Below are positions 1 through 64,000 of a DNA stretch of 64,000 nucleotides, in pieces (position 1 is the stretch's first letter; each line of letters opens with the position of its first letter). A program made the position numbers and the translations under genes. The notes below the pieces were generated by a model. That model was not told the origin of the DNA and did not search any database. It was given only the letters and a program-made list of their open reading frames with translations. The stretch is from Saprospiraceae bacterium (GTDB lineage: Bacteria; Bacteroidota; Bacteroidia; Chitinophagales; Saprospiraceae): the NCBI GenBank assembly GCA_020627535.1, contig JAHDGU010000006.1:124001-188000 (forward strand), read 5' to 3'.

Positions 1-1842
1 ACTCACAACAAAACGCTTACAGCCCAACTGTATGCGGAGTTCAAAGAGTTTTTTCCAGACAATGCGGTGGAGTATTTTGTGAGCTACTATGACTACTATC
101 AGCCAGAGGCCTATATGTCGGTCTCTGATACCTACATCGAAAAGGATCTCTCGATCAATGAAGAAATTGATAAGCTTCGCTTGAGAGCGACATCCTCTCT
201 CCTGTCGGGTCGCAGAGATATTATCATCGTAGCCTCAGTGTCATGTATCTATGGTATGGGAAATCCGGATGACTATGAATCCAGTATTCACAGGTTTCAA
301 AAGGGTCAGACCATCACGATGAACACCTTTCTCTACAATCTTGTGGAGAGTTTATACAGTCGCACAGAGACGGATTTGACGAGAGGCAAATTCCGTGTGA
401 GGGGAGACACGATTGATGTCAATCTCCCATATGTGGACTATGGCTACAGGTTCAGCTTTTTCGGTGATGAGATAGAAAACATCTGCATGTTCAATCCCGA
501 TACAGGACGCCGTATGGAGGATGTCGAGCATGTGGCTGTCTTTCCGGCCAATCTCTATGTGGCACCCAAGGATAAGCTGCACCAGATCTTGAGAGATGTA
601 GAGGATGAGATGTCCGAGCAGGTTCAATACTTTGAGGATGAGCGCCGATTTTTGGAAGCAAAGCGCATCAAAGAGCGTACAAGCTTTGACATTGAGATGA
701 TGCGTGAGCTAGGATATTGCAATGGTGTGGAAAACTATTCCAGATTTTTTGATGGAAGAGATCCAGGATCGAGACCATTCTGCTTATTGGATTACTTCCC
801 AGATGACTATCTTATGGTCATTGACGAAAGCCACGTAACGATTCCTCAGGTACGTGGGATGTGGGGCGGAGATAGAGCGCGAAAAATGAATCTGGTCAAC
901 TATGGATTTCGATTGCCATCTGCACTTGACAATCGACCCTTGAGCTTTGTGGAATTTGAGCAGATGGTGCACCAGATTGTCTATGTGAGTGCGACGCCAG
1001 GAGACTACGAACTTGAGCAAACGCAAGGATTGGTCGTGGAGCAAATCGTGAGACCTACAGGATTGCTTGATCCGCCTATCGATGTGAGGCCAAGTATCAA
1101 CCAGATTGATGACCTCCTCGAAGAGATTAACAGTAGAAGAGCCAAGGATCAACGCATACTAGTCACTACGCTCACCAAAAGAATGGCCGAAGAGCTGGCG
1201 AAATACTTAGCTCAACTAGATATCAGATGTCGCTACATCCATTCGGAGGTTGATACGCTGGATCGAGTGGAAATCATCAGAGATCTTAGACTTGGAGAAT
1301 ACGATGTATTGATAGGTGTCAACTTGCTGAGAGAAGGTCTTGATATTCCAGAAGCGTCATTGGTGGCGATATTGGATGCTGACAAAGAAGGTTTCCTGCG
1401 CAATACAAGGTCGCTAACGCAAACTGCTGGTCGAGCAGCGAGGAATGCCGAAGGTCTGGTGATCTTCTATGCGGATAAGATTACAGAGAGTATGCAGGAG
1501 ACGATCGACGAGACCAATCGTCGTCGAGCAAAGCAGATGGCCTACAATGATGAGCATGACATCACGCCAGAGACCATCTTCCGGACCAAAGAAGAAATCT
1601 TGGCGAAGAAAAGCATCTTAGATATACGCAAGGGCCAGAAGAGCAGGGCATACGTCGAGCCAGAAGAAGCCAGCATAGCAGCTGACCCAGTGGTCCAGTA
1701 TATGAGCAGAGACCAACTTGAGGCAAGTATCAAGCAGACAGAATCCAAGATGAGAGCTGCTGCCAAGGACCTAGACTTCATCTCGGCAGCGCAGTATCGA
1801 GATGAACTTTTTGCGCTGAAAAAACAACTCAAGAGCAAGTAG
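1..1842 (+). CDS. uvrB: UvrB, excinuclease ABC subunit B (5' end cut by window edge)
   Basis: UvrB is the damage-verifying, helicase-like subunit of the UvrABC nucleotide excision repair nuclease; UvrA loads it and it then recruits UvrC. The frame is open from base 1 (TLTAQLYAEFKEFFP), so the true start lies upstream; about 60 residues, including the Walker A loop, are missing against the usual 660-680. Visible are VEYFVSYYDYYQPEAYM, the DESH Walker B box near base 823, helicase motif VI QTAGRAARN near 1420-1446, and the C-terminal UVR motif at about 1705-1820 that contacts UvrC. It is the first gene of a + strand run with the TPR protein and mtaB. Nothing suggests damage to the gene; the truncation is only the edge of the window. 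Confidence 0.97.
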   Translation, partial: THNKTLTAQLYAEFKEFFPDNAVEYFVSYYDYYQPEAYMSVSDTYIEKDLSINEEIDKLRLRATSSLLSGRRDIIIVASVSCIYGMGNPDDYESSIHRFQKGQTITMNTFLYNLVESLYSRTETDLTRGKFRVRGDTIDVNLPYVDYGYRFSFFGDEIENICMFNPDTGRRMEDVEHVAVFPANLYVAPKDKLHQILRDVEDEMSEQVQYFEDERRFLEAKRIKERTSFDIEMMRELGYCNGVENYSRFFDGRDPGSRPFCLLDYFPDDYLMVIDESHVTIPQVRGMWGGDRARKMNLVNYGFRLPSALDNRPLSFVEFEQMVHQIVYVSATPGDYELEQTQGLVVEQIVRPTGLLDPPIDVRPSINQIDDLLEEINSRRAKDQRILVTTLTKRMAEELAKYLAQLDIRCRYIHSEVDTLDRVEIIRDLRLGEYDVLIGVNLLREGLDIPEASLVAILDADKEGFLRNTRSLTQTAGRAARNAEGLVIFYADKITESMQETIDETNRRRAKQMAYNDEHDITPETIFRTKEEILAKKSILDIRKGQKSRAYVEPEEASIAADPVVQYMSRDQLEASIKQTESKMRAAAKDLDFISAAQYRDELFALKKQLKSK

Positions 1843-1891
1843 AGGGCTTGTACTCAGGAAATGCTGAATTTTACAAGTCAATCGTAGGATA

Positions 1892-4207
1892 ATGGCAGAA
1901 GTACAACTACAATCAGAATCTGAAGGAATCTTTTCCAATCTCAAGGAAAGAAGGTTTTTCCCATTCTTGTTCTCCTATATCCTCGGAGGTTTTACGATCA
2001 TTCAGCTTGTAGAATGGGTGACAAAGAGATATGCCTATTCTCCATATTGGACAGATGCAATTTTCTTATTTCTCCTATTGATACTGCCTGCGGTCGTGCT
2101 TTTTATTTATCACCATGGCAAGCCAGGCCCTGACAATTGGATGCCAGTAGAGAAGTGGTTTATTCCACTCAATCTGCTCATCGCGATTGCAGCAGTATGG
2201 TTTGGACTTGGTGGAAAAGACTTTGGCAGTACTGTACAAGAAGTGAAGGTGGTCGACGAAGATGGTGTGGAATCTGTGCGGGAAGTCCCTAAAGCTGCAT
2301 ACTCCCAGAAAGTAGTGATCATGCCCTCTGTGATAGAGGGAGATGATGTTGACTGGCTCCGCTCAGGATTTGGCATCTTGCTTTCGCACGATCTGGAACA
2401 AGACAATGCGATCTATACAAATACACCACTCGCTCTAAGGGAAAAAACCCTGGACATGGGTCTAGGCTTTGATGAAGACTTAAGTTTTAAGCAAAAACTG
2501 GAGACGGCAAGAAAAAACTACGCGAGCTACTTTCTTGACAGTAAGATCACTAAGACAGCCCAAGGCTATAAGGTATTTGTAGAAGCCTTTACTACAAGTG
2601 ATGGCAAAGAATTTTTCTCTGAAGAGATTGAAGCATCATCAATCTATGAGATTGTCGATCAAGTATCGTCAAGGTTCAAAGAGCTTTTGATCAGCGATCA
2701 TAGTATCATGGCCAAAGAAGATGTGGTCGATCTTCCAGCAAGCGAGCTTATCACTTCTAATGAAGATGCGCTAAAGGCCTACTTCCGTAGTATCAACATG
2801 GCTGCATATGACAGAGATTTCCAAGGATCTATCTCATTTGCCGAAAAGGCAAAAGAGATAGATGGGCAAAGCCCAATGATCTTGGATCAACTATCCAAGC
2901 TCTACATGTCGGCAAATATGGCTGAGAAAAAGGCCGAGGTGTCAGAGCAGGCACTTGATCTCATAGATGGTCTACCGGAGCGCCAAGCCCTTGAAATTAA
3001 GAAGAGTTACTACCTACCGGCAGAATTCAGCAAGATATTTGATCTCCTGGAATATCAGATCAAGCTCTATCCCAATGACTACAACAATTATGAAGAGCTC
3101 ATCGGCTATCGAAAGCTATTTGGCGCAAACCTACTGGCAATCGACGTTGCTGAAAGGGCAGTAGCTGCTGGACATCGCGGTAAGAACCTTCTCACGCTGA
3201 GCGAATTGTACAACTCACAAGGAGATTCTGAGAAGGCCTTGAAGTATTTTGACGAATTCAGCGAAGAATTTCCAGAAAGAGCCAAAGAGCTCAATCAAAA
3301 ATCTAGCTTGCTCATTGGCGCAGGCAGATTTCAAGAGGCTTTGGACTATCTAGAAGAAAAGAGCATTGGCGATCCAAACAATAGGTCCATTCTGTTCTCC
3401 AAGGCGGATGCCTTCAAGAAGCTTCTGAAATTCAGCGAAGCAGAGAAATCCCTTAAAAAGACACTACGACTCGGCAACACGGTATCTGACAGCATAGCAT
3501 CCTACGCACAACTGATGATTTTTTATTCCGGTCAGGGCCGATTCAGCGAAGCGGTAGAGGCGAGCAAAACTGTGAAGAATCTGAATCTTAAGTTCATACC
3601 AGAGATGGCTGCAGAGCTACAACAGATCAACTGGCAGAATATGATGCTCTACATCAATGCAGGAAGAACGGAGGAACTGGAAACTATGCTAGATCGTATC
3701 AAGTCTACTTATGAAGGAGGCATGCTGGATCTGCCTTGCTTTGTTGATATCAACTACTCCATTGCGAGAGAAGACTATGCGGAGACAGAGCGACTCTATC
3801 AGTCTTGTGAAGAGGCACTTATAGCCAGCGATGGCCAGCGAATAGTTCCTCTGATCAAATGCTTCGTCGCTCAAGGAAATAAGCAATATGATGAAGCAAT
3901 AAAACACATCACAGAGTTCGCTACTACCTCAGGTCTGCCAGACTTCATGATCGACTATTCGAAAATGAATATTTACAACAAAGCGGAGAAGTACGAAGAA
4001 GTCATAAAACTGAGGTCAGAGGTGTCGGACATCAAGTTGTTGGAGTTAGCAGATTATCATTTCCAATTGGCCAAAGCATACAAAGGCCTCGACAAGAAAG
4101 ACGAGGCCAACGAGCAGTTGGATTTCTGCTCTAAAATCTTAGCGAATGCCGACGACAGCTATTGGCAAGCTCTAGAGGTCAAGGAAATGATTGCGGAGTT
4201 ACAGTAA
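1892..4207 (+). CDS. membrane-anchored TolB-like/TPR repeat protein
   Basis: 771 residues of unknown exact role. Three hydrophobic segments lie at the N-terminus (about residues 22-42, 52-74 and 88-105). Then comes a region (about 140-275) that resembles the TolB/FlgO-like nucleotide-free module found before TPRs in signalling proteins: VVIMPSVIEGDDVDWLRSG, then YFLDSKITKTAQGYKVFVEA. The rest, from about residue 285 to the end, is a long series of helical TPR-like repeats. The likely topology is membrane anchor plus a soluble scaffold. No DNA-binding or cyclase domain, often found with this module, is present here. It starts 49 bases after uvrB and ends 5 bases before the ATG of mtaB, so co-transcription is likely; a repair or tRNA-modification role is not implied. 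The TPR call is from helix pattern, not a search. Confidence 0.75.
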   Translation: MAEVQLQSESEGIFSNLKERRFFPFLFSYILGGFTIIQLVEWVTKRYAYSPYWTDAIFLFLLLILPAVVLFIYHHGKPGPDNWMPVEKWFIPLNLLIAIAAVWFGLGGKDFGSTVQEVKVVDEDGVESVREVPKAAYSQKVVIMPSVIEGDDVDWLRSGFGILLSHDLEQDNAIYTNTPLALREKTLDMGLGFDEDLSFKQKLETARKNYASYFLDSKITKTAQGYKVFVEAFTTSDGKEFFSEEIEASSIYEIVDQVSSRFKELLISDHSIMAKEDVVDLPASELITSNEDALKAYFRSINMAAYDRDFQGSISFAEKAKEIDGQSPMILDQLSKLYMSANMAEKKAEVSEQALDLIDGLPERQALEIKKSYYLPAEFSKIFDLLEYQIKLYPNDYNNYEELIGYRKLFGANLLAIDVAERAVAAGHRGKNLLTLSELYNSQGDSEKALKYFDEFSEEFPERAKELNQKSSLLIGAGRFQEALDYLEEKSIGDPNNRSILFSKADAFKKLLKFSEAEKSLKKTLRLGNTVSDSIASYAQLMIFYSGQGRFSEAVEASKTVKNLNLKFIPEMAAELQQINWQNMMLYINAGRTEELETMLDRIKSTYEGGMLDLPCFVDINYSIAREDYAETERLYQSCEEALIASDGQRIVPLIKCFVAQGNKQYDEAIKHITEFATTSGLPDFMIDYSKMNIYNKAEKYEEVIKLRSEVSDIKLLELADYHFQLAKAYKGLDKKDEANEQLDFCSKILANADDSYWQALEVKEMIAELQ

Positions 4208-4212
4208 TCATT

Positions 4213-5538
4213 ATGGCCACTCCTCGCAAAGTTGCATTACATACGCTAGGTTGTAAGCTCAACTACTCTGAGTCTTCCCAGCTAGGAAGACAATTCATGG
4301 ATAAAGGTTACAGTTTGGTCAAGTTTACAGAGGAGGCAGATGTCTACGTCATCAATACCTGCTCCGTTACAGACTTTGCAGACCGCAAGTGTCGCAAGGC
4401 CATTAGAGACGCACGCAGATCCAATCAGGATGGGATGGTCATCGTCACAGGTTGCTATGCCCAGCTCAAACCAGAGGAGATCTCCAAGATCGACGGGGTG
4501 AATCTTGTCCTTGGTGCTGCGGAGAAGTGGAAAATGCTTGACTATGTCGACGAGTATGCACACACAGGGCTGAGCGGCATGGTGCATTGTGGTAATATCG
4601 CTGATCATCAAGAGTTTTCTGGATCGTATAGCGTCAAGGACCGAACAAGAACCTTTCTCAAAGTGCAGGATGGATGTGACTACAAGTGTAGTTTTTGCAC
4701 GATTCCACTTGCGAGAGGCAAGAGCAGGAGTATGAAGCCAGAGGAAGTGCTGACGCAAATCTCCTTCTTGGAAAATGAGTCGACAGTACAGGAAATCGTA
4801 TTGACGGGGATCAATCTTGGGGACTATGGACTCATTCATGATGGAGAGAAGACCACGAGACAGCATAGCTTTTGCGATCTGGTCAAGATGATCGATGAGA
4901 GCTCAGGTATCCCGAGATTTCGTATATCAAGCATAGAGCCCAATCTCTGCGATGATGATATCATAGAGTATGTGGCTTCCGCCAAAAGATTTATGCCGCA
5001 TTTTCACATGCCACTTCAATCGGGCAGCGATACTCTTCTCAAGAGTATGCGACGGAGATATAAAAGTGGCCTCTATGCGGAAAGGGTCGGAAAGATCAAA
5101 AGCCTCATGCCTCATGCATGTATAGGTGTCGATGTCATAGTAGGATATCCTGGAGAGTCTGAAGAATACTTCCTAGAGACTTGCCAGTTTTTGGACAAGC
5201 TGGACATCAGCTACTTGCATGTGTTCACCTACTCCGAAAGAGCGAATACACATGCGGATGGTCTAGGAGATGTGGTGCCTATGAATGTGAGGAGAGAGCG
5301 CAACGCCATATTGCGAGAGTTATCTACCAAGAAGCGGCGGAGCTTCTATCAGCAGCACCTGGGCACAGAGCGAGCGATACTTGCAGAGAATAAGCGCAAT
5401 GGTGATATGCTGGAAGCCTATACGGACAATTATATCCGCGTGAAAATCAGCCATGAAGCCGTGAGGCCAAACCAGATACTTCAAGTAAGACTTGAAGAAA
5501 TAGATACCGATGGCGTGGTTATCGGCAGTATGATCTAA
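4213..5538 (+). CDS. mtaB: MtaB, tRNA t6A37 methylthiotransferase
   Basis: Radical SAM methylthiotransferase that adds the 2-methylthio group to t6A at position 37 of ANN-decoding tRNAs, using two 4Fe-4S clusters. The N-terminal cluster cysteines are in HTLGCKLNYSES (residue 14), VINTCSVTDF and VTGCYAQL; the radical SAM motif CDYKCSFC (C-x3-C-x2-C) is at about base 4676-4700, and a TRAM-like RNA-binding end follows. The start is placed at ATG 4213 (MATPRKVALHTLGCK) because homologues begin just before TLGCKLN; the frame is open upstream to 4162 but that part overlaps the TPR gene and is not family-like. 441 residues, normal for the family. GCKLN with a C-terminal tail favours MtaB over MiaB or RimO. 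Its 3' end overlaps the convergent glycosyltransferase gene by 4 bases. Confidence 0.93.
   Translation: MATPRKVALHTLGCKLNYSESSQLGRQFMDKGYSLVKFTEEADVYVINTCSVTDFADRKCRKAIRDARRSNQDGMVIVTGCYAQLKPEEISKIDGVNLVLGAAEKWKMLDYVDEYAHTGLSGMVHCGNIADHQEFSGSYSVKDRTRTFLKVQDGCDYKCSFCTIPLARGKSRSMKPEEVLTQISFLENESTVQEIVLTGINLGDYGLIHDGEKTTRQHSFCDLVKMIDESSGIPRFRISSIEPNLCDDDIIEYVASAKRFMPHFHMPLQSGSDTLLKSMRRRYKSGLYAERVGKIKSLMPHACIGVDVIVGYPGESEEYFLETCQFLDKLDISYLHVFTYSERANTHADGLGDVVPMNVRRERNAILRELSTKKRRSFYQQHLGTERAILAENKRNGDMLEAYTDNYIRVKISHEAVRPNQILQVRLEEIDTDGVVIGSMI
4974..4987 (-). repeat. dispersed hairpin motif, GGAA-loop form (exact copy)
   Basis: Minus strand TTTTGGCGGAAGCC within mtaB, which is coded on the + strand; the complement is read as Ala-Ser-Ala-Lys. 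Confidence 0.7.
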
Positions 5539-6656
5539 GTAAGCTGGTCTATCAGCATGGAGATGTGCTGAGCACTCGCATCCCAACTGAATTTTTGTCT
5601 TTGCGACCTTCCTTCTTCGATAAGTTGATTTCTAAGATTTTTGTCCTTCGATAGTTTGGTCATTGCTTGTGCAATGCTATCTACCGATGTGGGATCGACG
5701 AGAAGACCTGCCTTACCCGCGACTTCTGGCATAGAGCTACAATTGCTGGTGATCACGGGCACATCACAAGTCATCGCCTCCAATATGGGAACACCGAAGC
5801 CTTCGTTGAGGCTCGGGTAGACCAGTGCGAATGCAGAAGCAGTGATTTTAGCAAGGAGACCTTGCTCCTGATAGGGTAGGAAGATAATATCTTCCTTGAC
5901 AGGACTGTTGTCAAAGCTTTTTTTGATCTCTCCTGTCTGCCAGCTCATATCTCCTACGATCACCAACTTGATCTCAGAGCTATCCCGAGCAAACTGCTCG
6001 TAGGCTTTGATGAGCCGATGGACATTCTTTCGCGGATGTAGAGCTCCGATGAATAGGAAGTAAGGCTTGCCACTGGTGAACCTTTGACGGATTTCTGCAG
6101 CGGCAGGTTCTTCTACAGGCTTGTAGACTTCTTTGACACCATTGTAGGCGACAGACAGTTTTTCTGATGGCAGATCAAAGCGTTCAGCTATATCCTTCTT
6201 GACAAACTGCGAGACCGTGACGACATGCTCGGCCTTACGCAGATACCTGGGTGTGTAGTATTCATAATATTTCTGTACGAGCCAAGGTACTTGGCCAGGG
6301 TAATGTGCCCATGCCACGTCATGACAGACCATCAGCGTAGGACATTTGGCCGTCAGGCTCATCATCCCATCCATACTGATGAAAATGTCAATGTCTTCCT
6401 TATCGATCACACGTGGTATACCGGTCTCAAACCAGAGTAGCCAGAGTAGAGGGTGTCGGGCTTGAGGCCAGAGCTTGTGGGGAGTGATGTGGCTTTCGCC
6501 AAAAAGGAATCTGTCGTCGTACGACCGATCAAAGAGAAAGTGAAACTCATCATCAGGTCGTAGTTTGACGAGGCGCTCACAGATTTCGTGAGTATACCAC
6601 CCGATGCCTTCTAGGCGATCAGGAAGGAGAAAGCGCGTATTGATAGCAATCTTCAC
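5535..6656 (-). CDS. GT4 family glycosyltransferase
   Basis: 373-residue retaining glycosyltransferase of GT-B fold, GT4 family, probably acting in the cytoplasm on a nucleotide-sugar donor for surface polysaccharide or lipopolysaccharide. The N-terminus MKIAINTRFLLPDRLEGIGWY has the glycine-rich acceptor-side loop; AYNGVKEVY and FLFIGALHPRKNVHRLI mark the start of the donor domain; EGFGVPILEAM is the E-x7-E motif that contacts the donor, followed by the usual VPVITSNCSSMPEVAGKAG. Specificity cannot be read from the sequence. It lies 9 bases downstream of the GT-C type membrane protein gene, so the two are likely one operon. One exact copy of the dispersed hairpin motif (6491-6504) lies near its 5' end. 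Confidence 0.88.
   Translation of the reverse strand: MKIAINTRFLLPDRLEGIGWYTHEICERLVKLRPDDEFHFLFDRSYDDRFLFGESHITPHKLWPQARHPLLWLLWFETGIPRVIDKEDIDIFISMDGMMSLTAKCPTLMVCHDVAWAHYPGQVPWLVQKYYEYYTPRYLRKAEHVVTVSQFVKKDIAERFDLPSEKLSVAYNGVKEVYKPVEEPAAAEIRQRFTSGKPYFLFIGALHPRKNVHRLIKAYEQFARDSSEIKLVIVGDMSWQTGEIKKSFDNSPVKEDIIFLPYQEQGLLAKITASAFALVYPSLNEGFGVPILEAMTCDVPVITSNCSSMPEVAGKAGLLVDPTSVDSIAQAMTKLSKDKNLRNQLIEEGRSQRQKFSWDASAQHISMLIDQLT
6491..6504 (-). repeat. dispersed hairpin motif, GAAA-loop form (exact copy)
   Basis: Minus strand reads TTTTGGCGAAAGCC. The 3-bp stem GGC/GCC closes a GAAA loop. It lies in the GT4 gene, where it is read as codons for Phe-Gly-Glu-Ser, a different frame from other copies. 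Confidence 0.7.
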
Positions 6657-6665
6657 GAATATCGT

Positions 6666-8111
6666 CTAGCCTTTCTTTTCAAAAATGCAAAACTCGAAGT
6701 GACCTTTCCAGTACTTCATGTCAGCGCAGTGTTGCTGTTCGAATCCTTCTGTGAGCAGCAGATCCTTGGTGATTTTCCCTTCTACGGGACTATACCACTG
6801 ATCCCATATGTAAATGGAGCCGACTGGAAGTTGGCGGATACGCTCTGCGTTCATGTACGCTTTCCCTTCCCATTGATCAAGTACATTTCGTCCTGTACCG
6901 AAGGTGAGATAAGGTGCATTGAAGTAGGTATCCATTTGGGCGAAAGCCCGATCTTGATAGTATGGTATGATCTCATCATCCACAAGGTCATTTTCTGGTA
7001 AATCCAGTACAGAAGGACTCCAAAGATGGCTTGCTGGACGAGGCAAGAAGGGATAAGCTGCAATCACTATGATGTAGAGACATACTATCCACTTTATCCA
7101 CTCCTTGTGTGGCTCTAAGAGATGCTGAAGACCATGAACACCGATAAGAGCAGCAAAAGGGACGACAGAGAAGAGCACTCTCGGCAAACCCATACTCCCA
7201 AAGCGACCAAGCTCATGCAGGATGGCATGACCAATGTAAAATCCAATGAAATTGCCAAAAATGAGAATCAACCAGATGTGACTCTCTGGATCACGTCGAA
7301 AGAATCGATACACCAGGCCAATAAGAGAAATGAGACCAATGCATATCAAAATCACATTGGGCCAATCCATGACGTATCTAAGATGCTTGATAAACGTCCA
7401 AAACTCACCGGCGGCATACGGACTTCCTGTAGGGTCGTATGTCTTGGTTGTCAGTGCCCAATGCAGAGGGAATCTCATCACCAATGCGCCAATGAGACCA
7501 AGGAATATATAGCCTGAGGCAAGCCAAGGGATGTGCCTCCATTGCTTGCGCCAAATCAGAAGTGCGGCCATGAGCATGATCGTAAGCACGCCCTCATTGC
7601 GCACGAATGGAATAAAGGCGGTAATGACGGCGGCTAGAGCATATCTCTCTTTAATGGCAAACCATGTGGAAGCGAGCAGAAATAGAGCGTAGGTGAATTC
7701 TGTCAGGCCAGAGAAAATACTCACACCGAATACAGGGCTAAATAGAATCATGACCGGCACAAAAAACCAATAACGGAGCCTATAATGAATCGCTATGCGA
7801 CAAGCCAGATAGATCCCAGTCGCAACTACGAGACTATTATAAATCTTCATACCTGTCATACCAAACTGCGAGAATGGACTCGACAAAAAGGTGAAGACTG
7901 GCTTTGCCCAGAGATTGAACAAATAGCTCTTGTAGCTCCAAGCATAGCGAGAGTAGAGGTAGTGCGTGATGCTATCTCCGGTGTCACCGGTCGTAGGATG
8001 GACACAAGATATGATGATCAAGATCAGAGCAATCAGTACACTTGTTAGCAGGGCCAATCTCTTGGCCAATAGACCGTCGTCGTCTAGAGTAAATGCTGCT
8101 CCGAGTGCCAT
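6666..8111 (-). CDS. polytopic membrane protein, probable GT-C glycosyltransferase
   Basis: 481 residues with about ten hydrophobic segments spread over the first 360 residues and a soluble C-terminal part of about 120. An acidic loop after the first membrane segment (TTGDTGDSITHYLYSRYAW) is in the place where polyprenyl-phosphate-sugar-using GT-C enzymes carry their catalytic Asp. This suggests a periplasmic-face transferase using a lipid-linked sugar, such as a PMT/ArnT-type or DUF2029-type enzyme, but I cannot name the family. It is 9 bases upstream of the GT4 glycosyltransferase gene. Start chosen at ATG 8111; no strong ribosome binding site is seen, as usual in Bacteroidota. The motif variant TTTGGGCGAAAGCCC is at 6935-6949. 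Confidence 0.65.
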   Translation of the reverse strand: MALGAAFTLDDDGLLAKRLALLTSVLIALILIIISCVHPTTGDTGDSITHYLYSRYAWSYKSYLFNLWAKPVFTFLSSPFSQFGMTGMKIYNSLVVATGIYLACRIAIHYRLRYWFFVPVMILFSPVFGVSIFSGLTEFTYALFLLASTWFAIKERYALAAVITAFIPFVRNEGVLTIMLMAALLIWRKQWRHIPWLASGYIFLGLIGALVMRFPLHWALTTKTYDPTGSPYAAGEFWTFIKHLRYVMDWPNVILICIGLISLIGLVYRFFRRDPESHIWLILIFGNFIGFYIGHAILHELGRFGSMGLPRVLFSVVPFAALIGVHGLQHLLEPHKEWIKWIVCLYIIVIAAYPFLPRPASHLWSPSVLDLPENDLVDDEIIPYYQDRAFAQMDTYFNAPYLTFGTGRNVLDQWEGKAYMNAERIRQLPVGSIYIWDQWYSPVEGKITKDLLLTEGFEQQHCADMKYWKGHFEFCIFEKKG

Positions 8112-8252
8112 GTGCCAAAGGTATGATCTCTAGCGAGCCCAAGGTCAATGTGACCAAATCATGAAGTATTGAAAATTAATGAAGTGAAAAGGTGTCTTTT
8201 TGAATCAAGCACCGTCATAAGCTCGTATTATAAAACGAAAAACTAAGAAATT

Positions 8253-9062
8253 ATGAACATTGATTTATCTGCACTAACGACCAAAGCCATTGAGTATGCA
8301 CCGACAATCCTCATTGGTATTCTTACGCTCATCATTGGTCTTTGGATCATCAAGAGAGTTGTTAAAGGTCTAGATCGCGTGATGGAGAGCCGTGGTATGG
8401 ACGAATCCTTGAGAAAGTTTCTAGGATCGATCCTTGGAATTTTCTTGAAGATCATGCTATTCCTCGCAGTACTTTCTGCATTTGGTGTGAAGACCACATC
8501 ATTCATCGCGATTATCTCTGCTTTAACCCTAGGAATAGGTATGGCACTCAATGGCACCATCGGTCACTTCGCTAGCGGAGTCATGCTGATGATCTTCAAG
8601 CCATTTAAAGTAGGAGACTTGGTCACAATTGGCGGAGGAAACACTGGTACGGTAGAGGCAATCAATGCTTTCAACACGACGCTAGCTACACTAGATAACA
8701 AGCGTATCATCATTGCCAATAGCAATGTGACGGGCAATGACATCACCAATATCTCAGGTCAAGGCACAGTGGGTGTAGAATTGACTTTCGGTATTGGCTA
8801 CGATGACAACATCGATCAGGCGCGTAAAATCATCCTTGAAGTGGGTAAATCTTGTCCACATATCCTAGATGATCCTGCCCAAGGAGTCGTAGTAGGCGAG
8901 CTCGCAGACAGCTCTGTCAATCTCAATACGAGACCATTTGTCAAGAGTGAACACTACTGGGACACACTATTTTATATGCAAGAAAATGTCAAGAAAGAAT
9001 TTGACAAAGCAGGCATTGGCATCCCATTCCCTCAGATGGACGTCCATGTCAAGCAGAACTAG
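8253..9062 (+). CDS. mscS: small MscS-type mechanosensitive channel
   Basis: 269 residues, close to the length of E. coli MscS (286). Such channels open under membrane tension and release solutes in osmotic downshock. Three membrane segments are seen at about residues 13-34, 56-78 and 82-112; the third is the pore helix, Gly/Ala rich (ALTLGIGMALNGTIGHFASG). The beta domain follows with KPFKVGDLVTIGG and GTVEAINAFNTTLATLDN, then IIIANSNVTGNDITN, all family signatures. Monocistronic by appearance: divergent from the GT-C gene (141-base gap with no sharp promoter match) and followed by a strong terminator at 9090-9127. Confidence 0.92.
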   Translation: MNIDLSALTTKAIEYAPTILIGILTLIIGLWIIKRVVKGLDRVMESRGMDESLRKFLGSILGIFLKIMLFLAVLSAFGVKTTSFIAIISALTLGIGMALNGTIGHFASGVMLMIFKPFKVGDLVTIGGGNTGTVEAINAFNTTLATLDNKRIIIANSNVTGNDITNISGQGTVGVELTFGIGYDDNIDQARKIILEVGKSCPHILDDPAQGVVVGELADSSVNLNTRPFVKSEHYWDTLFYMQENVKKEFDKAGIGIPFPQMDVHVKQN

Positions 9063-9089
9063 AAAGAGATATTCTCTGGATTAATAAGC

Positions 9090-9127
9090 AAATAGAGCTG
9101 CAGGCAATGCCTGTGGCTCTATTTTTT
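9090..9127 (+). terminator. Rho-independent terminator of the small mscS gene
   Basis: A 16-bp stem (9090-9105 with 9109-9124, loop AAT), of which two pairs are G-U in the + strand RNA, followed by a U run to 9127. On the minus strand the two wobbles become A-C mismatches and the U run is poor, so it serves the + strand gene. Confidence 0.85.
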
Positions 9128-9130
9128 ATA

Positions 9131-10147
9131 TTAAAAACTGTCTCCTGCACTCCTACAGAGCACATTCATCACGACTGTCCCTACAGCTCCCAGCGTACGA
9201 CGGTCAATCTGATCCATATCATCCGTAGTCTTGTGCCAATGTGGGAAGAAAATGGAGTCTCCGCTCTGATTGAGATGGATAATGTCGATCATCTTGATGC
9301 CAGCCCGATTGACAGGTCCGTGATCATCCGTGACGCTAGGTCCGTCTTCGTCTACAAATAGATCATTGTAGCCGAGAAGCTTTGCAACATTCCAGACTTT
9401 ATCTACAATGTCGCTCGCGTACTGCCGGCTCACACCTTCCTTGGGGAAGCGAGCATCTTTGGCTCCGACCATATCGAGTAGTATCCCAAACTCTGGACGA
9501 TATCCTGGTTCGTGTCGATTTTGCGCCCAATATTGACTGCCGAGTGCCCAAGTCAAGACACTCTCTCGGGTTTGTGATTCGGAATCGCCGTGATCTTCCA
9601 GGTCAAATAGCACAATATCAACACCGATGGGCATATCGGTTTTTTCCATGAGTCGCGCAATCTCTAGGAGCACGGCCACGCCACTCGCACCATCATTGGC
9701 GGCAGGCACACCGACATCATGAAGGCTCTCATCATCTTCTGCATCCGAAAATGGACGACTATCCCAATGAGCTGATAGCATGATCCGCTTACGCTGATCG
9801 GGATTGATGACTGCGATGATATTTTTTCCTGTATAGGTCTGTCCTGTGTAGACCTTGGCGTCAAACTTCTGCAGCTTGACTTCGTGACCGTAAGACTTCA
9901 GCTTTCGGATCATCCAATTGGCACATTGTTCATGCGCTTTGGACCCAGGTACTCTTGGGCCAAATGCCAGTTGTTTCTCAATGAAGAGGTAAGCACTATC
10001 TCGAGAGAAATCAGGAAGATTAGCACAGAACTCAGAAGTCTTGTTGCTGCTGCTTGAGCTCTGACCTGAGCTGCTAGTGGTATCCTTCTTACAGGCTGTC
10101 GCCAAAATGATGATCAGGCCAAAGAGGACTATGGAGCGATATTTCAT
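9131..10147 (-). CDS. M28 family lipoprotein, glutaminyl cyclase-like
   Basis: 338 residues. The signal peptide ends in a lipobox (ILATAC, Cys 19), so this is an exported lipoprotein, followed by a Ser-rich linker. The zinc-dependent M28 fold is clear: SAHWDSRPF (His), VPAANDGASG (bridging Asp), VLFDLEDHGDSE (Glu/Asp), TDDHGPVNRAG and FFPHWHKTTDD (last His). WALGSQYWA and the order of motifs are those of glutaminyl-peptide cyclotransferases, which turn N-terminal Gln into pyroglutamate. In Bacteroidota many exported proteins begin with Gln after signal cleavage, so such a cyclase would protect them; this link is inference. A plain aminopeptidase role is the alternative. Last gene of the minus-strand run from 16474; 24 bases after cysS. 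Confidence 0.85.
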   Translation of the reverse strand: MKYRSIVLFGLIIILATACKKDTTSSSGQSSSSSNKTSEFCANLPDFSRDSAYLFIEKQLAFGPRVPGSKAHEQCANWMIRKLKSYGHEVKLQKFDAKVYTGQTYTGKNIIAVINPDQRKRIMLSAHWDSRPFSDAEDDESLHDVGVPAANDGASGVAVLLEIARLMEKTDMPIGVDIVLFDLEDHGDSESQTRESVLTWALGSQYWAQNRHEPGYRPEFGILLDMVGAKDARFPKEGVSRQYASDIVDKVWNVAKLLGYNDLFVDEDGPSVTDDHGPVNRAGIKMIDIIHLNQSGDSIFFPHWHKTTDDMDQIDRRTLGAVGTVVMNVLCRSAGDSF

Positions 10148-10171
10148 GTTATTGTTTTAAGTGGGCGAAAG

Positions 10172-11653
10172 TTAGACAGACCAAGAGCTTCCATCTTTTC
10201 CATCTTTCACAGTGATGCCTGCAGCAGCAAGACCATCTCTGATCTTATCGGAGGTGTCCCAGTCTTTATTGGTTCGAGCGTCTTGTCTTATGTCTAGTAC
10301 GAGACGCATCACTTTGTCCAGAGCATCATGACTGCCACCACCTTCTTCTTGAGGATCATATAGCCCAAAGACATCCGTGTAGATGGCCTCAAATTCTTTT
10401 TTGGCGGAAGCCAGCAGCTCTTGAGAAATGGAATCAGCTGCGATCTTCCCATCGGCATAGCTATTGATGATGGGCACAAGTTCAAAGATCTTGGCAAGCG
10501 CCTTGGGCGTATTGAAGTCATCGCACATCTCAGCTATCGCTCCGTCGAGGATGCCTCTGATCTCTTGATCCTTGCTACCATTTGCACTACTACTCTCAAG
10601 ACTCATCAAAGTCTTGCGAGCATCACAGAGGCGCTTAAATCCCTTGTCCGCAGCTTTCAATGCATCATCAGTGAGATCCAAGGTCGAGCGATAGTGACTT
10701 TGGAGCATGAAAAACCTCAGTGCCATCGGATGATATCCCTGGGAGATGTGCTTGCTATCTCCGGAGAACAGCTCTTGAGGTGTGATGCTATTGTCTTCGC
10801 TTTTAGACATCTTGCGGCCATTCATGAGCAGCATGTTGGTATGCAGCCAGTAGCGCGCTGGTTGGCAATTGCAGGCGCCGACATTCTGTGCGATCTCATT
10901 TTCATGATGTGGAAACTTCAGGTCATTACCACCGCCGTGGATATCGAATGTCTCACCGAGATACTTCGTGCTCATCACACTACACTCAAGGTGCCAGCCT
11001 GGGAATCCTACAGACCATGGAGCATTCCATCGCATGATGTGATCGGGACTAGCCTTGATCCAGATGGCGAAGTCAGACGGGTGATCTTTTTCATCCTGAT
11101 TCTTGAGATCGTCTCTGGTCATGCTGAGTAGATCGTCGATCTTACGACCAGAGAGCTCTCCATATGCCTTACCTTCTTCGAGGTATTTCTTGGTATTGAA
11201 ATAGACACTCCCGTTTTTTTCGTAAGCGAGACCATTATCAATGATGGCTTGGACCATCTCTATTTGCTCGAGGATATGTCCAGTTGCACGAGGCTCTATG
11301 TCTGGCTTCTTCGTATTGAAGATGTCCATCATCTTGTGAAAGCCATTCATGTAGCGCTGGACGACCTCCATGGGCTCAAGATTGTGCTTGCGTGCACCCT
11401 TAGAGATACGATCCTCTCCATCATCCAAAAGGTGTCCCACGTCAGTGATATTGCGGACATATCGGACTTTGTAGCCGAGATAAAGTAGAAATCTATAGAT
11501 CACATCAAAGCTCACGAAAGTGCGACAGTTGCCAATATGAACATCGCTGTAGACAGTAGGTCCACAGACGTACATTCCTATTTTGCCTTCTGCGATGGGC
11601 TTAAACTGCTCTTTGGACCTCTTGAGGCTGTTGTAGACTTCTAGATTGTGCAT
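10172..11653 (-). CDS. cysS: cysteinyl-tRNA synthetase
   Basis: 493-residue class I aminoacyl-tRNA synthetase that charges tRNA-Cys. Visible: the first zinc ligand and HIGH region in [20 protein letters not shown] (HIGN form), the zinc/substrate site WHLECSVMS and [18 protein letters not shown], and the KMSKS loop [10 protein letters not shown]. The C-terminal DALR-like and anticodon-binding helices follow. Length is normal. It lies 24 bases upstream of the M28 lipoprotein gene and 36 bases downstream of the EEP-family gene in the same run. An exact copy of the hairpin motif (10399-10412) lies in the 3' third of the gene. Confidence 0.97.
10399..10412 (+). repeat. dispersed hairpin motif, GGAA-loop form (exact copy)
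   Basis: Plus strand reads TTTTGGCGGAAGCC: stem GGC/GCC, loop GGAA. It is antisense to cysS, where the complement is read as Ala-Ser-Ala-Lys. Confidence 0.7.
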
Positions 11654-11689
11654 GGGTGTGAAAATTAATGGCAGATCGCCAGAGTAAAG

Positions 11690-12715
11690 TTACTTGTCTT
11701 CTGCAGACCACTCCCACTCTGTATAAAGAGGCGCATGGTCAGAATACTCCCAATCAAAGAGCTCATGCTTGAGGCAATTGCTGCCTTCTGGCAAAAAGAC
11801 GTAGTCGATCCTCAGTCCAGGTATCTTACCACGATAGCTGAAGCCAAATCCATTGCCCCTTTCTTTGAAACTGTCGATGCGATTCTGTGATAAGAGGCGG
11901 TATACGTAGGACTTGGGAGTCTCATTGAGATCACCGACGATGATACTGGGTATATCAAGCTTGTCTGCGTGGATTTTGATCCGCTTCGCTTCTTGACTTC
12001 TCACACGAGAGCTACCAAAGAACTTCCGCAAGATCCGCTGACCTTGATCGACAGCATCTTTATTGGAGTTGACTTCGCCAGAGATCAAAGCATCTGCATC
12101 TTGAGAAATGTGGGCACTTCGCAGATGTACATTGTACAGCCTAGTCCGCTGCCCGTGGACATCTAGATCCACCCAGATACAGGCGTTGACTTTGGAAGAA
12201 AAAGGGATTTCACCCTCGGCCAATATCTCATGCTTGGAAAATATCACAGGGCCCCTGATAGATTGTTGGTGCTGATAGGGAAATAGTCTTGCTGCAGTGA
12301 TCCGATCCTTGAGTTGCTGTCTACATTCTTGCAGAGCTAGGATATCTATATCTCCTGCTTTGATAAGGTCAAGCAGCTTAGATTTTGATGCTTCATCTCG
12401 ATAGTGCAGCCCACCGATATTGTAACTCATGATACTTGTCGATAGACTTTCTGCCTTGGCAAAAGTGGAAGCTTGCATGTAGGCACCAAGACCAGGTAAT
12501 GAAAGAAATAAACAGGTCAAAGGGATCCAGTAAGACTTAGACTTGAGCAGTAGTAGGCCAATCAAAAGAAGGGCATTGAGCAACAATAGCCATGGGTGTA
12601 AGACACCAAATATGCCTAGGAAGTAGAGTCTCTCAGGATCTACCCATGGACATAGTACACTGAGCAGTAAAGCCAAAGCCGATACTATCACGAAGAATCG
12701 CAGCAGGGTACGCAT
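11690..12715 (-). CDS. membrane-anchored endonuclease/exonuclease/phosphatase family protein
   Basis: 341 residues: three hydrophobic segments in the first 80 residues, then an EEP (DNase I-like) domain. Metal and catalytic motifs are visible: MSYNIGG (Asn), LALQECRQQ (Glu), YNVHLRSAH (His), IVGDLNETPKS (Asp-x-Asn) and YSDHAPLYTE (SDH, the general-base His). The substrate may be a nucleic acid, a lipid phosphate or a sugar phosphate; the family covers all. The membrane anchor places the domain outside the cytoplasmic membrane or at its surface. It follows the rhomboid pair by 5 bases, an arrangement I recall as common in Bacteroidota, which suggests joint expression. Confidence 0.85.
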   Translation of the reverse strand: MRTLLRFFVIVSALALLLSVLCPWVDPERLYFLGIFGVLHPWLLLLNALLLIGLLLLKSKSYWIPLTCLFLSLPGLGAYMQASTFAKAESLSTSIMSYNIGGLHYRDEASKSKLLDLIKAGDIDILALQECRQQLKDRITAARLFPYQHQQSIRGPVIFSKHEILAEGEIPFSSKVNACIWVDLDVHGQRTRLYNVHLRSAHISQDADALISGEVNSNKDAVDQGQRILRKFFGSSRVRSQEAKRIKIHADKLDIPSIIVGDLNETPKSYVYRLLSQNRIDSFKERGNGFGFSYRGKIPGLRIDYVFLPEGSNCLKHELFDWEYSDHAPLYTEWEWSAEDK

Positions 12716-12720
12716 AGATG

Positions 12721-13653
12721 CTAAGTGTTTCCAAAGCTCTTGAGGAAGTCTTTCTCCTCTTGGGTGAGGCCATCCATTCCTTTCTCATTGATTTTGTCAA
12801 GGATGCGATCCATCTTGGTCTGTATATCGTCCTTGGGAGCAGATCGTGCTTTACCACTTTTGTCGCGCGGTTCAGACTTCTGATGGACAACTTTCATGGA
12901 TCTACGACTCTGCGCTTTGCGCCTGCGATCCGCCCTACTCCCCGTGGGGGACGAAAACCAGTTTCTGATCTTAGCAATCAGAGACTGCAATGGAGACGTA
13001 AGATCTGTGCCTTGTCGAAGTTGCCACACGAATATCCAGCCGAAGGCCACCCCACCGAGATGTGATACAGAGCCACCAGCATTGTCTCCAGCAAGTGAAA
13101 GCAGATCCATGACGATGCGAAAGACAGCGATATACTTGATCGGAATGTTGCCAAGTAGTATGAGTCGTATCATGTAGTCTGGAGCCACCACCGCACTGGC
13201 GATGACCACGCCTGAGACGGCTGCCGAGGCACCGATCAAGTGTCCCATCGGCTGCCCAACCATACTAGCATAAATCAAGAAGGCCAGTGCTCCACTCAAC
13301 CCTGCCAAGAGATATAGTGGAAGTACCCGCTGATCGCCTAGCAGGTCACCGAATATTCGACCGAAAATGTAAAACCAAAGCATGTTCCAAAGGAGGTGCC
13401 AAAAGCCCTCATGGAGAAACATGTAAGTGATCAAACTCCATGGCTCTTTGAGCATACCAAGCCAAGTACTCGGTACTGTAATCAAATCTAGAAACCAGCG
13501 ATAGGCAGAAGAGTCGCTGGTCGAAACTCCCTGAGAAAAGACTCGAATGAGCCCGATCGCCACAAAGAGTGCGACACAGACCATGATGATCCGGGTGACC
13601 ATGTTGCCAGTATGATACTCACGCTTGATATCTTGCCATACAGAGTCTAGCAT
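12721..13653 (-). CDS. rhomboid family intramembrane protease, GASA variant
   Basis: 310 residues. Six membrane segments lie between about residues 18 and 200. Rhomboids cut transmembrane proteins within the membrane with a Ser-His dyad. The HxxxN-type motif HEGFWHLLWNMLWFYIFG and the L1 region are present; the nucleophile motif reads HLIGASAAVSG, so GxSx keeps Ser but the usual Gly after it is Ala; the His is in SVSHLGGVAFG. The cytoplasmic C-terminal extension (about residues 215-310) is basic, then ends in an acidic helical motif (KMDRILDKINEKGMDGLTQE) that I recall as typical of Bacteroidota rhomboids. It lies 2 bases after the second rhomboid gene. Activity is likely but not certain because of the altered motif. 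Confidence 0.88.
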   Translation of the reverse strand: MLDSVWQDIKREYHTGNMVTRIIMVCVALFVAIGLIRVFSQGVSTSDSSAYRWFLDLITVPSTWLGMLKEPWSLITYMFLHEGFWHLLWNMLWFYIFGRIFGDLLGDQRVLPLYLLAGLSGALAFLIYASMVGQPMGHLIGASAAVSGVVIASAVVAPDYMIRLILLGNIPIKYIAVFRIVMDLLSLAGDNAGGSVSHLGGVAFGWIFVWQLRQGTDLTSPLQSLIAKIRNWFSSPTGSRADRRRKAQSRRSMKVVHQKSEPRDKSGKARSAPKDDIQTKMDRILDKINEKGMDGLTQEEKDFLKSFGNT

Positions 13654-13655
13654 AC

Positions 13656-14381
13656 CTATGATATACGATTGGATTGTTTCTTAAAGTATAGCATCAGCAA
13701 AAATCCGAACAAAGCGCCACCCAGATGAGCAAAATGCGCGATACCCGTGCTGAAAGCACCGACTCCACCAAAGAGATCAATGGCGATCAAGATGGCTACG
13801 AGATACTTTGCCTTGATCGGTATAGGAGGGAACAGCAGCATGAGCTGGGTATTGGGGTACATGTAAGCAAAGGCGATCAATACGCCAAAGAGTGCTCCTG
13901 ATGCACCGACCATAGGCACGTTGGCCATACCATTGATGGTATTCCACGACTCGACTCTATACTTCTGATTTCTGAGCATGACATCTCTTCCTTCTCTGAA
14001 AATCTCTTGAAGCACCTGGGGCTCCAAGTCAGCACCGATACTCAAGATGCCCACATGAGCAATCACCAAGTGCAGTAAAATCGCACCAAATCCAGCAACA
14101 AAATACAGGAGCAAAAACCTCTTAGGTCCGAGAGCTCTCTCTACCCATGGACCAAGGAAGTAAAGCATCATCATATTGAAGAGCAGGTGCATCAAGCCGC
14201 CATGCATAAACATATGCGTGACCAGTTGATAGCCTTGAAAGTTTGCGCTACCTGGATAGTACAAACCTAGTGTAGCCGAGGCTACTTGCTCATTTCCAAA
14301 AAATATGTACGCAGCGAGATAGGCAATCACATTGATGGCCAATAAGTGCTTGACGACCTCGGTCAGTTGATTCATAGACAA
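13656..14381 (-). CDS. rhomboid family intramembrane serine protease
   Basis: 241 residues, six membrane segments. Here the full canonical motif is present: MHGGLMHLLFNMMMLYFLG (HxxxxHxxxN), VGASGALFGVL (GxSG with the catalytic Ser) and HFAHLGGALFG (catalytic His). A soluble loop of about 50 residues (about 115-160, with EIFREGRDVMLRNQKYRVE) stands between membrane segments. The gene is 5 bases after mutL and directly before the larger GASA-type rhomboid. Two rhomboids side by side may divide substrates or work as a pair; no substrate can be inferred from the neighbours. Confidence 0.92.
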   Translation of the reverse strand: MSMNQLTEVVKHLLAINVIAYLAAYIFFGNEQVASATLGLYYPGSANFQGYQLVTHMFMHGGLMHLLFNMMMLYFLGPWVERALGPKRFLLLYFVAGFGAILLHLVIAHVGILSIGADLEPQVLQEIFREGRDVMLRNQKYRVESWNTINGMANVPMVGASGALFGVLIAFAYMYPNTQLMLLFPPIPIKAKYLVAILIAIDLFGGVGAFSTGIAHFAHLGGALFGFLLMLYFKKQSNRIS

Positions 14382-14385
14382 TGGT

Positions 14386-16152
14386 TCAACCGCGGAAGAG
14401 TTTCTTTAGTTCGTCCAGATCAAGATGTATCAGGCATTTTCTCCCCAGCGGCTCTAGACTATGCATATCTGCTGACTGCAGACGATCAAAGAGATGTAGG
14501 ATCTCCTGACTTGTGGCTCTCGACCATCGTTTTTTGACAAGTTTCTTCGCTAGCCTTCCGGCAAAAAAACTGCCGAGCTCTTTGGATTTGGGTCGATTAC
14601 TCTTCATATCGTCAAGCAGCTCTGTGATGAGAGGCTCAAGCGATATCTCTACCATCGAGATGGCAGGTACCGAATGATTGATCCAGCTGTGATTACCAAA
14701 TTCTTCAAGCTCAAAGCCAAATGAATTGAGTGTCTTGCACAAATCCGGCATGAGACTAGCATCCGATGGGGACAAGCTGATCTGACGTGGAAATAGCTCC
14801 CGCTGTCGAGCAATGGTTTCTGTCCCTTCGATGGATCGAAGTAGAGAGTCATATATCAATTTGGCTTCGGCAGCGGATCTGTCAATCAGCACGGCACCAT
14901 CTGTGACTGGCACACAGAGATACTGTGGTGTAAGGGAGAATGCCCGATGACTTTCTTGATCAGAGAATAGGCCGGTGTCACTATCTGCTGAGGGCTCAGA
15001 AGAAGCGCTCTCGTCCAGATTGTACAGCTCTTGCCAAGCAGAAAGATTGTTGTCTTCGCGCTCTGTTGATGGTCTTGGAGACCAAGAGTCACCTTTGGCT
15101 GATCCGGTCACCGCATCAAATCCACCTGTCGCTGATCTTTCAAAATCCAAGCTAGGAATCGCTTGCGAACTTGCAAGCGCATGACGCGCAGCGACGCGCA
15201 GATAGTTGTACAAGATGCGCTCGTCCTCAAATTTCACTTCTTGCTTGCTCGGATGTACATTGACATCTACCCGACTAGGATCTAGATCTAGGAATACTAC
15301 GTATCCAGGATGAGCTTCAGGAGCAAGGAGATCAGAGTATGCTGTTCGGATCGCATGATGTAGATATGGCGATTTGAAGAATCGGTTATTTACAAAAAAG
15401 TACTGATCACCTCTGCGCTTTTTGGCGGAAGCCGGTGAGACGATAAATCCGGAGATCTTGACTAGCTCCGTGTCTTCCTCTATGCGGATGAGCTTGTCCT
15501 CCAGAGTACGTCCTAGGGCATTGATGATCCTCTGCTTGAGAGTGCTGACAGGTAGGTTGAAAACCTCTTTATCATTGTGCACCAAAGAGAAATATGTCTC
15601 CGGATATGCCAAGGCGATCCGTAGGAATTCATCTTGGATATGCCGCAACTCGACGGCATCTGATTTGAGAAATTTGTGTCGAGCCGGAGTATTGTAAAAG
15701 AGGTTTTTGATCGTAAGGATCGTGCCCTGGTTGCATGCTACTGGCTCTTGCGACTCAATCTGGGACCCAGCGATACGGATCTTGGTGCCGACGGTGTCTG
15801 CTTCCGACTTGGTTTGTAGCTCGACTTGTGCTACAGATGCGATACTAGCCAGTGCCTCTCCCCGAAAACCCATGGTCTGTATGGCTTCCAAGTCCTCAAC
15901 CGACCTGATCTTGCTAGTCGCGTGACGCTCAAAGCACATGCGCGCATCCGTGTCGCTCATACCCTTTCCATTGTCATGGACTTGGATGAGAGTTTTGCCA
16001 GCATTGGCGACCTTGAGTCTGATTCGAGTGGCGCCAGCATCAAGAGCATTCTCTAGGATCTCTTTCACTACCGACGCAGGTCTCTGCACGACCTCACCGG
16101 CCGCAATACGATTGGCAATTTTATCAGATAACAGCCTTATGACATCAGGCAT
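14386..16152 (-). CDS. mutL: DNA mismatch repair protein MutL (C-terminal endonuclease motif degenerate)
   Basis: 588 residues. MutL couples mismatch recognition by MutS to strand incision. The GHKL ATPase is intact: IANRIAAGEVVQRPASVVKEI, ENALDAGATRI (catalytic Glu and Asn), VHDNGKGM, MGFRGEALASI and the second-half motif VNNRFFKS. The linker (about 345-400) is Ser/Asp/Glu rich. The C-terminal dimerisation domain is present, but where endonuclease-type MutLs have the DQHA-x2-E motif this one reads LIDRSAAEAKLIYD, and the CPHGRP-type zinc site is replaced by EPLGRKCLI, so the metal site looks lost. It lies 4 bases after the 105-residue membrane protein gene. The exact motif copy 15420-15433 and a stem-swapped one at 14553-14566 are within it. 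Confidence 0.95.
   Translation of the reverse strand: MPDVIRLLSDKIANRIAAGEVVQRPASVVKEILENALDAGATRIRLKVANAGKTLIQVHDNGKGMSDTDARMCFERHATSKIRSVEDLEAIQTMGFRGEALASIASVAQVELQTKSEADTVGTKIRIAGSQIESQEPVACNQGTILTIKNLFYNTPARHKFLKSDAVELRHIQDEFLRIALAYPETYFSLVHNDKEVFNLPVSTLKQRIINALGRTLEDKLIRIEEDTELVKISGFIVSPASAKKRRGDQYFFVNNRFFKSPYLHHAIRTAYSDLLAPEAHPGYVVFLDLDPSRVDVNVHPSKQEVKFEDERILYNYLRVAARHALASSQAIPSLDFERSATGGFDAVTGSAKGDSWSPRPSTEREDNNLSAWQELYNLDESASSEPSADSDTGLFSDQESHRAFSLTPQYLCVPVTDGAVLIDRSAAEAKLIYDSLLRSIEGTETIARQRELFPRQISLSPSDASLMPDLCKTLNSFGFELEEFGNHSWINHSVPAISMVEISLEPLITELLDDMKSNRPKSKELGSFFAGRLAKKLVKKRWSRATSQEILHLFDRLQSADMHSLEPLGRKCLIHLDLDELKKLFRG
14553..14566 (-). repeat. dispersed hairpin motif, stem-swapped variant
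   Basis: Minus strand reads TTTTGCCGGAAGGC: the stem is GCC/GGC and not GGC/GCC, with the GGAA loop kept, so both sides changed together. In mutL, read as Phe-Ala-Gly-Arg. Confidence 0.55.
15420..15433 (+). repeat. dispersed hairpin motif, GGAA-loop form (exact copy)
   Basis: Plus strand reads TTTTGGCGGAAGCC inside mutL, which is coded on the other strand; the complement is read as Ala-Ser-Ala-Lys. Confidence 0.7.
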
Positions 16153-16156
16153 AGAA

Positions 16157-16474
16157 CTACTGGAGATACTTTTCGATGAGAGGCCAATACATGCCTAGGA
16201 GTATGAGAACCATGATCATCAATATACCAAGGATCAAGACCAGTCTCATGTTACTACGTCGGGTGAGCTTAGATTTCCACTCTCGATTGCCGCTGTGCCT
16301 CATCTTGAGGCCGTCTGCTATGCGAAGTTTCATGGCATCCACATCCTTGCCTTGTGAGTTTTTGAGGCGGGCAAGGCGGTTTTCGAGATCTTCCTTCTCA
16401 GCATCATAAAATCGCGTCTCGTACGTGAATCTGCGAGGCTCGATGTTCTTGACAAATCTGCTAAATAGTGCCAT
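16157..16474 (-). CDS. small single-helix membrane protein upstream of mutL
   Basis: 105 residues. A basic, charged N-terminal part with FTYETRFYDAEKEDLENRL and a coiled-coil-like stretch is followed by one membrane segment near the C-terminus (about residues 79-99, MRLVLILGILMIMVLILLGM) and a short tail. Tail-anchored topology with the soluble part in the cytoplasm is likely. Small proteins of this shape next to mutL in Bacteroidota are, as I recall, sometimes labelled riboflavin synthase subunit beta; nothing here resembles riboflavin synthase and I would not use that name. First gene of the minus-strand run 16474-9131, divergent from the PurF-like gene. Confidence 0.8.
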   Translation of the reverse strand: MALFSRFVKNIEPRRFTYETRFYDAEKEDLENRLARLKNSQGKDVDAMKLRIADGLKMRHSGNREWKSKLTRRSNMRLVLILGILMIMVLILLGMYWPLIEKYLQ

Positions 16475-16520
16475 ATGGACAAATATTACTCAAAAAATGC
16501 TGAGTACCGACGAGAGCCAA

Positions 16521-16528
16521 TACTTTTG
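16521..16528 (+). promoter_or_regulatory. candidate -7 box (TAnnTTTG) upstream of the PurF-like gene
   Basis: TACTTTTG fits the Bacteroidota primary-sigma -7 box exactly, 56 bases before the ATG at 16585. No good -33 TTTG is seen at the expected distance, so the call rests on one box. Confidence 0.35.
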
Positions 16529-16584
16529 TATATGGATGCAAGGAATCACCTCATCGGAGGTATCGCCGCCAAAATCTCTCAGCC

Positions 16585-18468
16585 ATGAGTGAATCAATTC
16601 AACACGAGTGTGGATTAGCGCTCATCCGACTACGACAGCCTCTACAGTACTACTACGACAAGTATGGCACGAGCCTGTACGGTTTGAGCAAACTCCAGCT
16701 GCTCATGCAGAAGCAGAGAAATCGTGGTCAAGATGGAGCAGGCATTGCAGTGATCAAGCACGACATGCCTCCTGGCTACAGATACATCAGTCGCAAGCGA
16801 GCGATTGGGCCCAACTATCTGCAAAAGCTCTTCAAGCAGGTACACAAGTACTTTGACAAGCTCTCACCAGAGCAGATGCAGGACACAGATTGGATGAAGA
16901 TGAATCTGCCCTACACAGGCGAGCTTCTCCTTGGTCATCTTCGCTACGGAACCCATGGCTTGAACAATATCGAGAGCTGTCATCCATTTTTGCGTAAGAA
17001 CAACTGGATGAACCGCTCCCTGGTCTTGGCTGGCAATTTTAATCTTACCAATGTCGATGAGCTATTTGAGGAGCTGGTCGACCTGGGACAGTTTCCCAAA
17101 GAGAAGTCAGAGTCCGTGACCATCTTGGAGAAGATGGGACATTTTCTTGACGACGAAGTCCAGAGGCTTTTCAACTGGTTCAAATCAGATGGCTGCAGCA
17201 ATCAAGAAATCAACGAGCTCATCGTACAAAACATCGATATACAGCGCATCATCACTCGTAGCTGCAAGAAGTTTGATGGTGGCTATGTGATGGCGGGTAT
17301 GATCGGTCATGGAGATGCCTTCGTGGTCCGAGACCCCAATGGAATTCGACCGGCATTTTACTATCAAGATGAAGAGGTAGTCGTGGTTGCGTCAGAGAGA
17401 CCGGCCATACAGACGGCCTTTGACATCTTGCATCACGAGATCAAAGAAATCACACCAGGTCATGTGCTGAGTATCCGCAAGGATGGTAGAATAGAGGAGC
17501 ATGCTTTTCAAGGTCGTGGCAAAAAGTCATCCTGTTCTTTTGAGCGCATTTACTTCTCCCGAGGTAATGATCGAGATATCTATACGGAGAGAAAGCAGCT
17601 AGGTGCTAAGCTAGCTGATCGGGTACTTGAGTTGGTAGACTATGACTTTGATCATACAGTCTTCTCATTTATCCCCAATACAGCAGAGATTGCCCATATC
17701 GGTATGGTAGAGCGATGTCAAGAGATTCTTTCAGATCGAAAACGGATGGCGATCGAAGCCCTGGAAAATCCCAAGAATGGCTCTTTGGCCAAAATCTTTG
17801 ATCAGAAAGTGCGTGTAGAAAAACTTGTCGTCAAGGATGCCAAGATGCGAACCTTCATCGCAGACGAACTGGTGCGCAACACCATGGTCTCACATGTCTA
17901 TGATGTTACCTATGGCATCATAGAAAATCATGTCGACACGATTGTACTTATTGATGATAGCATCGTGAGAGGTACCACCCTACGAGACAGTATCGTCCGT
18001 ATGGTCGCACGGCTCAAGCCCAAAAAGATCATCGTACTGTCCAGCGCTCCACAGATCAGATATCCTGACTGCTATGGCATTGACATGTCGATCATGAGTC
18101 GATTTGTGGCCTTCCAGGCAATGGTAGCATTGATCAAAGACAGAGGTCTTGAAGACCAAATGGATGAAGTGTACCAGCTCTGTAAGCGAGATGTGGAGGC
18201 CAATGTCAAGGTCAATCATGTCAAGAAACTCTATGACAACTTCTCCGACGAAGAAATCTCAGCGAAGATTGCTGAGATGTTGACTCATGATGACCTAGGC
18301 TGTGAACTGGAGATTGTGTATCAGACAGTAGAGGACCTCAACCGAGCTTGTCCAGATCATATTGGAGACTGGTACTTCAGTGGTGATTATCCGACGCCTG
18401 GTGGCAATGGTGTGGTGCACCAAGCCTTCATCAACTTCATGGAGAAGCGGCAAGTACGGGCTTATTGA
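16585..18468 (+). CDS. divergent amidophosphoribosyltransferase (PurF-like)
   Basis: 627 residues: an N-terminal class II glutamine amidotransferase domain and a C-terminal type I phosphoribosyltransferase domain. Amidophosphoribosyltransferase makes phosphoribosylamine from PRPP and glutamine, the first step of purine synthesis. The presumed nucleophile is Cys 9 in IQHECGLALIRL, which would need removal of eight residues. QRNRGQDGAGIAV, LLGHLRYGTHG and the PRPP loop TIVLIDDSIVRGTTL are visible. It is about 130 residues longer than canonical PurF, with long insertions in the amidotransferase half (about 75-125 and 165-215). I recall this long form as a Bacteroidota paralogue that coexists with normal purF, so its exact role is uncertain. 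It stands alone; its end overlaps the convergent glycosyltransferase gene by 7 bases. Confidence 0.85.
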   Translation: MSESIQHECGLALIRLRQPLQYYYDKYGTSLYGLSKLQLLMQKQRNRGQDGAGIAVIKHDMPPGYRYISRKRAIGPNYLQKLFKQVHKYFDKLSPEQMQDTDWMKMNLPYTGELLLGHLRYGTHGLNNIESCHPFLRKNNWMNRSLVLAGNFNLTNVDELFEELVDLGQFPKEKSESVTILEKMGHFLDDEVQRLFNWFKSDGCSNQEINELIVQNIDIQRIITRSCKKFDGGYVMAGMIGHGDAFVVRDPNGIRPAFYYQDEEVVVVASERPAIQTAFDILHHEIKEITPGHVLSIRKDGRIEEHAFQGRGKKSSCSFERIYFSRGNDRDIYTERKQLGAKLADRVLELVDYDFDHTVFSFIPNTAEIAHIGMVERCQEILSDRKRMAIEALENPKNGSLAKIFDQKVRVEKLVVKDAKMRTFIADELVRNTMVSHVYDVTYGIIENHVDTIVLIDDSIVRGTTLRDSIVRMVARLKPKKIIVLSSAPQIRYPDCYGIDMSIMSRFVAFQAMVALIKDRGLEDQMDEVYQLCKRDVEANVKVNHVKKLYDNFSDEEISAKIAEMLTHDDLGCELEIVYQTVEDLNRACPDHIGDWYFSGDYPTPGGNGVVHQAFINFMEKRQVRAY

Positions 18469-19559
18469 TGTTCCTGTATGGCTTTCGCCAAAAAGTCTTG
18501 CCACTCAGCACACCTGATCTCGGTCGAAAAGCTTTGTGACAGGTCTTGTTTTGCCTGATTGCCCAAGCGAGCTCTCATCTCAGGATCACGCGCCAAGGTA
18601 AGGAGCCCTCGTTCTAGAGCACTTTGATCAGACCACTTGACCACAATGGCATTGTGATCGTGACGGACGACCTCTGCCAATCCACCAGAATCAGTACTGA
18701 CAATAGATCTGCCGCTCGCCATATACTCCAGCAGAGTGTGAGAGATACCTTCCATAGAACTATTGAGCACGGCGATGTCATAGCAAGCACTTTTTGCGAC
18801 GGAGTTGCTGACGTGACCAGCTAGATGAACTCGATCCCCCAGCTGCAGCTCACGGATGGTTTCTTGTATCTTGTGCAGCAAGGTGCCTTCACCACAGATG
18901 ATGAGTCGCCAGTCTGGAATCTGATCCTTGATGGCATGCAGTGCCTTGATCAAAGGGATGACTCCTTTTTCTTTTTCGAGTGCTACTGTGGTCCCTATGA
19001 CGAGTTGCCCTTGCTTTACTCGCCACTCTTTGCGCAGGGCAATGACCATAGAGGGATCTGGGTCGTACGGTTCACGGAAGTTGTGTATGTGGGAGATACT
19101 TCCTCCAGCAACATAAGCATGGGAAGCTTCGATATCTCGGGCAATGTAGGCACAGGTGGTGACACTGTGATCTATCAGTCTTGTGTGACACCACTTGTCT
19201 TTCGCCTTGCTTCGAAAATCGTCTTGACGACCAATCCTCCGTATCGTAGGTATACCTGCCAGTCGAGCTGCGATGCCTCCGACTTGTACTTCTCGCCTAT
19301 GATTGAGGATGAGTAGCTGGATCTGATGGCGCTTGATATAGTGTGTCAGTTGAATTATGGCTAGGGGGTCGAAGTCAAATCTGATCTTGAGTGCATCTGA
19401 GCTTATACCGCTATGATTTTTTTGCCAATAGGGATTCTCTGGATTGGCCAGGATGTGGACTTCATGATCATGACGGGTGAGAAAGTGACTTAGTTTGAGC
19501 ATCCAGACGCTTACTCCTCGCCAGATCTTTTTATCCGAGACAAATAGGATCCTCATCAA
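18462..19559 (-). CDS. GT4 family glycosyltransferase
   Basis: 365-residue GT-B glycosyltransferase. The N-terminus MMRILFVSDKKIWRGVSVWM has the nucleotide-binding-fold first strand and the Gly-containing loop; LVIGTTVALEKEKGVIPLIKAL and WRLIICGEGTLLHKI mark the donor domain; NSSMEGISHTLLEYMASG is the E-x7-E region (Glu 277-type positions) and DSGGLAEVV the ribose-binding end. Sugar and acceptor are unknown. The start ATG overlaps the stop of the aminotransferase gene by 4 bases (ATGA), so translation is coupled. The exact motif copy 18480-18493 lies 12 bases from its stop codon. Confidence 0.87.
   Translation of the reverse strand: MMRILFVSDKKIWRGVSVWMLKLSHFLTRHDHEVHILANPENPYWQKNHSGISSDALKIRFDFDPLAIIQLTHYIKRHQIQLLILNHRREVQVGGIAARLAGIPTIRRIGRQDDFRSKAKDKWCHTRLIDHSVTTCAYIARDIEASHAYVAGGSISHIHNFREPYDPDPSMVIALRKEWRVKQGQLVIGTTVALEKEKGVIPLIKALHAIKDQIPDWRLIICGEGTLLHKIQETIRELQLGDRVHLAGHVSNSVAKSACYDIAVLNSSMEGISHTLLEYMASGRSIVSTDSGGLAEVVRHDHNAIVVKWSDQSALERGLLTLARDPEMRARLGNQAKQDLSQSFSTEIRCAEWQDFLAKAIQEHQ
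18480..18493 (-). repeat. dispersed hairpin motif, GAAA-loop form (exact copy)
   Basis: Minus strand TTTTGGCGAAAGCC, near the 3' end of the GT4 gene, where it is read as Leu-Ala-Lys-Ala. Confidence 0.7.
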
Positions 19560-20701
19560 AAAGCTTGTAGTCGTTCAAGTGCGAGTTGGAGAGAGGCGTC
19601 CGACTTGGCGAAACAAAAGCGCAAAAGCTTGGAGTCCGTGCCACCGGTGTAAAATGGGCTCAGTGGAATCGACGCCACACCATGATCGACACAAAGCTTT
19701 TTGGCGAAAGCCATATCATCTAGATCACTGCACTGGCTGTAGTCCACTAGTCCAAAGTAGGAGCCATCGCTACCCAGCCACTTGAACCCTGTAGATTTTA
19801 AGCCTTCAGCGAATAAGTCGCGTTTGGCTTGATACATAGGAGCGAGCTCATCTAGTACTGAAGCATCTTGGAGGTATTCAGCCAATGCGACCTGTGTCGG
19901 GTGATGGACAGAAAAGACATTGAACTGGTGGAGCTTGTGGTACTCGGCCATGAGCTGCGGCGGTGCGACAATGTACCCGATTTTCCAACCAGTGTGGTGA
20001 AGTGATTTGCCAAAGGAATAGCAGACCATACTGCGATGATATAGCTCTGGATCACTGATCAGACTTCGGTGGCGACGTCCGTCAAAACATATGTACTCAT
20101 AGACCTCATCACTCAAGAGTAGGATGTCAGTTTCGCTAAGTAAAGTTTTAAGCTTGTCAAAGAAGCTAGGAGTATAGTGGAGCTTTCCTAGAGGATTGTG
20201 CGGAGAATTGAAGATGATCAGCTTGGTGCGATTGCTGATCTTGTTCGCTACTTCTTCCCATGGGATAGCGAAGTCAGGTCCGTGAAGCTGGATGGGGACT
20301 GGTATGCCTTGGTATGATCTTACGGCCGGTGCGTAGCTGTCATAAGCTGGCTCAAAGATGATGACCTCGTCTCCTGCAGCGACGGTGGCTCCAATAGCCG
20401 TATAGAGTCCTTGTGTAGCGCCAGCGGTGATTGTGATTTCCTCGGCAGACACTGAGGTATCGTATCTAGCACTGATGATCTCGGCCAATCTGCTCCTAAG
20501 GCTGTATATGCCTGCCATGGGAGCGTATTGGTTTTTTCCCTTCGTGAATGCCTCCTGTACAAGTGAGATAAGTCGTGGGTCACCGTCAAAGTCAGGAAAT
20601 CCTTGGGCGAGATTGACAGCGCTGTGATCATGTGCCATACGCGACATGATGGAAAATATACTATCTCCGACGCCATCAAGCTTAGATCGTACCGCTACCA
20701 T
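19556..20701 (-). CDS. class I/II PLP aminotransferase, methionine aminotransferase-like
   Basis: 381 residues, fold type I. VNLAQGFPDFDGDPRLI, KNQYAPMAGIYSLRS, ITAGATQGLYTAIGA, IFNSPHNPLGKL, LLSDEVYEYICFDG and the PLP lysine in SFGKSLHHTGWKIGYI are clear. AQGFPDF and HTGWKIGY are signatures of the kynurenine/methionine aminotransferase group (YbdL-like), which moves the amino group from Met, Gln or kynurenine to 2-oxo acids. Recycling of ketomethylthiobutyrate in methionine salvage is a reasonable guess but no salvage gene is nearby. It is upstream of and overlaps the GT4 gene by 4 bases. The exact motif copy 19699-19712 is near its 3' end. Confidence 0.9.
   Translation of the reverse strand: MVAVRSKLDGVGDSIFSIMSRMAHDHSAVNLAQGFPDFDGDPRLISLVQEAFTKGKNQYAPMAGIYSLRSRLAEIISARYDTSVSAEEITITAGATQGLYTAIGATVAAGDEVIIFEPAYDSYAPAVRSYQGIPVPIQLHGPDFAIPWEEVANKISNRTKLIIFNSPHNPLGKLHYTPSFFDKLKTLLSETDILLLSDEVYEYICFDGRRHRSLISDPELYHRSMVCYSFGKSLHHTGWKIGYIVAPPQLMAEYHKLHQFNVFSVHHPTQVALAEYLQDASVLDELAPMYQAKRDLFAEGLKSTGFKWLGSDGSYFGLVDYSQCSDLDDMAFAKKLCVDHGVASIPLSPFYTGGTDSKLLRFCFAKSDASLQLALERLQAF
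19699..19712 (+). repeat. dispersed hairpin motif, GAAA-loop form (exact copy)
   Basis: Plus strand TTTTGGCGAAAGCC, antisense to the aminotransferase gene, where the complement is read as Ala-Phe-Ala-Lys. Confidence 0.7.
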
Positions 20702-20716
20702 GTGGCGAAATTAGGG

Positions 20717-20748
20717 ATTGACATAGTAAGGACATTATTCTACATTTA
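20717..20748 (+). promoter_or_regulatory. candidate promoter of the 794-residue secreted protein
   Basis: ATTG at 20717-20720 and TACATTTA at 20741-20748 with a 20-base spacer resemble the Bacteroidota -33 TTTG / -7 TAnnTTTG pair with one mismatch each. The leader to ATG 20767 would be about 12 bases. Confidence 0.35.
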
Positions 20749-20766
20749 TAGCCAAGCTCCTACTGT

Positions 20767-23151
20767 ATGAAACAATTCTCGAAACTCCGCATCTTCCTCA
20801 TTTTTTCAATTTCGTTGTTTGGTCTTGCTTGTGGGGCCCAAGATTGCTTGCCAGCAGGCATCAGCTTCAGTTCTCAAAAGGAAATTGATAGCTTCACAGT
20901 AAACTATCCGAGTTGTACTCGGATCCTTGGAGATGTCTACATCTCAGACACGACCACTGGAGGAGTCTCACGTCTTGAAGGCTTGTCTATCTTAGAATTT
21001 ATAGGTGGAGATTTGGTGATTATGTCTCAATCACTTGCGGATTTGCAGGGTTTGGAAGCCCTGGATACAATCGTGGGCACTCTGCGGATTGCGGACAATG
21101 GTCCTAGTCTTGTAAGTATCGAAGCTCTCAATAATTTGCAGGCTGCGCAGTCCATTATCATTGAAGAGGCTAACATTCAAGAACTCGAATTTACTGAGAT
21201 AGAAAGTCTTCAGTCTCTTGTACTAAATATAGAGTCAGTTGATAGCATTCTAGACTTTTCCTCTTTGGAGAAGATCGATGACTACTTAGCCATAAGTTCA
21301 GACAGCTTGATAAGCCTTGATGGTTTTGAGAATCTACGTAGCGTAGATAGTTTTGTTCTGACCGACAATTCTGCACTGGCTACACTAGAAGGACTTCAAA
21401 ATCTTGATACCGTCAGATATCTGGCAATCACGGATAATCCCAAGTTGGGGTCACTTTTTGGCATTGATCAGATGAGTAGCTCCTTGAGTGAGGTGATCAT
21501 AGAACAAAATTCACAGCTCACTCTATGTCACATCCAGGCACTCTGCGATTTTTTAGTGGTGGATTCTGCAATTATTTCTGACAATGCTCCTGGCTGTAAT
21601 ACACAGTCCGAAGTAGAATTGAATTGTGGTTTTGGTTGTAGTAATTCATTATCTCACAATTACAATGCACTTGCAACGGATACGATTGATTGTATGACCT
21701 GTGATGACGGAATCATGAATGGAGATGAGACTGAGGTCGATTGTGGAGGGGAGCTTTGTCCCCCATGCGATTGTATCGATAGCATTGTCATTAATGATGT
21801 CTTTTTAGCAAGCTCAAAAATTATTGAAGCAGCCAGAGTTGTTATTCTTGATAGTGTGGTTTTTTCAACAAATAACCAATACATCATTAGAGCTCCTGAG
21901 GTTCTCATGTCTCCGGAGACTGAGGCAGAATATGGATCGATGGTCACAGTGATAAATGATACAGCTTGTATCAATTGTGAAAGTTTGTACTGGGTGCAAT
22001 TGGGAAGTGATATCACAGGAAATGGCAACGATGGCTATGCTTTGGAACTTGATGCTAGTGGTCAGACTGTAGTTATTGGCGCATCTAGTTTTGATGGAGT
22101 TGATGAGAGGGTGTTTGAATGGGACGGTCTAGAGTGGGTACAAAAAGGGGAAAACTTAGTCGCAGAACAGACACATGATCGCGCGGGCGCTGCTGTCGCA
22201 ACGAATATGGACGGAACAAGAGTGGCCATTGGTGCTAGGAGCAATGATGATCCGGTTTTTGACCAAGGACATGTACGCGTCTATGAGTGGGATGGGAACG
22301 AGTGGCAGCAGCTGGGATCGGATATAGACGGGGAAGCAGAAGGTGATTTTTCTGGATATGCCGTTGACTTTGATGCTACAGGTAATCGCTTAGCCGTGGG
22401 TGCACCTTATAATGTAGGAGATACATCCTCTGGATACGCTGGTCACGTAAGAGTCTACGAGTGGATCAATGGTGCATGGTTGCAAGTAGGGAATGATATT
22501 GATGGTAGAGACTATCATGAATACTTTGGGAGCACCTTGTCCTTATCCAGCAATGGAGATCGAATATGTATCGGACAGACAGGGGTTGAAGGTCAAGGTC
22601 CATGTTCATTTTTAGTTTTTGATTGGGACGGAGCGAGTTGGAATGAAGTAGGTGATGAAACATTTGGAAGCGGAACTGCAGATTACTGTAGGTTTGAAGT
22701 TGACATGAATGATGAAGGTGACGTGGTTTCGATGGCTGCCAGCTTCAGAGATTTTTATGATCCCCCTATGGGACATGTTAAGACTTTTGAACTCGTGAAT
22801 GCTGAGTGGGAACAAAGAGGTGATAGCCTAGAGGTAGAAACACAGTATGAAGGATGTGGCTATTCTATTTCACTAAATTCTGATGGAAGTCGTCTTGCCA
22901 TAGGAGTTGTGGATACATGGGATGAATTTATCGGAGGCTATTCAGATGGTTTAGAGGATTACGGTGTTCTGTATGAATGGAGTGGTAGTAGCTGGGAACA
23001 ACTATCAATACAAATAGTCGGAGAAAGTACTGAAGATCAATTTGGTTGGTCTATCGACCTGAACTCACAAGGCACTATCATGGCCTTAGGAGGCCCTTTT
23101 AATGGAGAAGGAGTGGTGAAGATCTATCGTTTGGAATGCCACGCTGAATAG
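20767..23151 (+). CDS. secreted receptor-L-like / beta-propeller-like repeat protein
   Basis: 794 residues with a signal peptide (cleavage near SLFGLACGAQ). Part one (about 25-270) is a leucine-rich, receptor L-like solenoid: GDLVIMSQSLADLQGLEAL, DGFENLRSVDSFVLTDN. Then comes a Cys-rich motif DGIMNGDETEVDCGGELCPP, common in Saprospiria exported proteins, and a short stretch (about 340-395, IIEAARVVILDSVVFS) like the coathanger-type domain of the two other large exported proteins here. Part three (about 410-790) has six or so FG-GAP/kelch-like blades, with WVQLGSDITGNGNDGYALEL and WQQLGSDIDGEAEGDFSGYA as clear repeats. No type IX secretion C-terminal domain is visible; the protein ends with a blade. 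Likely surface or secreted; function unknown. A candidate promoter sits at 20717-20748. Confidence 0.75.
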   Translation: MKQFSKLRIFLIFSISLFGLACGAQDCLPAGISFSSQKEIDSFTVNYPSCTRILGDVYISDTTTGGVSRLEGLSILEFIGGDLVIMSQSLADLQGLEALDTIVGTLRIADNGPSLVSIEALNNLQAAQSIIIEEANIQELEFTEIESLQSLVLNIESVDSILDFSSLEKIDDYLAISSDSLISLDGFENLRSVDSFVLTDNSALATLEGLQNLDTVRYLAITDNPKLGSLFGIDQMSSSLSEVIIEQNSQLTLCHIQALCDFLVVDSAIISDNAPGCNTQSEVELNCGFGCSNSLSHNYNALATDTIDCMTCDDGIMNGDETEVDCGGELCPPCDCIDSIVINDVFLASSKIIEAARVVILDSVVFSTNNQYIIRAPEVLMSPETEAEYGSMVTVINDTACINCESLYWVQLGSDITGNGNDGYALELDASGQTVVIGASSFDGVDERVFEWDGLEWVQKGENLVAEQTHDRAGAAVATNMDGTRVAIGARSNDDPVFDQGHVRVYEWDGNEWQQLGSDIDGEAEGDFSGYAVDFDATGNRLAVGAPYNVGDTSSGYAGHVRVYEWINGAWLQVGNDIDGRDYHEYFGSTLSLSSNGDRICIGQTGVEGQGPCSFLVFDWDGASWNEVGDETFGSGTADYCRFEVDMNDEGDVVSMAASFRDFYDPPMGHVKTFELVNAEWEQRGDSLEVETQYEGCGYSISLNSDGSRLAIGVVDTWDEFIGGYSDGLEDYGVLYEWSGSSWEQLSIQIVGESTEDQFGWSIDLNSQGTIMALGGPFNGEGVVKIYRLECHAE

Positions 23152-23212
23152 CCAATACCCAATAGTGCACTGCACGTACTCACCTATTTCTGATCCTTCG
23201 GCTGGCCTCTAG

Positions 23213-24148
23213 CTATTTAGGGCACGTAACAGGCTGAGCTGACACTAGACCGCTATTATTGACGGTCAATCGCCAGCAAGATCCATCATCCGATCGCAGG
23301 ATGACACCTTGGTCGCTGTCACGCAGATAGATGTCATTGTCGGCAACCACAGACGTCGTAGGATCCATGAGACCATCACTGGCCTTAGCTACCCAACACA
23401 GACCGTTTCGCACCAGCTGGCGAAAGTCATTGTCAGGATCAGTAAAATTGCTCTGATCGTGGCCGAGGGCAGTGTAGAATGAGCGTGAGCCACTGTCAAA
23501 TTGACGAAACCAAGTGATTGGTCGTTCGCGATCATAGCTCTCCATTCCAGTCCTCAGCACATGTAAGGCTGGAGTGACATTGCTGTCGATCATCCCGCCA
23601 TTAAGGTCCCAATAGTAATACTCTTCTTGTTTGATCCATGGGTCTGGAATCTGATACAAGACTGGATGATTGAGCTGATGCGTCATGGTGTCTACATGGA
23701 AGCGGCTGGTGTGATTTGGACTGCTCTGCACGATGGCACCGACGAGCTCGTTATAAAAAGGCCAAGAACCGTTGCGATAGGTATCTGTGGCTGCATGTAT
23801 ACCAAGAAAGCCTCTGCCAGCAGCAATGTAGTCTTCCATGTTTTGGCGTTGTGTGGCATTGAGAAGATTGTTGCCAGAAGTATTGCTAAATACAATGGCT
23901 GCAAAGGTCAGCAAGGAGTCGAGATCGTCAAAGACACTGGCATCTTGTGTGTTGACAATGCTAAAATTTTCGATCTCGCCAATTTCGGTGAACATGCTTG
24001 CACTTACTGCACGCGTGTTGTGATTAAATCCATTGGTCTTGGTAAAGTGCAGTATCGCAAATGACTCAGAACCACCACAGATTGATTGAGCATCAACTGT
24101 ATTGATGAGGCAGACGAAAAGCACAAGGAAAAAATGCTGTGATTTCAA
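23213..24148 (-). CDS. secreted ThuA domain protein
   Basis: 311 residues. A signal peptide (end near NTVDAQ) is followed by a ThuA (trehalose utilisation, class I glutamine-amidotransferase-like) domain: FAILHFTKTNGFNHNTRAVS, AIVFSNTSGNNLLNATQ, YIAAGRGFLGIHAATDTY, EEYYYWDLNGG, RPITWFRQFDSGSRSFYTAL and LGHDQSNFTDPD. Members are found with sugar-metabolism or glycan genes and are often periplasmic; the reaction is not established. The C-terminal 60 residues (SVVADNDIYLRDSDQGVILR) form an extra small beta domain. No sugar gene adjoins it. Its start is preceded by 132 bases without gene up to the pterin dehydratase stop. Confidence 0.87.
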   Translation of the reverse strand: MKSQHFFLVLFVCLINTVDAQSICGGSESFAILHFTKTNGFNHNTRAVSASMFTEIGEIENFSIVNTQDASVFDDLDSLLTFAAIVFSNTSGNNLLNATQRQNMEDYIAAGRGFLGIHAATDTYRNGSWPFYNELVGAIVQSSPNHTSRFHVDTMTHQLNHPVLYQIPDPWIKQEEYYYWDLNGGMIDSNVTPALHVLRTGMESYDRERPITWFRQFDSGSRSFYTALGHDQSNFTDPDNDFRQLVRNGLCWVAKASDGLMDPTTSVVADNDIYLRDSDQGVILRSDDGSCWRLTVNNSGLVSAQPVTCPK

Positions 24149-24280
24149 TTGGCGAATTTTCTTGAAAGTACCATGTCGCGCCTGACTACTTATTTCTTCA
24201 ATGGCAAATTGCCAGATAGGTGTCAGGATATCTGTCGGGAATACTTAGCTCTGACGATACAACCGGCTGCTCACTTTGAA

Positions 24281-24529
24281 TTATTTCTCATAAGTTGCCC
24301 AAACCTGAGATATACTCTCTGCCAATTTTCGATCCTTTTCTGTCACGATGTTCCCAGCATCGTGTGTGGACAATTCGATATGCACTTTATTGTAGACATT
24401 GGTCCAGTATGGATGATGATTTTGTTTTTCTGCGAGGATTGCGACTTGGGTTAAAAATCCAAATGCTTCTGTAAAATCCCGGAACACTAGATCACACTGA
24501 AGTGAGTTGTTTTTTTCTATCCACATCAT
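24281..24529 (-). CDS. 4a-hydroxytetrahydrobiopterin dehydratase (PCD/DCoH)
   Basis: 82 residues from ATG 24529 ([12 protein letters not shown]). The frame is open further upstream but overlaps the M42 gene, and the family begins here. The PCD signature is plain: [19 protein letters not shown], then STHDAG, with the paired active-site His residues. The enzyme dehydrates 4a-hydroxytetrahydropterin after aromatic amino acid hydroxylation; some bacterial members serve molybdopterin or unknown roles. It starts 8 bases after the M42 peptidase stop, so it is the second gene of that operon. No phenylalanine hydroxylase lies in the window, so its partner is unknown. Confidence 0.9.
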
Positions 24530-24537
24530 CAAGATCG

Positions 24538-25581
24538 TTAAAATGACCAATCGTAGTGATCTACTTCCATACAACATGCGATCAGCAGATCTATACACCC
24601 TTGGATATCATCCTTGTGGCACATCTCTATATGCTGGTGGATATATCGAGAAGGAATACTTAGTGCACCAGCAATTGATCCTCGACGACCTGATTTTTGT
24701 AGTGCTGCAGTATCGGTGCCGCCACCGGTGAGCACTTCTGCCTGCCAAGGTATCTTAGCATTGTCGGCTGTCTGCTTCATGAATGTGATCATCCGGTGAT
24801 CGCAAATGGTCCTACCGTCTAGAATCTTAATAGCTACTCCGGCACCAAGCTTGCTAATGTACTCATGAGCTTGCGCTCCGGGAATATCGTTGGCGATGGT
24901 AACGTCAAGATTGATCCCATAGTCAGGATCGACTTGTTGTGAAGCCGTGATCGCACCACGCAGACCGACTTCCTCTTGTACTGTGAACAAGGCATAGATA
25001 TCGCAAGATGGAGTCTTATCCTTCAGAGCTCTCAGAGCTTCGAGTAGGATGAAAACTGAGACACGATTGTCGAGGGATTTACTATTGACACAATCTCCCA
25101 TTTCTATCAGCGCACGTTCTCGCGTAATGACATCTCCTACTTGTATTAGCTCCTTTACCTTATCCTTGTGCATTCCAGTGTCGATGAAGTAGTCAGCAAT
25201 CTTGGGTGCTTTTGATCTCTCCTCTGGCGACATGATATGGATAGGCTTGCAGCCCATGACACCCATGACATCTTCCTTTCCGTGAATGATCACTCGCTGA
25301 GCGGTCAAAGTTTTGGGATCAAATCCTCCCAGGGTGTGGAATCTGATGAAACCCTCATCGTCGACATGCTTGACGATAAAGCTGATCTCATCGATATGGG
25401 CCGCAATTGCACACTTCTTGTCTGATGCACCACGTTTGATAGCAATGAGATTGCCCATTGCATCGATATAGTTCTCATCGACTAGATCCTTCACCTCTTG
25501 CAAGACGAAGTTTCTGATCGGTGTCTCATATCCTGGTGCGCCAGGTATCCTGCATATTTCTGAGAGTAGCTTGGTATTCAT
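24538..25581 (-). CDS. M42 family metallopeptidase (glutamyl aminopeptidase-like)
   Basis: 347 residues from ATG 25581 ([19 protein letters not shown]); the open frame runs up to 25668 but family members start at this Met. M42 enzymes are cytoplasmic, two-metal aminopeptidases forming tetrahedral dodecamers. Ligands: [14 protein letters not shown] (His), [15 protein letters not shown] (bridging Asp), [13 protein letters not shown] (Glu-Glu, the base and ligand), [13 protein letters not shown] (Asp) and [14 protein letters not shown] (His). The upstream end faces the flippase gene; the two are divergent with starts 70 bases apart. First gene of an operon with the pterin dehydratase. Confidence 0.93.
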
Positions 25582-25650
25582 CCTATTGATTTGCTTGCAA
25601 TCGAAATTATAGAAATCTACGCGAATCGCTGATCCTCTAATTTTGTCTGC

Positions 25651-27159
25651 ATGAGCATGATCAAGCAACTTGCTGGACAGACGATGATATATGGCCTTGG
25701 TCGTATACTGAGTCGACTACTTCATTTTGTTGTGATTGCTGCCTATCTCACTAGAGCCCTCAAAGGAGATCAAGAGGTGTTTGGCATGTATGTGGATATC
25801 TATTTCTGGATGGCTGTTGGCGTCATTCTGATCGTCCACCGCATGGAGACCACCCTTTTTCGATTTGGATCGGGAGACAACAGGAAGGCGGCATACGCTA
25901 CTGCAAGCAAGTCTGTAGCAGTATTAGGTATCGTGATATGTGCTTTGGTCTTTCTAGTTGCAGACCAGATTGCAAGCTTGATGCACTACAGTGGTAGTGG
26001 TCGCTATATCAGATATGCTGCGTTGATTCTCTTCATGGACGCATTGTGGTCTGTACCAATGGCGAAGCTTCGATTGGAAAATAGAGCCTGGATGTTTGCT
26101 GGACTCAATGTGCTCAATGTGCTGGTGACGATCATATGCTTTTTATTTTTCTTTGAAGTTCTCCCAGAGCTCAGCGAGACAGCTCGATTGACACAGTTGA
26201 TCCACTACGATGAAAGTCGACTTCTTGATTATGTATTGATCTCCAATCTGATTGCTAGCATCAGTTTGGTTCTTGTCTTACTGCCTAGCATGTCCCTTTT
26301 CTCCAAGTCTTGGGACCACGCTCTATGGCGAAAAATGCTGAGATATTGCTGGCCACTGGTCATCGTGTCCCTGGCAGGTGTGGTCAATCAGAGCGTATCA
26401 GCACCGCTACAAAAGATGAAATTGTCTACAGACATAGAAGCCAACATGTATTGGGTCGGAGTTTTCGGTGCCTGCCTGAAAATTGCCATACTGCTAAAGC
26501 TTTTTAATGAAGCATACAACTTCGCCGCAGAGCCGTTTTTTTTCAAGAGAAAAGCACAGTCTGAATCGAGGAATATCTACGGAGATGCAACGAGGGCGTA
26601 TGCGATCGTAGCGGCTTGTGTACTGGGATTGTCACTGATCTTTCTACCCTATTTGCGGTATTTAATTGACTCGTCTTATTGGGAAGCTTTGTTTATCGTC
26701 CCGCCTATGTTTTTGGCATTTTATGTGCTGGGCCTTTATTACAATTTTTCCATTTGGTACAAACTGATAGATCGCACGATTATTGGCGCATGGATTGCAC
26801 TGAGTGGAGCGATTTTGACGATTGTGATCAGCTGGATATTACTTCCACGTCTAGGAGTTATCGCCTCCGTATGGGCGAGCTTGATAGCTTATTTTTCGAT
26901 GTCTATGATTTGTATCGTATTGGGTAGAAAGTACTTTCCTATTTCCTATCCATGGCTACGCCTCATGATCTATCCACTCGTGAGTTTTGGTGTTTATTAC
27001 CTCTCCGACTATTTTCTGTCAGGCAATTCTGTGGATGTGGGAGATTTCTTGTTGAGGATGATTTTCGCGGTGGTGTTAATGACCGCATTTTATTTTTTGG
27101 AGCATAGTTTTATTCAGACTCAACTTCTTGACAGTTCTAGCCAGGGGGCAGATCAGTAA
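25651..27159 (+). CDS. polysaccharide flippase (Wzx/MOP superfamily)
   Basis: 502 residues, about 12-14 membrane segments across the whole length and no large soluble domain. The N-terminus MSMIKQLAGQTMIYGLGRIL followed by FVVIAAYLTRAL is typical of Bacteroidota MOP-superfamily exporters, which flip lipid-linked oligosaccharides across the inner membrane. The conserved proline-kinked segment and the VPMAKLRLENRAWMFAGLNV loop are present. Substrate unknown. It is not in a polysaccharide cluster; glycosyltransferases are found 6 kb and more away. It overlaps the convergent small secreted protein gene by 7 bases. An alternative start lies two codons in (MIKQLAG). Confidence 0.88.
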   Translation: MSMIKQLAGQTMIYGLGRILSRLLHFVVIAAYLTRALKGDQEVFGMYVDIYFWMAVGVILIVHRMETTLFRFGSGDNRKAAYATASKSVAVLGIVICALVFLVADQIASLMHYSGSGRYIRYAALILFMDALWSVPMAKLRLENRAWMFAGLNVLNVLVTIICFLFFFEVLPELSETARLTQLIHYDESRLLDYVLISNLIASISLVLVLLPSMSLFSKSWDHALWRKMLRYCWPLVIVSLAGVVNQSVSAPLQKMKLSTDIEANMYWVGVFGACLKIAILLKLFNEAYNFAAEPFFFKRKAQSESRNIYGDATRAYAIVAACVLGLSLIFLPYLRYLIDSSYWEALFIVPPMFLAFYVLGLYYNFSIWYKLIDRTIIGAWIALSGAILTIVISWILLPRLGVIASVWASLIAYFSMSMICIVLGRKYFPISYPWLRLMIYPLVSFGVYYLSDYFLSGNSVDVGDFLLRMIFAVVLMTAFYFLEHSFIQTQLLDSSSQGADQ

Positions 27160-27743
27160 ATTCGTTCAAATCTGATAGTGGCCAACCAGTGGTCGACAAC
27201 GACCGATTCGCAGACACCATTGGCATAGCTGTATGTGTTAACACGGCCGTTGGGCTTGGTCAATGCGTAAGAGTTCTCATTGATCTTGGTCAGGTTGAGA
27301 TATTGACCATGTCTCTCGGCAAATACTTCAGATACACCGATAGGTTCTTCAAAGTACATTCGGGCTGTAGTCCACACGATATCTGGGCCATATGGAAGAA
27401 CAGAATAGACATCGTCCTTGGTAAAGGCATACTGATCATCTTCTAGGACCAGATATGAGGAGCCGCGTAGCTTGTCATTAAGAAACTCTGTATAGTCCGA
27501 CTTGTACAGCAAGTGGTCAGCACTAGCCACATCAAGTGTGAAGCTCATGTTCCTTTTGGTCACAAAGGAAAAGCATACATCACTCTTGATCCTGTAGATG
27601 TATTCGTTGCTATTTTGTTCTGTCCGCGTTGCTTTTTGGATGCCTACTTGCTTGGAGCCTTTCATCACTCTGTACTCCATCGTTTGTCCAGAAAGGACGT
27701 TGATTGCACAGATCATGATGAATATTGATAGAGCTCTTGGCAT
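27153..27743 (-). CDS. small secreted protein, possibly DUF6134 family
   Basis: 196 residues with a signal peptide (end near NVLSGQ). The mature part is beta-rich: MEYRVMKGSKQVGIQKATR at the N-terminus, then SDVCFSFVTKRNMSFTLDV, and VWTTARMYFEEPIGVSEVFA. This pattern (an exported beta-sheet protein that starts with a Y-x-V-x-x-G-x-x-V-G strand) is what I remember for DUF6134 proteins of Bacteroidota, but this is memory and not a search. One Cys pair only. Function unknown. It overlaps the flippase 3' end and has a 103-base gap to the TlpA-like gene stop, so it may have its own promoter. Confidence 0.65.
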   Translation of the reverse strand: MPRALSIFIMICAINVLSGQTMEYRVMKGSKQVGIQKATRTEQNSNEYIYRIKSDVCFSFVTKRNMSFTLDVASADHLLYKSDYTEFLNDKLRGSSYLVLEDDQYAFTKDDVYSVLPYGPDIVWTTARMYFEEPIGVSEVFAERHGQYLNLTKINENSYALTKPNGRVNTYSYANGVCESVVVDHWLATIRFERIY

Positions 27744-27846
27744 GATGATAAGATCGCTCTCTCAAATGACTCTGGGAGAAAGATTATTGTGTAATCGATC
27801 AGAAATAGCCAGGAAAGTCAGTTTTTGTACAGGTTTTATTTTTGAA

Positions 27847-29769
27847 CTATGGACGTGTCTCAGTATCGTCTAGGACCTCGATGATCAAGCTGATTTCGTT
27901 GACCAGCTCTTCATTGCTTCCGCTATATCCTACACTTTGATATCTGATTTTTCCTTCTTTGTCAAGAAAAAACTTGGTTGGAATTCCTTTCACACCGTAG
28001 TCCGCGACCAGAGTGTTTTTTTCATCCATGAGCACGTCAAAGTCGTAGCCCTTTTCCATCAAGAAGTTCTTGGCATTGTTGACTTTGTCATCACTGTTTT
28101 CCCAGGTATTGACAAAAACGAATGCTACATCATCGCGATCGGCGAATTTATTCTGTGCCTCTTGCATTCCCGGAAAAGATGCGACACATGGTCCACACCA
28201 TGTTGCCCAAAAATCAAGTACAACAATCTTGCCGAGTAGGTCATCCTGCGAGATTTCTTCTCCTTCCATATTCAGGAGTGAAAAAGCGGGCGCATCTTCA
28301 TCAGACATACTTTCGAGGATCTCTGCTTTTTTCTTCTCTAGAGCACTTTTTTCCAGTGTAGAGACGATTTTATCTGCAGCTTGATCAAGTGTGAGATTCT
28401 CGACAAAAAGTCTCTTATACTCATCCTTCATTTGAGCACTAGCGTCACCTGCTGCAATGCGTGACTCGATGAAGTCGAGGGCATTCATATGGTCACCAGA
28501 TTTGACCATATACATCGCGTAGCGCTCGTTCATTTGTCCATCGGAGAAATCATATTTTTCTACGGCGATTTTTTGATATTTTTTCGCCTCATCATATTGC
28601 TCGTCATGTGCCAATAGAAGAGCATATGTGTCTGAGTACATCGCGTATGTTCCTTTTGCTCTTTCTACATACGATTCTTTGGTGACATAGTCATCCTTGA
28701 AACGAACAGCAGTAATTTCTGAATTTATGAGCTCTAGTGATTCTTTTGAGAATTCAAGGCCCATTTTCAGGTCCTTTGGTTCGGCTTCAAGGCTCTCGCC
28801 TGAGAGACTCCAGGCAAGATTGTTCAGAGCACTAGCCTTGGTATTTGGGTTAGCGATTGCTCTGAGATATCTTTTTGCTTTGGCCCAGTCTTCAGCATCG
28901 GCATATTCTAGAGCAAGTCTTCGAGAGAGGTTGTCGAGTGTGGATTTTTGATCATCTTTTTTATTCCATCGACTACGGAGTGTTTGGAGAATTTCTCCTT
29001 TTCGATCAAGATCAGACTTGTAGTATTCTGTGATCAGTTCATTTGTTGCCAGTTCCCCTTTGGGATATTGTTCGATGGCTTTCGCCAAAATGCTCTCTGA
29101 GAGCTCATCATTTTTGAGAGATTTAGCTGTGCGTAGGAGGATTACAGATTGCTCGTCTTTCATTTTCTTGGAAGACAATTTTTGCAGCATCGCTGTGACC
29201 GCCTGCACTTCTGCTTCATCTTTCATCTCACTCGCTATCGCAGCACGTAGAGGAAGATTCGCAAGATACTTTTGTGCCTTTGGATTAAGATTAAGTTCTT
29301 GCTGCCAATGCTTTTGTGCCATAGGTGGAGTGCGGTCTAGGCCTAGCACTCTAGTGTAAGACCCGAGGAATGCCTCTGCTAGCGCTAAGTTTCCAGATTT
29401 TTGAGGTGCGTCGCGCTTGTAGATAATACTGGTATATCCGTCTCCATTATTGTTGTCTTGAGTCTGGCTGTCTGTACTCCTGATGCTTACCAAGATGGCC
29501 TCGGTATCTTCATTTGTGCGGAATGTGCCAAGATGCTTATCGCCTTTCCAGGCAAATGGAACGCTAAGTGCCACAGGTTCTTGATTGTGTCTCAGAAGAT
29601 AGGCAGTAGCCACCCATTCTTTATTTTCAAGTGGTCCACCGGTAGCGTCGTAGCTGATCATGACTTGGTCATCAGCTTGTGGTTTGGTAGGTATGAAGCT
29701 GAAATTTTGCGCCACTACAGCAGAAATCGTCGTGCAGCATGCGAGAAGTGTGAGTATGTGTTTCATCAT
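27847..29769 (-). CDS. TlpA-like thioredoxin protein with long helical N-terminal region
   Basis: 640 residues from ATG 29769 (MMKHILTLLACC); the open frame goes to 29820 but the signal peptide starts here. An N-terminal Ig-like beta domain (about 25-115) is followed by a helical, TPR-like region (about 120-480) and a C-terminal TlpA/thioredoxin domain (about 500-630) with VVLDFWATWCGPCVASFPGM (CxxC) and the cis-Pro in VKGIPTKFFLDKEG. Such proteins are periplasmic thiol-disulfide reductases; the N-terminal region could hold a partner. Related multi-domain forms exist in Bacteroidota. It stands alone, with the stem-swapped hairpin relative at 29804-29818 in its leader. Confidence 0.88.
   Translation of the reverse strand: MMKHILTLLACCTTISAVVAQNFSFIPTKPQADDQVMISYDATGGPLENKEWVATAYLLRHNQEPVALSVPFAWKGDKHLGTFRTNEDTEAILVSIRSTDSQTQDNNNGDGYTSIIYKRDAPQKSGNLALAEAFLGSYTRVLGLDRTPPMAQKHWQQELNLNPKAQKYLANLPLRAAIASEMKDEAEVQAVTAMLQKLSSKKMKDEQSVILLRTAKSLKNDELSESILAKAIEQYPKGELATNELITEYYKSDLDRKGEILQTLRSRWNKKDDQKSTLDNLSRRLALEYADAEDWAKAKRYLRAIANPNTKASALNNLAWSLSGESLEAEPKDLKMGLEFSKESLELINSEITAVRFKDDYVTKESYVERAKGTYAMYSDTYALLLAHDEQYDEAKKYQKIAVEKYDFSDGQMNERYAMYMVKSGDHMNALDFIESRIAAGDASAQMKDEYKRLFVENLTLDQAADKIVSTLEKSALEKKKAEILESMSDEDAPAFSLLNMEGEEISQDDLLGKIVVLDFWATWCGPCVASFPGMQEAQNKFADRDDVAFVFVNTWENSDDKVNNAKNFLMEKGYDFDVLMDEKNTLVADYGVKGIPTKFFLDKEGKIRYQSVGYSGSNEELVNEISLIIEVLDDTETRP
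29077..29090 (-). repeat. dispersed hairpin motif, GAAA-loop form (exact copy)
   Basis: Minus strand TTTTGGCGAAAGCC in the TlpA-like gene, read as Leu-Ala-Lys-Ala. Confidence 0.7.
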
Positions 29770-29877
29770 GATGTGAATATCTATTTGTCCACCGAAAGTA
29801 GCCTTTTGGCCGAAAGGCATAAGGTATAAAATGTCCTATGCGTCGCAGCTGTAACGATTATTTCGTACCTTGATTAT

Positions 29878-32298
29878 ATGAAGCGCCTCAGCCTAGCAGC
29901 CCTATGTGCTCTATTGAGCTCATCTATCTCTTGGTGTCAAGTCTTACTAGAGGGTCAAGCATTGCTTGATCACTTGATGGACAAGATTACCTCTTCTCAG
30001 CGTGTATTGGATTGGGCTGAGCAGGACGAATACGTCTTGTGGTCTGTCATTTCAGAGGGACAGGGGCTAGCACATGTAGGATACCAAATAGATGGCACCT
30101 CCGATCAGGACTTGAGCAGGGACATGACTGAGATGGAATGGGAGGTGGCTCGTACCGCTCTATTGGAAGCGTTCTTGAAAGAATCGCAACGATATTGTGG
30201 TCTTGACTTGTCGATGTCTGATGTACTCATTCAAAAATCTCATGATCGACTCCCCTTCATGGTGATGAAAATCTGTGATATCGCGCTCATATCTTGGCTA
30301 CGAGATCATGTGTCCGTGAGATACATTGAGCCTTATAGCTATACAGCACATACAGATCAGCTACGTAGTGGCGAGGGATGCTCAGATTATAGTCAGATAT
30401 TGAATACGGCTGACTACGAAGAGGTAAGTCCAGATGCCATCAGTTCGTGGCATCATAAGGATCACAAGATCGACAGCGCTTGGACTAAGTCCGACAATGG
30501 TAAAGGGATCTGGATATCTATCATGGATACCGGAATCAGCGAGGACAATCCTAAGTACAATGGTGAGTTTGACGAAGGCGAATCGTCAGGGCGAAGCATT
30601 GAGAAAAATGGATACTATAACAATGACGGATGGGCAGATCAGTGTGGTCATGGCACAGCCATGATCGGTTTGGCTGTAGCGCCAAAGGGATATGACGACA
30701 GTCCTGCAGGAGTAGCTTATCGTGCAAATCTCGTTTCCAATCGCGTCAGCAATGATGTGGTCATCAATGCTGGAGCAGAGATCAATGCACTGGCAAACGC
30801 TATTACAGATGCCGCTGATGACAGCCGCGTGGATATCATCAGCATGTCACTGGGCGATATTTTCAGCCATGGACCCATCGAGGATGCTATCATCTATGCA
30901 CATGAAAAAGAGAAGCTCATTTTCGCGGCAGCGGGAACTTCTACCTTCTTCACGAATTGGTTTGGCGTGACATTTCCTGGGTCCATGGATGAGACCCTTG
31001 CGATCACCGGTGTTGTCGAGGGGACGAGTTTCTCAGAGTGTGACAATTGTCACTATGGTGATGAAGTGGATCTCGTGGTATATATGGAGCGCAGTAGCAG
31101 TGGGAACACCTGTGTGACTACAGCCAATGATAATGTCAATAGCGACTATGTGGGCTATGTAGGAGGATCCTCTGCAGCCACAGCGACCATGGCAGGAATA
31201 GCAGGGTTGATCTGGTCTGATGAACCCGATATGACAAGAGACGAAATGATTAATCGCCTGATCAAGGCAAGTAGTCACTATCCAAATAAGACATCTGATT
31301 TTGGCTGGGGAGCAATCGACGTCTGTGAGGCAGTTGCAGATTCGCTAGGGAAAGCGCCTTGTCGGTCAGGGCTAAGCAATGAAGTCATCCTGGAGATCAC
31401 GGGGATCAGCTTCCCGAGCACCGATGATGGGTTTGGCGATGTCGCTGAGTGGGTGGTGATCCTGGAGGAATCGTCCTACTACTTTGAGGTGCCAGAATCA
31501 GGTGGAGAAGGAAACCCGATTACCTACAACAATGAAGACCCCTGCGATCTTGCACCTATCAGGATCAATCTTGGCTCTACAGTATGCGGACAATCAAGTA
31601 TCAACATAGACCTTGAGACTCATGAGGATGACGGCTTCTCAAGCGAGTGTGAGTATAATGCCGGTGACGATGATCGCACTATCAGCGTGGAGACCATAAC
31701 ATTTGGCGGAAGCCAATTCATACAAAGTACGAGCAATGGCGACTTTGTCTTTTCCTACAGATTGTATTGCACTCCGGACTGGCAGGCCGCCATGGTCGAT
31801 GATAGCCCTAAGTGTCCTGGTGATAGTGTGCAATTTGAAGCAAGCCCGAGCGGATACACGGAGTATAGATTTTTCTTGGATGCGAATCAGAATGGCGGTA
31901 TCGACATAGGAGAACTATTGCAAGCAGGAAGCAATCACTTGTATGTGAGCAATACGATTGCCGATGGTGATCATATCGGAGTGGTCATCAATGAGACAGG
32001 AGGATGTACTGATACGGTGGTATCCGTAGTACAGATGATCAGTCCTGACTATGCAGGGTCCAATCGCCTCGTCGGGGTGCTTGCAGGATACCATGACTAT
32101 GAGACCAATGATGACATAGAGTCTGTGCAGGTTCTGTCACCCACTGCAGTGGTCGACTATGACGCAGCTCGATCAGTATCGCTCTTTGAGGGATTTGAAG
32201 TGCAGCAAGGAGCCATATTCGAGGCGTTCATTGATGGATGTAACGATGGTGGTGGAGGCACACATCTCCAAGAAGAGGAAGGGTCGGGTGACCGATGA
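29878..32298 (+). CDS. secreted S8 (subtilisin-like) protease with C-terminal coathanger-like domain
   Basis: 806 residues. Signal peptide (end near SSISWCQ), a propeptide region to about residue 185, then the S8 domain: Asp in WISIMDTGIS (about 216), His in QCGHGTAMIG (about 257), Ser in GGSSAATATMAGIAGLIW (about 431). Two departures: the Pro of the usual GTSxAxP is Ala, and the oxyanion-hole Asn position in IFAAAGTSTFF reads Thr. After about residue 500 come beta domains with a P-type or proprotein-convertase-like start (SNEVILEITGISFPS) and an Ig-like region. The C-terminal 70 residues carry ARSVSLFEGFEVQQGAIFE and a DGC, shared with the protein at 34267-37500. No type IX signal. The end is 4 bases from the convergent small gene. 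Confidence 0.88.
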   Translation: MKRLSLAALCALLSSSISWCQVLLEGQALLDHLMDKITSSQRVLDWAEQDEYVLWSVISEGQGLAHVGYQIDGTSDQDLSRDMTEMEWEVARTALLEAFLKESQRYCGLDLSMSDVLIQKSHDRLPFMVMKICDIALISWLRDHVSVRYIEPYSYTAHTDQLRSGEGCSDYSQILNTADYEEVSPDAISSWHHKDHKIDSAWTKSDNGKGIWISIMDTGISEDNPKYNGEFDEGESSGRSIEKNGYYNNDGWADQCGHGTAMIGLAVAPKGYDDSPAGVAYRANLVSNRVSNDVVINAGAEINALANAITDAADDSRVDIISMSLGDIFSHGPIEDAIIYAHEKEKLIFAAAGTSTFFTNWFGVTFPGSMDETLAITGVVEGTSFSECDNCHYGDEVDLVVYMERSSSGNTCVTTANDNVNSDYVGYVGGSSAATATMAGIAGLIWSDEPDMTRDEMINRLIKASSHYPNKTSDFGWGAIDVCEAVADSLGKAPCRSGLSNEVILEITGISFPSTDDGFGDVAEWVVILEESSYYFEVPESGGEGNPITYNNEDPCDLAPIRINLGSTVCGQSSINIDLETHEDDGFSSECEYNAGDDDRTISVETITFGGSQFIQSTSNGDFVFSYRLYCTPDWQAAMVDDSPKCPGDSVQFEASPSGYTEYRFFLDANQNGGIDIGELLQAGSNHLYVSNTIADGDHIGVVINETGGCTDTVVSVVQMISPDYAGSNRLVGVLAGYHDYETNDDIESVQVLSPTAVVDYDAARSVSLFEGFEVQQGAIFEAFIDGCNDGGGGTHLQEEEGSGDR

Positions 32299-32302
32299 GC
32301 TG

Positions 32303-32464
32303 CTACATCAGGGACTTGATGTAGAGGCTGATGTTTCGCCAATTCATGGCGATGATGAGGGCTCCTCCTATGAGCGCAAAAAGCAAGATACGCTTAAGGT
32401 TGGTGACAGATTTTTTGTACTTCTCCCGTCTGCTTTTATATCGAAATCTGCCGCTGTAGCTCAT
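32303..32464 (-). CDS. 53-residue membrane protein downstream of rsgA
   Basis: A complete short frame: ATG at 32464, TAG at 32303-32305. It begins directly after the rsgA stop codon (TAG then ATG, no spacer), which argues for coupled translation. The product starts with a strongly basic stretch (MSYSGRFRYKSRREKYKKS), then one hydrophobic helix (ILLFALIGGALIIAMNW) and a short polar tail ending SLYIKSLM. Predicted: single inner-membrane helix with the positive N-terminus in the cytoplasm. The compact fit between rsgA and the subtilase end (gap 4 bases), the clear topology and the lack of any overlapping gene support it. I do not recognise the family. Confidence 0.7.
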   Translation of the reverse strand: MSYSGRFRYKSRREKYKKSVTNLKRILLFALIGGALIIAMNWRNISLYIKSLM

Positions 32465-33409
32465 CTAATAGTCTGTTTTTCTCTCCCAATAGTTCTGTTC
32501 TTCTGCTTCTTCAAGAAGAGTAATGTAGTTGAAGTAGCGAAGTTCGGATATCTCTCCTGACTCTATCAGATTTCTGACATGGCAGCCAGGCTCTGATCGA
32601 TGGAGACAATTATTGTATTTACACTGATCAGAAGCTTGGAAAAATTCGCGGAAGTTGTGTGAGATGTCTTGAGGCTCAAGATTATTAAAACTGAGAGTCT
32701 TGATACCAGGAGTATCAATGATATTACCACCGAAGCTGAGGTCATGCATCTCTGCAAATGTGGTCGTGTGCTGACCTTTTCCTGAATACTCGGAAATACT
32801 CATGGTGCTGATATCAAGACTCGACTCGATGGCATTGACAAGACTTGACTTGCCCACACCACTTTGTCCTCCGACGAGTGTCGTCTTGTTTTTCAATAGC
32901 TCTCGCAGTCGATCAACATTTTGATCCTCTAGAGCCGAGCAGTACAAGACGTGATAGCCAATGTCTGTATATATGTCTTCCAAGTACTGATAAAGCTGAA
33001 AGTCTTCCTCGGTGTAGACATCTGACTTGTTGAATGCAATGATGACAGGAATGTCTCGAGGTTCAGTCATCAGCAGAAAGCGGTCTATGAAGCCTTGCTT
33101 CAACTTGGGCTGGCGAAGCGTGACAATTAGCAGTGCTTGATCAACATTACTTGCGAGCAAGTGGAGTTGATGTTTCTTGCGCGGGGATTGGCGGGCTACG
33201 TAGTTTTTGCGTGGTAGGATCTTGGTGATTGTGCCAGTTTCTTCACTCTTGAGCTTTTCTATGAGTACTTGATCTCCTACTGCTACAGGATTGGTGATAG
33301 GAATACCGTCTAGTCGAAACTTGCCAAGGATCCTACAAGAGAGGATAGTTTGATCTTCAAGTCTAACCTTGTACCAGCTACCCGTAGAGCGTATAACCAG
33401 CCCTTTCAT
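32465..33409 (-). CDS. rsgA: RsgA, ribosome small-subunit-dependent GTPase
   Basis: 314 residues. RsgA is a circularly permuted GTPase that checks late 30S subunit maturation. Order of parts: N-terminal OB fold (VIRSTGSWYKVRLEDQTILS), G4 IIAFNKSD, G5 VLYCSALE, then G1 GGQSGVGKSSLVNAI, switch region KGQHTTTFAEM, G3 IIDTPGIKTL, and the C-terminal zinc finger with CKYNNCLHRSEPGCHV. The permuted order G4-G5-G1-G3 is diagnostic. Length is normal. Its start overlaps the GGGPS-like gene stop by 4 bases, and the 53-residue membrane protein gene follows at once. Confidence 0.96.
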   Translation of the reverse strand: MKGLVIRSTGSWYKVRLEDQTILSCRILGKFRLDGIPITNPVAVGDQVLIEKLKSEETGTITKILPRKNYVARQSPRKKHQLHLLASNVDQALLIVTLRQPKLKQGFIDRFLLMTEPRDIPVIIAFNKSDVYTEEDFQLYQYLEDIYTDIGYHVLYCSALEDQNVDRLRELLKNKTTLVGGQSGVGKSSLVNAIESSLDISTMSISEYSGKGQHTTTFAEMHDLSFGGNIIDTPGIKTLSFNNLEPQDISHNFREFFQASDQCKYNNCLHRSEPGCHVRNLIESGEISELRYFNYITLLEEAEEQNYWERKTDY

Positions 33410-34137
33410 CTGAGAGACATTTTGGCGGAAGCCCGAGCCGTGATGAGCATTTCTGTAAGTGCAGACGGATCTTCTTCTATGGCAGTGCCGATCACCAGCA
33501 TGTTGGCACCAGAGTGAAAATACTTCTCCATCATCTCCAGAGATCTAATACCTCCGCCAACAATGATCGGAATAGACACAGCAGCTGAGATCTTCCTCAC
33601 CATATCTAGAGGCACCCCGAGTTTAGCCCCACTCCCAGCTTCGAGGTAAATAGTAGCAAAACCAAGTTGCTCTGCAGCGAGTGCAGTTGCCAGAGCAATC
33701 TCAGGCTTATCTCGAGGGATGGGTAAAGTCTGAGAGATGTATTGTACGCTAGACAGCCTCCCGCCATCTACCAATAGATAGGCACAGCCCAGAGTATTCA
33801 GTCCATATTGCTTGATCAATGGAGCCGCCTCCACATGTTTACCAATAATGAGATCAGAGTTTCTGCCACTGAGGAGGCTGATGAGCAGTATTCCGTCTGC
33901 TTTGGGGCTCAACTGAAACTGTGAGCCGGGAAAGAGGTAAATCGGCCCTGAATATTGAGATCTGAGATCGGCGATGCATGTCTCAAGATTGTCTTGTAGC
34001 AAGGTGCTTCCGCCCAAAAGAAGGAGGTCTGGAGTGGCTGACCGGAGCTGAGTGTGTAGAGCTGAGCCGCAGGTATATCGATCAGGATCAACCAATACAG
34101 CAAGTTTTCTATCAGATTTTTCAAGAACAAAGCTCAT
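33406..34137 (-). CDS. geranylgeranylglyceryl phosphate synthase-like protein
   Basis: 243-residue TIM-barrel prenyltransferase. Enzymes of this family join a polyprenyl diphosphate to sn-glycerol-1-phosphate; Bacteroidota members form the group II type. Features: LAVLVDPDRY (first strand), LLLGGSTLLQ, LFPGSQFQLSPKADGILL, IYLEAGSGAKLGVP (the YxEAGSG substrate site) and IPIIVGGGIRS with IGTAIEED (phosphate-binding ends). A candidate -7 box TACTTTTG sits at 34142-34149 on the minus strand, only 4 bases before the ATG, so a leaderless message is possible. It overlaps rsgA by 4 bases. Whether it makes an ether-type lipid here is not known. The exact motif copy 33420-33433 is near its end. Confidence 0.9.
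   Translation of the reverse strand: MSFVLEKSDRKLAVLVDPDRYTCGSALHTQLRSATPDLLLLGGSTLLQDNLETCIADLRSQYSGPIYLFPGSQFQLSPKADGILLISLLSGRNSDLIIGKHVEAAPLIKQYGLNTLGCAYLLVDGGRLSSVQYISQTLPIPRDKPEIALATALAAEQLGFATIYLEAGSGAKLGVPLDMVRKISAAVSIPIIVGGGIRSLEMMEKYFHSGANMLVIGTAIEEDPSALTEMLITARASAKMSLR
33420..33433 (+). repeat. dispersed hairpin motif, GGAA-loop form (exact copy)
   Basis: Plus strand TTTTGGCGGAAGCC, antisense to the last codons of the GGGPS-like gene, complement read as Ala-Ser-Ala-Lys. Confidence 0.7.
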
Positions 34138-34230
34138 GGATCAAAAGTACTTGGCTTTTAGGCAGTATATGTCGGGCTGATGCCATATTAATCGTCCATT
34201 GGCTTTCATTCAACTGAATGTGGGTTGTGT

Positions 34231-34238
34231 TAATTTTG
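34231..34238 (+). promoter_or_regulatory. candidate -7 box before the BNR-repeat protein, with upstream palindrome
   Basis: TAATTTTG is an exact TAnnTTTG, 28 bases before ATG 34267. CATTCAACTGAATG at 34207-34220, a 6-bp inverted repeat with a 2-base spacer, covers the place of the -33 box and could be an operator. No TTTG is seen there. Confidence 0.4.
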
Positions 34239-34266
34239 ATTCATAAACCAATTGACAATCTGTGCT

Positions 34267-37200
34267 ATGAAATTTATCATTGCTCTAGTTACTTCTATCC
34301 TCTTATGTAGTTCTCTGTGGGCTCAAGACTACATTGAAAAAAGTTACAATCAAGAGATAGAGCTGGAGCAAATCCAGAGGGAAGTCGAGGAAAGTTATGA
34401 AGGTCGAGATAAAGGTCGTGGGACTGGCTACAAGATCTGGAAGCGCTGGGAATACAACGCCCAGAGAAGTCTAGATGCTGAGGGTAAGGTCATCAAACCG
34501 TGGGAAGCAGCCAAGCGAGCACAACAGTTTCAAGACCGTTATGGAGAAAGCCAAAGAGCTGTCAGTGGAGACTACACAGATCTAGGACCAACTTCTGCTG
34601 TCAATACGAGCACCTGGTCCTCACACCTTGGGAGAGTAACTGGCATCGGACTAGATCCCAATGATCCAGATCATTTGATTATAACATCTGAGACTGGTGG
34701 CGTGTGGAAGACCACGGATTTTGGCGGAAGCTGGACACCGCTCTATGACGAGGAAGTGCGAATGAATCTTTACTCAGCAGCGATCAGTCCAAGCAATTCT
34801 GATCACTACCTAGTAGGTACTACGGGACAAGGCCTCAGAAGATCTACCGATGGAGGTATGACCTGGGTCAACACAAATGGCGAGGTCAATAATGAAAATT
34901 ACCTAAGAATTGAGTATCACCCGACCAATCCTGACACAGTCTATGCTGTCGGTGAGTGGGGTGGACGTGTGTATGTCAGTGATAACGGAGGAGCGAATTG
35001 GGATTTGATTCATGATCATAACCAGCGTATGTATGATCTGGAACTCAAGCCCGGGACTCCCTCAACATTGTATGCTTCTGGTCGAGGATTTATCCTCAAG
35101 TCTACCGATGGAGGTATGAATTTTGATACGCTTGTGGGGCCATGGAATGCTCTGGGAAATATCATGATGGCTGTGACGCCACACGATCCAGATTATCTCT
35201 ATGCACTACAAGATAGCAGCGGAGGTTTGCGAGGGGTCTACCTCAGCACTGACGCCGGAGCCACGTGGTCGGTACAACTGTCAAATCAGTCGGGTGGATT
35301 CAACTACTTGGGCTACAACCCAGCCACTCAAAGTGGACAAGCACCGCGAGATATGGACATATGCGTCAGCAGCCTCGACAAAACAGAAGTGCATCTTGCT
35401 GGGACAGAGTCTTGGAAGTCATTTGATAGTGGTCTCAACTACAGTGAGTCGAGCTCTTGGCTCGTGTATGACAATAGTGCACCATTTATCCATGCTGATG
35501 TAGATCTCATGCTATACAAAGGAGATACACTCTTTGCTGGCACGGATGGCGGCATTTTTTACAGCACGGACGGCGCCAACAGTTTTACGGATATCACGCC
35601 AGGACTTGGAATCAGGCAGTTTTATCGTATCGGGGTAAGTCAGACAGATCCTGACAGGGTTTCTGGTGGATCTCAGGACAATGGTACTGGTGTGCTGAGA
35701 GATGGTGTATGGTATGATTGGCTTGGAGCAGATGGAATGGAGACATTTATCAGCTGGGCAGACGAGGATGTTCTTTTCGGTACCAGTCAGTTTGGTGGAT
35801 TGTATAAGTCAGTCAACGGAGGAAATAGTACCGTAGGCGTAACCAATCCTGGAGGCAGTGGCAATTGGGTGACTCCTCTAGAGCAGGATCCACTAGAGGC
35901 TAACACCCTGTATATGGCCAAGGCCGAAATCTACAAGAGCACAGACCTCGGAGTCACATGGGATACCATTACCAACTTTGCCAATGGTGACAGGGCGGAT
36001 GAGCTTAAGATAGCTCCATCAGATAATCAGATTATGTATGTGGCATACAATGGAAATCTGAGCCGGTCGGATGATGGTGGTGTGAGCTGGGCAGATCGAA
36101 GCCCTCCAGAAGGCAACATCAATTATATCACGATCCATCCTGATGATCCGGACCGAGTCGCCTTGGCACTCTCGGGCTCCTCATGGAAATATGCTGAGTC
36201 GCTAGATGGAGGACAAAACTGGAGCAATATCACCGCCAACTTACCCAATATCACTGCACAGTGTATACTGTATGAAAATCTTGGTAATGGTGGCATGTAC
36301 GCAGGCATGACGCCAGGTGTATACTATCGTGATAGTAGTACGACGAATTGGTCCTCAATCCAACTCTCTTTACCCAATGTGGATGTAAGAGAATTTGAAA
36401 TTGCTCACAATACGCTATATGTAGGTACTTATGGCCGAGGTCTATGGAAAATAGATCTTACAGGTGATGTAGGATACACTTGTCAAGCTCCTTTTGCTGT
36501 ATCAGCTGACTGTGCAGATATGATCAGTGCTCCAGCAATAGACCAGAGCTCTGGAGCTTCGCAAGGAGGAGCGACCAATGCACTATGGTATCAGCTCACA
36601 GCATCAGAAGATATGACAATCAACATTCGCTCATGTGGTGCTGGAAAAAATACAAGACTATGGGTGCATGAAGGAAGTTGTGGAAGCTTGACAACCTTGG
36701 CCTCAAGCGATGATGATTGTGATGCTGGAAATGGACAAGGAGTAGTGGCTGCAGCGATCTATGACCTAGACCTGAGTTCAGGCCAAAAGATATTGATCGA
36801 GTGGGATGACCGCTGGAGTTCAGAGGCATTTGATTGGTACATCGAGCGAGTGCAATACTCTTGTGAAGCGGCTGAGGTGCTCACGGCAGCCGGCACGTAC
36901 ACGGCAGATGGTCCAGATCAGTGTTTCACTGCATCACACAAGGATGATCCTAATGCTGATCACGCCAACTGGTTTGAGTTTATCCCACCACAGACAGGAG
37001 AGATAAATGTGGCGTCCTGTGGTGGTGGTGTAGACACGCGACTGTATCTGCATACTGGAGAGTGTGGATCACTGATGGAGATCGCATCAAATGACGATAT
37101 CTGTGAAATGAGTGCTGGCTCTCAGCTTTGGGCGTCAGAAGTCACCAATGTCCCCGTGATCCAAGGGCAGTCAGTATGGATAGAGTGGGATGATCGATGG

Positions 37201-37500
37201 TCGACCTCGGGATTTGACTTCGGTATCAGCTATGGAAATACTGACCCATGTCCGGTCGACTATGATGATATGGGTGAAGGACAGCTTGCAGGCATACAAA
37301 ATCACGACGCTGATCACGAAAGCAATGGTCTCATCGACAGTGAGCAGATCATCAAAGCTGGAGCAGATGTGACCTATGACTCAGGTGTAGGTGTAGAGTT
37401 GCTCAGCAACTTTGAGATCGAGATCGGTGCTGTACTCCAGATCATCATTGATGGATGTGGCAATCTGGCCCAAGACCAGGAGATGCAAGAGGAAAAGTAG
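34267..37500 (+). CDS. secreted BNR/sortilin-type propeller protein with C-terminal coathanger-like domain
   Basis: 1077 residues from ATG 34267 (MKFIIALVTSILLCSSLWAQ), which gives a clean signal peptide; a TTG 15 bases upstream is less likely. Residues about 95-740 hold repeated BNR/Asp-box units of the VPS10/sortilin and glycoside-hydrolase-74 type: GGVWKTTDFGGSWTPLYD, GLRRSTDGGMTWVNT, VYVSDNGGANWDLI, SRSDDGGVSWADRS. Then two tandem domains like PPC domains (about 745-870 and 872-1000), each with SCGxGxxTRL and IEWDDRWS. The last 75 residues share SGVGVELLSNFEIEIGAVLQ and DGC with the subtilase at 29878-32298. Probably a cell-surface or secreted binding protein or glycan enzyme; active-site residues cannot be named. 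It carries a motif variant at 34719-34732. Confidence 0.85.
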   Translation: MKFIIALVTSILLCSSLWAQDYIEKSYNQEIELEQIQREVEESYEGRDKGRGTGYKIWKRWEYNAQRSLDAEGKVIKPWEAAKRAQQFQDRYGESQRAVSGDYTDLGPTSAVNTSTWSSHLGRVTGIGLDPNDPDHLIITSETGGVWKTTDFGGSWTPLYDEEVRMNLYSAAISPSNSDHYLVGTTGQGLRRSTDGGMTWVNTNGEVNNENYLRIEYHPTNPDTVYAVGEWGGRVYVSDNGGANWDLIHDHNQRMYDLELKPGTPSTLYASGRGFILKSTDGGMNFDTLVGPWNALGNIMMAVTPHDPDYLYALQDSSGGLRGVYLSTDAGATWSVQLSNQSGGFNYLGYNPATQSGQAPRDMDICVSSLDKTEVHLAGTESWKSFDSGLNYSESSSWLVYDNSAPFIHADVDLMLYKGDTLFAGTDGGIFYSTDGANSFTDITPGLGIRQFYRIGVSQTDPDRVSGGSQDNGTGVLRDGVWYDWLGADGMETFISWADEDVLFGTSQFGGLYKSVNGGNSTVGVTNPGGSGNWVTPLEQDPLEANTLYMAKAEIYKSTDLGVTWDTITNFANGDRADELKIAPSDNQIMYVAYNGNLSRSDDGGVSWADRSPPEGNINYITIHPDDPDRVALALSGSSWKYAESLDGGQNWSNITANLPNITAQCILYENLGNGGMYAGMTPGVYYRDSSTTNWSSIQLSLPNVDVREFEIAHNTLYVGTYGRGLWKIDLTGDVGYTCQAPFAVSADCADMISAPAIDQSSGASQGGATNALWYQLTASEDMTINIRSCGAGKNTRLWVHEGSCGSLTTLASSDDDCDAGNGQGVVAAAIYDLDLSSGQKILIEWDDRWSSEAFDWYIERVQYSCEAAEVLTAAGTYTADGPDQCFTASHKDDPNADHANWFEFIPPQTGEINVASCGGGVDTRLYLHTGECGSLMEIASNDDICEMSAGSQLWASEVTNVPVIQGQSVWIEWDDRWSTSGFDFGISYGNTDPCPVDYDDMGEGQLAGIQNHDADHESNGLIDSEQIIKAGADVTYDSGVGVELLSNFEIEIGAVLQIIIDGCGNLAQDQEMQEEK

Positions 37501-37505
37501 TTCAG

Positions 37506-39350
37506 CTAAGTTTTCTTTTCTTTTAACACGAGCATGGGAGAGTCGATTTTCTGCACTTTCACGAAAAAATCTCTCACGGCTGGGTACTCTTCGACAGGTG
37601 CGAATATGGGTTTACATTCAAATCTGCGCTTGTAGAGGATGGAATCTTCAGATTGCTCGATTGTCGTAGTTATTGTGCCGTATGGACTTTCAAGGCTGGT
37701 TGACTTATCCATATTTTCAATCTCATAGCCTTTTGGAATCTTGACGATAGAGCTGATCTCAGATATATACCCATGACGTATTTGGACGGGAAACTGTCTA
37801 GCAATATTTTGACTGATATTTTTCTTGGCAGCAAAGAATTTATTGAGTGGTACAAAAAGACGTGTTCCACTTTTGGAAGCATATTTTTCTGAGCGAAGCG
37901 AGGTGACCACTTTTGCAGTGGGCTTGTCTTTTGAACAGGAAACTGAATAGTCTGTAATCTGACTAGAAGTCTGGGTGAATTGCTCTTGAATTGCTTCTTT
38001 TTTTTCGGATTCAGAAAGCACATACTCAAATCCTCGCCAGTATTCATGCGGACCACCTTGTCCTACATAGCTCATATCAATCGCTGCATCTCCACTAGGC
38101 TCGAGTGATATTTGGACTTCTCGCGATATCGTGTTGTTGGTGTGTGGCCATGGAGGAGTCTTGGATTTGACGCCAGTTCCATCCACGATCCTTAGTACTT
38201 CTTTGTCATAATTATCCTGTCCAAGATATCCTGGCGGCTGTATCTTACTTGTACATTCGTACCACTCGTCTGTTTCAGGCACATAGACGATCACGTGATT
38301 GAACCCCATAGAAAAATAGTCGTCTGGATGATCAAAAAAGTCAGTTGCATTGATGATCGTATAGTGAGCGTCTATGCCCAAATACGCCAGACATGAAATC
38401 ATATAATTACTCAAGGCCTTGCAGTCTCCAAATTTATTTTTATGGACGTACTGGCAAGAAAATGATTGCCACCCTCCGATACCAAGTTGGACACTGACAT
38501 AGCGCATATTATCCTGGAGATATCGATACACGCGATGCACAGTTTGTTTAGTTGTCAGACCTTCTGTCAATAGACGAAGCTCTGCTTTCAGGTCTTCTGG
38601 TAGCTCTTGACGGTCATCATTGACTTTTGCAATATATGTTCCAAATTCTTCCCACGTGGACGATTGACCTTGATATTTCTCCCAAGTTATATGAGAAACG
38701 CTAAAGTCTATTCTGGGTAAAATATCATAGTGACTTGGAGATACAGGCTCTCGTCTATAGACACCTAAATCACGCAATTTGTATCGAGTGATATTATCTT
38801 CTTGAGATCGAAGGATACGACCCTCTTCGATATTTGTAAAGTGAACGCCGAGATCTACATCTGATTTGTTTTCAATACACAGATTGTATTCTTTGATGAG
38901 CTCGTCATAGTGGACGATGACTTGTGAAAGCATAAGATCTACTAATTTGTTTTGTACAGTATGAACTTCATACTCCACATAATAAGGGTACTCATGATGT
39001 TCTAGTGGCAGATATAGGTATCTTTCGTCAGCTGCTACGCTGAATCCATCGTAGTACGAGTGATCAGATGCGTCTTTTTTCTTATAGGTTTTTAATAGCT
39101 CTTGATTTTTGTCATAAATACGGGCGACGATTTTTGTGATTTGTGATGTATTATCGTACGGTGCACGGAGATAGTCATAGTAGGTGTTTGCATGTTGGAT
39201 TTTGATTCGTGCCGATCGTTTTGTGATGAGTTTTTTCTCGGACTCTATGGTGATTTCGAGTGTCTCTTTTTCTACGATACTGTGTGTGGCCTGAGCCCAT
39301 GACTCGCAAAATATAAATAGTGAGAAAAAGATGATAATACAGTTTTTCAT
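37506..39350 (-). CDS. DUF3857/transglutaminase-like exported protein with full Cys-His pair
   Basis: 614 residues from ATG 39350 (MKNCIIIFFSLFIFCESWAQ), 4 bases after the stop of the next paralogue; a longer frame to 39383 would overlap it. After the signal peptide come a DUF3857 beta domain (about 20-230) and a transglutaminase-like papain-fold domain (about 260-390). The catalytic Cys is in KFGDCKALSNYM and the His in GFNHVIVYVPETDEWYECT; the third position is less sure. A C-terminal beta region follows. These proteins sit in the periplasm or at the surface of Bacteroidota; no substrate is proven. Third gene of a three-paralogue operon, and the only one with the Cys kept. Confidence 0.87.
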   Translation of the reverse strand: MKNCIIIFFSLFIFCESWAQATHSIVEKETLEITIESEKKLITKRSARIKIQHANTYYDYLRAPYDNTSQITKIVARIYDKNQELLKTYKKKDASDHSYYDGFSVAADERYLYLPLEHHEYPYYVEYEVHTVQNKLVDLMLSQVIVHYDELIKEYNLCIENKSDVDLGVHFTNIEEGRILRSQEDNITRYKLRDLGVYRREPVSPSHYDILPRIDFSVSHITWEKYQGQSSTWEEFGTYIAKVNDDRQELPEDLKAELRLLTEGLTTKQTVHRVYRYLQDNMRYVSVQLGIGGWQSFSCQYVHKNKFGDCKALSNYMISCLAYLGIDAHYTIINATDFFDHPDDYFSMGFNHVIVYVPETDEWYECTSKIQPPGYLGQDNYDKEVLRIVDGTGVKSKTPPWPHTNNTISREVQISLEPSGDAAIDMSYVGQGGPHEYWRGFEYVLSESEKKEAIQEQFTQTSSQITDYSVSCSKDKPTAKVVTSLRSEKYASKSGTRLFVPLNKFFAAKKNISQNIARQFPVQIRHGYISEISSIVKIPKGYEIENMDKSTSLESPYGTITTTIEQSEDSILYKRRFECKPIFAPVEEYPAVRDFFVKVQKIDSPMLVLKEKKT

Positions 39351-39354
39351 CGAC

Positions 39355-41235
39355 TTATATTCTTTTGAGGACAGCTTGCTCATTTAATTTTTCTAGTACG
39401 AGGTCAAAGAGGCTTTTGAGAGCTGGATACTCTTCTGGAAGATAGTAGAGCTGATTAATCTTGAAGCTGTAGTTGAGTTTAATATATTCACCGTCGTGGC
39501 TGCAGAGAAACCTAAAGCTGGCAGCATTGTTTGGAAGGCTCACCCTCTCAGACTCCGGAACAGAAACGACTTCCATTCCTTCGGGAATCTTGATATTGAC
39601 GATAAAGTTGTCGATTGCGCCATATGGTATATCCACAGGATAGGCTCTCTTCGCAAGTGTGAATACATTGGCATCAATATTAAAAAACGGAAGCATGTTG
39701 AGATATACATTTTCTCCGATGGAGTTCCCCATCGAAGGAATATGCAGTATCATTTTTTCTTTTACAATATTTTTTGAGACCTCTGCTTCAAGCAATTGAT
39801 ATTCTTGAATTCTTGAACCGGGATGCCGTTCGTCGAGAAGCTGAGTCCAATAACTCTCTTGGGTTTGTTGTTGAATATGATCTCGATGCATGCATGCCGT
39901 ATAGCCTGTGATGACATTAGATAGCTCCCCTTGACAGCTTCCATCATCTGCAAGTTGCAGCTCAAATAAGTAGGTCTGTTTGGAAGGTTTGGGGCTGATT
40001 GGAATCCAGTTTTCCCAGTCATCTGCCACTAGCCATGCAGATCTTGAGAGTGCATCTTCTCTGATTAGGCCCATTGGCCTATTTGCTTCCCCACCGTCTA
40101 TATATACTAGCTCTTCTCCAATCTGCACGACACCTATGACAAAGTCAAACTGTCGTAAGAGGGGATAGGCTGGATTAGGACTTCCATTTTCTCTATAGGA
40201 TACAAGTGCTGGAAATGCAGTGGATATACCCGCTCGTCGAGCCAAGCCAATGATCAAAAAATTGATATCTGTAGAGGACCCAGTACCGTCGGCATATGCT
40301 TGATTGGCCGTGACATCTGCAAATATGCCGTCATTGTCATTCCATCTGACGTGGGTATTGACATGATCATAGATGTAAGCTAATTTTTCTTTATCAGAGC
40401 CAAGCGATGTTATGTCGTCTTCTATGGCTTTCCATGCTTTGTTGACGAATGCTGGTCTCATGTACTGGGCGCCAAAGTTTGTTTCGATTCTGAGATTGTA
40501 CGCCAGATTAGCCCAAGACTTGATGTAAGATCGATTATTGATATTTCTGAGCTGAAACCGCAGCTGACTCTTGTAGTCATTCATACTGGCTACATAAGCT
40601 TCACGCACCAATCCTGGTGTGTGCTCCGCAAAGTACCAGTCATCTCTAGATTCAAATACGCCTTGAGGAATTTTGGCATAGTCGACCTCTATCGGCAGAT
40701 CAAATTCTAGTTGACTATACATGGTAGGAATTTCTTCTTGAAAATACCATGGCCGAGGATAGGTGATGAACTTAGAGTCAATATCGTATTTAATTTCTAT
40801 GATAGACCCTATCTCCAAATGCGGAAAGGTCACAGTCATTTCTGAGTAGGATGGATTGATTTGCTCATCATACATATTGGATTTTGAGACGAGGTATGTT
40901 TCACCATTTGGTGATACCACTTGAGCTTTGATACTTCGGACAAATTGCATGCGATCTCTGCTATAATATGGTATTCTGAATTCACCATACTCTTCGGCGC
41001 CACGAGCGGTCAATATTTTGATCCGCTTGTGATATTGATAAAGAAGACCGTCGTATGATGGAGATATTCCATATTTGCCATGATGTGCAAGGACTACAGC
41101 TATAGCATTGGTGTCTTGGTCATAGCTCGTCATTGCCAGCTCGTCACTATCAAATTGGTTCCATTTGATTTTATCTTGTCCATTGATATACGGCGAGAAG
41201 ATCAAGAGTATGGGGAAGAGGATAAATGATCTCAT
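39355..41235 (-). CDS. DUF3857 protein with degenerate transglutaminase site
   Basis: 626 residues with a signal peptide (end near SPYINGQ). DUF3857 region: MTSYDQDTNAIAVVLAHHG, YHKRIKILTARGAEEYGEF, VVSPNGETYLVSKSNMYDE. The papain-like region aligns with that of the neighbours, but where the Cys of GDC is expected it reads GTGSSTDINFLII, and the His position is QFDFVIGVV, so both catalytic residues are replaced. The fold seems kept (DGGEANRPMGLI), so a binding role or partner function is likely. It overlaps the upstream paralogue by 4 bases (ATGA) and is followed by the intact-site paralogue after a 4-base gap. Confidence 0.85.
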   Translation of the reverse strand: MRSFILFPILLIFSPYINGQDKIKWNQFDSDELAMTSYDQDTNAIAVVLAHHGKYGISPSYDGLLYQYHKRIKILTARGAEEYGEFRIPYYSRDRMQFVRSIKAQVVSPNGETYLVSKSNMYDEQINPSYSEMTVTFPHLEIGSIIEIKYDIDSKFITYPRPWYFQEEIPTMYSQLEFDLPIEVDYAKIPQGVFESRDDWYFAEHTPGLVREAYVASMNDYKSQLRFQLRNINNRSYIKSWANLAYNLRIETNFGAQYMRPAFVNKAWKAIEDDITSLGSDKEKLAYIYDHVNTHVRWNDNDGIFADVTANQAYADGTGSSTDINFLIIGLARRAGISTAFPALVSYRENGSPNPAYPLLRQFDFVIGVVQIGEELVYIDGGEANRPMGLIREDALSRSAWLVADDWENWIPISPKPSKQTYLFELQLADDGSCQGELSNVITGYTACMHRDHIQQQTQESYWTQLLDERHPGSRIQEYQLLEAEVSKNIVKEKMILHIPSMGNSIGENVYLNMLPFFNIDANVFTLAKRAYPVDIPYGAIDNFIVNIKIPEGMEVVSVPESERVSLPNNAASFRFLCSHDGEYIKLNYSFKINQLYYLPEEYPALKSLFDLVLEKLNEQAVLKRI

Positions 41236-43133
41236 AACTTTTTGAGTACGATTTGTTCGTTGATTTTTTCTAGTTGCTGATCGAAAAGCTCCTTGAGAGC
41301 AGCATATTCGTCTGTGCTAAATATTCTTTTATTGATGGAAAATTCATTGACAATTTGAATACGGCCTCGCTTTGCGCTGATTGCGTATTGAAATTTAGCG
41401 TCTTCGTTGGGTAGTATCAGTTGAGTGGACTCAGGCAATTGTGAGATCTCATATCCTGGAGGAATCTGAATATTCATCACATATTTTTGGGCAAAGCTGT
41501 AGGGAATATCGACAGGATACTTGCGTGTTTCAGCAGTCAGCGGATTTTCACGGTATGGTGCAAAGGGAAAAGGCTGCACGTACAGAAAATCACCTATATT
41601 ATTTGCCATTTGTGCAATAGTGATTTCACATTTTTCGATCAACTTTTCTGCAGGATTTTGTTCGTTTTGCCTTTGCATATTGGCATATTGAACATTTCCC
41701 ATTTGATCAGTGACATATCCTGCCCAGTAAAGACTATTGTCACTGCTGCCCTGGTAGTGATTCCTAGCTCTGAGCGCATCATAACCATCAGACTGCACCA
41801 TGAGCTGTCCTTTGGCAGCTCCTTGTTCGTCGAGCTGTACATTGATTAGAAAAGACTCGTTGCTTTCGACTTTCGACTCTACAGATATCCAGCGAGATGG
41901 TAGTTCATCATCGACGAGCCACCCTTCACCCTTGAGGTATTCTTCATGTATGAGCCCCAAAGGTCTGTTTGGGTTCCCAGCATCAAGAAAGAGGGTCCTG
42001 TCATCACTCTCTACCATTGCGATACAATGATCAAACTGAACGAGCATAGGGTAGTTTTTGAAGTAGGCACCTGTCGATCGACCACCGACCAATACTGGGT
42101 GTGCTGTGATACCAGCTTTGCGCAGTAGATTGATGATGAACAAATTAAAAGTGGCAGAGTGTCCTTCTCGTTCTTTGATAAAGTCGCCTATAGTCTGTCC
42201 AGCGAGAGGGCTCTCTATACCATTCCATCGGTAGCCTTGATTCACATAGTTATAGATGATTTCAATCTTTTCATCATCGCTAGTTGCCTGCTCGAGCTGA
42301 CCCTTGATCTCCTTATATGCCTTCGCCACCCGATGTGGTTCACGATACTGTTCGCCAAAGTTGAATGCTTCAAGGAGCACATACTCAAGATACTCCCATG
42401 ATGGGTACATTTCAAACTCATACCCTCGACCACCTTTGTAGTCCTCCAGCTGGAACTGTACCTTTTTTCGGTAGTCATTAATTGTCCCAATGTATGCCTC
42501 TTCTTTGAGTGCAGGTATATCCCTTGCAGAGAAGAATCCTTGTTTCTCATTAATGCCTGGTGACATGAAGAAATTATAGCCAAGATTGGATGTCTCACGG
42601 AAGTGAAATTGACTATGTAGTGTGGGATATTCGTGCTGAAAATACCATGCTGGAGGAATCTGAAGAGATTTGCTTTCTAGACTATATCGATACTCGATGA
42701 CACTACCCACTTGGAGATTGGGCAATGCAATGGTGATACGAGATCTGCGTTTGGATAGCTTCTCTTCAAACAAATTGTCCTCATCGATCGCGAAGACTTG
42801 TCCATTGGGATGAATCACTTGTGCCTTGACACGCAGCACTTGGTCGCGATCATTTTTATGAGTATAGTAGATCTTGATTTCTCCGAGCTCATCGATGGCT
42901 CGCTCCTGGAGAATCTTGATACGTCGGTGATAGTCGTATACAAGGATGAGGGCATCGTCCATCTGGCGACAAGTGCCGAGGTCAGCTAGAATCACTGCAG
43001 CTGCATCGGGATCGATAGCACAAGTAGTCATACCGAGTTGTTCATCAGGAATCTCTCCCCAGATGAGGGCAAGCTGACCAAAGGAGCTACCCGACAGGAG
43101 TAATAGACATAGGACTGTGATAGATCTCAGCAT
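41232..43133 (-). CDS. DUF3857 protein with Ser in place of the transglutaminase Cys
   Basis: 633 residues with a signal peptide (end near SGSSFGQ). Closest to the middle paralogue: IPDEQLGMTTCAIDPDAAAV and YDYHRRIKILQERAIDELGE match it strand by strand. The papain-like region has REGHSATFNLFIINLLRKAG, so the nucleophile is Ser (or absent), while the His seems kept in QFDHCIAMVE, followed by FLDAGNPNRPLGLI. First gene of the three-paralogue operon; upstream is a 70-base gap to the small lipoprotein stop with no convincing promoter box. Function unknown; possibly a complex of three related exported subunits. Confidence 0.85.
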   Translation of the reverse strand: MLRSITVLCLLLLSGSSFGQLALIWGEIPDEQLGMTTCAIDPDAAAVILADLGTCRQMDDALILVYDYHRRIKILQERAIDELGEIKIYYTHKNDRDQVLRVKAQVIHPNGQVFAIDEDNLFEEKLSKRRSRITIALPNLQVGSVIEYRYSLESKSLQIPPAWYFQHEYPTLHSQFHFRETSNLGYNFFMSPGINEKQGFFSARDIPALKEEAYIGTINDYRKKVQFQLEDYKGGRGYEFEMYPSWEYLEYVLLEAFNFGEQYREPHRVAKAYKEIKGQLEQATSDDEKIEIIYNYVNQGYRWNGIESPLAGQTIGDFIKEREGHSATFNLFIINLLRKAGITAHPVLVGGRSTGAYFKNYPMLVQFDHCIAMVESDDRTLFLDAGNPNRPLGLIHEEYLKGEGWLVDDELPSRWISVESKVESNESFLINVQLDEQGAAKGQLMVQSDGYDALRARNHYQGSSDNSLYWAGYVTDQMGNVQYANMQRQNEQNPAEKLIEKCEITIAQMANNIGDFLYVQPFPFAPYRENPLTAETRKYPVDIPYSFAQKYVMNIQIPPGYEISQLPESTQLILPNEDAKFQYAISAKRGRIQIVNEFSINKRIFSTDEYAALKELFDQQLEKINEQIVLKKL

Positions 43134-43203
43134 GAGGGGAATAGGTAAAAATCTTTCTCAATAGACGAAAGTTAAGACTTGTCAGTCAAAAAATATAGTA
43201 GGG

Positions 43204-43461
43204 TCACCTTGGCCTAGTTGGTTTGGGAGGTATGGCAATGCTGTCATTGAGCAAGCGCAGAGGATTTTTTTGGTAGATACTATCAATCAAGGCTTCCGCA
43301 GCCTCTAGCGCTTCTAGTTCACATGCTATGCGTGAATTTTCTGCCTCTTCTGTTATACGCAGGCGGATCTGCTCAGCGATGTAAGCCTCTTTGATCTTTG
43401 GATCCACCTGAGTGCAGCTGATAGAAAACAGGAGGAATATGGCCCATAGGATCTGTCTCAT
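43204..43461 (-). CDS. small lipoprotein B of the lptB cluster
   Basis: 85 residues. A signal peptide with lipobox (LFSISCTQ, Cys 16), then a helical charged region (VDPKIKEAYIAEQIRLRITE) and a Pro-rich C-terminus (IAIPPKPTRPR). It starts inside the stop of the first small lipoprotein (ATGA, 4-base overlap). Not recognised as a known family. The mature chain is short enough to be a peg or accessory on a membrane; a role near LPS export is only suggested by position. Confidence 0.75.
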   Translation of the reverse strand: MRQILWAIFLLFSISCTQVDPKIKEAYIAEQIRLRITEEAENSRIACELEALEAAEALIDSIYQKNPLRLLNDSIAIPPKPTRPR

Positions 43462-43703
43462 TTGTCTAAGAGTCGTTTGATCTCGGTGACACGAGCGAGC
43501 TTGATGCTATCTGCATAGCCCTCTATGAGTGCCTCGTAGCGCTGCAGGCACAGGCTATCTAAGCTATCTTTCATCAGTGCGATCTGATTATTGCTAGTCG
43601 TATCGATATGGCGTTGCAAACCTCTTTGCCAGGACTGATCATCGACGGTGCACGCATGAGCGCCTAGTAGCAATAAAATGATCGTGACGACGCTAGACTT
43701 CAA
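43458..43703 (-). CDS. small lipoprotein A, TTG start overlapping lptB
   Basis: 81 residues if started at TTG 43703, which overlaps the lptB stop by 11 bases. No ATG or GTG stands before the hydrophobic stretch, and this start gives [20 protein letters not shown], a short signal peptide with lipobox LGAHAC. The mature part is helical with [20 protein letters not shown]. The frame is open to 43808, but that part runs inside lptB and does not look like protein. Overlaps the second small lipoprotein gene by 4 bases. The two have similar size and design (lipid anchor plus a helix), so they may work together. Family unknown. Confidence 0.65.
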
Positions 43704-44433
43704 AACTTTTCCTTTTGAGTTCAAAGTTTTTGCCGAGATAGACCTTTCTGACCATCTCGTCCGCGGCCAGCTCCTCTGCCGTGCCAGAGCGTAGGATCTT
43801 TCCCTCAAACATCAGATAGGCTCTATCGGTAATAGATAGAGTCTCCTGTACATTGTGATCGGTGATGAGGATGCCGATATTCTTGGTCTTGAGCTGCGCT
43901 ACGATGCCTTGGATATCTTCTACTGCTATCGGATCGATCCCCGCGAAGGGCTCATCTAGCAGGATAAAATCGGGGTCCGTCGCCAAGGCTCGTGCAATCT
44001 CAGTCCTTCTCCGCTCTCCACCAGAAAGCGAATCACCGCTATTGCTCCTTACCTTGTGAAGACCGAATTCGTCAATCAGGAGCTCTAGGCGATCCTTGCG
44101 CTCAGTTTTCGTATAGCTTGTCATCTCCAGGACTGCCATGATATTGTCCTCGACGCTGAGCTTGCGAAATACCGAGGCCTCCTGAGGCAGATAGCCTATC
44201 CCTAGTCTGGCTCGCTTGTACATGGGCAGTCCGGATATCGGTTTTTGATCTAGATAGACTTCACCATCACTCGGCTTCACGAAGCCCACGATCATGTAGA
44301 AGCTCGTAGTCTTGCCAGCACCGTTGGGTCCGAGAAGTCCGACGATCTCACCACGATTGACTTCTAAGCTCACCTCATTCACTACTCGTCGGCGACCGTA
44401 GTACTTTACCAGGTTGTCAGCTCTCAAGATCAT
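43693..44433 (-). CDS. lptB: LptB, LPS export ABC transporter ATPase
   Basis: 246 residues. LptB is the cytoplasmic ATPase of LptB2FG, which pulls lipopolysaccharide from the inner membrane onto the Lpt bridge. Walker [18 protein letters not shown]-loop region [13 protein letters not shown], signature [16 protein letters not shown], Walker [14 protein letters not shown] and the switch His in ILITDHNV are all present; [13 protein letters not shown] and [11 protein letters not shown] are LptB hallmarks within the ABC family. It overlaps the Ig-like lipoprotein gene (4 bases, upstream) and small lipoprotein A (11 bases, downstream). No lptA, lptC or lptFG in the window. Confidence 0.95.
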
Positions 44434-45995
44434 AGCTCAGGCATCATTATTTCTACTTCAACATCCCAACCAGCACGGAGATTGTTGATTTCTTCTCGAT
44501 AAATATATTCTTCAGGACGTCTATTGACGAATGATCCTTGATCTCGGCGGCCATTTTGATTTGTATCTAGATGGATCTCGATCGTGTGTTTGGTGACTTC
44601 AAGCTCTCCCCACGAGATGGATATTTGGCTTGTACTATCGATCACTTTGGTTTGCAGTCTTTGAGATCCTGATGCGAGCGTGACGATATACTGTTTGGTG
44701 CTGTCTAGATTGGTGATATCTGAGAGGAGGACAGATCTATCTTTTGGCTCTTTCACTCGGATCCTCAAAGTATCTAGGCTGTTTACTTGATCATAGCAGT
44801 CTGTGATGCTGCCTTCCGGCAAAATGAACTCGTACTCGCGCTTTGGTTCCCACGCACCTGTGACGCGCAAAACCCGTGGATCCGTCTCAGAGATAGACAG
44901 AGCCAGACTCACAGCACCAAGAGAATCACTCGCTCTAGCACTGTCTGGTAGCATGTCCGAGATAGGGTTGGTCCACTTGATCATCAGTGGCTCATTGGCT
45001 GCTACTCCATAGCTATTGCTCCCAAGATCCCTAGAAAAGCTGCGATATCCTAGGCTGTCTTCTGGGACTTTGAGAAGAGCCGTGTCTTGTTCATCGCTGG
45101 TCTCGAGTATAAGTTTTTCGATAGGGGCTTTCGCCCAAATGAGGATGCTATCATTGACAGCTTCTTGCCACAAGATCAAGCTGTCTTCTAGATATACCTT
45201 GTCTGTCTTCTGATTGCACTCTACACGGTAATAGAGTCGATTGATCTCCTTGAGTCGAGAGCCTTGTAGGGGCGGTGACTCTTGGATGAGCGATAGGTCC
45301 TGCTCTGTCTGATTCCCATCTAAAACAAACGGATCATTTTGGCGAAAGCCGATCTTTTCCTTCCCGAGTTGATACTGTAGGTCTTGTGTCTCATCCTTGA
45401 TCGCAATGAGGTAGAAGCTATCCATCGCGAGATTTTTCAGCTCATAGCGACCGTCCTCATCTGTGTAGCTCAGATAGTCGGGTTCTCCTCGGATAAAACT
45501 ACTATCCTCGAGACTCCTGTAGAGCATCACCACAGTACCCGCAGAGGGCTTGCCTGTGGCCTGATCTGTCACGCTGCCGGTCACACTCAAAGAATCAAGA
45601 TAGCTACCTGTAGAAAAGACAAATCGCAGATTTTCATAAGGATTGGACTCATTGAGATCCGCGATTGCATTGCCAAATTGGAAGGAGTATGTGGTGTTAG
45701 CCCGGAGCTCTTCTTCTTCGTCAAACTCTACCCGGAGCTCTTTGCCGCGAACCGAGTATCTAGGTCTCTTGCCCAGCGGTGGCGATACGACGACATTGGC
45801 ACGCTGATCGAGTTGTATGTACTCATCGAATACTAGTATAAATCCATCTTCGTCAAAATTGGTCTGTTCGTCGGGTGTGGATTCTTCGAGATCGATGACT
45901 GGTGCATCTTCATCTTTGGGTCCACCTCCTAGATTACCGCTGCTAGCGCAAGCTAAACAGAAGATGAGGACAGATGAATAGACAAAGTATCGCAT
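44430..45995 (-). CDS. Ig-like domain lipoprotein upstream of lptB
   Basis: 521 residues. Lipobox at FCLACASS (Cys 16), then an Ig-like (Big_5-type) domain at about 30-125: [58 protein letters not shown] carboxypeptidase-regulatory-like beta domain follows (about 135-215, [20 protein letters not shown]) and then further beta domains to the end, where [20 protein letters not shown] is reminiscent of a calcium-binding turn. Conserved in Bacteroidota in my memory; function unknown. It is joined to lptB by a 4-base overlap. The gene holds one exact hairpin motif (45337-45350) and variants at 44811 and 45125. Confidence 0.82.
44811..44824 (-). repeat. dispersed hairpin motif, stem-swapped variant
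   Basis: Minus strand TTTTGCCGGAAGGC, identical to the copy at 14553-14566 but read here as Leu-Pro-Glu-Gly, a different frame. Confidence 0.55.
45337..45350 (+). repeat. dispersed hairpin motif, GAAA-loop form (exact copy)
   Basis: Plus strand TTTTGGCGAAAGCC, antisense to the Ig-like lipoprotein gene, complement read as Gly-Phe-Arg-Gln. Confidence 0.7.
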
Positions 45996-46046
45996 ATCTT
46001 GGGCACAAACGTAAGGAGAGCGGGGGAAGTTATCTGAGTTAGCTGA

Positions 46047-46946
46047 CTATTTGAACTGTGGATGATGCGTCATAAGGACTTCTCGAAGATAATTGCGATC
46101 TAGATGGGTGTAAATCTCCGTGGTGGTGATAGACTCGTGTCCGAGCATCTCTTGCACAGCACGCAGATCCGCGCCGCGCTCTACCATGTGAGTGGCAAAA
46201 CTGTGCCGGAAGCTATGAGGACTCACACTTTTTTGGATTCCGGCCTTGGAGGCCAGATCCTTGATGATCATAAATACCATGACACGAGATAGTGCTTTAC
46301 CCTGGCGATTGAGGAATAGAGTATCAATGTGATCACGATGGATTTTGGCCTTGCTGCGCACATGATCTAGATAGAGATCAATATGCTTGAGAGCACGATT
46401 GCCGATCGGGATGATGCGTTCCTTATTATTCTTCCCCAAGACTTTGATGAAGCCAATATCTCTATAGATGTGCGAGATCTGCAGACCGATCAGTTCTGAG
46501 ACACGTAGTCCGCAGGCATAGAGGGTCTCGAGCAAGGCGTAGTTGCGCATTCCATTTGCCTTGCTCCGATCAATCTCCTCCAGCATCTGCTGTATCTCTT
46601 CGACACTAAGGACTTCTGGTAATTTGCGTTTGAGGCGAGGTCCTTCTATGAGCTCTGTGGGGTCTTGATTCACGACATTTTCCATGAGGAGATATCGGTA
46701 AAAGGACTTGACACCAGACAGAATCCGTGCCTGGGACCGTTCTCCCAATCCGATATCATTGAGCCAGTGGATGAAGCGCTCAATATCTTCGGTCTGCATC
46801 TCAGTGGCACCTGCTCCTGATTTTTCGGTTTCAGCATATTGCTCTAGCTTGTGCACATCAGCGATATAAGCCTTGAGCGAATTGGACGATAGGCCCTCTT
46901 CAAGGAGTAGGTAGTTTTCGTACGCGGTGATCAGACTCTTCCACAT
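46047..46946 (-). CDS. xerD: XerD-type tyrosine recombinase
   Basis: 299 residues, the usual length. With a partner Xer it resolves chromosome dimers at dif. N-terminal SAM-like core-binding domain (ENYLLLEEGLSSNSLKAYIA), then the catalytic domain: Arg in YACGLRVSELIGLQ, Lys in VLGKNNKERIIPIG, HSFRHSFATHMVERG (His-x-x-Arg), LGHESITTTEIYTHLD (His and the nucleophilic Tyr). The sequence type is that of chromosomal XerD and not of an integron or phage integrase; no attachment site or prophage gene adjoins it. It is divergent from the large MscS gene; the starts are 79 bases apart. Confidence 0.93.
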   Translation of the reverse strand: MWKSLITAYENYLLLEEGLSSNSLKAYIADVHKLEQYAETEKSGAGATEMQTEDIERFIHWLNDIGLGERSQARILSGVKSFYRYLLMENVVNQDPTELIEGPRLKRKLPEVLSVEEIQQMLEEIDRSKANGMRNYALLETLYACGLRVSELIGLQISHIYRDIGFIKVLGKNNKERIIPIGNRALKHIDLYLDHVRSKAKIHRDHIDTLFLNRQGKALSRVMVFMIIKDLASKAGIQKSVSPHSFRHSFATHMVERGADLRAVQEMLGHESITTTEIYTHLDRNYLREVLMTHHPQFK

Positions 46947-47025
46947 GGATATGATGAACTTAGCTCTGCCTTCTACCCAAAGATATCAGTACATGGATCA
47001 GAGTTTTTCATCACACCTTTGTGAT

Positions 47026-48591
47026 ATGATCATCACAGCCCTTCAGACCATTTGCCGGAAGGCGATCATTACACTCCTCGCACTGAGCTCGATATGCAGT
47101 GGTTCTGTACTTGCTCAACAAGAGGATCACTATGCCGTAAGCGGTGTGGATCTCAGTAGTCCATATCATAGTATGCTGACTCACCTACATTACTTGCAGC
47201 CTGAGAATCTAGACCCCAACAGTGCAGCACAGGTGATACCAGCAGAGATCGATTCTGTCTCTAGAGTGAGGATGGCCATCAAGATCAAAAAGATCTACGA
47301 CAGCAAGGGCCTATTTGTCTATCTCAACCGAGTCCCTGAGAATCCGGACTATCGAGACAGCCTCAGTCAGAGAGCTGTATATACGCCATTTCCTCAGGAG
47401 CTACCTGGTCTATATCTGCAACGACAAGCTGGACTGTGGCAGTACTCCAGAGAGAGTCTACGTGGTCTTGAGGACATCTATCGAGCGGCTTTTCCGTATG
47501 GCACACACTTGCTCGTGGATCAGCTGGACGTCAAGCATGGTGAGAGATTTCTCGGCTTGTACCTATGGCAGTATCTAGGACTGATTCTGCTGATAGTGAT
47601 GGCAGGTCTATTGTATTTGATACTGGACTGGATCGTCAAGAGGGTGATGAGAGCCATACTCAGCAAGTATTTTGACTTGAGCACGGATGCTGAGCGCTAC
47701 TTGAGAAAGTCCGTTCATGCTTTCAGTCTTTTTATCTGTCTCTTCTTGATCAGTGTGGTCCTACCAGTTCTACAACTACCGGTAGGCATCTCTAAGCTTG
47801 GCCTCCTTGTCCTAGGTATCCTGATGAAGATCCTGTGGGTGGTGATATTTCTTTATGCGATCAGCTTGGTCTCATTGTACTTGAGCGCTGTCGCGCAAAA
47901 AACTGATAACCGTCTGGATGATCAGTTTATACCACTGCTGACCAAGGTGCTCCGGATTATCGTGGTGCTTGTTGGGATCATGAGTATCCTACATAGCCTA
48001 GATATCAATATTACTGCCCTGATCGCAGGTGTGAGTATCGGAGGCTTGGCGCTTGCTTTGGCAGCACAGGACACAGTGAAAAACCTGATTGGTTCCATCA
48101 TGATTTTTGTGGACAAGCCATTTCAGGTGGGGGATTACATTACTGCCTCTGGTTTTGCGGGCACTGTGAGAGAAGTGGGTTTTCGTACCACGCGCATTGA
48201 GACCTCAGATACATCTATAATTGCCGTACCCAATGGAACAATAGTCAATACCGAGGTGACCAATCTCGGTGTGCGGACCAAAAGACTATTTCTGCTTCAT
48301 CTCGCAGTACAGCGCTCTGCGAGTTCCGATCAGTTGGAGTCGTTCATGTCGGATCTCCGGACTGGTATTTCAGAGGTGCGATCGGTGATTGCTGATACCC
48401 TGATTGTGAGATTGACCTCTATCGAGCAATCTGCTCTTCACGTCATGATCAGAGCTCATCTTGATACCACAGATTACTACGTAGAGCTGGAGGACAAAGA
48501 GAAGATCAATATGACCGTGCTAGCCACTGCCGAAAAAAACGGGGTCATCTTGGCCTATCCGACACAGACCATTCACTTGCAAAACCCTTAG
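47026..48591 (+). CDS. large MscS-family mechanosensitive channel
   Basis: 521 residues from ATG 47026 (MIITALQTICRKAIITLLAL), which gives a signal peptide ending near SVLAQ; the frame is open to 46927 but that would run into xerD. A periplasmic N-terminal region (about 35-185) comes before five or so membrane segments (about 190-360), then the MscS pore and beta domain: GVSIGGLALALAAQDTVKN, VDKPFQVGDYITASGFAGTV, VREVGFRTTRIETSDTSII, AVPNGTIVNTEVTNLG. Such large members act as osmotic or lipid-linked channels. ATCACACCTTTGTGAT (47010-47025), a 6-bp inverted repeat, abuts the ATG. A stem-swapped hairpin motif copy is at 47050-47063. The glutamate synthase-like gene follows after 5 bases. Confidence 0.88.
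   Translation: MIITALQTICRKAIITLLALSSICSGSVLAQQEDHYAVSGVDLSSPYHSMLTHLHYLQPENLDPNSAAQVIPAEIDSVSRVRMAIKIKKIYDSKGLFVYLNRVPENPDYRDSLSQRAVYTPFPQELPGLYLQRQAGLWQYSRESLRGLEDIYRAAFPYGTHLLVDQLDVKHGERFLGLYLWQYLGLILLIVMAGLLYLILDWIVKRVMRAILSKYFDLSTDAERYLRKSVHAFSLFICLFLISVVLPVLQLPVGISKLGLLVLGILMKILWVVIFLYAISLVSLYLSAVAQKTDNRLDDQFIPLLTKVLRIIVVLVGIMSILHSLDINITALIAGVSIGGLALALAAQDTVKNLIGSIMIFVDKPFQVGDYITASGFAGTVREVGFRTTRIETSDTSIIAVPNGTIVNTEVTNLGVRTKRLFLLHLAVQRSASSDQLESFMSDLRTGISEVRSVIADTLIVRLTSIEQSALHVMIRAHLDTTDYYVELEDKEKINMTVLATAEKNGVILAYPTQTIHLQNP
47050..47063 (+). repeat. dispersed hairpin motif, stem-swapped variant
   Basis: Plus strand ATTTGCCGGAAGGC (first T changed to A), in the signal-peptide codons of the large MscS gene, read as Cys-Arg-Lys-Ala. 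Confidence 0.5.
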
Positions 48592-48596
48592 TAGAT

Positions 48597-50222
48597 ATGC
48601 ATATGCGCACGATGTTTATTCTTCTTTCCATCATTGTGGTGGCATTGTTGGTTTGTTTCGGACTCCTTGGGCACCAGTGGTCATGGTGGACTCTTGGTGG
48701 TTTGAGTCCTGTAATACTTCTGGGATGGTCGGATGTACTGCAAAAAAAGCAGTCGATCCGTCGGAATTTTCCGGTGCTGGGATGGACGCGCTATGCTGCC
48801 GAGTGGATGAGACCAAAGGTCTATCAGTACTTTGTAGAGCCGGATACAGAAGGACGACCATTCAACCGACTTTTTCGCTCCATTGTCTATCAAAGATCAA
48901 AGACGGAGCTTTCTACCAATCCTTTTGGGACGCAGCTCGATGTCTACGAGGAAGGCTATGAATGGATGAGTCATAGTATAGCAGCTATCGACCACCATAA
49001 GCTAGATAGTGATCCACGAGTGATGATTGGTGGCCCAGACTGCAAGCAGCCGTATTCCTGTAGTCTCTTCAATGTGTCTGCCATGAGCTTTGGCTCTCTC
49101 AGCAAGAATGCCATCATGGCACTCAATGGTGGCGCACAGCTAGGTGGCTTCGCTCACAATACAGGAGAAGGTGGAATAAGCCCTTATCATGATGAACATC
49201 GTGGCGACCTGATCTACCAGATCGGTACGGGTTACTTCGGCTGTAGATCGGCTGACGGCAACTTTGATGACGAACTCTATCGACAGCGCACATCGGCAGA
49301 TAATGTGAGGATGATCGAGCTGAAACTATCGCAAGGGGCTAAGCCGGGCCATGGCGGTATATTGCCGGCCAAAAAGGTAACAGCAGAGATTGCCAAGATT
49401 CGGAACATTGAGATGGGCAAAGATGTATTGTCTCCACCCTACCACAAGGCCTTTGACACACCGATTGGTTTGTTAGAATTGATCAAGAGGATGCAGGATC
49501 TTTCGGGTGGAAAGCCTGTAGGGTTTAAATTATGTGTGGGTCATAGGGCTGAGTTCATCTCCATCTGTAAGGCAATGCTCGATACGGGTATCAAGCCGGA
49601 CTTTATCTCAGTAGATGGTGGCGAAGGTGGCACTGGAGCCGCACCTCTCGAATTTAGCAATAGTGTGGGTATGCCTTTCAAAGAAGGCGTGGCCTTCGTC
49701 TACAACATCCTGGAGGGATTTGACCTCAAGAAGGATATCAAGATCATCGCTGCTGGTAAGGTGGTGACTGGCTTTCACATCTTCCGAGCGCTAGCTCTCG
49801 GTGCAGATGCTTGCTACAGTGCAAGAGCGATGATGATGGCTGTCGGCTGCATACAAGCACTGGAATGCAACAAGAACACCTGTCCAGTAGGTGTCGCAAC
49901 GCAAGATGAGGCACTGGTCAAGGGACTCGTCGTAGAAGATAAGAAGCATCGTGTCGCCAACTATCACCGAGAAACCATCAGATCGTTTGTCGAACTCATG
50001 GGCGCTGCTGGCATCTCTGATCCAGATATGATCAATAGATCTCACATCAACCGGAGACTCAGCGAGACTAGTAGTGGCAGATATGATCAGATCTATCAGT
50101 ACATACCAAGAGGATGTCTCCTTCAAGATGAAACGGTGCCTGATGCACTCAGGGCAGACATGGAACTCTCATCCGCGGAGAGCTTCTTGCTACGGCAGCC
50201 CATTGAAAAGCTTCATTTATGA
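48597..50222 (+). CDS. FMN-binding glutamate synthase family protein
   Basis: 541 residues. One or two N-terminal membrane segments (about 5-45) are followed by the FMN-binding TIM barrel of the glutamate synthase central/alpha-like domain: FNVSAMSFGSLSKNAIMALN, GGFAHNTGEGGISPYH, QGAKPGHGGILPAKKV, ISVDGGEGGTGAAPLEF and the 3Fe-4S cysteines CIQALECNKNTCPVG. It lacks the glutaminase domain and the NADPH subunit, so it is not a complete glutamate synthase; the electron donor and real substrate are unknown. Bacteroidota and many other bacteria have such stand-alone proteins. It follows the large MscS gene by 5 bases. Confidence 0.9.
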   Translation: MHMRTMFILLSIIVVALLVCFGLLGHQWSWWTLGGLSPVILLGWSDVLQKKQSIRRNFPVLGWTRYAAEWMRPKVYQYFVEPDTEGRPFNRLFRSIVYQRSKTELSTNPFGTQLDVYEEGYEWMSHSIAAIDHHKLDSDPRVMIGGPDCKQPYSCSLFNVSAMSFGSLSKNAIMALNGGAQLGGFAHNTGEGGISPYHDEHRGDLIYQIGTGYFGCRSADGNFDDELYRQRTSADNVRMIELKLSQGAKPGHGGILPAKKVTAEIAKIRNIEMGKDVLSPPYHKAFDTPIGLLELIKRMQDLSGGKPVGFKLCVGHRAEFISICKAMLDTGIKPDFISVDGGEGGTGAAPLEFSNSVGMPFKEGVAFVYNILEGFDLKKDIKIIAAGKVVTGFHIFRALALGADACYSARAMMMAVGCIQALECNKNTCPVGVATQDEALVKGLVVEDKKHRVANYHRETIRSFVELMGAAGISDPDMINRSHINRRLSETSSGRYDQIYQYIPRGCLLQDETVPDALRADMELSSAESFLLRQPIEKLHL

Positions 50223-50312
50223 GAAATAATCCCCCTCTTCTGTAACGAACAGCACGCACGGGGCATTTAATAGAGCGTAGACCAAGTTGTCTATCCTAGA
50301 ATTGAAATTATC

Positions 50313-50900
50313 ATGAGACTACTAATACTATTATTCTTTGGCGCCCTGCTAGCCGTCTCTTGTCAACCCAATGAGATTCTCGAGCCGAGAGGTGATATCG
50401 AGATCGAAGAGCCTGATCCAGAAGAGACGAGCGAGGATCGAGGAGAGACCACCCTCCATACAGAGACAGGTGATGTGATAGAGCTGGATGCGCACGCGCG
50501 TTTTGAAGATTATGGTGGTTTTGGGCCACTTATTGTCACCAATGTGGAAGATGTCTGTGACACCATTAATTTTTTCCCGACAGAAGACTACTCATTTTTC
50601 TTCTTCATGTTTGCTGATAGTGGTCAAGTTTTCGATGACATTGGAGGTTTTGTTTTCTTGGAATCCGAGGAGGGAGAGTGGATCACAGCTCACGCCTGTG
50701 AGGGAGCCCTGTATTTTGACGATGAAACTGGAGAATACATTGAGGCAGAATTTAACCTCGAAGTCGAAGAGTTTACCGAGGAGAAAATCAAGATTTACTT
50801 AGATGCCGATTTTATTATCGACTATGACCCTGTGAATGGTTTACCTACTCGACTCACCCGACTGGTATTTGAAATCATCGCCCCCATAGCACATTGCTGA
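50313..50900 (+). CDS. acidic lipoprotein upstream of an ECF sigma gene
   Basis: 195 residues. Lipobox LLAVSCQ (Cys 17), then a highly acidic linker (IEIEEPDPEETSEDRGE) and a beta-rich domain of about 140 residues with two Cys pairs (VEDVCDTINFFPTEDY, ITAHACEGALYF) and a Cys at the very C-terminus (APIAHC). No family recognised. Its stop TGA and the sigma factor ATG overlap by one base (TGATG), so the two are translationally coupled. A surface or periplasmic sensor for the sigma system is a fair guess. The 90-base leader holds no clear -7 box. Confidence 0.75.
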   Translation: MRLLILLFFGALLAVSCQPNEILEPRGDIEIEEPDPEETSEDRGETTLHTETGDVIELDAHARFEDYGGFGPLIVTNVEDVCDTINFFPTEDYSFFFFMFADSGQVFDDIGGFVFLESEEGEWITAHACEGALYFDDETGEYIEAEFNLEVEEFTEEKIKIYLDADFIIDYDPVNGLPTRLTRLVFEIIAPIAHC

Positions 50901-51460
50901 TGTACGATGAGCAATATTTGATAGACGAATGTCGCAAAGGCAATAAGCTGGCTTGGGAGAAGCTCTACAAGCACTGGTCATCTTATTGCTATACGATCTT
51001 GCAGCGCTACGGCATCTCACAAGAGGATATGCCAGATCTGATGCAAGAAACTTTCGTACAGGTATTTCTCAATCTGAACAAGTTCAATAAACAGAAAGGA
51101 GAATTTAAGTACTGGCTACGCAGACTTACGATCAACAAGGCACTCATGCATCTCAGGAAGCTCAGAGCACAGCAAAAAGTGAAAATTATTGACATCGAAG
51201 ATGCCAATACTATTCCTGACAAGGAGACGCTAGGTATGGAGTCATTGAGCAAAACACAGATCATGGAGATCATCAAGTCAATGCCAGAATGTCTCAGACT
51301 GGTTTTCAACCTGAGCATATTTGACGGATACAATCACAAAGAAATATCAGAAGCCCTCGATATTACAGAACAAAATTCACGGACGAGACTCAATCGTGCC
51401 AAGGTGTGGCTCAGAAAGAGTGTCACCGTGAAACAAACACTCACGGCGTATGGACTCTAA
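50900..51460 (+). CDS. ECF-family RNA polymerase sigma factor
   Basis: 186 residues from ATG 50900 (MYDEQYLIDECRKGNK); two in-frame codons upstream are unlikely. Sigma region 2 is seen in AWEKLYKHWSSYCYTILQRY and DLMQETFVQVFLNLNKF, and WLRRLTINKALMHLRKL (region 2.4 end); region 4 with a helix-turn-helix is LSIFDGYNHKEISEALDITE and NSRTRLNRAKVWLRKS. It belongs to the large group of Bacteroidota ECF factors. Its last 11 bases overlap the next gene, whose product begins with a short cytoplasmic segment before a membrane helix, as in an anti-sigma factor. Autoregulation of the three-gene operon is likely but not shown. Confidence 0.92.
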   Translation: MYDEQYLIDECRKGNKLAWEKLYKHWSSYCYTILQRYGISQEDMPDLMQETFVQVFLNLNKFNKQKGEFKYWLRRLTINKALMHLRKLRAQQKVKIIDIEDANTIPDKETLGMESLSKTQIMEIIKSMPECLRLVFNLSIFDGYNHKEISEALDITEQNSRTRLNRAKVWLRKSVTVKQTLTAYGL

Positions 51461-53012
51461 CAGACTAGATAAAGTCCTCCGAGACAAGATGGATCAGGAA
51501 GCCAAAGTAGAGCTTCCTGTCGAACTCAGTTGGGATAGACTAGGTCCAGGTATTACGGCTCAGGTAGATGCTGAGCGCAAAAAACGTAGACGGATCCTCT
51601 GGCTCTGGCTGGCATCATTGCTTGCTCTGGTGGTGGTGACCTCGTCGATCCTCTTCTGGCAATTGAAGACGTCCGATACAGCTAAGCTGTCATCTGCGGA
51701 TGCTCTTGATCAGATACAGATACCTAGTAGATCAGAAGCATCTAGAATCCATCTACAGGAGGAAGAACCGATGGCTATACCTCAAGAAGACCCAAGTAGT
51801 GCAGATCAAGTGCATGCGCAAGATCCGTCCGCAGAGAGCAAAGTCCAGAGTATAGATAGGGCTTCTCAGCCAGTGACTAGTGTGAGTGACACGGAGACGG
51901 AGGTTTCTCAAGAGGCCCAGAATCCACAGCAGACTTGGCAGCGCAGATCTGTCTCTGACTCCAACACAGATGTCGAAACCACTGTGCCAAAAAATACCAG
52001 TACAGAAGTACCGATGGCAACCAACGAAATAGAGCGTTCTACAAATCTTCAAGAGTCTAGACCTTTTAGCGGAAGCGAAAATCTAGATCAAGAAGGAGCC
52101 TCAAATCGTACCGGAAATACGCAACCAGATAATGTATCAAGTACTGCCCTGATCGATCTCAATGACCAAGATCTCCGAGCTGCAGAAAGTGCCCAACCAC
52201 TGTCGACCATCTTCCACAATATTGATGTGGTCGCATCGCCAGTAGTACTGAGCAATCCCATTGCGCTAGAGGACTTGAAGGTGGACGACAAAGTGGCGTT
52301 TATGAGATATAGCCAACTAGGCCTGAGCTCAGGGTTGCACTACTACCGAGATCAGCTGAGTATGCCCATCTCGGACTCGAGGAAGTTTCTTGAACTAGAT
52401 GAGAGCTTCGACAATATCGCAGGTGTCAATGCGGAATTGAGTTATCGTCATTATCTAGGGCCAAAGCTATTTGTAGAGACAGGACTTGTGGGATCGATGA
52501 GTCGCTACAGATTTGATCACTCCAGTATATCAGAAGCGGATACCACTCTTTCCAATTGGCTCGTAGAACTACGGACTAATAATCTTACGGGTGATACTGA
52601 AGAAGTATTGGGTGACACCATGACCACATATACCTTCACATCGCGATATCTTCAGTACAGCGAGCTATATCATCTTGCGATTCCGATGAAGATTGGCGCC
52701 TACGTAGACCTTGGTCGATTCCAAGCTTCATTGGCGACGGGTCCTCAGTTGATGTGGGTCATTGGCGCAGATGGTCTCTCACAAGGACTAGACTACAGTG
52801 TCATGGACGCAAGTGATAGACAAGATCGAGGTCTTAAGCTGGCATGGTTGGCAGATGTCCGACTGGACTACGAGATCAGTGATCACTACAGCATTTTTGT
52901 GTCTGCATCGGGTGCGAAAAGTATCAGCAACGTGGTCAGCTCGCAAGCACTTTCTAGTCAAAACAGGCCACTCGGATTGCGAAGCAATCTTGGTATTGCC
53001 TTGAAGTTGTAG
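51450..53012 (+). CDS. anti-sigma-like membrane protein with C-terminal outer-membrane beta-barrel-like domain
   Basis: 520 residues in three parts. (1) A cytoplasmic N-terminus of about 48 residues (LDKVLRDKMDQEAKVELPVE, then RKKRRR) and one membrane helix (about 49-71, ILWLWLASLLALVVVTSSIL). (2) A long Ser/Gln/Glu-rich, low-complexity linker (about 75-265). (3) A C-terminal domain (about 275-520) of alternating strands like the PorT/OMP beta-barrel family: LGLSSGLHYYRD, ELSYRHYLGPKLFVETGLVG, LAIPMKIGAYVDLGRFQ, LGLRSNLGIALKL. A single chain would then link cytoplasm, inner membrane, periplasm and outer membrane. The N-terminus is long enough to hold a sigma factor. It overlaps the sigma gene by 11 bases. 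The barrel is predicted from pattern only. Confidence 0.72.
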   Translation: MDSNRLDKVLRDKMDQEAKVELPVELSWDRLGPGITAQVDAERKKRRRILWLWLASLLALVVVTSSILFWQLKTSDTAKLSSADALDQIQIPSRSEASRIHLQEEEPMAIPQEDPSSADQVHAQDPSAESKVQSIDRASQPVTSVSDTETEVSQEAQNPQQTWQRRSVSDSNTDVETTVPKNTSTEVPMATNEIERSTNLQESRPFSGSENLDQEGASNRTGNTQPDNVSSTALIDLNDQDLRAAESAQPLSTIFHNIDVVASPVVLSNPIALEDLKVDDKVAFMRYSQLGLSSGLHYYRDQLSMPISDSRKFLELDESFDNIAGVNAELSYRHYLGPKLFVETGLVGSMSRYRFDHSSISEADTTLSNWLVELRTNNLTGDTEEVLGDTMTTYTFTSRYLQYSELYHLAIPMKIGAYVDLGRFQASLATGPQLMWVIGADGLSQGLDYSVMDASDRQDRGLKLAWLADVRLDYEISDHYSIFVSASGAKSISNVVSSQALSSQNRPLGLRSNLGIALKL

Positions 53013-53017
53013 CAGGA

Positions 53018-53467
53018 CTATTTTACAGGCTTCGTAAGCTGTCTGAAAAATGGTACAGCAATGAAGATGAAGCAGCTGCCGTAGATGATCATTGGGATCA
53101 AAAATGCTTTCCAAAAGCTAATACCTGCCATGAAGGTCATGACAATAAAATTGAGCGTGATGGCATGCATGATCATGCGCTCGGTCTTACTATGTCGTAT
53201 AATGATAAGATTCATCACGGCCAATCCGACCAACAAGATGGACATGTATAGTGAGAATGCTTCTTGCACCTCAGTCATCGATCTCATAATACCTGATCCC
53301 CAGTCAAAGCGATAGTTATCCATGAGTTCAAAGAGAGCACGCTTCTCATCGGTATCTTGTGGGCGCTTGCGCGCAAAATGAAAGACGATATGAAAGACCG
53401 CCATCACGATGTAGAGCACAGACGAGATGTTGAATAGGAGCCGATTATGTGGTCTTGATTCTTGCAC
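53018..53467 (-). CDS. four-helix membrane protein of unknown function
   Basis: 149 residues with four hydrophobic segments (about 10-29, 68-87, 97-114 and 118-138) and short loops. The first loop holds a charged stretch (FARKRPQDTDEKRALFELMD) and FDWGSGIMRSMTEVQEAFS, which may be an amphipathic surface helix. I cannot place it in a family; its size and shape fit small integral proteins of DoxX or LIC_13387 type, without a decisive motif. Convergent with the sigma/barrel operon, 5 bases from its end. A 186-base gap to the gntP-like gene holds nothing I can name. Confidence 0.7.
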   Translation of the reverse strand: MQESRPHNRLLFNISSVLYIVMAVFHIVFHFARKRPQDTDEKRALFELMDNYRFDWGSGIMRSMTEVQEAFSLYMSILLVGLAVMNLIIIRHSKTERMIMHAITLNFIVMTFMAGISFWKAFLIPMIIYGSCFIFIAVPFFRQLTKPVK

Positions 53468-53653
53468 AGATTTGCTCTCTGGGTCAATGCGAAGATAGTG
53501 CGACTCTCATAAAATGATATTGATCGTTCATAGCTCTTATCTAGATCAAAAATTCTAAGGATGGCTGATTTCTGTCAATAAAGACTCCAAGTGAATCTAG
53601 ATATTCAATTTCTCGGGAGAGCTGATCTCACATTGAATATTTACAGTGGGTAG

Positions 53654-54997
53654 TCAGATGAGCACAAGAAGAAGTCCAGAAAATAAAAGCCCAAAAACAG
53701 CAATACCTAGCGTCATCATGGACCAAGACTTTACGGTCTGCTTGAGGTCCAAGCCAAGATACTTACCCACAAGCCAAAATCCACTGTCATTGACATGCGA
53801 GAAGATTGACGCTCCTGAAGCAATGACAATCACTAGGAGGGCTCGATGCCATGCCTCCATGCTTGCTGGCAAAATAGCAGCACTTAAACTTGCAGCGGTA
53901 ATCATGGCCACGGTCGCCGATCCTTGCAGCAGACGCATCGCTACGGCAGCACACCATGCGAAGAGAAAAATTGAAAAACCCATTTCCAAAAACGCCTTGG
54001 CGAGCATTTCTCCAGCCTTGGTATCCACCAGCACTTGTTTGAGCACTCCACCGGCTCCGGTCAATAAGATGATGATTCCTGCAGGTTCCAGCGAGTTGTT
54101 GCTGATTTCAAGAAGTCTTTTGGACGAAAGTCCTTCTATCCTACCAAGGAAGTACCAAGCAAGGAGATTGGCAATGATCAGGGCAACAAAAGGGTGGCCA
54201 AAAAGTACGACGCACTTTCCAAGAGCATGATCTTCAAGACTGCTGAAGAGCTTCGTTTCATTGAAGAGGGCGGCAGCGAGTATCAACAAGATCGGCACCG
54301 CAATGATTAACAAGAGCTTGGCCAATGGAGAAGTGGTCTGTCGAGTATCCTGCTTGGGGACCTCAGGAGGCGCAATGATGTGGATTCGCTCACCGATCCA
54401 TCGACCAAACATCGGTCCACATAGTATCAATGTGGGTAGGCCGACAATGAAGCCACAGAGTATCACTAGGCCTAGTGGGGCATCTATAATGTCTGCGACT
54501 GCGACTGGGCCAGGTGTAGGAGGTATGAAGGCATGTGTGATGGCAAGCCCTGCGAGCAGAGGAATGGCATAAGTCAAGAGAGATCTGCCTGTCTTGCGCT
54601 GAAGAGAGTATATCAATGGAATAAGAATGATAAATGCCACATCGAAGAAGACAGGGATCGCGATGATAAAACCTGTCAGACTCAAAGCAAAGCCAGCCCG
54701 TTTTTCACCGAATAGGCTCAGCAAATGGCGAGCGATCGTTTCTGCACCGCCACAAGCCTCCAGAATACCTCCAAATATTGCTCCGAGCCCTACGACGACG
54801 GCCACATAGCCCAGGGTGCCACCCATACCTCTCTGTATCGTAGAGATCATTTCTTCACTGGTGAGTCCGGCGCCAAGCCCTACGACGAGACTCGCCACCA
54901 AGAGCGAGATGAATGCTGGTATCCGCAGTACGAGTATCAGAAATAGTACGACCGCTAGACCTGCTCCGACCCATAACAATAGTTCTACATCAATCAT
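53654..54997 (-). CDS. gluconate permease, GntP family
   Basis: 447 residues from ATG 54997 (MIDVELLLWVGAG), whose A is shared with the TGA of the fusion gene; a GTG 9 bases upstream is also possible. About 12-14 membrane segments. GntP-family marks: GGTLGYVAVVVGLGAIFGGI, LEACGGAETIARHLL, FDVAFIILIPLIYSL, AFIPPTPGPVAVADI and the C-terminal LLQGSATVAMITAAS and FSHVNDSGFWLVGKYLG. It takes up gluconate or a related sugar acid with protons. Third gene of the gluconate operon after the lactonase and the kinase/dehydrogenase, which settles the substrate as gluconate with fair confidence. Confidence 0.92.
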   Translation of the reverse strand: MIDVELLLWVGAGLAVVLFLILVLRIPAFISLLVASLVVGLGAGLTSEEMISTIQRGMGGTLGYVAVVVGLGAIFGGILEACGGAETIARHLLSLFGEKRAGFALSLTGFIIAIPVFFDVAFIILIPLIYSLQRKTGRSLLTYAIPLLAGLAITHAFIPPTPGPVAVADIIDAPLGLVILCGFIVGLPTLILCGPMFGRWIGERIHIIAPPEVPKQDTRQTTSPLAKLLLIIAVPILLILAAALFNETKLFSSLEDHALGKCVVLFGHPFVALIIANLLAWYFLGRIEGLSSKRLLEISNNSLEPAGIIILLTGAGGVLKQVLVDTKAGEMLAKAFLEMGFSIFLFAWCAAVAMRLLQGSATVAMITAASLSAAILPASMEAWHRALLVIVIASGASIFSHVNDSGFWLVGKYLGLDLKQTVKSWSMMTLGIAVFGLLFSGLLLVLI

Positions 54998-56877
54998 CAC
55001 TCCCACTCAGTGTGATAGGATGTAGTAGGATCATCTCTGCGCTGGTAACGATGAGCACCAAAGAAGTCTCTCTGCGCCTGTATCATATCTGCTGTTGACT
55101 CGGCTTGTGTGATTTGTTGCCAGTAGCTCAGTCCTGAGATATGCGCGGGGATAGGACGATTTAGATCTATCCCCATTTTACAGAGATCTTTCAGATCGTC
55201 TTGTGCAGCTTCAATATGCTGCAGGGTACCGGCATGATCAAGCAATGTAGAGTGATCCTTGAAGATGCTCTGGCATCTCTGCATGAGCCGAGATCGGATG
55301 ATGCAGCCATTGGTCCATGTAGAGGCCAGTACGCTGAGATTGATCTCATATCCTGACTCCTCAGACATAGTGTAGATCAACTCAAAGCCCTGTGCATGAT
55401 TGATCCATCTTGCAGCATCGTAGGCACGGTGGAGTTGGTCTAGATCTATAGCGCGGTTTGGAGCTTGTTTTGGACCAAGCTGAGCTTCTAGTTTGACTCG
55501 TCTTGACTTTTGGGATGAAGTATATCTCGCGTAGACAGCGCTCGTCATCATGGAGCTCGGCACTCCGAGCTGCATGGAAAGCTGGCTGGACCACGAGCCG
55601 GTGCCCTTGTTTCCTGCACGGTCGAGGATGTTTTGTAGGGTAAACTCGTCATTGGTCTTATGCCTCAATATGGCTGCACTGATCCCTAGCAGATAGCTTT
55701 CACTGTCCGAGGCATTCCAGCTGCTAAAGATCTCGGCGATCTGGGGCAATGAATACTCTGGCTGCAAGAGACCATAGATCTCTGCAATGAGTTGCATCTC
55801 AGCATATTCGATGCCATTGTGAATCATCTTGACAAAGTGCCCTGCTCCTCCTTTGCCGATATAGTTAGCGCAAGAAGCACCTTCAGACGATTTGGCGGCG
55901 ATGAGATTCAGAGCCGCTGCGATCTGTTGGTAAGCTGATTGGTTGCCACCGACCATGATCGATGGACCCCACAGTGCTCCTTGCTCACCACCTGATACAC
56001 CTACTCCAAGGAAATGAACATTGGAAGATTGACATTTGGCTTGTCTTGCTTCTGTATCGCGGTAGTGTGAGTTGCCGCAGTCTAGAATGATATCTTCGGG
56101 AGCAAGATGTGATAAGAGCTCATCAACAACCAAGTCTGCCGCTCGACCAGCACTGACCATCATCAATATTTTTCTTGGCGTCTCGAGACCTTTGACAAAT
56201 GAAGCTAAGTCCAGATGGATATCCACAGGTTTACCCTGACTCCGAAGCTCAAAGTCCTTGATCAGCTCTTGTTCTTCAGCGCGATTGTAGACTGCGAGGC
56301 TCTGTTGATTGCGAAGGAGATTAAGGGCAAGACTTCGACCCATGACACCGAGTCCGATGAGTCCGATGACTTTCTTTGATTCTTTCGTTTCGATATGCTC
56401 TATGATTTTTGGAAGAAGTTGGTCAATGGGTTTATTGGCGTCTAGTTTCAGGCCATAAGCGGGCTCTTCTAGATCGCGAAACTGCGAAGCTACAAGACCT
56501 GTAGGCATGAAATGCTCTTGTCGAGCTGCCACCCTATTGAGTATCAGTGATTGATCAGCCGAAAGATATATCCACGTGAGATTGGGAGCACCCTCGCTCA
56601 ATATCTGGCGATAGCTCTCTTTGAGAGCCGAACAAGCCAGTACTATAGGGTTTTGACTCTCTGTGATGAGTTGATTGAGACGCTCAAGCCAAGGCCGTCG
56701 ATCTTCATCATCAAGTGGCGTACCAGATGACATCTTCGCGATATTGCTCCTTGGGTGATGATCGTCTCCTTCTATGAAGCTGTAGTTGAGTTGACTGGCT
56801 AGACGAGCAGCGACTGCAGTCTTTCCAGAACCGCTGACACCCATCACGACGATACGCTTGACGAGAGGATTACTCAT
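54997..56877 (-). CDS. gntK-gnd: gluconokinase / 6-phosphogluconate dehydrogenase fusion protein
   Basis: 626 residues holding two complete enzymes. Residues 1-165 are a GntK-type gluconokinase: Walker A GVSGSGKTAVA (13-23), substrate loop FIEGDDHHP and the lid motif LVASQFRDLEEP. Residues about 168-626 are a decarboxylating 6-phosphogluconate dehydrogenase: NADP-fold GLIGLGVMGRSLALNLL, FLGVGVSGGEQGALWGPS, the catalytic GHFVKMIHNGIEYAEMQ (Lys 350, Asn 354) and the C-terminal FGAHRYQR. Product 6-phosphogluconate passes directly to the second domain, giving ribulose-5-phosphate, CO2 and NADPH. No stop or shift separates the parts. Overlaps the lactonase gene by 4 bases and the permease start by 1 base. 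Not a sequencing artefact by appearance, since both neighbours keep the frame coupling. Confidence 0.93.
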   Translation of the reverse strand: MSNPLVKRIVVMGVSGSGKTAVAARLASQLNYSFIEGDDHHPRSNIAKMSSGTPLDDEDRRPWLERLNQLITESQNPIVLACSALKESYRQILSEGAPNLTWIYLSADQSLILNRVAARQEHFMPTGLVASQFRDLEEPAYGLKLDANKPIDQLLPKIIEHIETKESKKVIGLIGLGVMGRSLALNLLRNQQSLAVYNRAEEQELIKDFELRSQGKPVDIHLDLASFVKGLETPRKILMMVSAGRAADLVVDELLSHLAPEDIILDCGNSHYRDTEARQAKCQSSNVHFLGVGVSGGEQGALWGPSIMVGGNQSAYQQIAAALNLIAAKSSEGASCANYIGKGGAGHFVKMIHNGIEYAEMQLIAEIYGLLQPEYSLPQIAEIFSSWNASDSESYLLGISAAILRHKTNDEFTLQNILDRAGNKGTGSWSSQLSMQLGVPSSMMTSAVYARYTSSQKSRRVKLEAQLGPKQAPNRAIDLDQLHRAYDAARWINHAQGFELIYTMSEESGYEINLSVLASTWTNGCIIRSRLMQRCQSIFKDHSTLLDHAGTLQHIEAAQDDLKDLCKMGIDLNRPIPAHISGLSYWQQITQAESTADMIQAQRDFFGAHRYQRRDDPTTSYHTEWE

Positions 56878-57815
56878 CGGAAGTTGGGAGATTTGGCGCC
56901 TGACACATCGACCTTGTACGTGAATAGTCCACCTGCAAGAGGATATTGTTTGAGTTCGTCATCACTCATATCGACTCTTGCTGTCGTGATATATAAGGTT
57001 TTGAGCTGGTCTCCGCCAAAAGCGCAGGAAGTGACATTATGAGCCGGCACGGCAATCTTGTCGAGCAACTCTCCAGTCTTCCCATCAAATTTTGCCACGG
57101 CATTTCCGTTCCAAAGACCAACCCACAAATTATCTTCCGAGTCGATCGCCATGCCGTCAGGAAACCCTAGACTTTTTTCCACATGACGCAGCAGACGCCG
57201 ATTGGCAATCTTGCCACTTTCGTCATCATAGTCAAAGACATCAATATTACCAGTGGGAGTATCGATATAGTACATTTTACGCTTGTCACTGGACCATACG
57301 ATACCATTTGATATCGTGATCTGATCGAGCTTTCGCTCAAATGTTCCATCCGGGAGTATGCAATACAAACTACCAGAAGCAGTATCTTCTGCAAGATTCA
57401 TGGTACCTGCCCAAAGACGTCCTGAAGGATCACATTTTCCATCATTGAAGCGATTGATATCAAGGCCAGGCTCTATCAGAGCAATTGTGTCAAGTCTTTC
57501 AGTCTCAAGATCTAGCCTATAGATGCCATCTTCGATGGCCAGAGCCACATAGCGTTTGTCAATGGGCACTACGGTGCCTATACGACCAGGAAGCAAGTGA
57601 GCCTGGTAGCTATCATCTTTTGGGTAGTAGAGATAGAGTGTTTTGGAAAGAATGTCTACCCATAAGAGGCGACCATTGTCATGATCCCAGATTGCTCCTT
57701 CACCAAGTTGACTCTCAGTATCATCTAATAATGATGCAAGATTTACATTGTCAGGAGTGCAGCTGTGTAGGACTAGGAAAAGGCAAAAGATCAAAGACGA
57801 TTTAATAGTATTCAC
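56874..57815 (-). CDS. SMP-30/gluconolactonase-type lipoprotein
   Basis: 313 residues, start GTG 57815. Lipobox LVLHSC (Cys 19), so exported and lipid-anchored. The six-bladed propeller of the SMP-30/Gnl/LRE family has its metal ligands: Glu in LGEGAIWD, Asn in DINRFNDGKCDPSGRLWAG, Asn in TISNGIVWS and Asp in GFPDGMAID. These enzymes open gluconolactone and related lactones. With the permease and the kinase/dehydrogenase it forms a route from extracytoplasmic gluconolactone to ribulose-5-phosphate. First gene of the operon; its leader has TTTTGACGAAAGCA at 57823-57836, a weak match to the hairpin motif. Confidence 0.9.
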   Translation of the reverse strand: MNTIKSSLIFCLFLVLHSCTPDNVNLASLLDDTESQLGEGAIWDHDNGRLLWVDILSKTLYLYYPKDDSYQAHLLPGRIGTVVPIDKRYVALAIEDGIYRLDLETERLDTIALIEPGLDINRFNDGKCDPSGRLWAGTMNLAEDTASGSLYCILPDGTFERKLDQITISNGIVWSSDKRKMYYIDTPTGNIDVFDYDDESGKIANRRLLRHVEKSLGFPDGMAIDSEDNLWVGLWNGNAVAKFDGKTGELLDKIAVPAHNVTSCAFGGDQLKTLYITTARVDMSDDELKQYPLAGGLFTYKVDVSGAKSPNFR

Positions 57816-57864
57816 AAATTTCCTTTTGACGAAAGCAATTTGTGACGAACGTACTATAAAAAAC

Positions 57865-58722
57865 TTATTGACCTATGGAATACCAATAACTCGTCCTCTT
57901 GGCAGTGTAGTAATTTTTCCATTGATCTAGCGATCTGGAGTCATACATTTCGAGTTTAGCCGAGATACTGCTCCTCTGGCTGTGGCTCAAGTTCTGGGCA
58001 TTTTGTGAGACCAGCTGTGAAAGTTTAATTGCGTCGTCGGCACAGCTCGCCTGAGGAGAAATCAGTAGGAGGAGGTTTGTTGCACTTTGCAGTTGCTTGA
58101 GTGTGGCTCCATTGGCCAAGATCTCGGCTCGATGTAGTAGATCGCTGCAAAGTTTTTGCTCTTCCGTTTTTGTGATTTCGCTTTCGAGTGAAGGCTTAAG
58201 ATTCTCACAGTCCGATGCCAGTATGGTTTGCTCTAGACTCAAGAGACGTCCCATATCGAGGGCATCAACGGACTTTGCAAAATCAGATTGCAATGTAGAG
58301 CAATCAGGAAAGTTCTCCTGGACGAACTCCATCAGGTGAGCCAGGAGTTTATCAGCGTGTTGAGAGTCCCATTTCAGTGCCTTTGCAAGTTGAGACTCGA
58401 CATTTCTTTCATTGGTCAGTCTTGCTGTGAAAGGAAGGTCTATTTGTGAAGATTTGTCATAGAAACTGACATTGTATTTCATGGTTGCTACTATCGTCGT
58501 ATAGCTTTCCATGCCATGGATTCTATTTTGAGAATCGATGATACACCTGCTATAGAGTTTCAAGGGAGAGTGATTGGAAATGCTATAATCAGATTTCAAT
58601 CTGACAGCAATAGAAGACATGAAGCTCTTAGAGACTGAGGTATTCTCTGCTTGATGAGAAATTGAGATTGGTAACAGTTCTTGTGCAGCAATATTCGTAG
58701 CTTGGCCATGTTCTGCGGCCAA
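57865..58722 (-). pseudogene. 5'-truncated secreted-type protein gene, joined to an IS remnant
   Basis: The frame gives up to 285 residues, but only from a TTG inside transposase sequence; no signal peptide is visible though the content looks exported. The first plausible part, ATNIAAQELLPISISHQ, followed by KSFMSSIAVRLKSDYSIS, looks like the body of an LPP20/DUF-type periplasmic protein in which an A-x-x-x-A-x-x-E-L-L helix follows the signal and linker. A helical Cys-bearing region follows to the end (FVQENFPDCSTLQSDF, SPQASCADDAIKL). The missing start and the junction near 58700 suggest that an insertion removed the 5' part. An internal ATG (58620) could still give a shorter product. Confidence 0.55.
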
Positions 58723-59435
58723 TTACGCTTGGCATAGTTGAGCTTATGCTTGATCTTTTTATCCACTGACTTATCCTTAATGGCTTCATTGATCGTCTCG
58801 ATGGTCTTGCTGACCTGATCTGCGTCTAGTTCAGGATAGACAGTAGGATCATTATCCATCAATTCCTCTTTGGCGATGGTCTCGGCATATTTCCATAAAT
58901 CCTCCAACTGATCCTTGATGCGTTGCTTGTGCCGCTTAATGGACTTGCCCCATACAAATGTGTATTTGTTGGCATTGGCCTCTAACTTGGTACCATCCAC
59001 GTATATGCTCTTGATGTTTAACAAGCCTTGTTCGGCCATCAAGCTGACCACTTGAGCAAATACCTCCTTCAACACACCCTTGAGCCTATCAGATCTGAAT
59101 CGATTAATCGCATTATGATCAGGTCGCTGCATGCCTGCAAGCCACATAAAGTGAATGTTGCTCGCCACAGCCTGCTCTATCTTGCGCGAGGAGTATATAT
59201 TAGACAAGTAGCCATAGACAATAATCTTCAGCATCATCTTAGGATGAAAAGAACTAGCACCACCGCCTTTATACTTTTTGACAATGGAGGAAATGTCAAT
59301 ACGATCAATCACGTCTCGAACAACTCTGACAACATGATTAGGAGGTATTAACTCCTCAAGACTCGGCGGAAGTAAGCTCAACTGATCAGGATCATATGGC
59401 TTGAAAGTGGCCTTCCTTTGATTCTTAGAACTCAT
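58596..59435 (-). pseudogene. truncated IS1182-family transposase
   Basis: 279 residues from ATG 59435 (MSSKNQRKATFKPYDPDQLS). The N-terminal DUF772/InsH_N domain is intact (LLPPSLEELIPPNHVVRVV, FHPKMMLKIIVYGYLSNIYS, AGMQRPDHNAINRFRSDRL), followed by the first DDE Asp in IYVDGTKLEANANKYTFVW. Homologues run to about 480-550 residues, but here family-like sequence ends at KRNWPQNMAK and the last 30 residues come from another gene read out of frame. The second Asp and Glu of the DDE triad are missing, so it cannot be active. It lies next to a tRNA-Met gene, with no visible right end. Confidence 0.85.
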
Positions 59436-59506
59436 ATTACAAGACAATGCAATATGTTCCAAAATAAAAAAAAAGAGACTGCCTACTTATTAGACAGCCT
59501 CTTTTT
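58700..59506 (-). mobile_element. left-half remnant of an IS1182-like element
   Basis: Includes the truncated transposase frame and its leader. The right boundary is put at the junction near 58700, where the sequence changes to the adjacent gene. The left boundary is uncertain: the hairpin at 59470-59506 could be the IS end or the tRNA terminator. No second end or target duplication was found. Confidence 0.55.
59466..59506 (-). terminator. terminator of the tRNA-Met gene (or IS end)
   Basis: In minus-strand RNA, 59506-59491 pairs with 59485-59470 (14 Watson-Crick pairs and two G-U, loop of 5) and a U run follows. In the + strand the two G-U become A-C mismatches, so the hairpin is fitted to the tRNA strand. 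Confidence 0.7.
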
Positions 59507-59507
59507 G

Positions 59508-59581
59508 TAGCGTGAGGCGGACCCGAACCGCCGACCTCAGGATTATGAATCCTGCGCTCTAACCAGCTGAGCTACCACGCC
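59508..59581 (-). tRNA. tRNA-Met (anticodon CAU)
   Basis: 74 nucleotides. Acceptor stem GGCGTGG with TCACGCT and discriminator A; D arm GCTC/GAGC; anticodon stem CAGGA/TCCTG with loop TTCATAA, anticodon CAT; T arm GGCGG TTCGGGT CCGCC. The 3' CCA is not encoded. The first pair is G-U. Elongator Met is likely; the Ile2 type with lysidine cannot be excluded from the anticodon alone. Confidence 0.92.
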
Positions 59582-59656
59582 GTAGTGCTCGCGAAGGACA
59601 ATTATCCTCCAAAAAGGACGGCAAAGTTAAGTGATAATGATGCAGATCTTCAAGCC

Positions 59657-62026
59657 CTATCTGATCAAGCTGAGATCACCACTGACTATGTCGTTCTGAG
59701 AAACTCCTGCATAAGCGACTAGATAGGTATACACGCCTATTGGAGCTGCTTCCCCTTTGAAGCTACCATCCCACACAGCCTTAGGGTCGAGGCTCTGCCA
59801 GATCATATTTCCCCAGCGATCAAAGACGGCGATTTCTTTGATCTCTACTACAGATTCCTCAGCCAAGAAAACCCCAAAGACATCATTGACGCCATCTTGA
59901 TTTGGACTAAAGACATTAGGGACGTAGATGTCAATATTTGATGACAAAGTATCGACGACCAGAGTGATTTCAACTAGTGTAGAGCACCTACTGATGGAAT
60001 CTATCACGGTCAGCTGCACGAGGCCACTTTGCCCAGCAATGACAGTACTCGATGCACAGTCTACACAGTCGAGATCTAGATCAGATGTCCATAAGTACTG
60101 ATATGATCTGTTGACAGGCATCACATCTGCGTCGATTTCTACGATTTCTCCAGGCATTGCAGTGATCCGCGCATCAACATCTACTTGGGGCACTACCACC
60201 TCGGAGATTGTGACCATCTCTTCGATGATGCAGCCATTACTATCCGTGACCTCAACGTGATAGTCACCTGCTTGTAGGCCTTCTGCAGTTGTTTGATCCA
60301 AAGCCACTATGTTACCAGAGGAGATTTCCGTCCAAATGATCATGTCGTAGACTTCATCATTGAGGATTGAAATAGCTGCGTCAGATGGCATACCGCAGTC
60401 TAGAGGAAAGACTTCTAGGCGCAAAGGAGATGTGACGAGTTCTGTGATCTCAAATTCGAATTCTGAGCTGCATATATCTTGACCAAATTCGCTTTCAATC
60501 GACACGATGTAAGTACCAGGTGGCAGACTATCGACTTCTTGACCTTGGTCGAGCAAGAGACCAGTTTCATCAATCCATCTGGCGATTTGATTTTGGCTAA
60601 GACCTGTCAGCTCTGCTCTGCCTTGTCCCGTGGTACACGAGGACTCCACGAAGAGCTCAGGTGTTTGCACTTCATAGGGACGTAAGCTGACTGTATCTCT
60701 GAGAGAGCGACAACTGTCATTATAGACCAAGACATAGATCAAACTGTCCTCCAAAATGATAGAGAGATCACCAGAGATGGTGTCCGTGCCGTCAAGGCTT
60801 ATCCAGCTGATACCATCAAGACCAGTAGATGATGCAGAAATAGTAATATTATCGCCAAGACAGGCTTGCATGTCTTGTGGTGCTGTGTACTCAAAGCTGC
60901 AATTACATGCATCAATGATGATATCAATCTCTGACTGTATGCATCCGTCTGCATAGGTGGCTAGGAGCTGATAGGTCCCAGATCTGTCTGCTGTGTAGAT
61001 AGAGTCTGTAGCTCCGTTGATGGCCACACCGTCGATATACCACTGGTACTCGATGATGTTTAGATCGCTTGTCTGGTCGAGGCGCAATGCCGAGGAGTCG
61101 CAACTCAACTGCAGCTCTTCAAGATCGAGAGACAAGCTGTCTTCCTGGCTAAAGAGTCTGAAGTCGTCAAAGAAATAGTAGTTATGTCTACTGAGTGCGA
61201 TGACACTATCTTCTGGATTCTCTCTGTAATCTGTGCAAAACCCAGTGATACCTATACTAGAATAGCTATTCGCAATCTCGATTTCTTTGGAGTAATTAGT
61301 CCAAGAGTATAGCTCTCCGTATACGACCATTGTATCGATCAATTCCCAACCGATACCGAGATTCTCGATGGGACAATTAAAGGTAGGAGAACCTTCCATC
61401 GGTCCGTAGCACTGGGTATTTCCATAGACTGCTAGATATGCTGGAAATGCAGAATAGAGATCTTCAACTTCTTCATCAAAGATGATCACAGCTTCCTCAA
61501 ATCCCAGAATGTCAAATTGGAGGGTGTACTGCAGTCCAGGAGTGGTATTGCTCTGAAGACAATTTGCCAAGACCTCTGTGTAGTTGGATCCTTGCGATTG
61601 AGCGATGAGCCCTCCAAAGGACTCTCCTTCACTAGCTGATGGTCCAAAGCGAGATAGTCCTCCGTCAAGGAAGTTATCCACTTCAGTAAGATCGCAGAGT
61701 ATACCAAAAGCATCTGGGGAAGACGCCACTCCGCCGGGGCTCCATCCTTCAAGGCAGCTTAGCTGTCCAAAAGTGTTGGGACAATTATTGACAGAGAAGC
61801 AAGAGATATTAGGTTCTGCAGGAGTTTCAAAGCTACCATTGGTAAATAGATTCACTCCTGTCTCTAACACACAGTCACAGTCGCCATCATTGAGATCAAT
61901 TGCTCCGTCACCATCATTGTCAACTCCATCGTCACAGATTTCTTGTGCATGGAGGCTTATGAAGATTGATGTTGATGCAAAGAACAACAAGAAACGACGA
62001 GCTTTCAATCTTGACGACTTACTCAT
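59657..62026 (-). CDS. large exported protein with type B T9SS C-terminal domain
   Basis: 789 residues from ATG 62026 (MSKSSRLKARRFLLFFASTS); the frame extends ten codons upstream but this Met precedes the signal peptide. The mature N-terminus EICDDGVDNDGDGAIDLND is a Ca-binding, MopE-like motif found before secreted Bacteroidota domains. Then a galactose-binding-like region (about 45-290, VNLFTNGSFETPAE), several Ig/PKD-like repeats (LRLDQTSDLNIIEYQWYIDG, ITAMPGEIVEIDADVMP) and the C-terminal gliding-motility-associated domain: VPNVFSPNQDGVNDVFGVF, IAVFDRWGNMIWQS, PIGVYTYLVAYAG. This last is the signal for type IX secretion of type B. Function otherwise unknown. Confidence 0.87.
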   Translation of the reverse strand: MSKSSRLKARRFLLFFASTSIFISLHAQEICDDGVDNDGDGAIDLNDGDCDCVLETGVNLFTNGSFETPAEPNISCFSVNNCPNTFGQLSCLEGWSPGGVASSPDAFGILCDLTEVDNFLDGGLSRFGPSASEGESFGGLIAQSQGSNYTEVLANCLQSNTTPGLQYTLQFDILGFEEAVIIFDEEVEDLYSAFPAYLAVYGNTQCYGPMEGSPTFNCPIENLGIGWELIDTMVVYGELYSWTNYSKEIEIANSYSSIGITGFCTDYRENPEDSVIALSRHNYYFFDDFRLFSQEDSLSLDLEELQLSCDSSALRLDQTSDLNIIEYQWYIDGVAINGATDSIYTADRSGTYQLLATYADGCIQSEIDIIIDACNCSFEYTAPQDMQACLGDNITISASSTGLDGISWISLDGTDTISGDLSIILEDSLIYVLVYNDSCRSLRDTVSLRPYEVQTPELFVESSCTTGQGRAELTGLSQNQIARWIDETGLLLDQGQEVDSLPPGTYIVSIESEFGQDICSSEFEFEITELVTSPLRLEVFPLDCGMPSDAAISILNDEVYDMIIWTEISSGNIVALDQTTAEGLQAGDYHVEVTDSNGCIIEEMVTISEVVVPQVDVDARITAMPGEIVEIDADVMPVNRSYQYLWTSDLDLDCVDCASSTVIAGQSGLVQLTVIDSISRCSTLVEITLVVDTLSSNIDIYVPNVFSPNQDGVNDVFGVFLAEESVVEIKEIAVFDRWGNMIWQSLDPKAVWDGSFKGEAAPIGVYTYLVAYAGVSQNDIVSGDLSLIR

Positions 62027-62341
62027 GACAAATCTCTTTTGATGGGTTTCATTCATTATAAGATATCCGCTTCCTCAATGTTTAGTGATCGCCTGATTAT
62101 CATCAACTTGTATAATTTCAATCACCCTTTACATGATTACAATATGCACGAAAGCCTAGTATTATTACAATCTAGGACAATCGGGCTTGCGATCGTGAGC
62201 AATGGCCACGATGTTGTAGGCGCTTCTTTTACGCTCAGGACATTCATTCTTACCCCCAATGATGTTTAGGCGTGAAGAGAAATTGTACTAATGATCTCGA
62301 ACTTTATAAATGATGCAATCCGACTAATTTGGAGCAGAGAC
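62027..62341. other. intergenic stretch with no identified feature
   Basis: About 315 bases between the start of the type B protein and the stop of the type A protein, both on the minus strand. It must hold the promoter of the type B gene, but I see no exact TAnnTTTG box, no stable hairpin and no convincing small gene; one short + strand frame (62039-62269) has no protein-like features. Confidence 0.5.
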
Positions 62342-63385
62342 TCAATTTGAAATTTGGACACGAGCCAGACATTTTCTACCATCTTGGCTAGATACGAAGA
62401 AGATGTAGTGACCTGGAGTCAAGGATGCACCGGGGCTTAATTGCCAAATATGGTTAGATTCCTTACGGAGCTGGACAGAAATGATCTCGCCAGTACTCGT
62501 CATAAGTCTGGCGCTCTCCTCCATCAGGTCGTGTTCAGAGCGTATAAAAATATCTCTTGCCACAGGGTTGGGGTAGATTTCTAGTCGGAGAACTTCATGG
62601 ACTTCCCGTGTGGTGGTGAGTACCCCAGACGAAACACTCTCATAACTTCTTCCAATCTTGATTTCGTCGACTAATACGAGCTGGGGCGCAGTGCCTTCTG
62701 CACGGACTTCTATACCATTCACACCACTATTGATACTAGGAGCTCCTAGTCCATCTTGGGGAGCTGCAAGATCTGCATCATCAGGATTGGGTTCTGCACT
62801 GGGATCCGGGTCGACCCACAGCCATGCCTGCTCAGCTTCACGATCACCACTAAACTGTAGCTTCATCACCAACCATCGAGCACCTCGTGCATCGATATCT
62901 GTATTGTAATTTCCAGCTTCAGGCATAGCAAAGCCGATCTTTTCATTACCAAATTTCTTACCCATTGCGATCTCCTGGTTACCACTGCGAAGCAATGCTA
63001 TGTTGGTGACACCGTTTGGATGAGACACATCTTTAAAGTCTAGTAGGCAAGACAGCCATATAGCACGACCATCGTCTGGAATGAGCGGAAAACTCCGTTG
63101 GAACCTGAGACCTACCAGCTGTTGATGGGCCACGAGATGGTGGTTACCTTCGACGGTGCTGAATCCGGGATGCGTGATTTGCCCAGTATCAATAACCACA
63201 TCATCTCCGACACTTCGCTCCCAAGCTGAGAGCCAGCCGCTTCCGCTCAGATCACTCCACTCAAGAGGATTGTGCAGTGCCAGCTCAAAGTCTTCATATA
63301 CCAGAGCAGTGTCTTGAGATATGGCCATGTCTGGCAAATGTAAGCTGACAACAAGTGCCCATATGAATCTTTGAGAGAGCTTCAT
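62342..63385 (-). CDS. exported beta-sandwich-like protein with type A T9SS C-terminal domain
   Basis: 347 residues. Signal peptide (end near DMAISQ), then a domain of about 220 residues that looks like a concanavalin A/LamG-type beta-sandwich (YEDFELALHNPLEWSDLSGS, WLSCLLDFKDVSHPNGVTN, LQFSGDREAEQAWLWVDPD). The C-terminal 75 residues are a type A T9SS sorting domain: VLRLEIYPNPVARDIFIRSE, LMTSTGEIISVQLRK, LTPGHYIFFVSSQDGRKCLA. It starts 2 bases after the sulfatase stop, so the two are co-transcribed and it may bind the polysaccharide the sulfatase acts on; this is inference. Confidence 0.85.
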   Translation of the reverse strand: MKLSQRFIWALVVSLHLPDMAISQDTALVYEDFELALHNPLEWSDLSGSGWLSAWERSVGDDVVIDTGQITHPGFSTVEGNHHLVAHQQLVGLRFQRSFPLIPDDGRAIWLSCLLDFKDVSHPNGVTNIALLRSGNQEIAMGKKFGNEKIGFAMPEAGNYNTDIDARGARWLVMKLQFSGDREAEQAWLWVDPDPSAEPNPDDADLAAPQDGLGAPSINSGVNGIEVRAEGTAPQLVLVDEIKIGRSYESVSSGVLTTTREVHEVLRLEIYPNPVARDIFIRSEHDLMEESARLMTSTGEIISVQLRKESNHIWQLSPGASLTPGHYIFFVSSQDGRKCLARVQISN

Positions 63386-63387
63386 GC

Positions 63388-64000
63388 TTAGCGGCAGTTT
63401 TCCGGATCATATGCAGGATTGAGAAGCATTTCACGTGCTCCGATAGAGCTTTTCCACTTCTCCAGATTTTCTATAAGAGCTGCTTTTGTATCAGGCACAT
63501 TGTCACTGATATCGGTAGTCTCTCCAGGATCGGACTCTAGGTCGAATACGTAGGAGCTGTCTACATCACTGTACCACTGTATGAGCTTGTAAGGGTAGTC
63601 AATGACTACTCCTCCAGGCTGGCCTCGCTGAGGACTGTAGTGCGGATAGTGCCAAAACAGATCTCGATCAGGGGCTGGCTCACCGGTTATGCTAGGGATC
63701 GCCACACCATCTGGACTCGCCACTTGACTACCAGCAAGATTTGTCAGTGTTGGCATCCAGTCAGTGTTGATGGTAAAAAAACTATCTACTTGTGAAGTGA
63801 AAAATCCAGGAGAGTAGACGATCAGAGGTACTCTTAGTCCACCTTCATAAAGATATCCTTTGCCGTCACGATATTCGCCACTTCTGGTTGGTGGTGTATG
63901 TGCTGCGAATTGTGGCACCTCTTCGACGGTCAGTGCACCATGATCGCTAGTGAAGATGATCACGGTGTTATCCAGAAGTAATTTTGATCGGAGCGTGTCG
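63388..64000 (-). CDS. sulfatase, C-terminal part (5' end cut by window edge)
   Basis: Only the last 204 residues or so lie in the window; the frame is open to the end of the sequence (LLLDNTVIIFTSDHGALTVE). VIIFTSDHG is the metal-binding Asp-His of type I sulfatases. Then GYLYEGGLRVPLIVYSPG (with the conserved Gly-Arg), TINTDWMPTLTNLAGS and the C-terminal subdomain YPYKLIQWYSDVDSSYVFDL, ESDPGETTDI. The formylglycine Cys/Ser site would be upstream. Likely exported and acting on a sulfated glycan. It is followed after 2 bases by the T9SS-exported beta-sandwich protein. Confidence 0.9.
   Translation of the reverse strand, partial: DTLRSKLLLDNTVIIFTSDHGALTVEEVPQFAAHTPPTRSGEYRDGKGYLYEGGLRVPLIVYSPGFFTSQVDSFFTINTDWMPTLTNLAGSQVASPDGVAIPSITGEPAPDRDLFWHYPHYSPQRGQPGGVVIDYPYKLIQWYSDVDSSYVFDLESDPGETTDISDNVPDTKAALIENLEKWKSSIGAREMLLNPAYDPENCR

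Follow-up and report, generated by a model that had tools for sequence, protein, structure and literature searches.

The 64,000-nucleotide stretch analyzed here (the window; positions 124,001 to 188,000 of contig JAHDGU010000006.1, Saprospiraceae bacterium, GCA_020627535.1) includes genes that Pfam, in agreement with the first-pass annotation, assigns to a radical SAM (mtaB-like) protein, two glycosyltransferases, cysS, mutL, an aminotransferase, an AhpC-TSA (TlpA-like) protein and a Big_5 Ig-like protein. Dispersed across the window are 23 copies, strictly defined, of a small DNA hairpin, compared with about 1.3 expected by chance as scaled from the codon shuffle below. Nine had been reported as exact copies of 14-base words; all nine lie where, and on the strand, they had been placed, with a dinucleotide-shuffle expectation of 0.00-0.01. 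An Rfam scan of the window matched nothing except one tRNA. The copies are listed here, with hyphens setting off the loop.

4974..4986 (-): TTTGGC-GGAA-GCC, antisense in radical SAM (mtaB-like) gene 4162-5538 (+)
6346..6358 (+): TTGGCC-GTCA-GGC, rare loop, possibly a chance match
6491..6503 (-): TTTGGC-GAAA-GCC, sense in glycosyltransferase 5535-6656 (-)
6936..6948 (+): TTGGGC-GAAA-GCC(C), 4-bp stem, antisense in ORF 6666-8111 (-), without a Pfam hit
10094..10106 (-): TTTGGC-GACA-GCC, sense in peptidase M28 gene 9131-10147 (-)
10400..10412 (+): TTTGGC-GGAA-GCC, antisense in cysS 10172-11653 (-)
14553..14565 (-): TTTGCC-GGAA-GGC, flipped stem, sense in mutL; missing in relative L071, with no gap
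15421..15433 (+): TTTGGC-GGAA-GCC, antisense in mutL; L071 identical at 16/16 bases over the compared stretch
18480..18492 (-): TTTGGC-GAAA-GCC, sense, 3' end of glycosyltransferase 18462-19559 (-)
19700..19712 (+): TTTGGC-GAAA-GCC, antisense in aminotransferase 19556-20701 (-); L071 keeps 15/16
29077..29089 (-): TTTGGC-GAAA-GCC, sense in AhpC-TSA (TlpA-like) gene 27847-29820 (-)
29806..29818 (+): TTGGCC-GAAA-GGC
30921..30933 (+): TTTCGC-GGCA-GCG, sense in subtilase gene; relative has the same IFAAAG, without the hairpin
31702..31714 (+): TTTGGC-GGAA-GCC, inside subtilase gene
33421..33433 (+): TTTGGC-GGAA-GCC, antisense, close to the 3' end of ORF 33406-34137 (-)
44811..44823 (-): TTTGCC-GGAA-GGC, sense in Ig-like (Big_5) gene
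45126..45138 (-): TTGGGC-GAAA-GCC(C), 4-bp stem, sense in Ig-like (Big_5) gene
45338..45350 (+): TTTGGC-GAAA-GCC, antisense in Ig-like (Big_5) gene
47051..47063 (+): TTTGCC-GGAA-GGC
47886..47898 (-): TTGCGC-GACA-GCG(C)
53364..53376 (-): TTGCGC-GCAA-GCG(C)
54120..54132 (+): TTGGAC-GAAA-GTC(C)
57328..57340 (-): TTGAGC-GAAA-GCT(C)

A hairpin family over-represented genome-wide

The source genome (G000; 4,089,995 bases, 99.7% complete) contains 351 exact copies of TTTTGGCGRAAGCC (178 forward, 173 reverse) and none of its reversed-pattern control (0 + 0), an excess larger than the one initially noted. This 14-mer is merely the commonest variant within a stem-variable hairpin family with the consensus 5'-(C)(A/T)TT(T/C/G)-xyC-GN(A/C)A-Gy'x'. 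The family occurs about once per 2,300 bases with random-like spacing (mean 2261, sd 2503), which extrapolates to some 1,750 copies per genome. Independence from protein reading frame, asserted in the first-pass annotation, is supported. The excess withstood the refutation test set there, permutation of synonymous codons within ORFs (352 ORFs, 415,734 nt, 40 shuffles): 169 wider-family hairpins were observed against a mean of 8.7 (sd 2.7, max 14), and 39 exact 14-mers against 0.6 (max 2). The dinucleotide and codon shuffles and the reversed control rule out chance and codon usage as the origin of these counts.

Pairing is conserved while the letters of the stem change

The hairpin conserves pairing in its stem while the letters change. 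At sites matching TTNxyCGN(A/C)AG, picked blind to pairing, both inner stem pairs were present in 196 of 296 cases in the source genome (permuted mean 51.7, max 72; 2000 permutations). Observed (permuted) values were 59/96 (13.9) in G030, 66/167 (14.8) in G027, 39/66 (11.0) in G179 and 22/33 (4.0) in G038; motif-free relatives gave 4/114 against 7.2 permuted. The two variable pairs form 13 distinct paired stems in the G000 sample and 15 in G027. Pairing kept despite changes of letter suggests that a protein recognizes the DNA as a folded single strand.

The covarying stems confirm the hairpin proposed at first, but not its GNRA loop. Loop counts (GNAA 167, GNCA 32, GNGA 6, GNTA 5) instead define GN(A/C)A, whose third position tolerates C but avoids G, with GNGA not above background. 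A DNA energy model scores GAGA and GAAA equally (-3.4 kcal/mol), and thermodynamics therefore does not explain the loop choice. The stem spans 3-4 bp, closed by C-G and otherwise free in sequence; beyond the fourth pair, pairing is not consistent across genomes. In 78 GGC-stem sites taken without selection for the flank, each T of the TT flank is present at 99%. Active avoidance of a fifth pair by the flank was considered and dropped because genomes disagree: G000 has too few of the partner A (P 0.002), G179 has an excess (P 0.009), and G030 and G027 show neither.

Free stems, together with the origin of copies by substitution described below, would also suit a functionless mutational by-product, in which template switching at C-GNNA-G perfects short palindromes. 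We regard this as quite unlikely, as it leaves unexplained the TT flank, the 3-4 bp stem limit, the avoidance of GNGA and GNTA, the lineage-specific flank letters and the scarcity of copies in very long ORFs (2 copies in 26.4 kb of such ORFs against 167 in the other 389 kb; P 0.0009 in a post hoc test).

A DNA-level element on either strand

In a 464 kb sample of the source genome, 176 of 199 copies sit within ORFs, 85 of them sense and 91 antisense to transcription. These equal counts identify a DNA element rather than an RNA: the hairpin acts at the DNA level, on either strand, as had been suspected. An RNA hairpin operating in transcripts, another option raised initially, draws on the resemblance of GAAA and GGAA loops to RNA GNRA loops; given the strand counts, the use of GNCA loops with GNGA at background, and an Rfam scan yielding just a tRNA, it is scarcely credible.

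The orientation check likewise shows no bias to contig strand (95 plus, 104 minus in the same sample, with contig strand standing in for replication direction), nor within 180-200 kb stretches (38/41 in C5, 40/47 in C8). These counts bear on another possibility, that a chromosomal protein of the replication, recombination or repair machinery binds the hairpin as single-stranded DNA, for loading, for priming or as a Chi-like stop, and that selection on cell function maintains the copies. The sequence-specific loop and flank and the random-like spacing are consistent with such a site. Chi-type and priming sites, however, are expected to show strand bias, and patchiness within genera (below) is odd for a housekeeping role, making this explanation somewhat improbable.

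Copies arise by substitution

Alignment gaps against the congener L071 overlap 0 of 12 window sites, and turnover is quick, with 2 of the 12 compared sites retained. In the subtilase gene, the peptide IFAAAG is conserved in the relative and the hairpin is not; comparison of orthologues had been suggested in the first-pass annotation. The hairpin arises via substitution, not insertion. Excerpts of PMC2397512 describe neisserial uptake words as highly conserved, gained often by recombination and less by point mutation. The divergence in the L071 comparison is far larger than that behind the neisserial conservation.

A mobile-element target or residue read as single-stranded DNA, whether by a Y1 transposase (RAYT; an early suggestion) or a DGR-type reverse transcriptase, would share the plan of RAYT and DGR hairpins, a free stem with a fixed loop or flank. 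Insertion scars are nevertheless found at none of the 12 compared sites, and most copies lie within ORFs. Moreover, Y1_Tnp (PF01797) has no match in eight of the 27 motif-rich genomes (G000, G029, G179, G185, G044, G191, G218 and G271), with at least one in each of the remaining 19, and RVT_1 (reverse transcriptase) is absent from 16 of the 27, G000 included. For the Y1/RAYT and reverse transcriptase families, a mobile-element origin is largely refuted, and mobile elements in general are a very unlikely source. REP sequences are repeated hairpins with a fixed 5' tetranucleotide, read single-stranded; they are longer, intergenic and accompanied by a Y1 transposase, unlike these 13-nt, mostly genic copies in a genome without a Y1_Tnp match. 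In the excerpts of PMC3240598, the DGR target hairpin has a free GC-rich stem of 7-10 bp and a fixed 4-nt loop, GRNA, lies beside the variable repeat and serves reverse-transcriptase homing. The hairpin studied here differs in its 3-4 bp stem, its GN(A/C)A loop and the lack of RVT_1 in G000.

Patchy distribution and dialects

Counting in related genomes, also recommended at first pass, identified clear carriers in 30 of 298 Saprospiraceae genomes and nothing comparable in 388 other Bacteroidota genomes sampled. Presence is patchy inside genera (motif/control counts of 206/15 in G027 vs 11/10 in G292), which fits a lineage-specific exchange signal more easily than a housekeeping site. Flank and loop letters vary by lineage, forming dialects. 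Among the top words of the motif-free genomes G007, G022 and G032 (140-160 kb each), no alternative hairpin word appeared.

Density, dialects and patchiness would also accord with a self mark for a defense or nuclease system that degrades incoming single-stranded DNA lacking the hairpin and spares DNA bearing it. In keeping with this, no motif-rich phage was seen: the 24 viral stretches listed for the one 16-mer searched carry one copy each. That count covers a single stem variant in viral contigs without assigned hosts, however, and no candidate nuclease was found; we consider such a mark unlikely.

Candidate recognizer and uptake machinery

A search for a co-occurring binding protein had been proposed; ours found none whose distribution matches the motif. 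Motif-rich and motif-free genomes together encode ComEC (55/56) and DprA (52/56); DUF5689 is strong in 18/27 motif-rich vs 21/29 motif-free genomes, and its neighbor protein occurs in 17/27 vs 21/29. None of the four tracks motif presence, and we rejected each as its determinant. The motif-rich genome G205 (84% complete) matched neither the DUF5689 nor the neighbor profile, and G071, G210 and G266 gave only weak matches. The 932-aa neighbor in G000, encoded by a receptor-like gene adjoining the DUF5689 gene (Pfam domains), matches CarbopepD_reg_2, CarboxypepD_reg and Plug, all under Pfam cut-offs. For the DUF5689 protein, no solved structure was matched at a useful E-value (best 0.86).

The type IV pilus ATPase (PF00437) is matched at E 0.001 in 51 of 56 genomes; only six reach the cut-off: a strong partial match in G213 and five borderline ones at about 25 bits. 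With up to 28 candidates per genome scored, no convincing ATPase was found in the 56 genomes, which disfavors type IV pilus uptake.

A putative structure-coded self-DNA signal

At a probability of roughly 0.4, our preferred interpretation is that the hairpin, read on single-stranded DNA, signals self DNA through its structure and that biased uptake or recombination has spread it; it would work like the uptake words of Neisseria and Haemophilus but not belong to them. The original suggestion of a DNA uptake or genome-identity word remains the best reading, as a putative one. In its favor we count the covarying stems, the balance of strands, the codon-shuffle result, the origin by substitution, the dialects, the patchy presence, the scarcity of copies in very long ORFs, the alternation of strands in G000 described below and the competence-type proteins of that genome. 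Against it stand competence genes that do not track the motif, the failure to find a convincing pilus ATPase, the fixed sequence of the known uptake words, the quick turnover of sites and the lack of alternation in G027. We propose that the recognizing protein makes base contacts in the flank and loop of single-stranded DNA and senses the stem by shape alone. Hairpin-bearing DNA would be favored during uptake or recombination of own-kind DNA, and biased exchange would then lift copy number, as with Neisseria and Haemophilus uptake words, but structure-coded. The likely point of action would be after strand separation, in uptake that needs no pilus, as in Riemerella (an outer-membrane protein with DUF5689 and HHH proteins, ComEC and DprA). 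As in this type IV pilus-independent competence, G000 encodes proteins of such kinds, judged by Pfam domains alone: ComEC with an adjoining HHH_3 protein, DprA and DUF5689.

HIP1 (cyanobacterial GCGATCGC) and Chi are dense genome-wide words of fixed sequence, Chi with a strand bias; the hairpin differs from both in its unfixed stem, and from Chi in having no such bias. DUS (Neisseriaceae) and USS (Pasteurellaceae) are also fixed sequences, taken up by a type IV pilus route. Like the hairpin, they occur as hundreds to thousands of short copies within genes, strongly over-represented on both strands and with lineage dialects. Unlike DUS and USS, the hairpin has a free stem in which pairing alone is kept, no convincing pilus ATPase accompanies it, and its uptake role is putative. 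Lineage dialects of DUS and USS are described in excerpts of PMC3630211, and those of PMC2397512 report such words to be rare in diversifying or acquired genes.

The element may, more tentatively, represent a new class of genome-wide signal, a folded single-strand shape that identifies self DNA, differs in dialect between lineages and is read per strand in pilus-independent exchange in Bacteroidota. The known uptake words are, to our knowledge, fixed sequences and none is a hairpin, and we know of no described short word dispersed over coding DNA with base pairing conserved instead of sequence. We found no earlier description of such a word in open-licence PMC papers, to which our search was confined, so absence from print is not proven. 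The element implies an undescribed protein that reads folded single-stranded DNA chromosome-wide; if it is a self-DNA mark, we know of no earlier uptake-specificity signal from Bacteroidota. Since motif-rich and motif-free species occur within one genus, the recognizer can be tracked down.

A further observation concerns neighboring copies. Same-strand neighbors numbered 119/260 in ten other sets pooled (P 0.19), and alternation of strands is absent in G027 (37/64 same-strand). In G000, neighbors tend to lie on opposite strands (81/210 same-strand, P 0.001), as if every strand required its own copy.

A hairpin word repeated through the genome

The first-pass annotation reported nine exact 14-mers in the window, and all nine are present in the places and on the strands assigned to them. 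In the source genome (G000; 4,089,995 bases, 99.67% complete), where the window spans 124001-188000 of contig C2, TTTTGGCGRAAGCC has 351 exact copies (178 + 173) and its reversed pattern has none. The top over-represented words of a 464-kb sample of this genome (20 stretches of 20 kb plus the window) include GGCGAAAGCC (53 copies against 0.8 expected), GGCGGAAGCC (25 against 0.5), GCCGAAAGGC (19 against 0.5), and GGGCGAAAGCCC (16 against 0.02), which are hairpins differing in their stem. The strand that carries the hairpin is written out below.

Hairpin-bearing single strand: 5'-CATTTTGGCGAAAGCCA-3'

The general form TT-N-xyC-GN(A/C)A-Gy'x' occurs 198 times in the sample (4.27 per 10 kb), which extrapolates to about 1,750 copies per genome. 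Spacing among 199 sampled copies has a mean of 2261 (sd 2503).

The two sides of the stem covary

Stems in the sample are GGC (101), GCC (34), CGC (24), GAC (12), TGC (9), AGC (6), and others. Among 78 GGC-stem sites with a GAAA or GGAA loop, picked regardless of flank, each of the two T's is present in 99% and the preceding T in 91%; across sampled sites with TT imposed, position -6 is C in 70%, -5 is A in 52% or T in 31%, -4 is T in 89%, and -1 is T in 62% or G in 34%.

Using a site set blind to pairing (TTTNNNC-GAAA-GNNN, n = 111), we found the innermost variable pair complementary at 108 sites (64.8 expected if independent), the next at 102 (60.1 expected), and the fourth at 77 (39.3 expected), with no consistent pairing beyond the fourth. 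Once duplicate contexts were removed, both inner pairs were Watson-Crick in 196 of 296 sites, against a permuted mean of 51.7 and maximum of 72 (2000 permutations); shifting the partners by one or two bases left 27 and 18 paired. Loops accompanying the TT flank are GNAA (167), GNCA (32), GNGA (6), and GNTA (5), and the same pairing test detected no pairing at the inner pair for GNGA (n = 10) or GNTA (n = 9) sites. A and C have an exocyclic amino group in common, and a protein recognizing the loop may touch this group. Covariation recurs in other genomes and is absent from three pooled motif-free ones (G007, G022, and G032; 4/114 sites against a permuted mean of 7.2).

Stem covariation in further genomes (paired/total sites, permuted mean); each value lies above all 2000 permutations
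G030: 59/96, 13.9
G027: 66/167, 14.8
G179: 39/66, 11.0
G038: 22/33, 4.0
G071: 16/26, 3.3
G129: 18/33, 6.6
G029: 14/31, 4.2
G180: 13/39, 3.3

The signal resides in DNA

Sampled copies fall in sense (85), antisense (91), and intergenic (22) positions, with one at a boundary, in sequence that is 92.5% ORF by a simple longest-ORF rule used in place of a gene finder. They divide between the plus (95) and minus (104) contig strands and use all six reading frames. The earlier contention that protein sequence cannot explain the copies holds: synonymous codon shuffling within genes (352 ORFs, 40 shuffles) leaves a mean of 8.7 hairpins (maximum 14) versus 169 observed. Sense/antisense parity, the six frames, and the shuffles point to a DNA element, not one of RNA or protein.

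Two patterns emerged post hoc. Copy density is 4.9-5.0 per 10 kb in ORFs below 1500 nt and 3.3 in those of 1500-3900 nt, and the four ORFs that reach 1300 codons or more (26,358 nt in total) contain 2 copies, compared with 167 in 389,376 nt for the remaining ORFs (Poisson P 0.0009). Two very long ORFs on contig C5 are hairpin-free (152364-162398, 3345 codons; 169729-177033, 2435 codons). Adjacent copies in the sample lean toward opposite strands, with 81 of 210 pairs on a shared strand (P 0.001); ten further sets together give 119 of 260 (P 0.19), and G027 trends the opposite way (37/64 same-strand). If real, the tendency would fit a signal required once per strand.

Copies come and go by substitution

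By MutL, in a ranking that may leave out the source genome itself, the closest named relative is L071 (JAHDBH010000013.1), a MAG from Saprospiraceae with 66% identity; the runner-up has 44%. We made codon alignments of window ORFs with their best tblastn matches in congener loci (L071, G001), covering 34,977 nt at 57.6% identity; several are only about 50% identical, so site placement is approximate, and 2 of 12 window sites are retained in place. The mutL site is identical at 16/16 bases, and at site 30921 the peptide IFAAAG is retained and the hairpin lost. Because alignment gaps touch none of the 12 window sites and one of 11 in the relatives, and because IFAAAG persists without its hairpin, we infer that copies are gained and lost by substitution, partly independently of protein.

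Distribution and dialects within Saprospiraceae

The exact 14-mer pair is present in 47 of 119 relatives, mostly of the same family. Across 298 genomes of Saprospiraceae we counted matches to TTTNNNCGAAAGNC and to its reversed control; by a hand tally, 30 of them (15 genera, counting G000) pass both of two thresholds, 60 or more matches and a motif/control ratio of 3 or more. Examples of motif/control counts are 576/7 in G000, 641/20 in G205, 694/67 in G030, 463/18 in G179, 400/14 in G213, and 206/15 in G027. Many other family members have counts at or below control, and some are intermediate. Carriage varies within genera: G292 (11/10) sits alongside G027, G178, G248, and G322, and G190 (8/14) alongside G043 (60/18). 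In a phylum survey of 394 genomes, none of 388 from outside the family passes both thresholds, the largest excesses being 68/29 (G711) and 46/20 (G624).

Lineages differ in their preferred letters. C precedes the stem in G030 (93%) and G071 (87%), T does so in 97-100% of copies in G179, G129, and G205 (9 copies in the last), and G027 favors stems TCC and TGC with loop GCAA. The G027 samples (L068, L193-L197) are also enriched in a short repeat of another kind, around TAAACTCCTAAAC.

Candidate recognizers

Gene presence was compared in 27 motif-rich and 29 motif-free genomes, hand-picked from the family survey. Y1_Tnp has no match in 8 of the 27 motif-rich genomes and RVT_1 none in 16, G000 included in both cases. 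The pilus ATPase T2SSE matches weakly in most of the 56 genomes, and six pass the cut-off (five borderline, plus one strong partial match in G213). ComEC is found in 26/27 motif-rich and 29/29 motif-free genomes, and DprA in 24/27 and 28/29.

Transformation in Riemerella anatipestifer, also of Bacteroidota, is described as using ComEC, DprA, ComF, RecA, and four non-classical proteins, among them an HHH protein of the periplasm and a DUF5689 protein with the outer-membrane protein next to it (PMC8459023). By domains, a G000 locus resembles this competence operon: on contig C19 (L323:8197-15425), a triple-DUF5689 protein, a putative lipoprotein from its signal, adjoins a receptor-like protein of 932 aa whose CarboxypepD_reg and Plug matches fall short of Pfam cut-offs. 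ComEC adjoins an HHH_3 protein in this genome, which also encodes DprA. A divergent Exo_endo_phos_3 endonuclease and a PIF1-like helicase lie beside the DUF5689 pair, and the number of DUF5689 domains per protein varies among genomes. Strong DUF5689 matches (E <1e-50) occur in 18/27 motif-rich and 21/29 motif-free genomes, and the neighboring protein (E <1e-100) in 17/27 and 21/29. G205 has no match to either; G071, G210, and G266 have weak matches only, in some cases next to each other on a single contig. A pilus-independent uptake route in the family is plausible from this gene content. Across the panel, none of ComEC, DprA, DUF5689, or the DUF5689 neighbor explains which genomes carry the motif.

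Relation to known systems

The element is a DNA-level hairpin word that covaries in its stem and forms dialects in part of one family. There is a strong argument that the hairpin is read as single-stranded DNA: intrastrand pairing is not something that a dimer binding duplex DNA through free half-sites can enforce. More tentatively, we suggest that it is a self-DNA signal spread via biased exchange. Functionally, it is probably similar to an uptake word. Known uptake words, as described, resemble it in copy number and dialects (PMC3630211) and in scarcity within diversifying or acquired genes (PMC2397512), and simulations have been used to argue that they accumulate through mutation and uptake bias (PMC1939737). 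They differ in two respects: they are fixed sequences, whereas the hairpin stem is not, and many neisserial words are argued to stem from recombination instead of point mutation (PMC2397512). In structure, the element comes closest to the DGR target hairpin, as reported (PMC3240598). It departs from each of DUS/USS, REP/RAYT, DGR, and Chi in one or more of the features tested.

Other features of the genome

At L038:674-10036 (about 140.7-150.0 kb on contig C5), three hairpin contexts are repeated at an offset of 7,618 bases, which suggests a tandem duplication, or a misassembly, of a segment of several kb. In the window, a paralogue array at 37506-43133 lies within an 11.4-kb hairpin-free gap; its three successive ORFs, of about 630 aa, carry DUF3857 and DUF3858, and the transglutaminase core is weak in two of the three.
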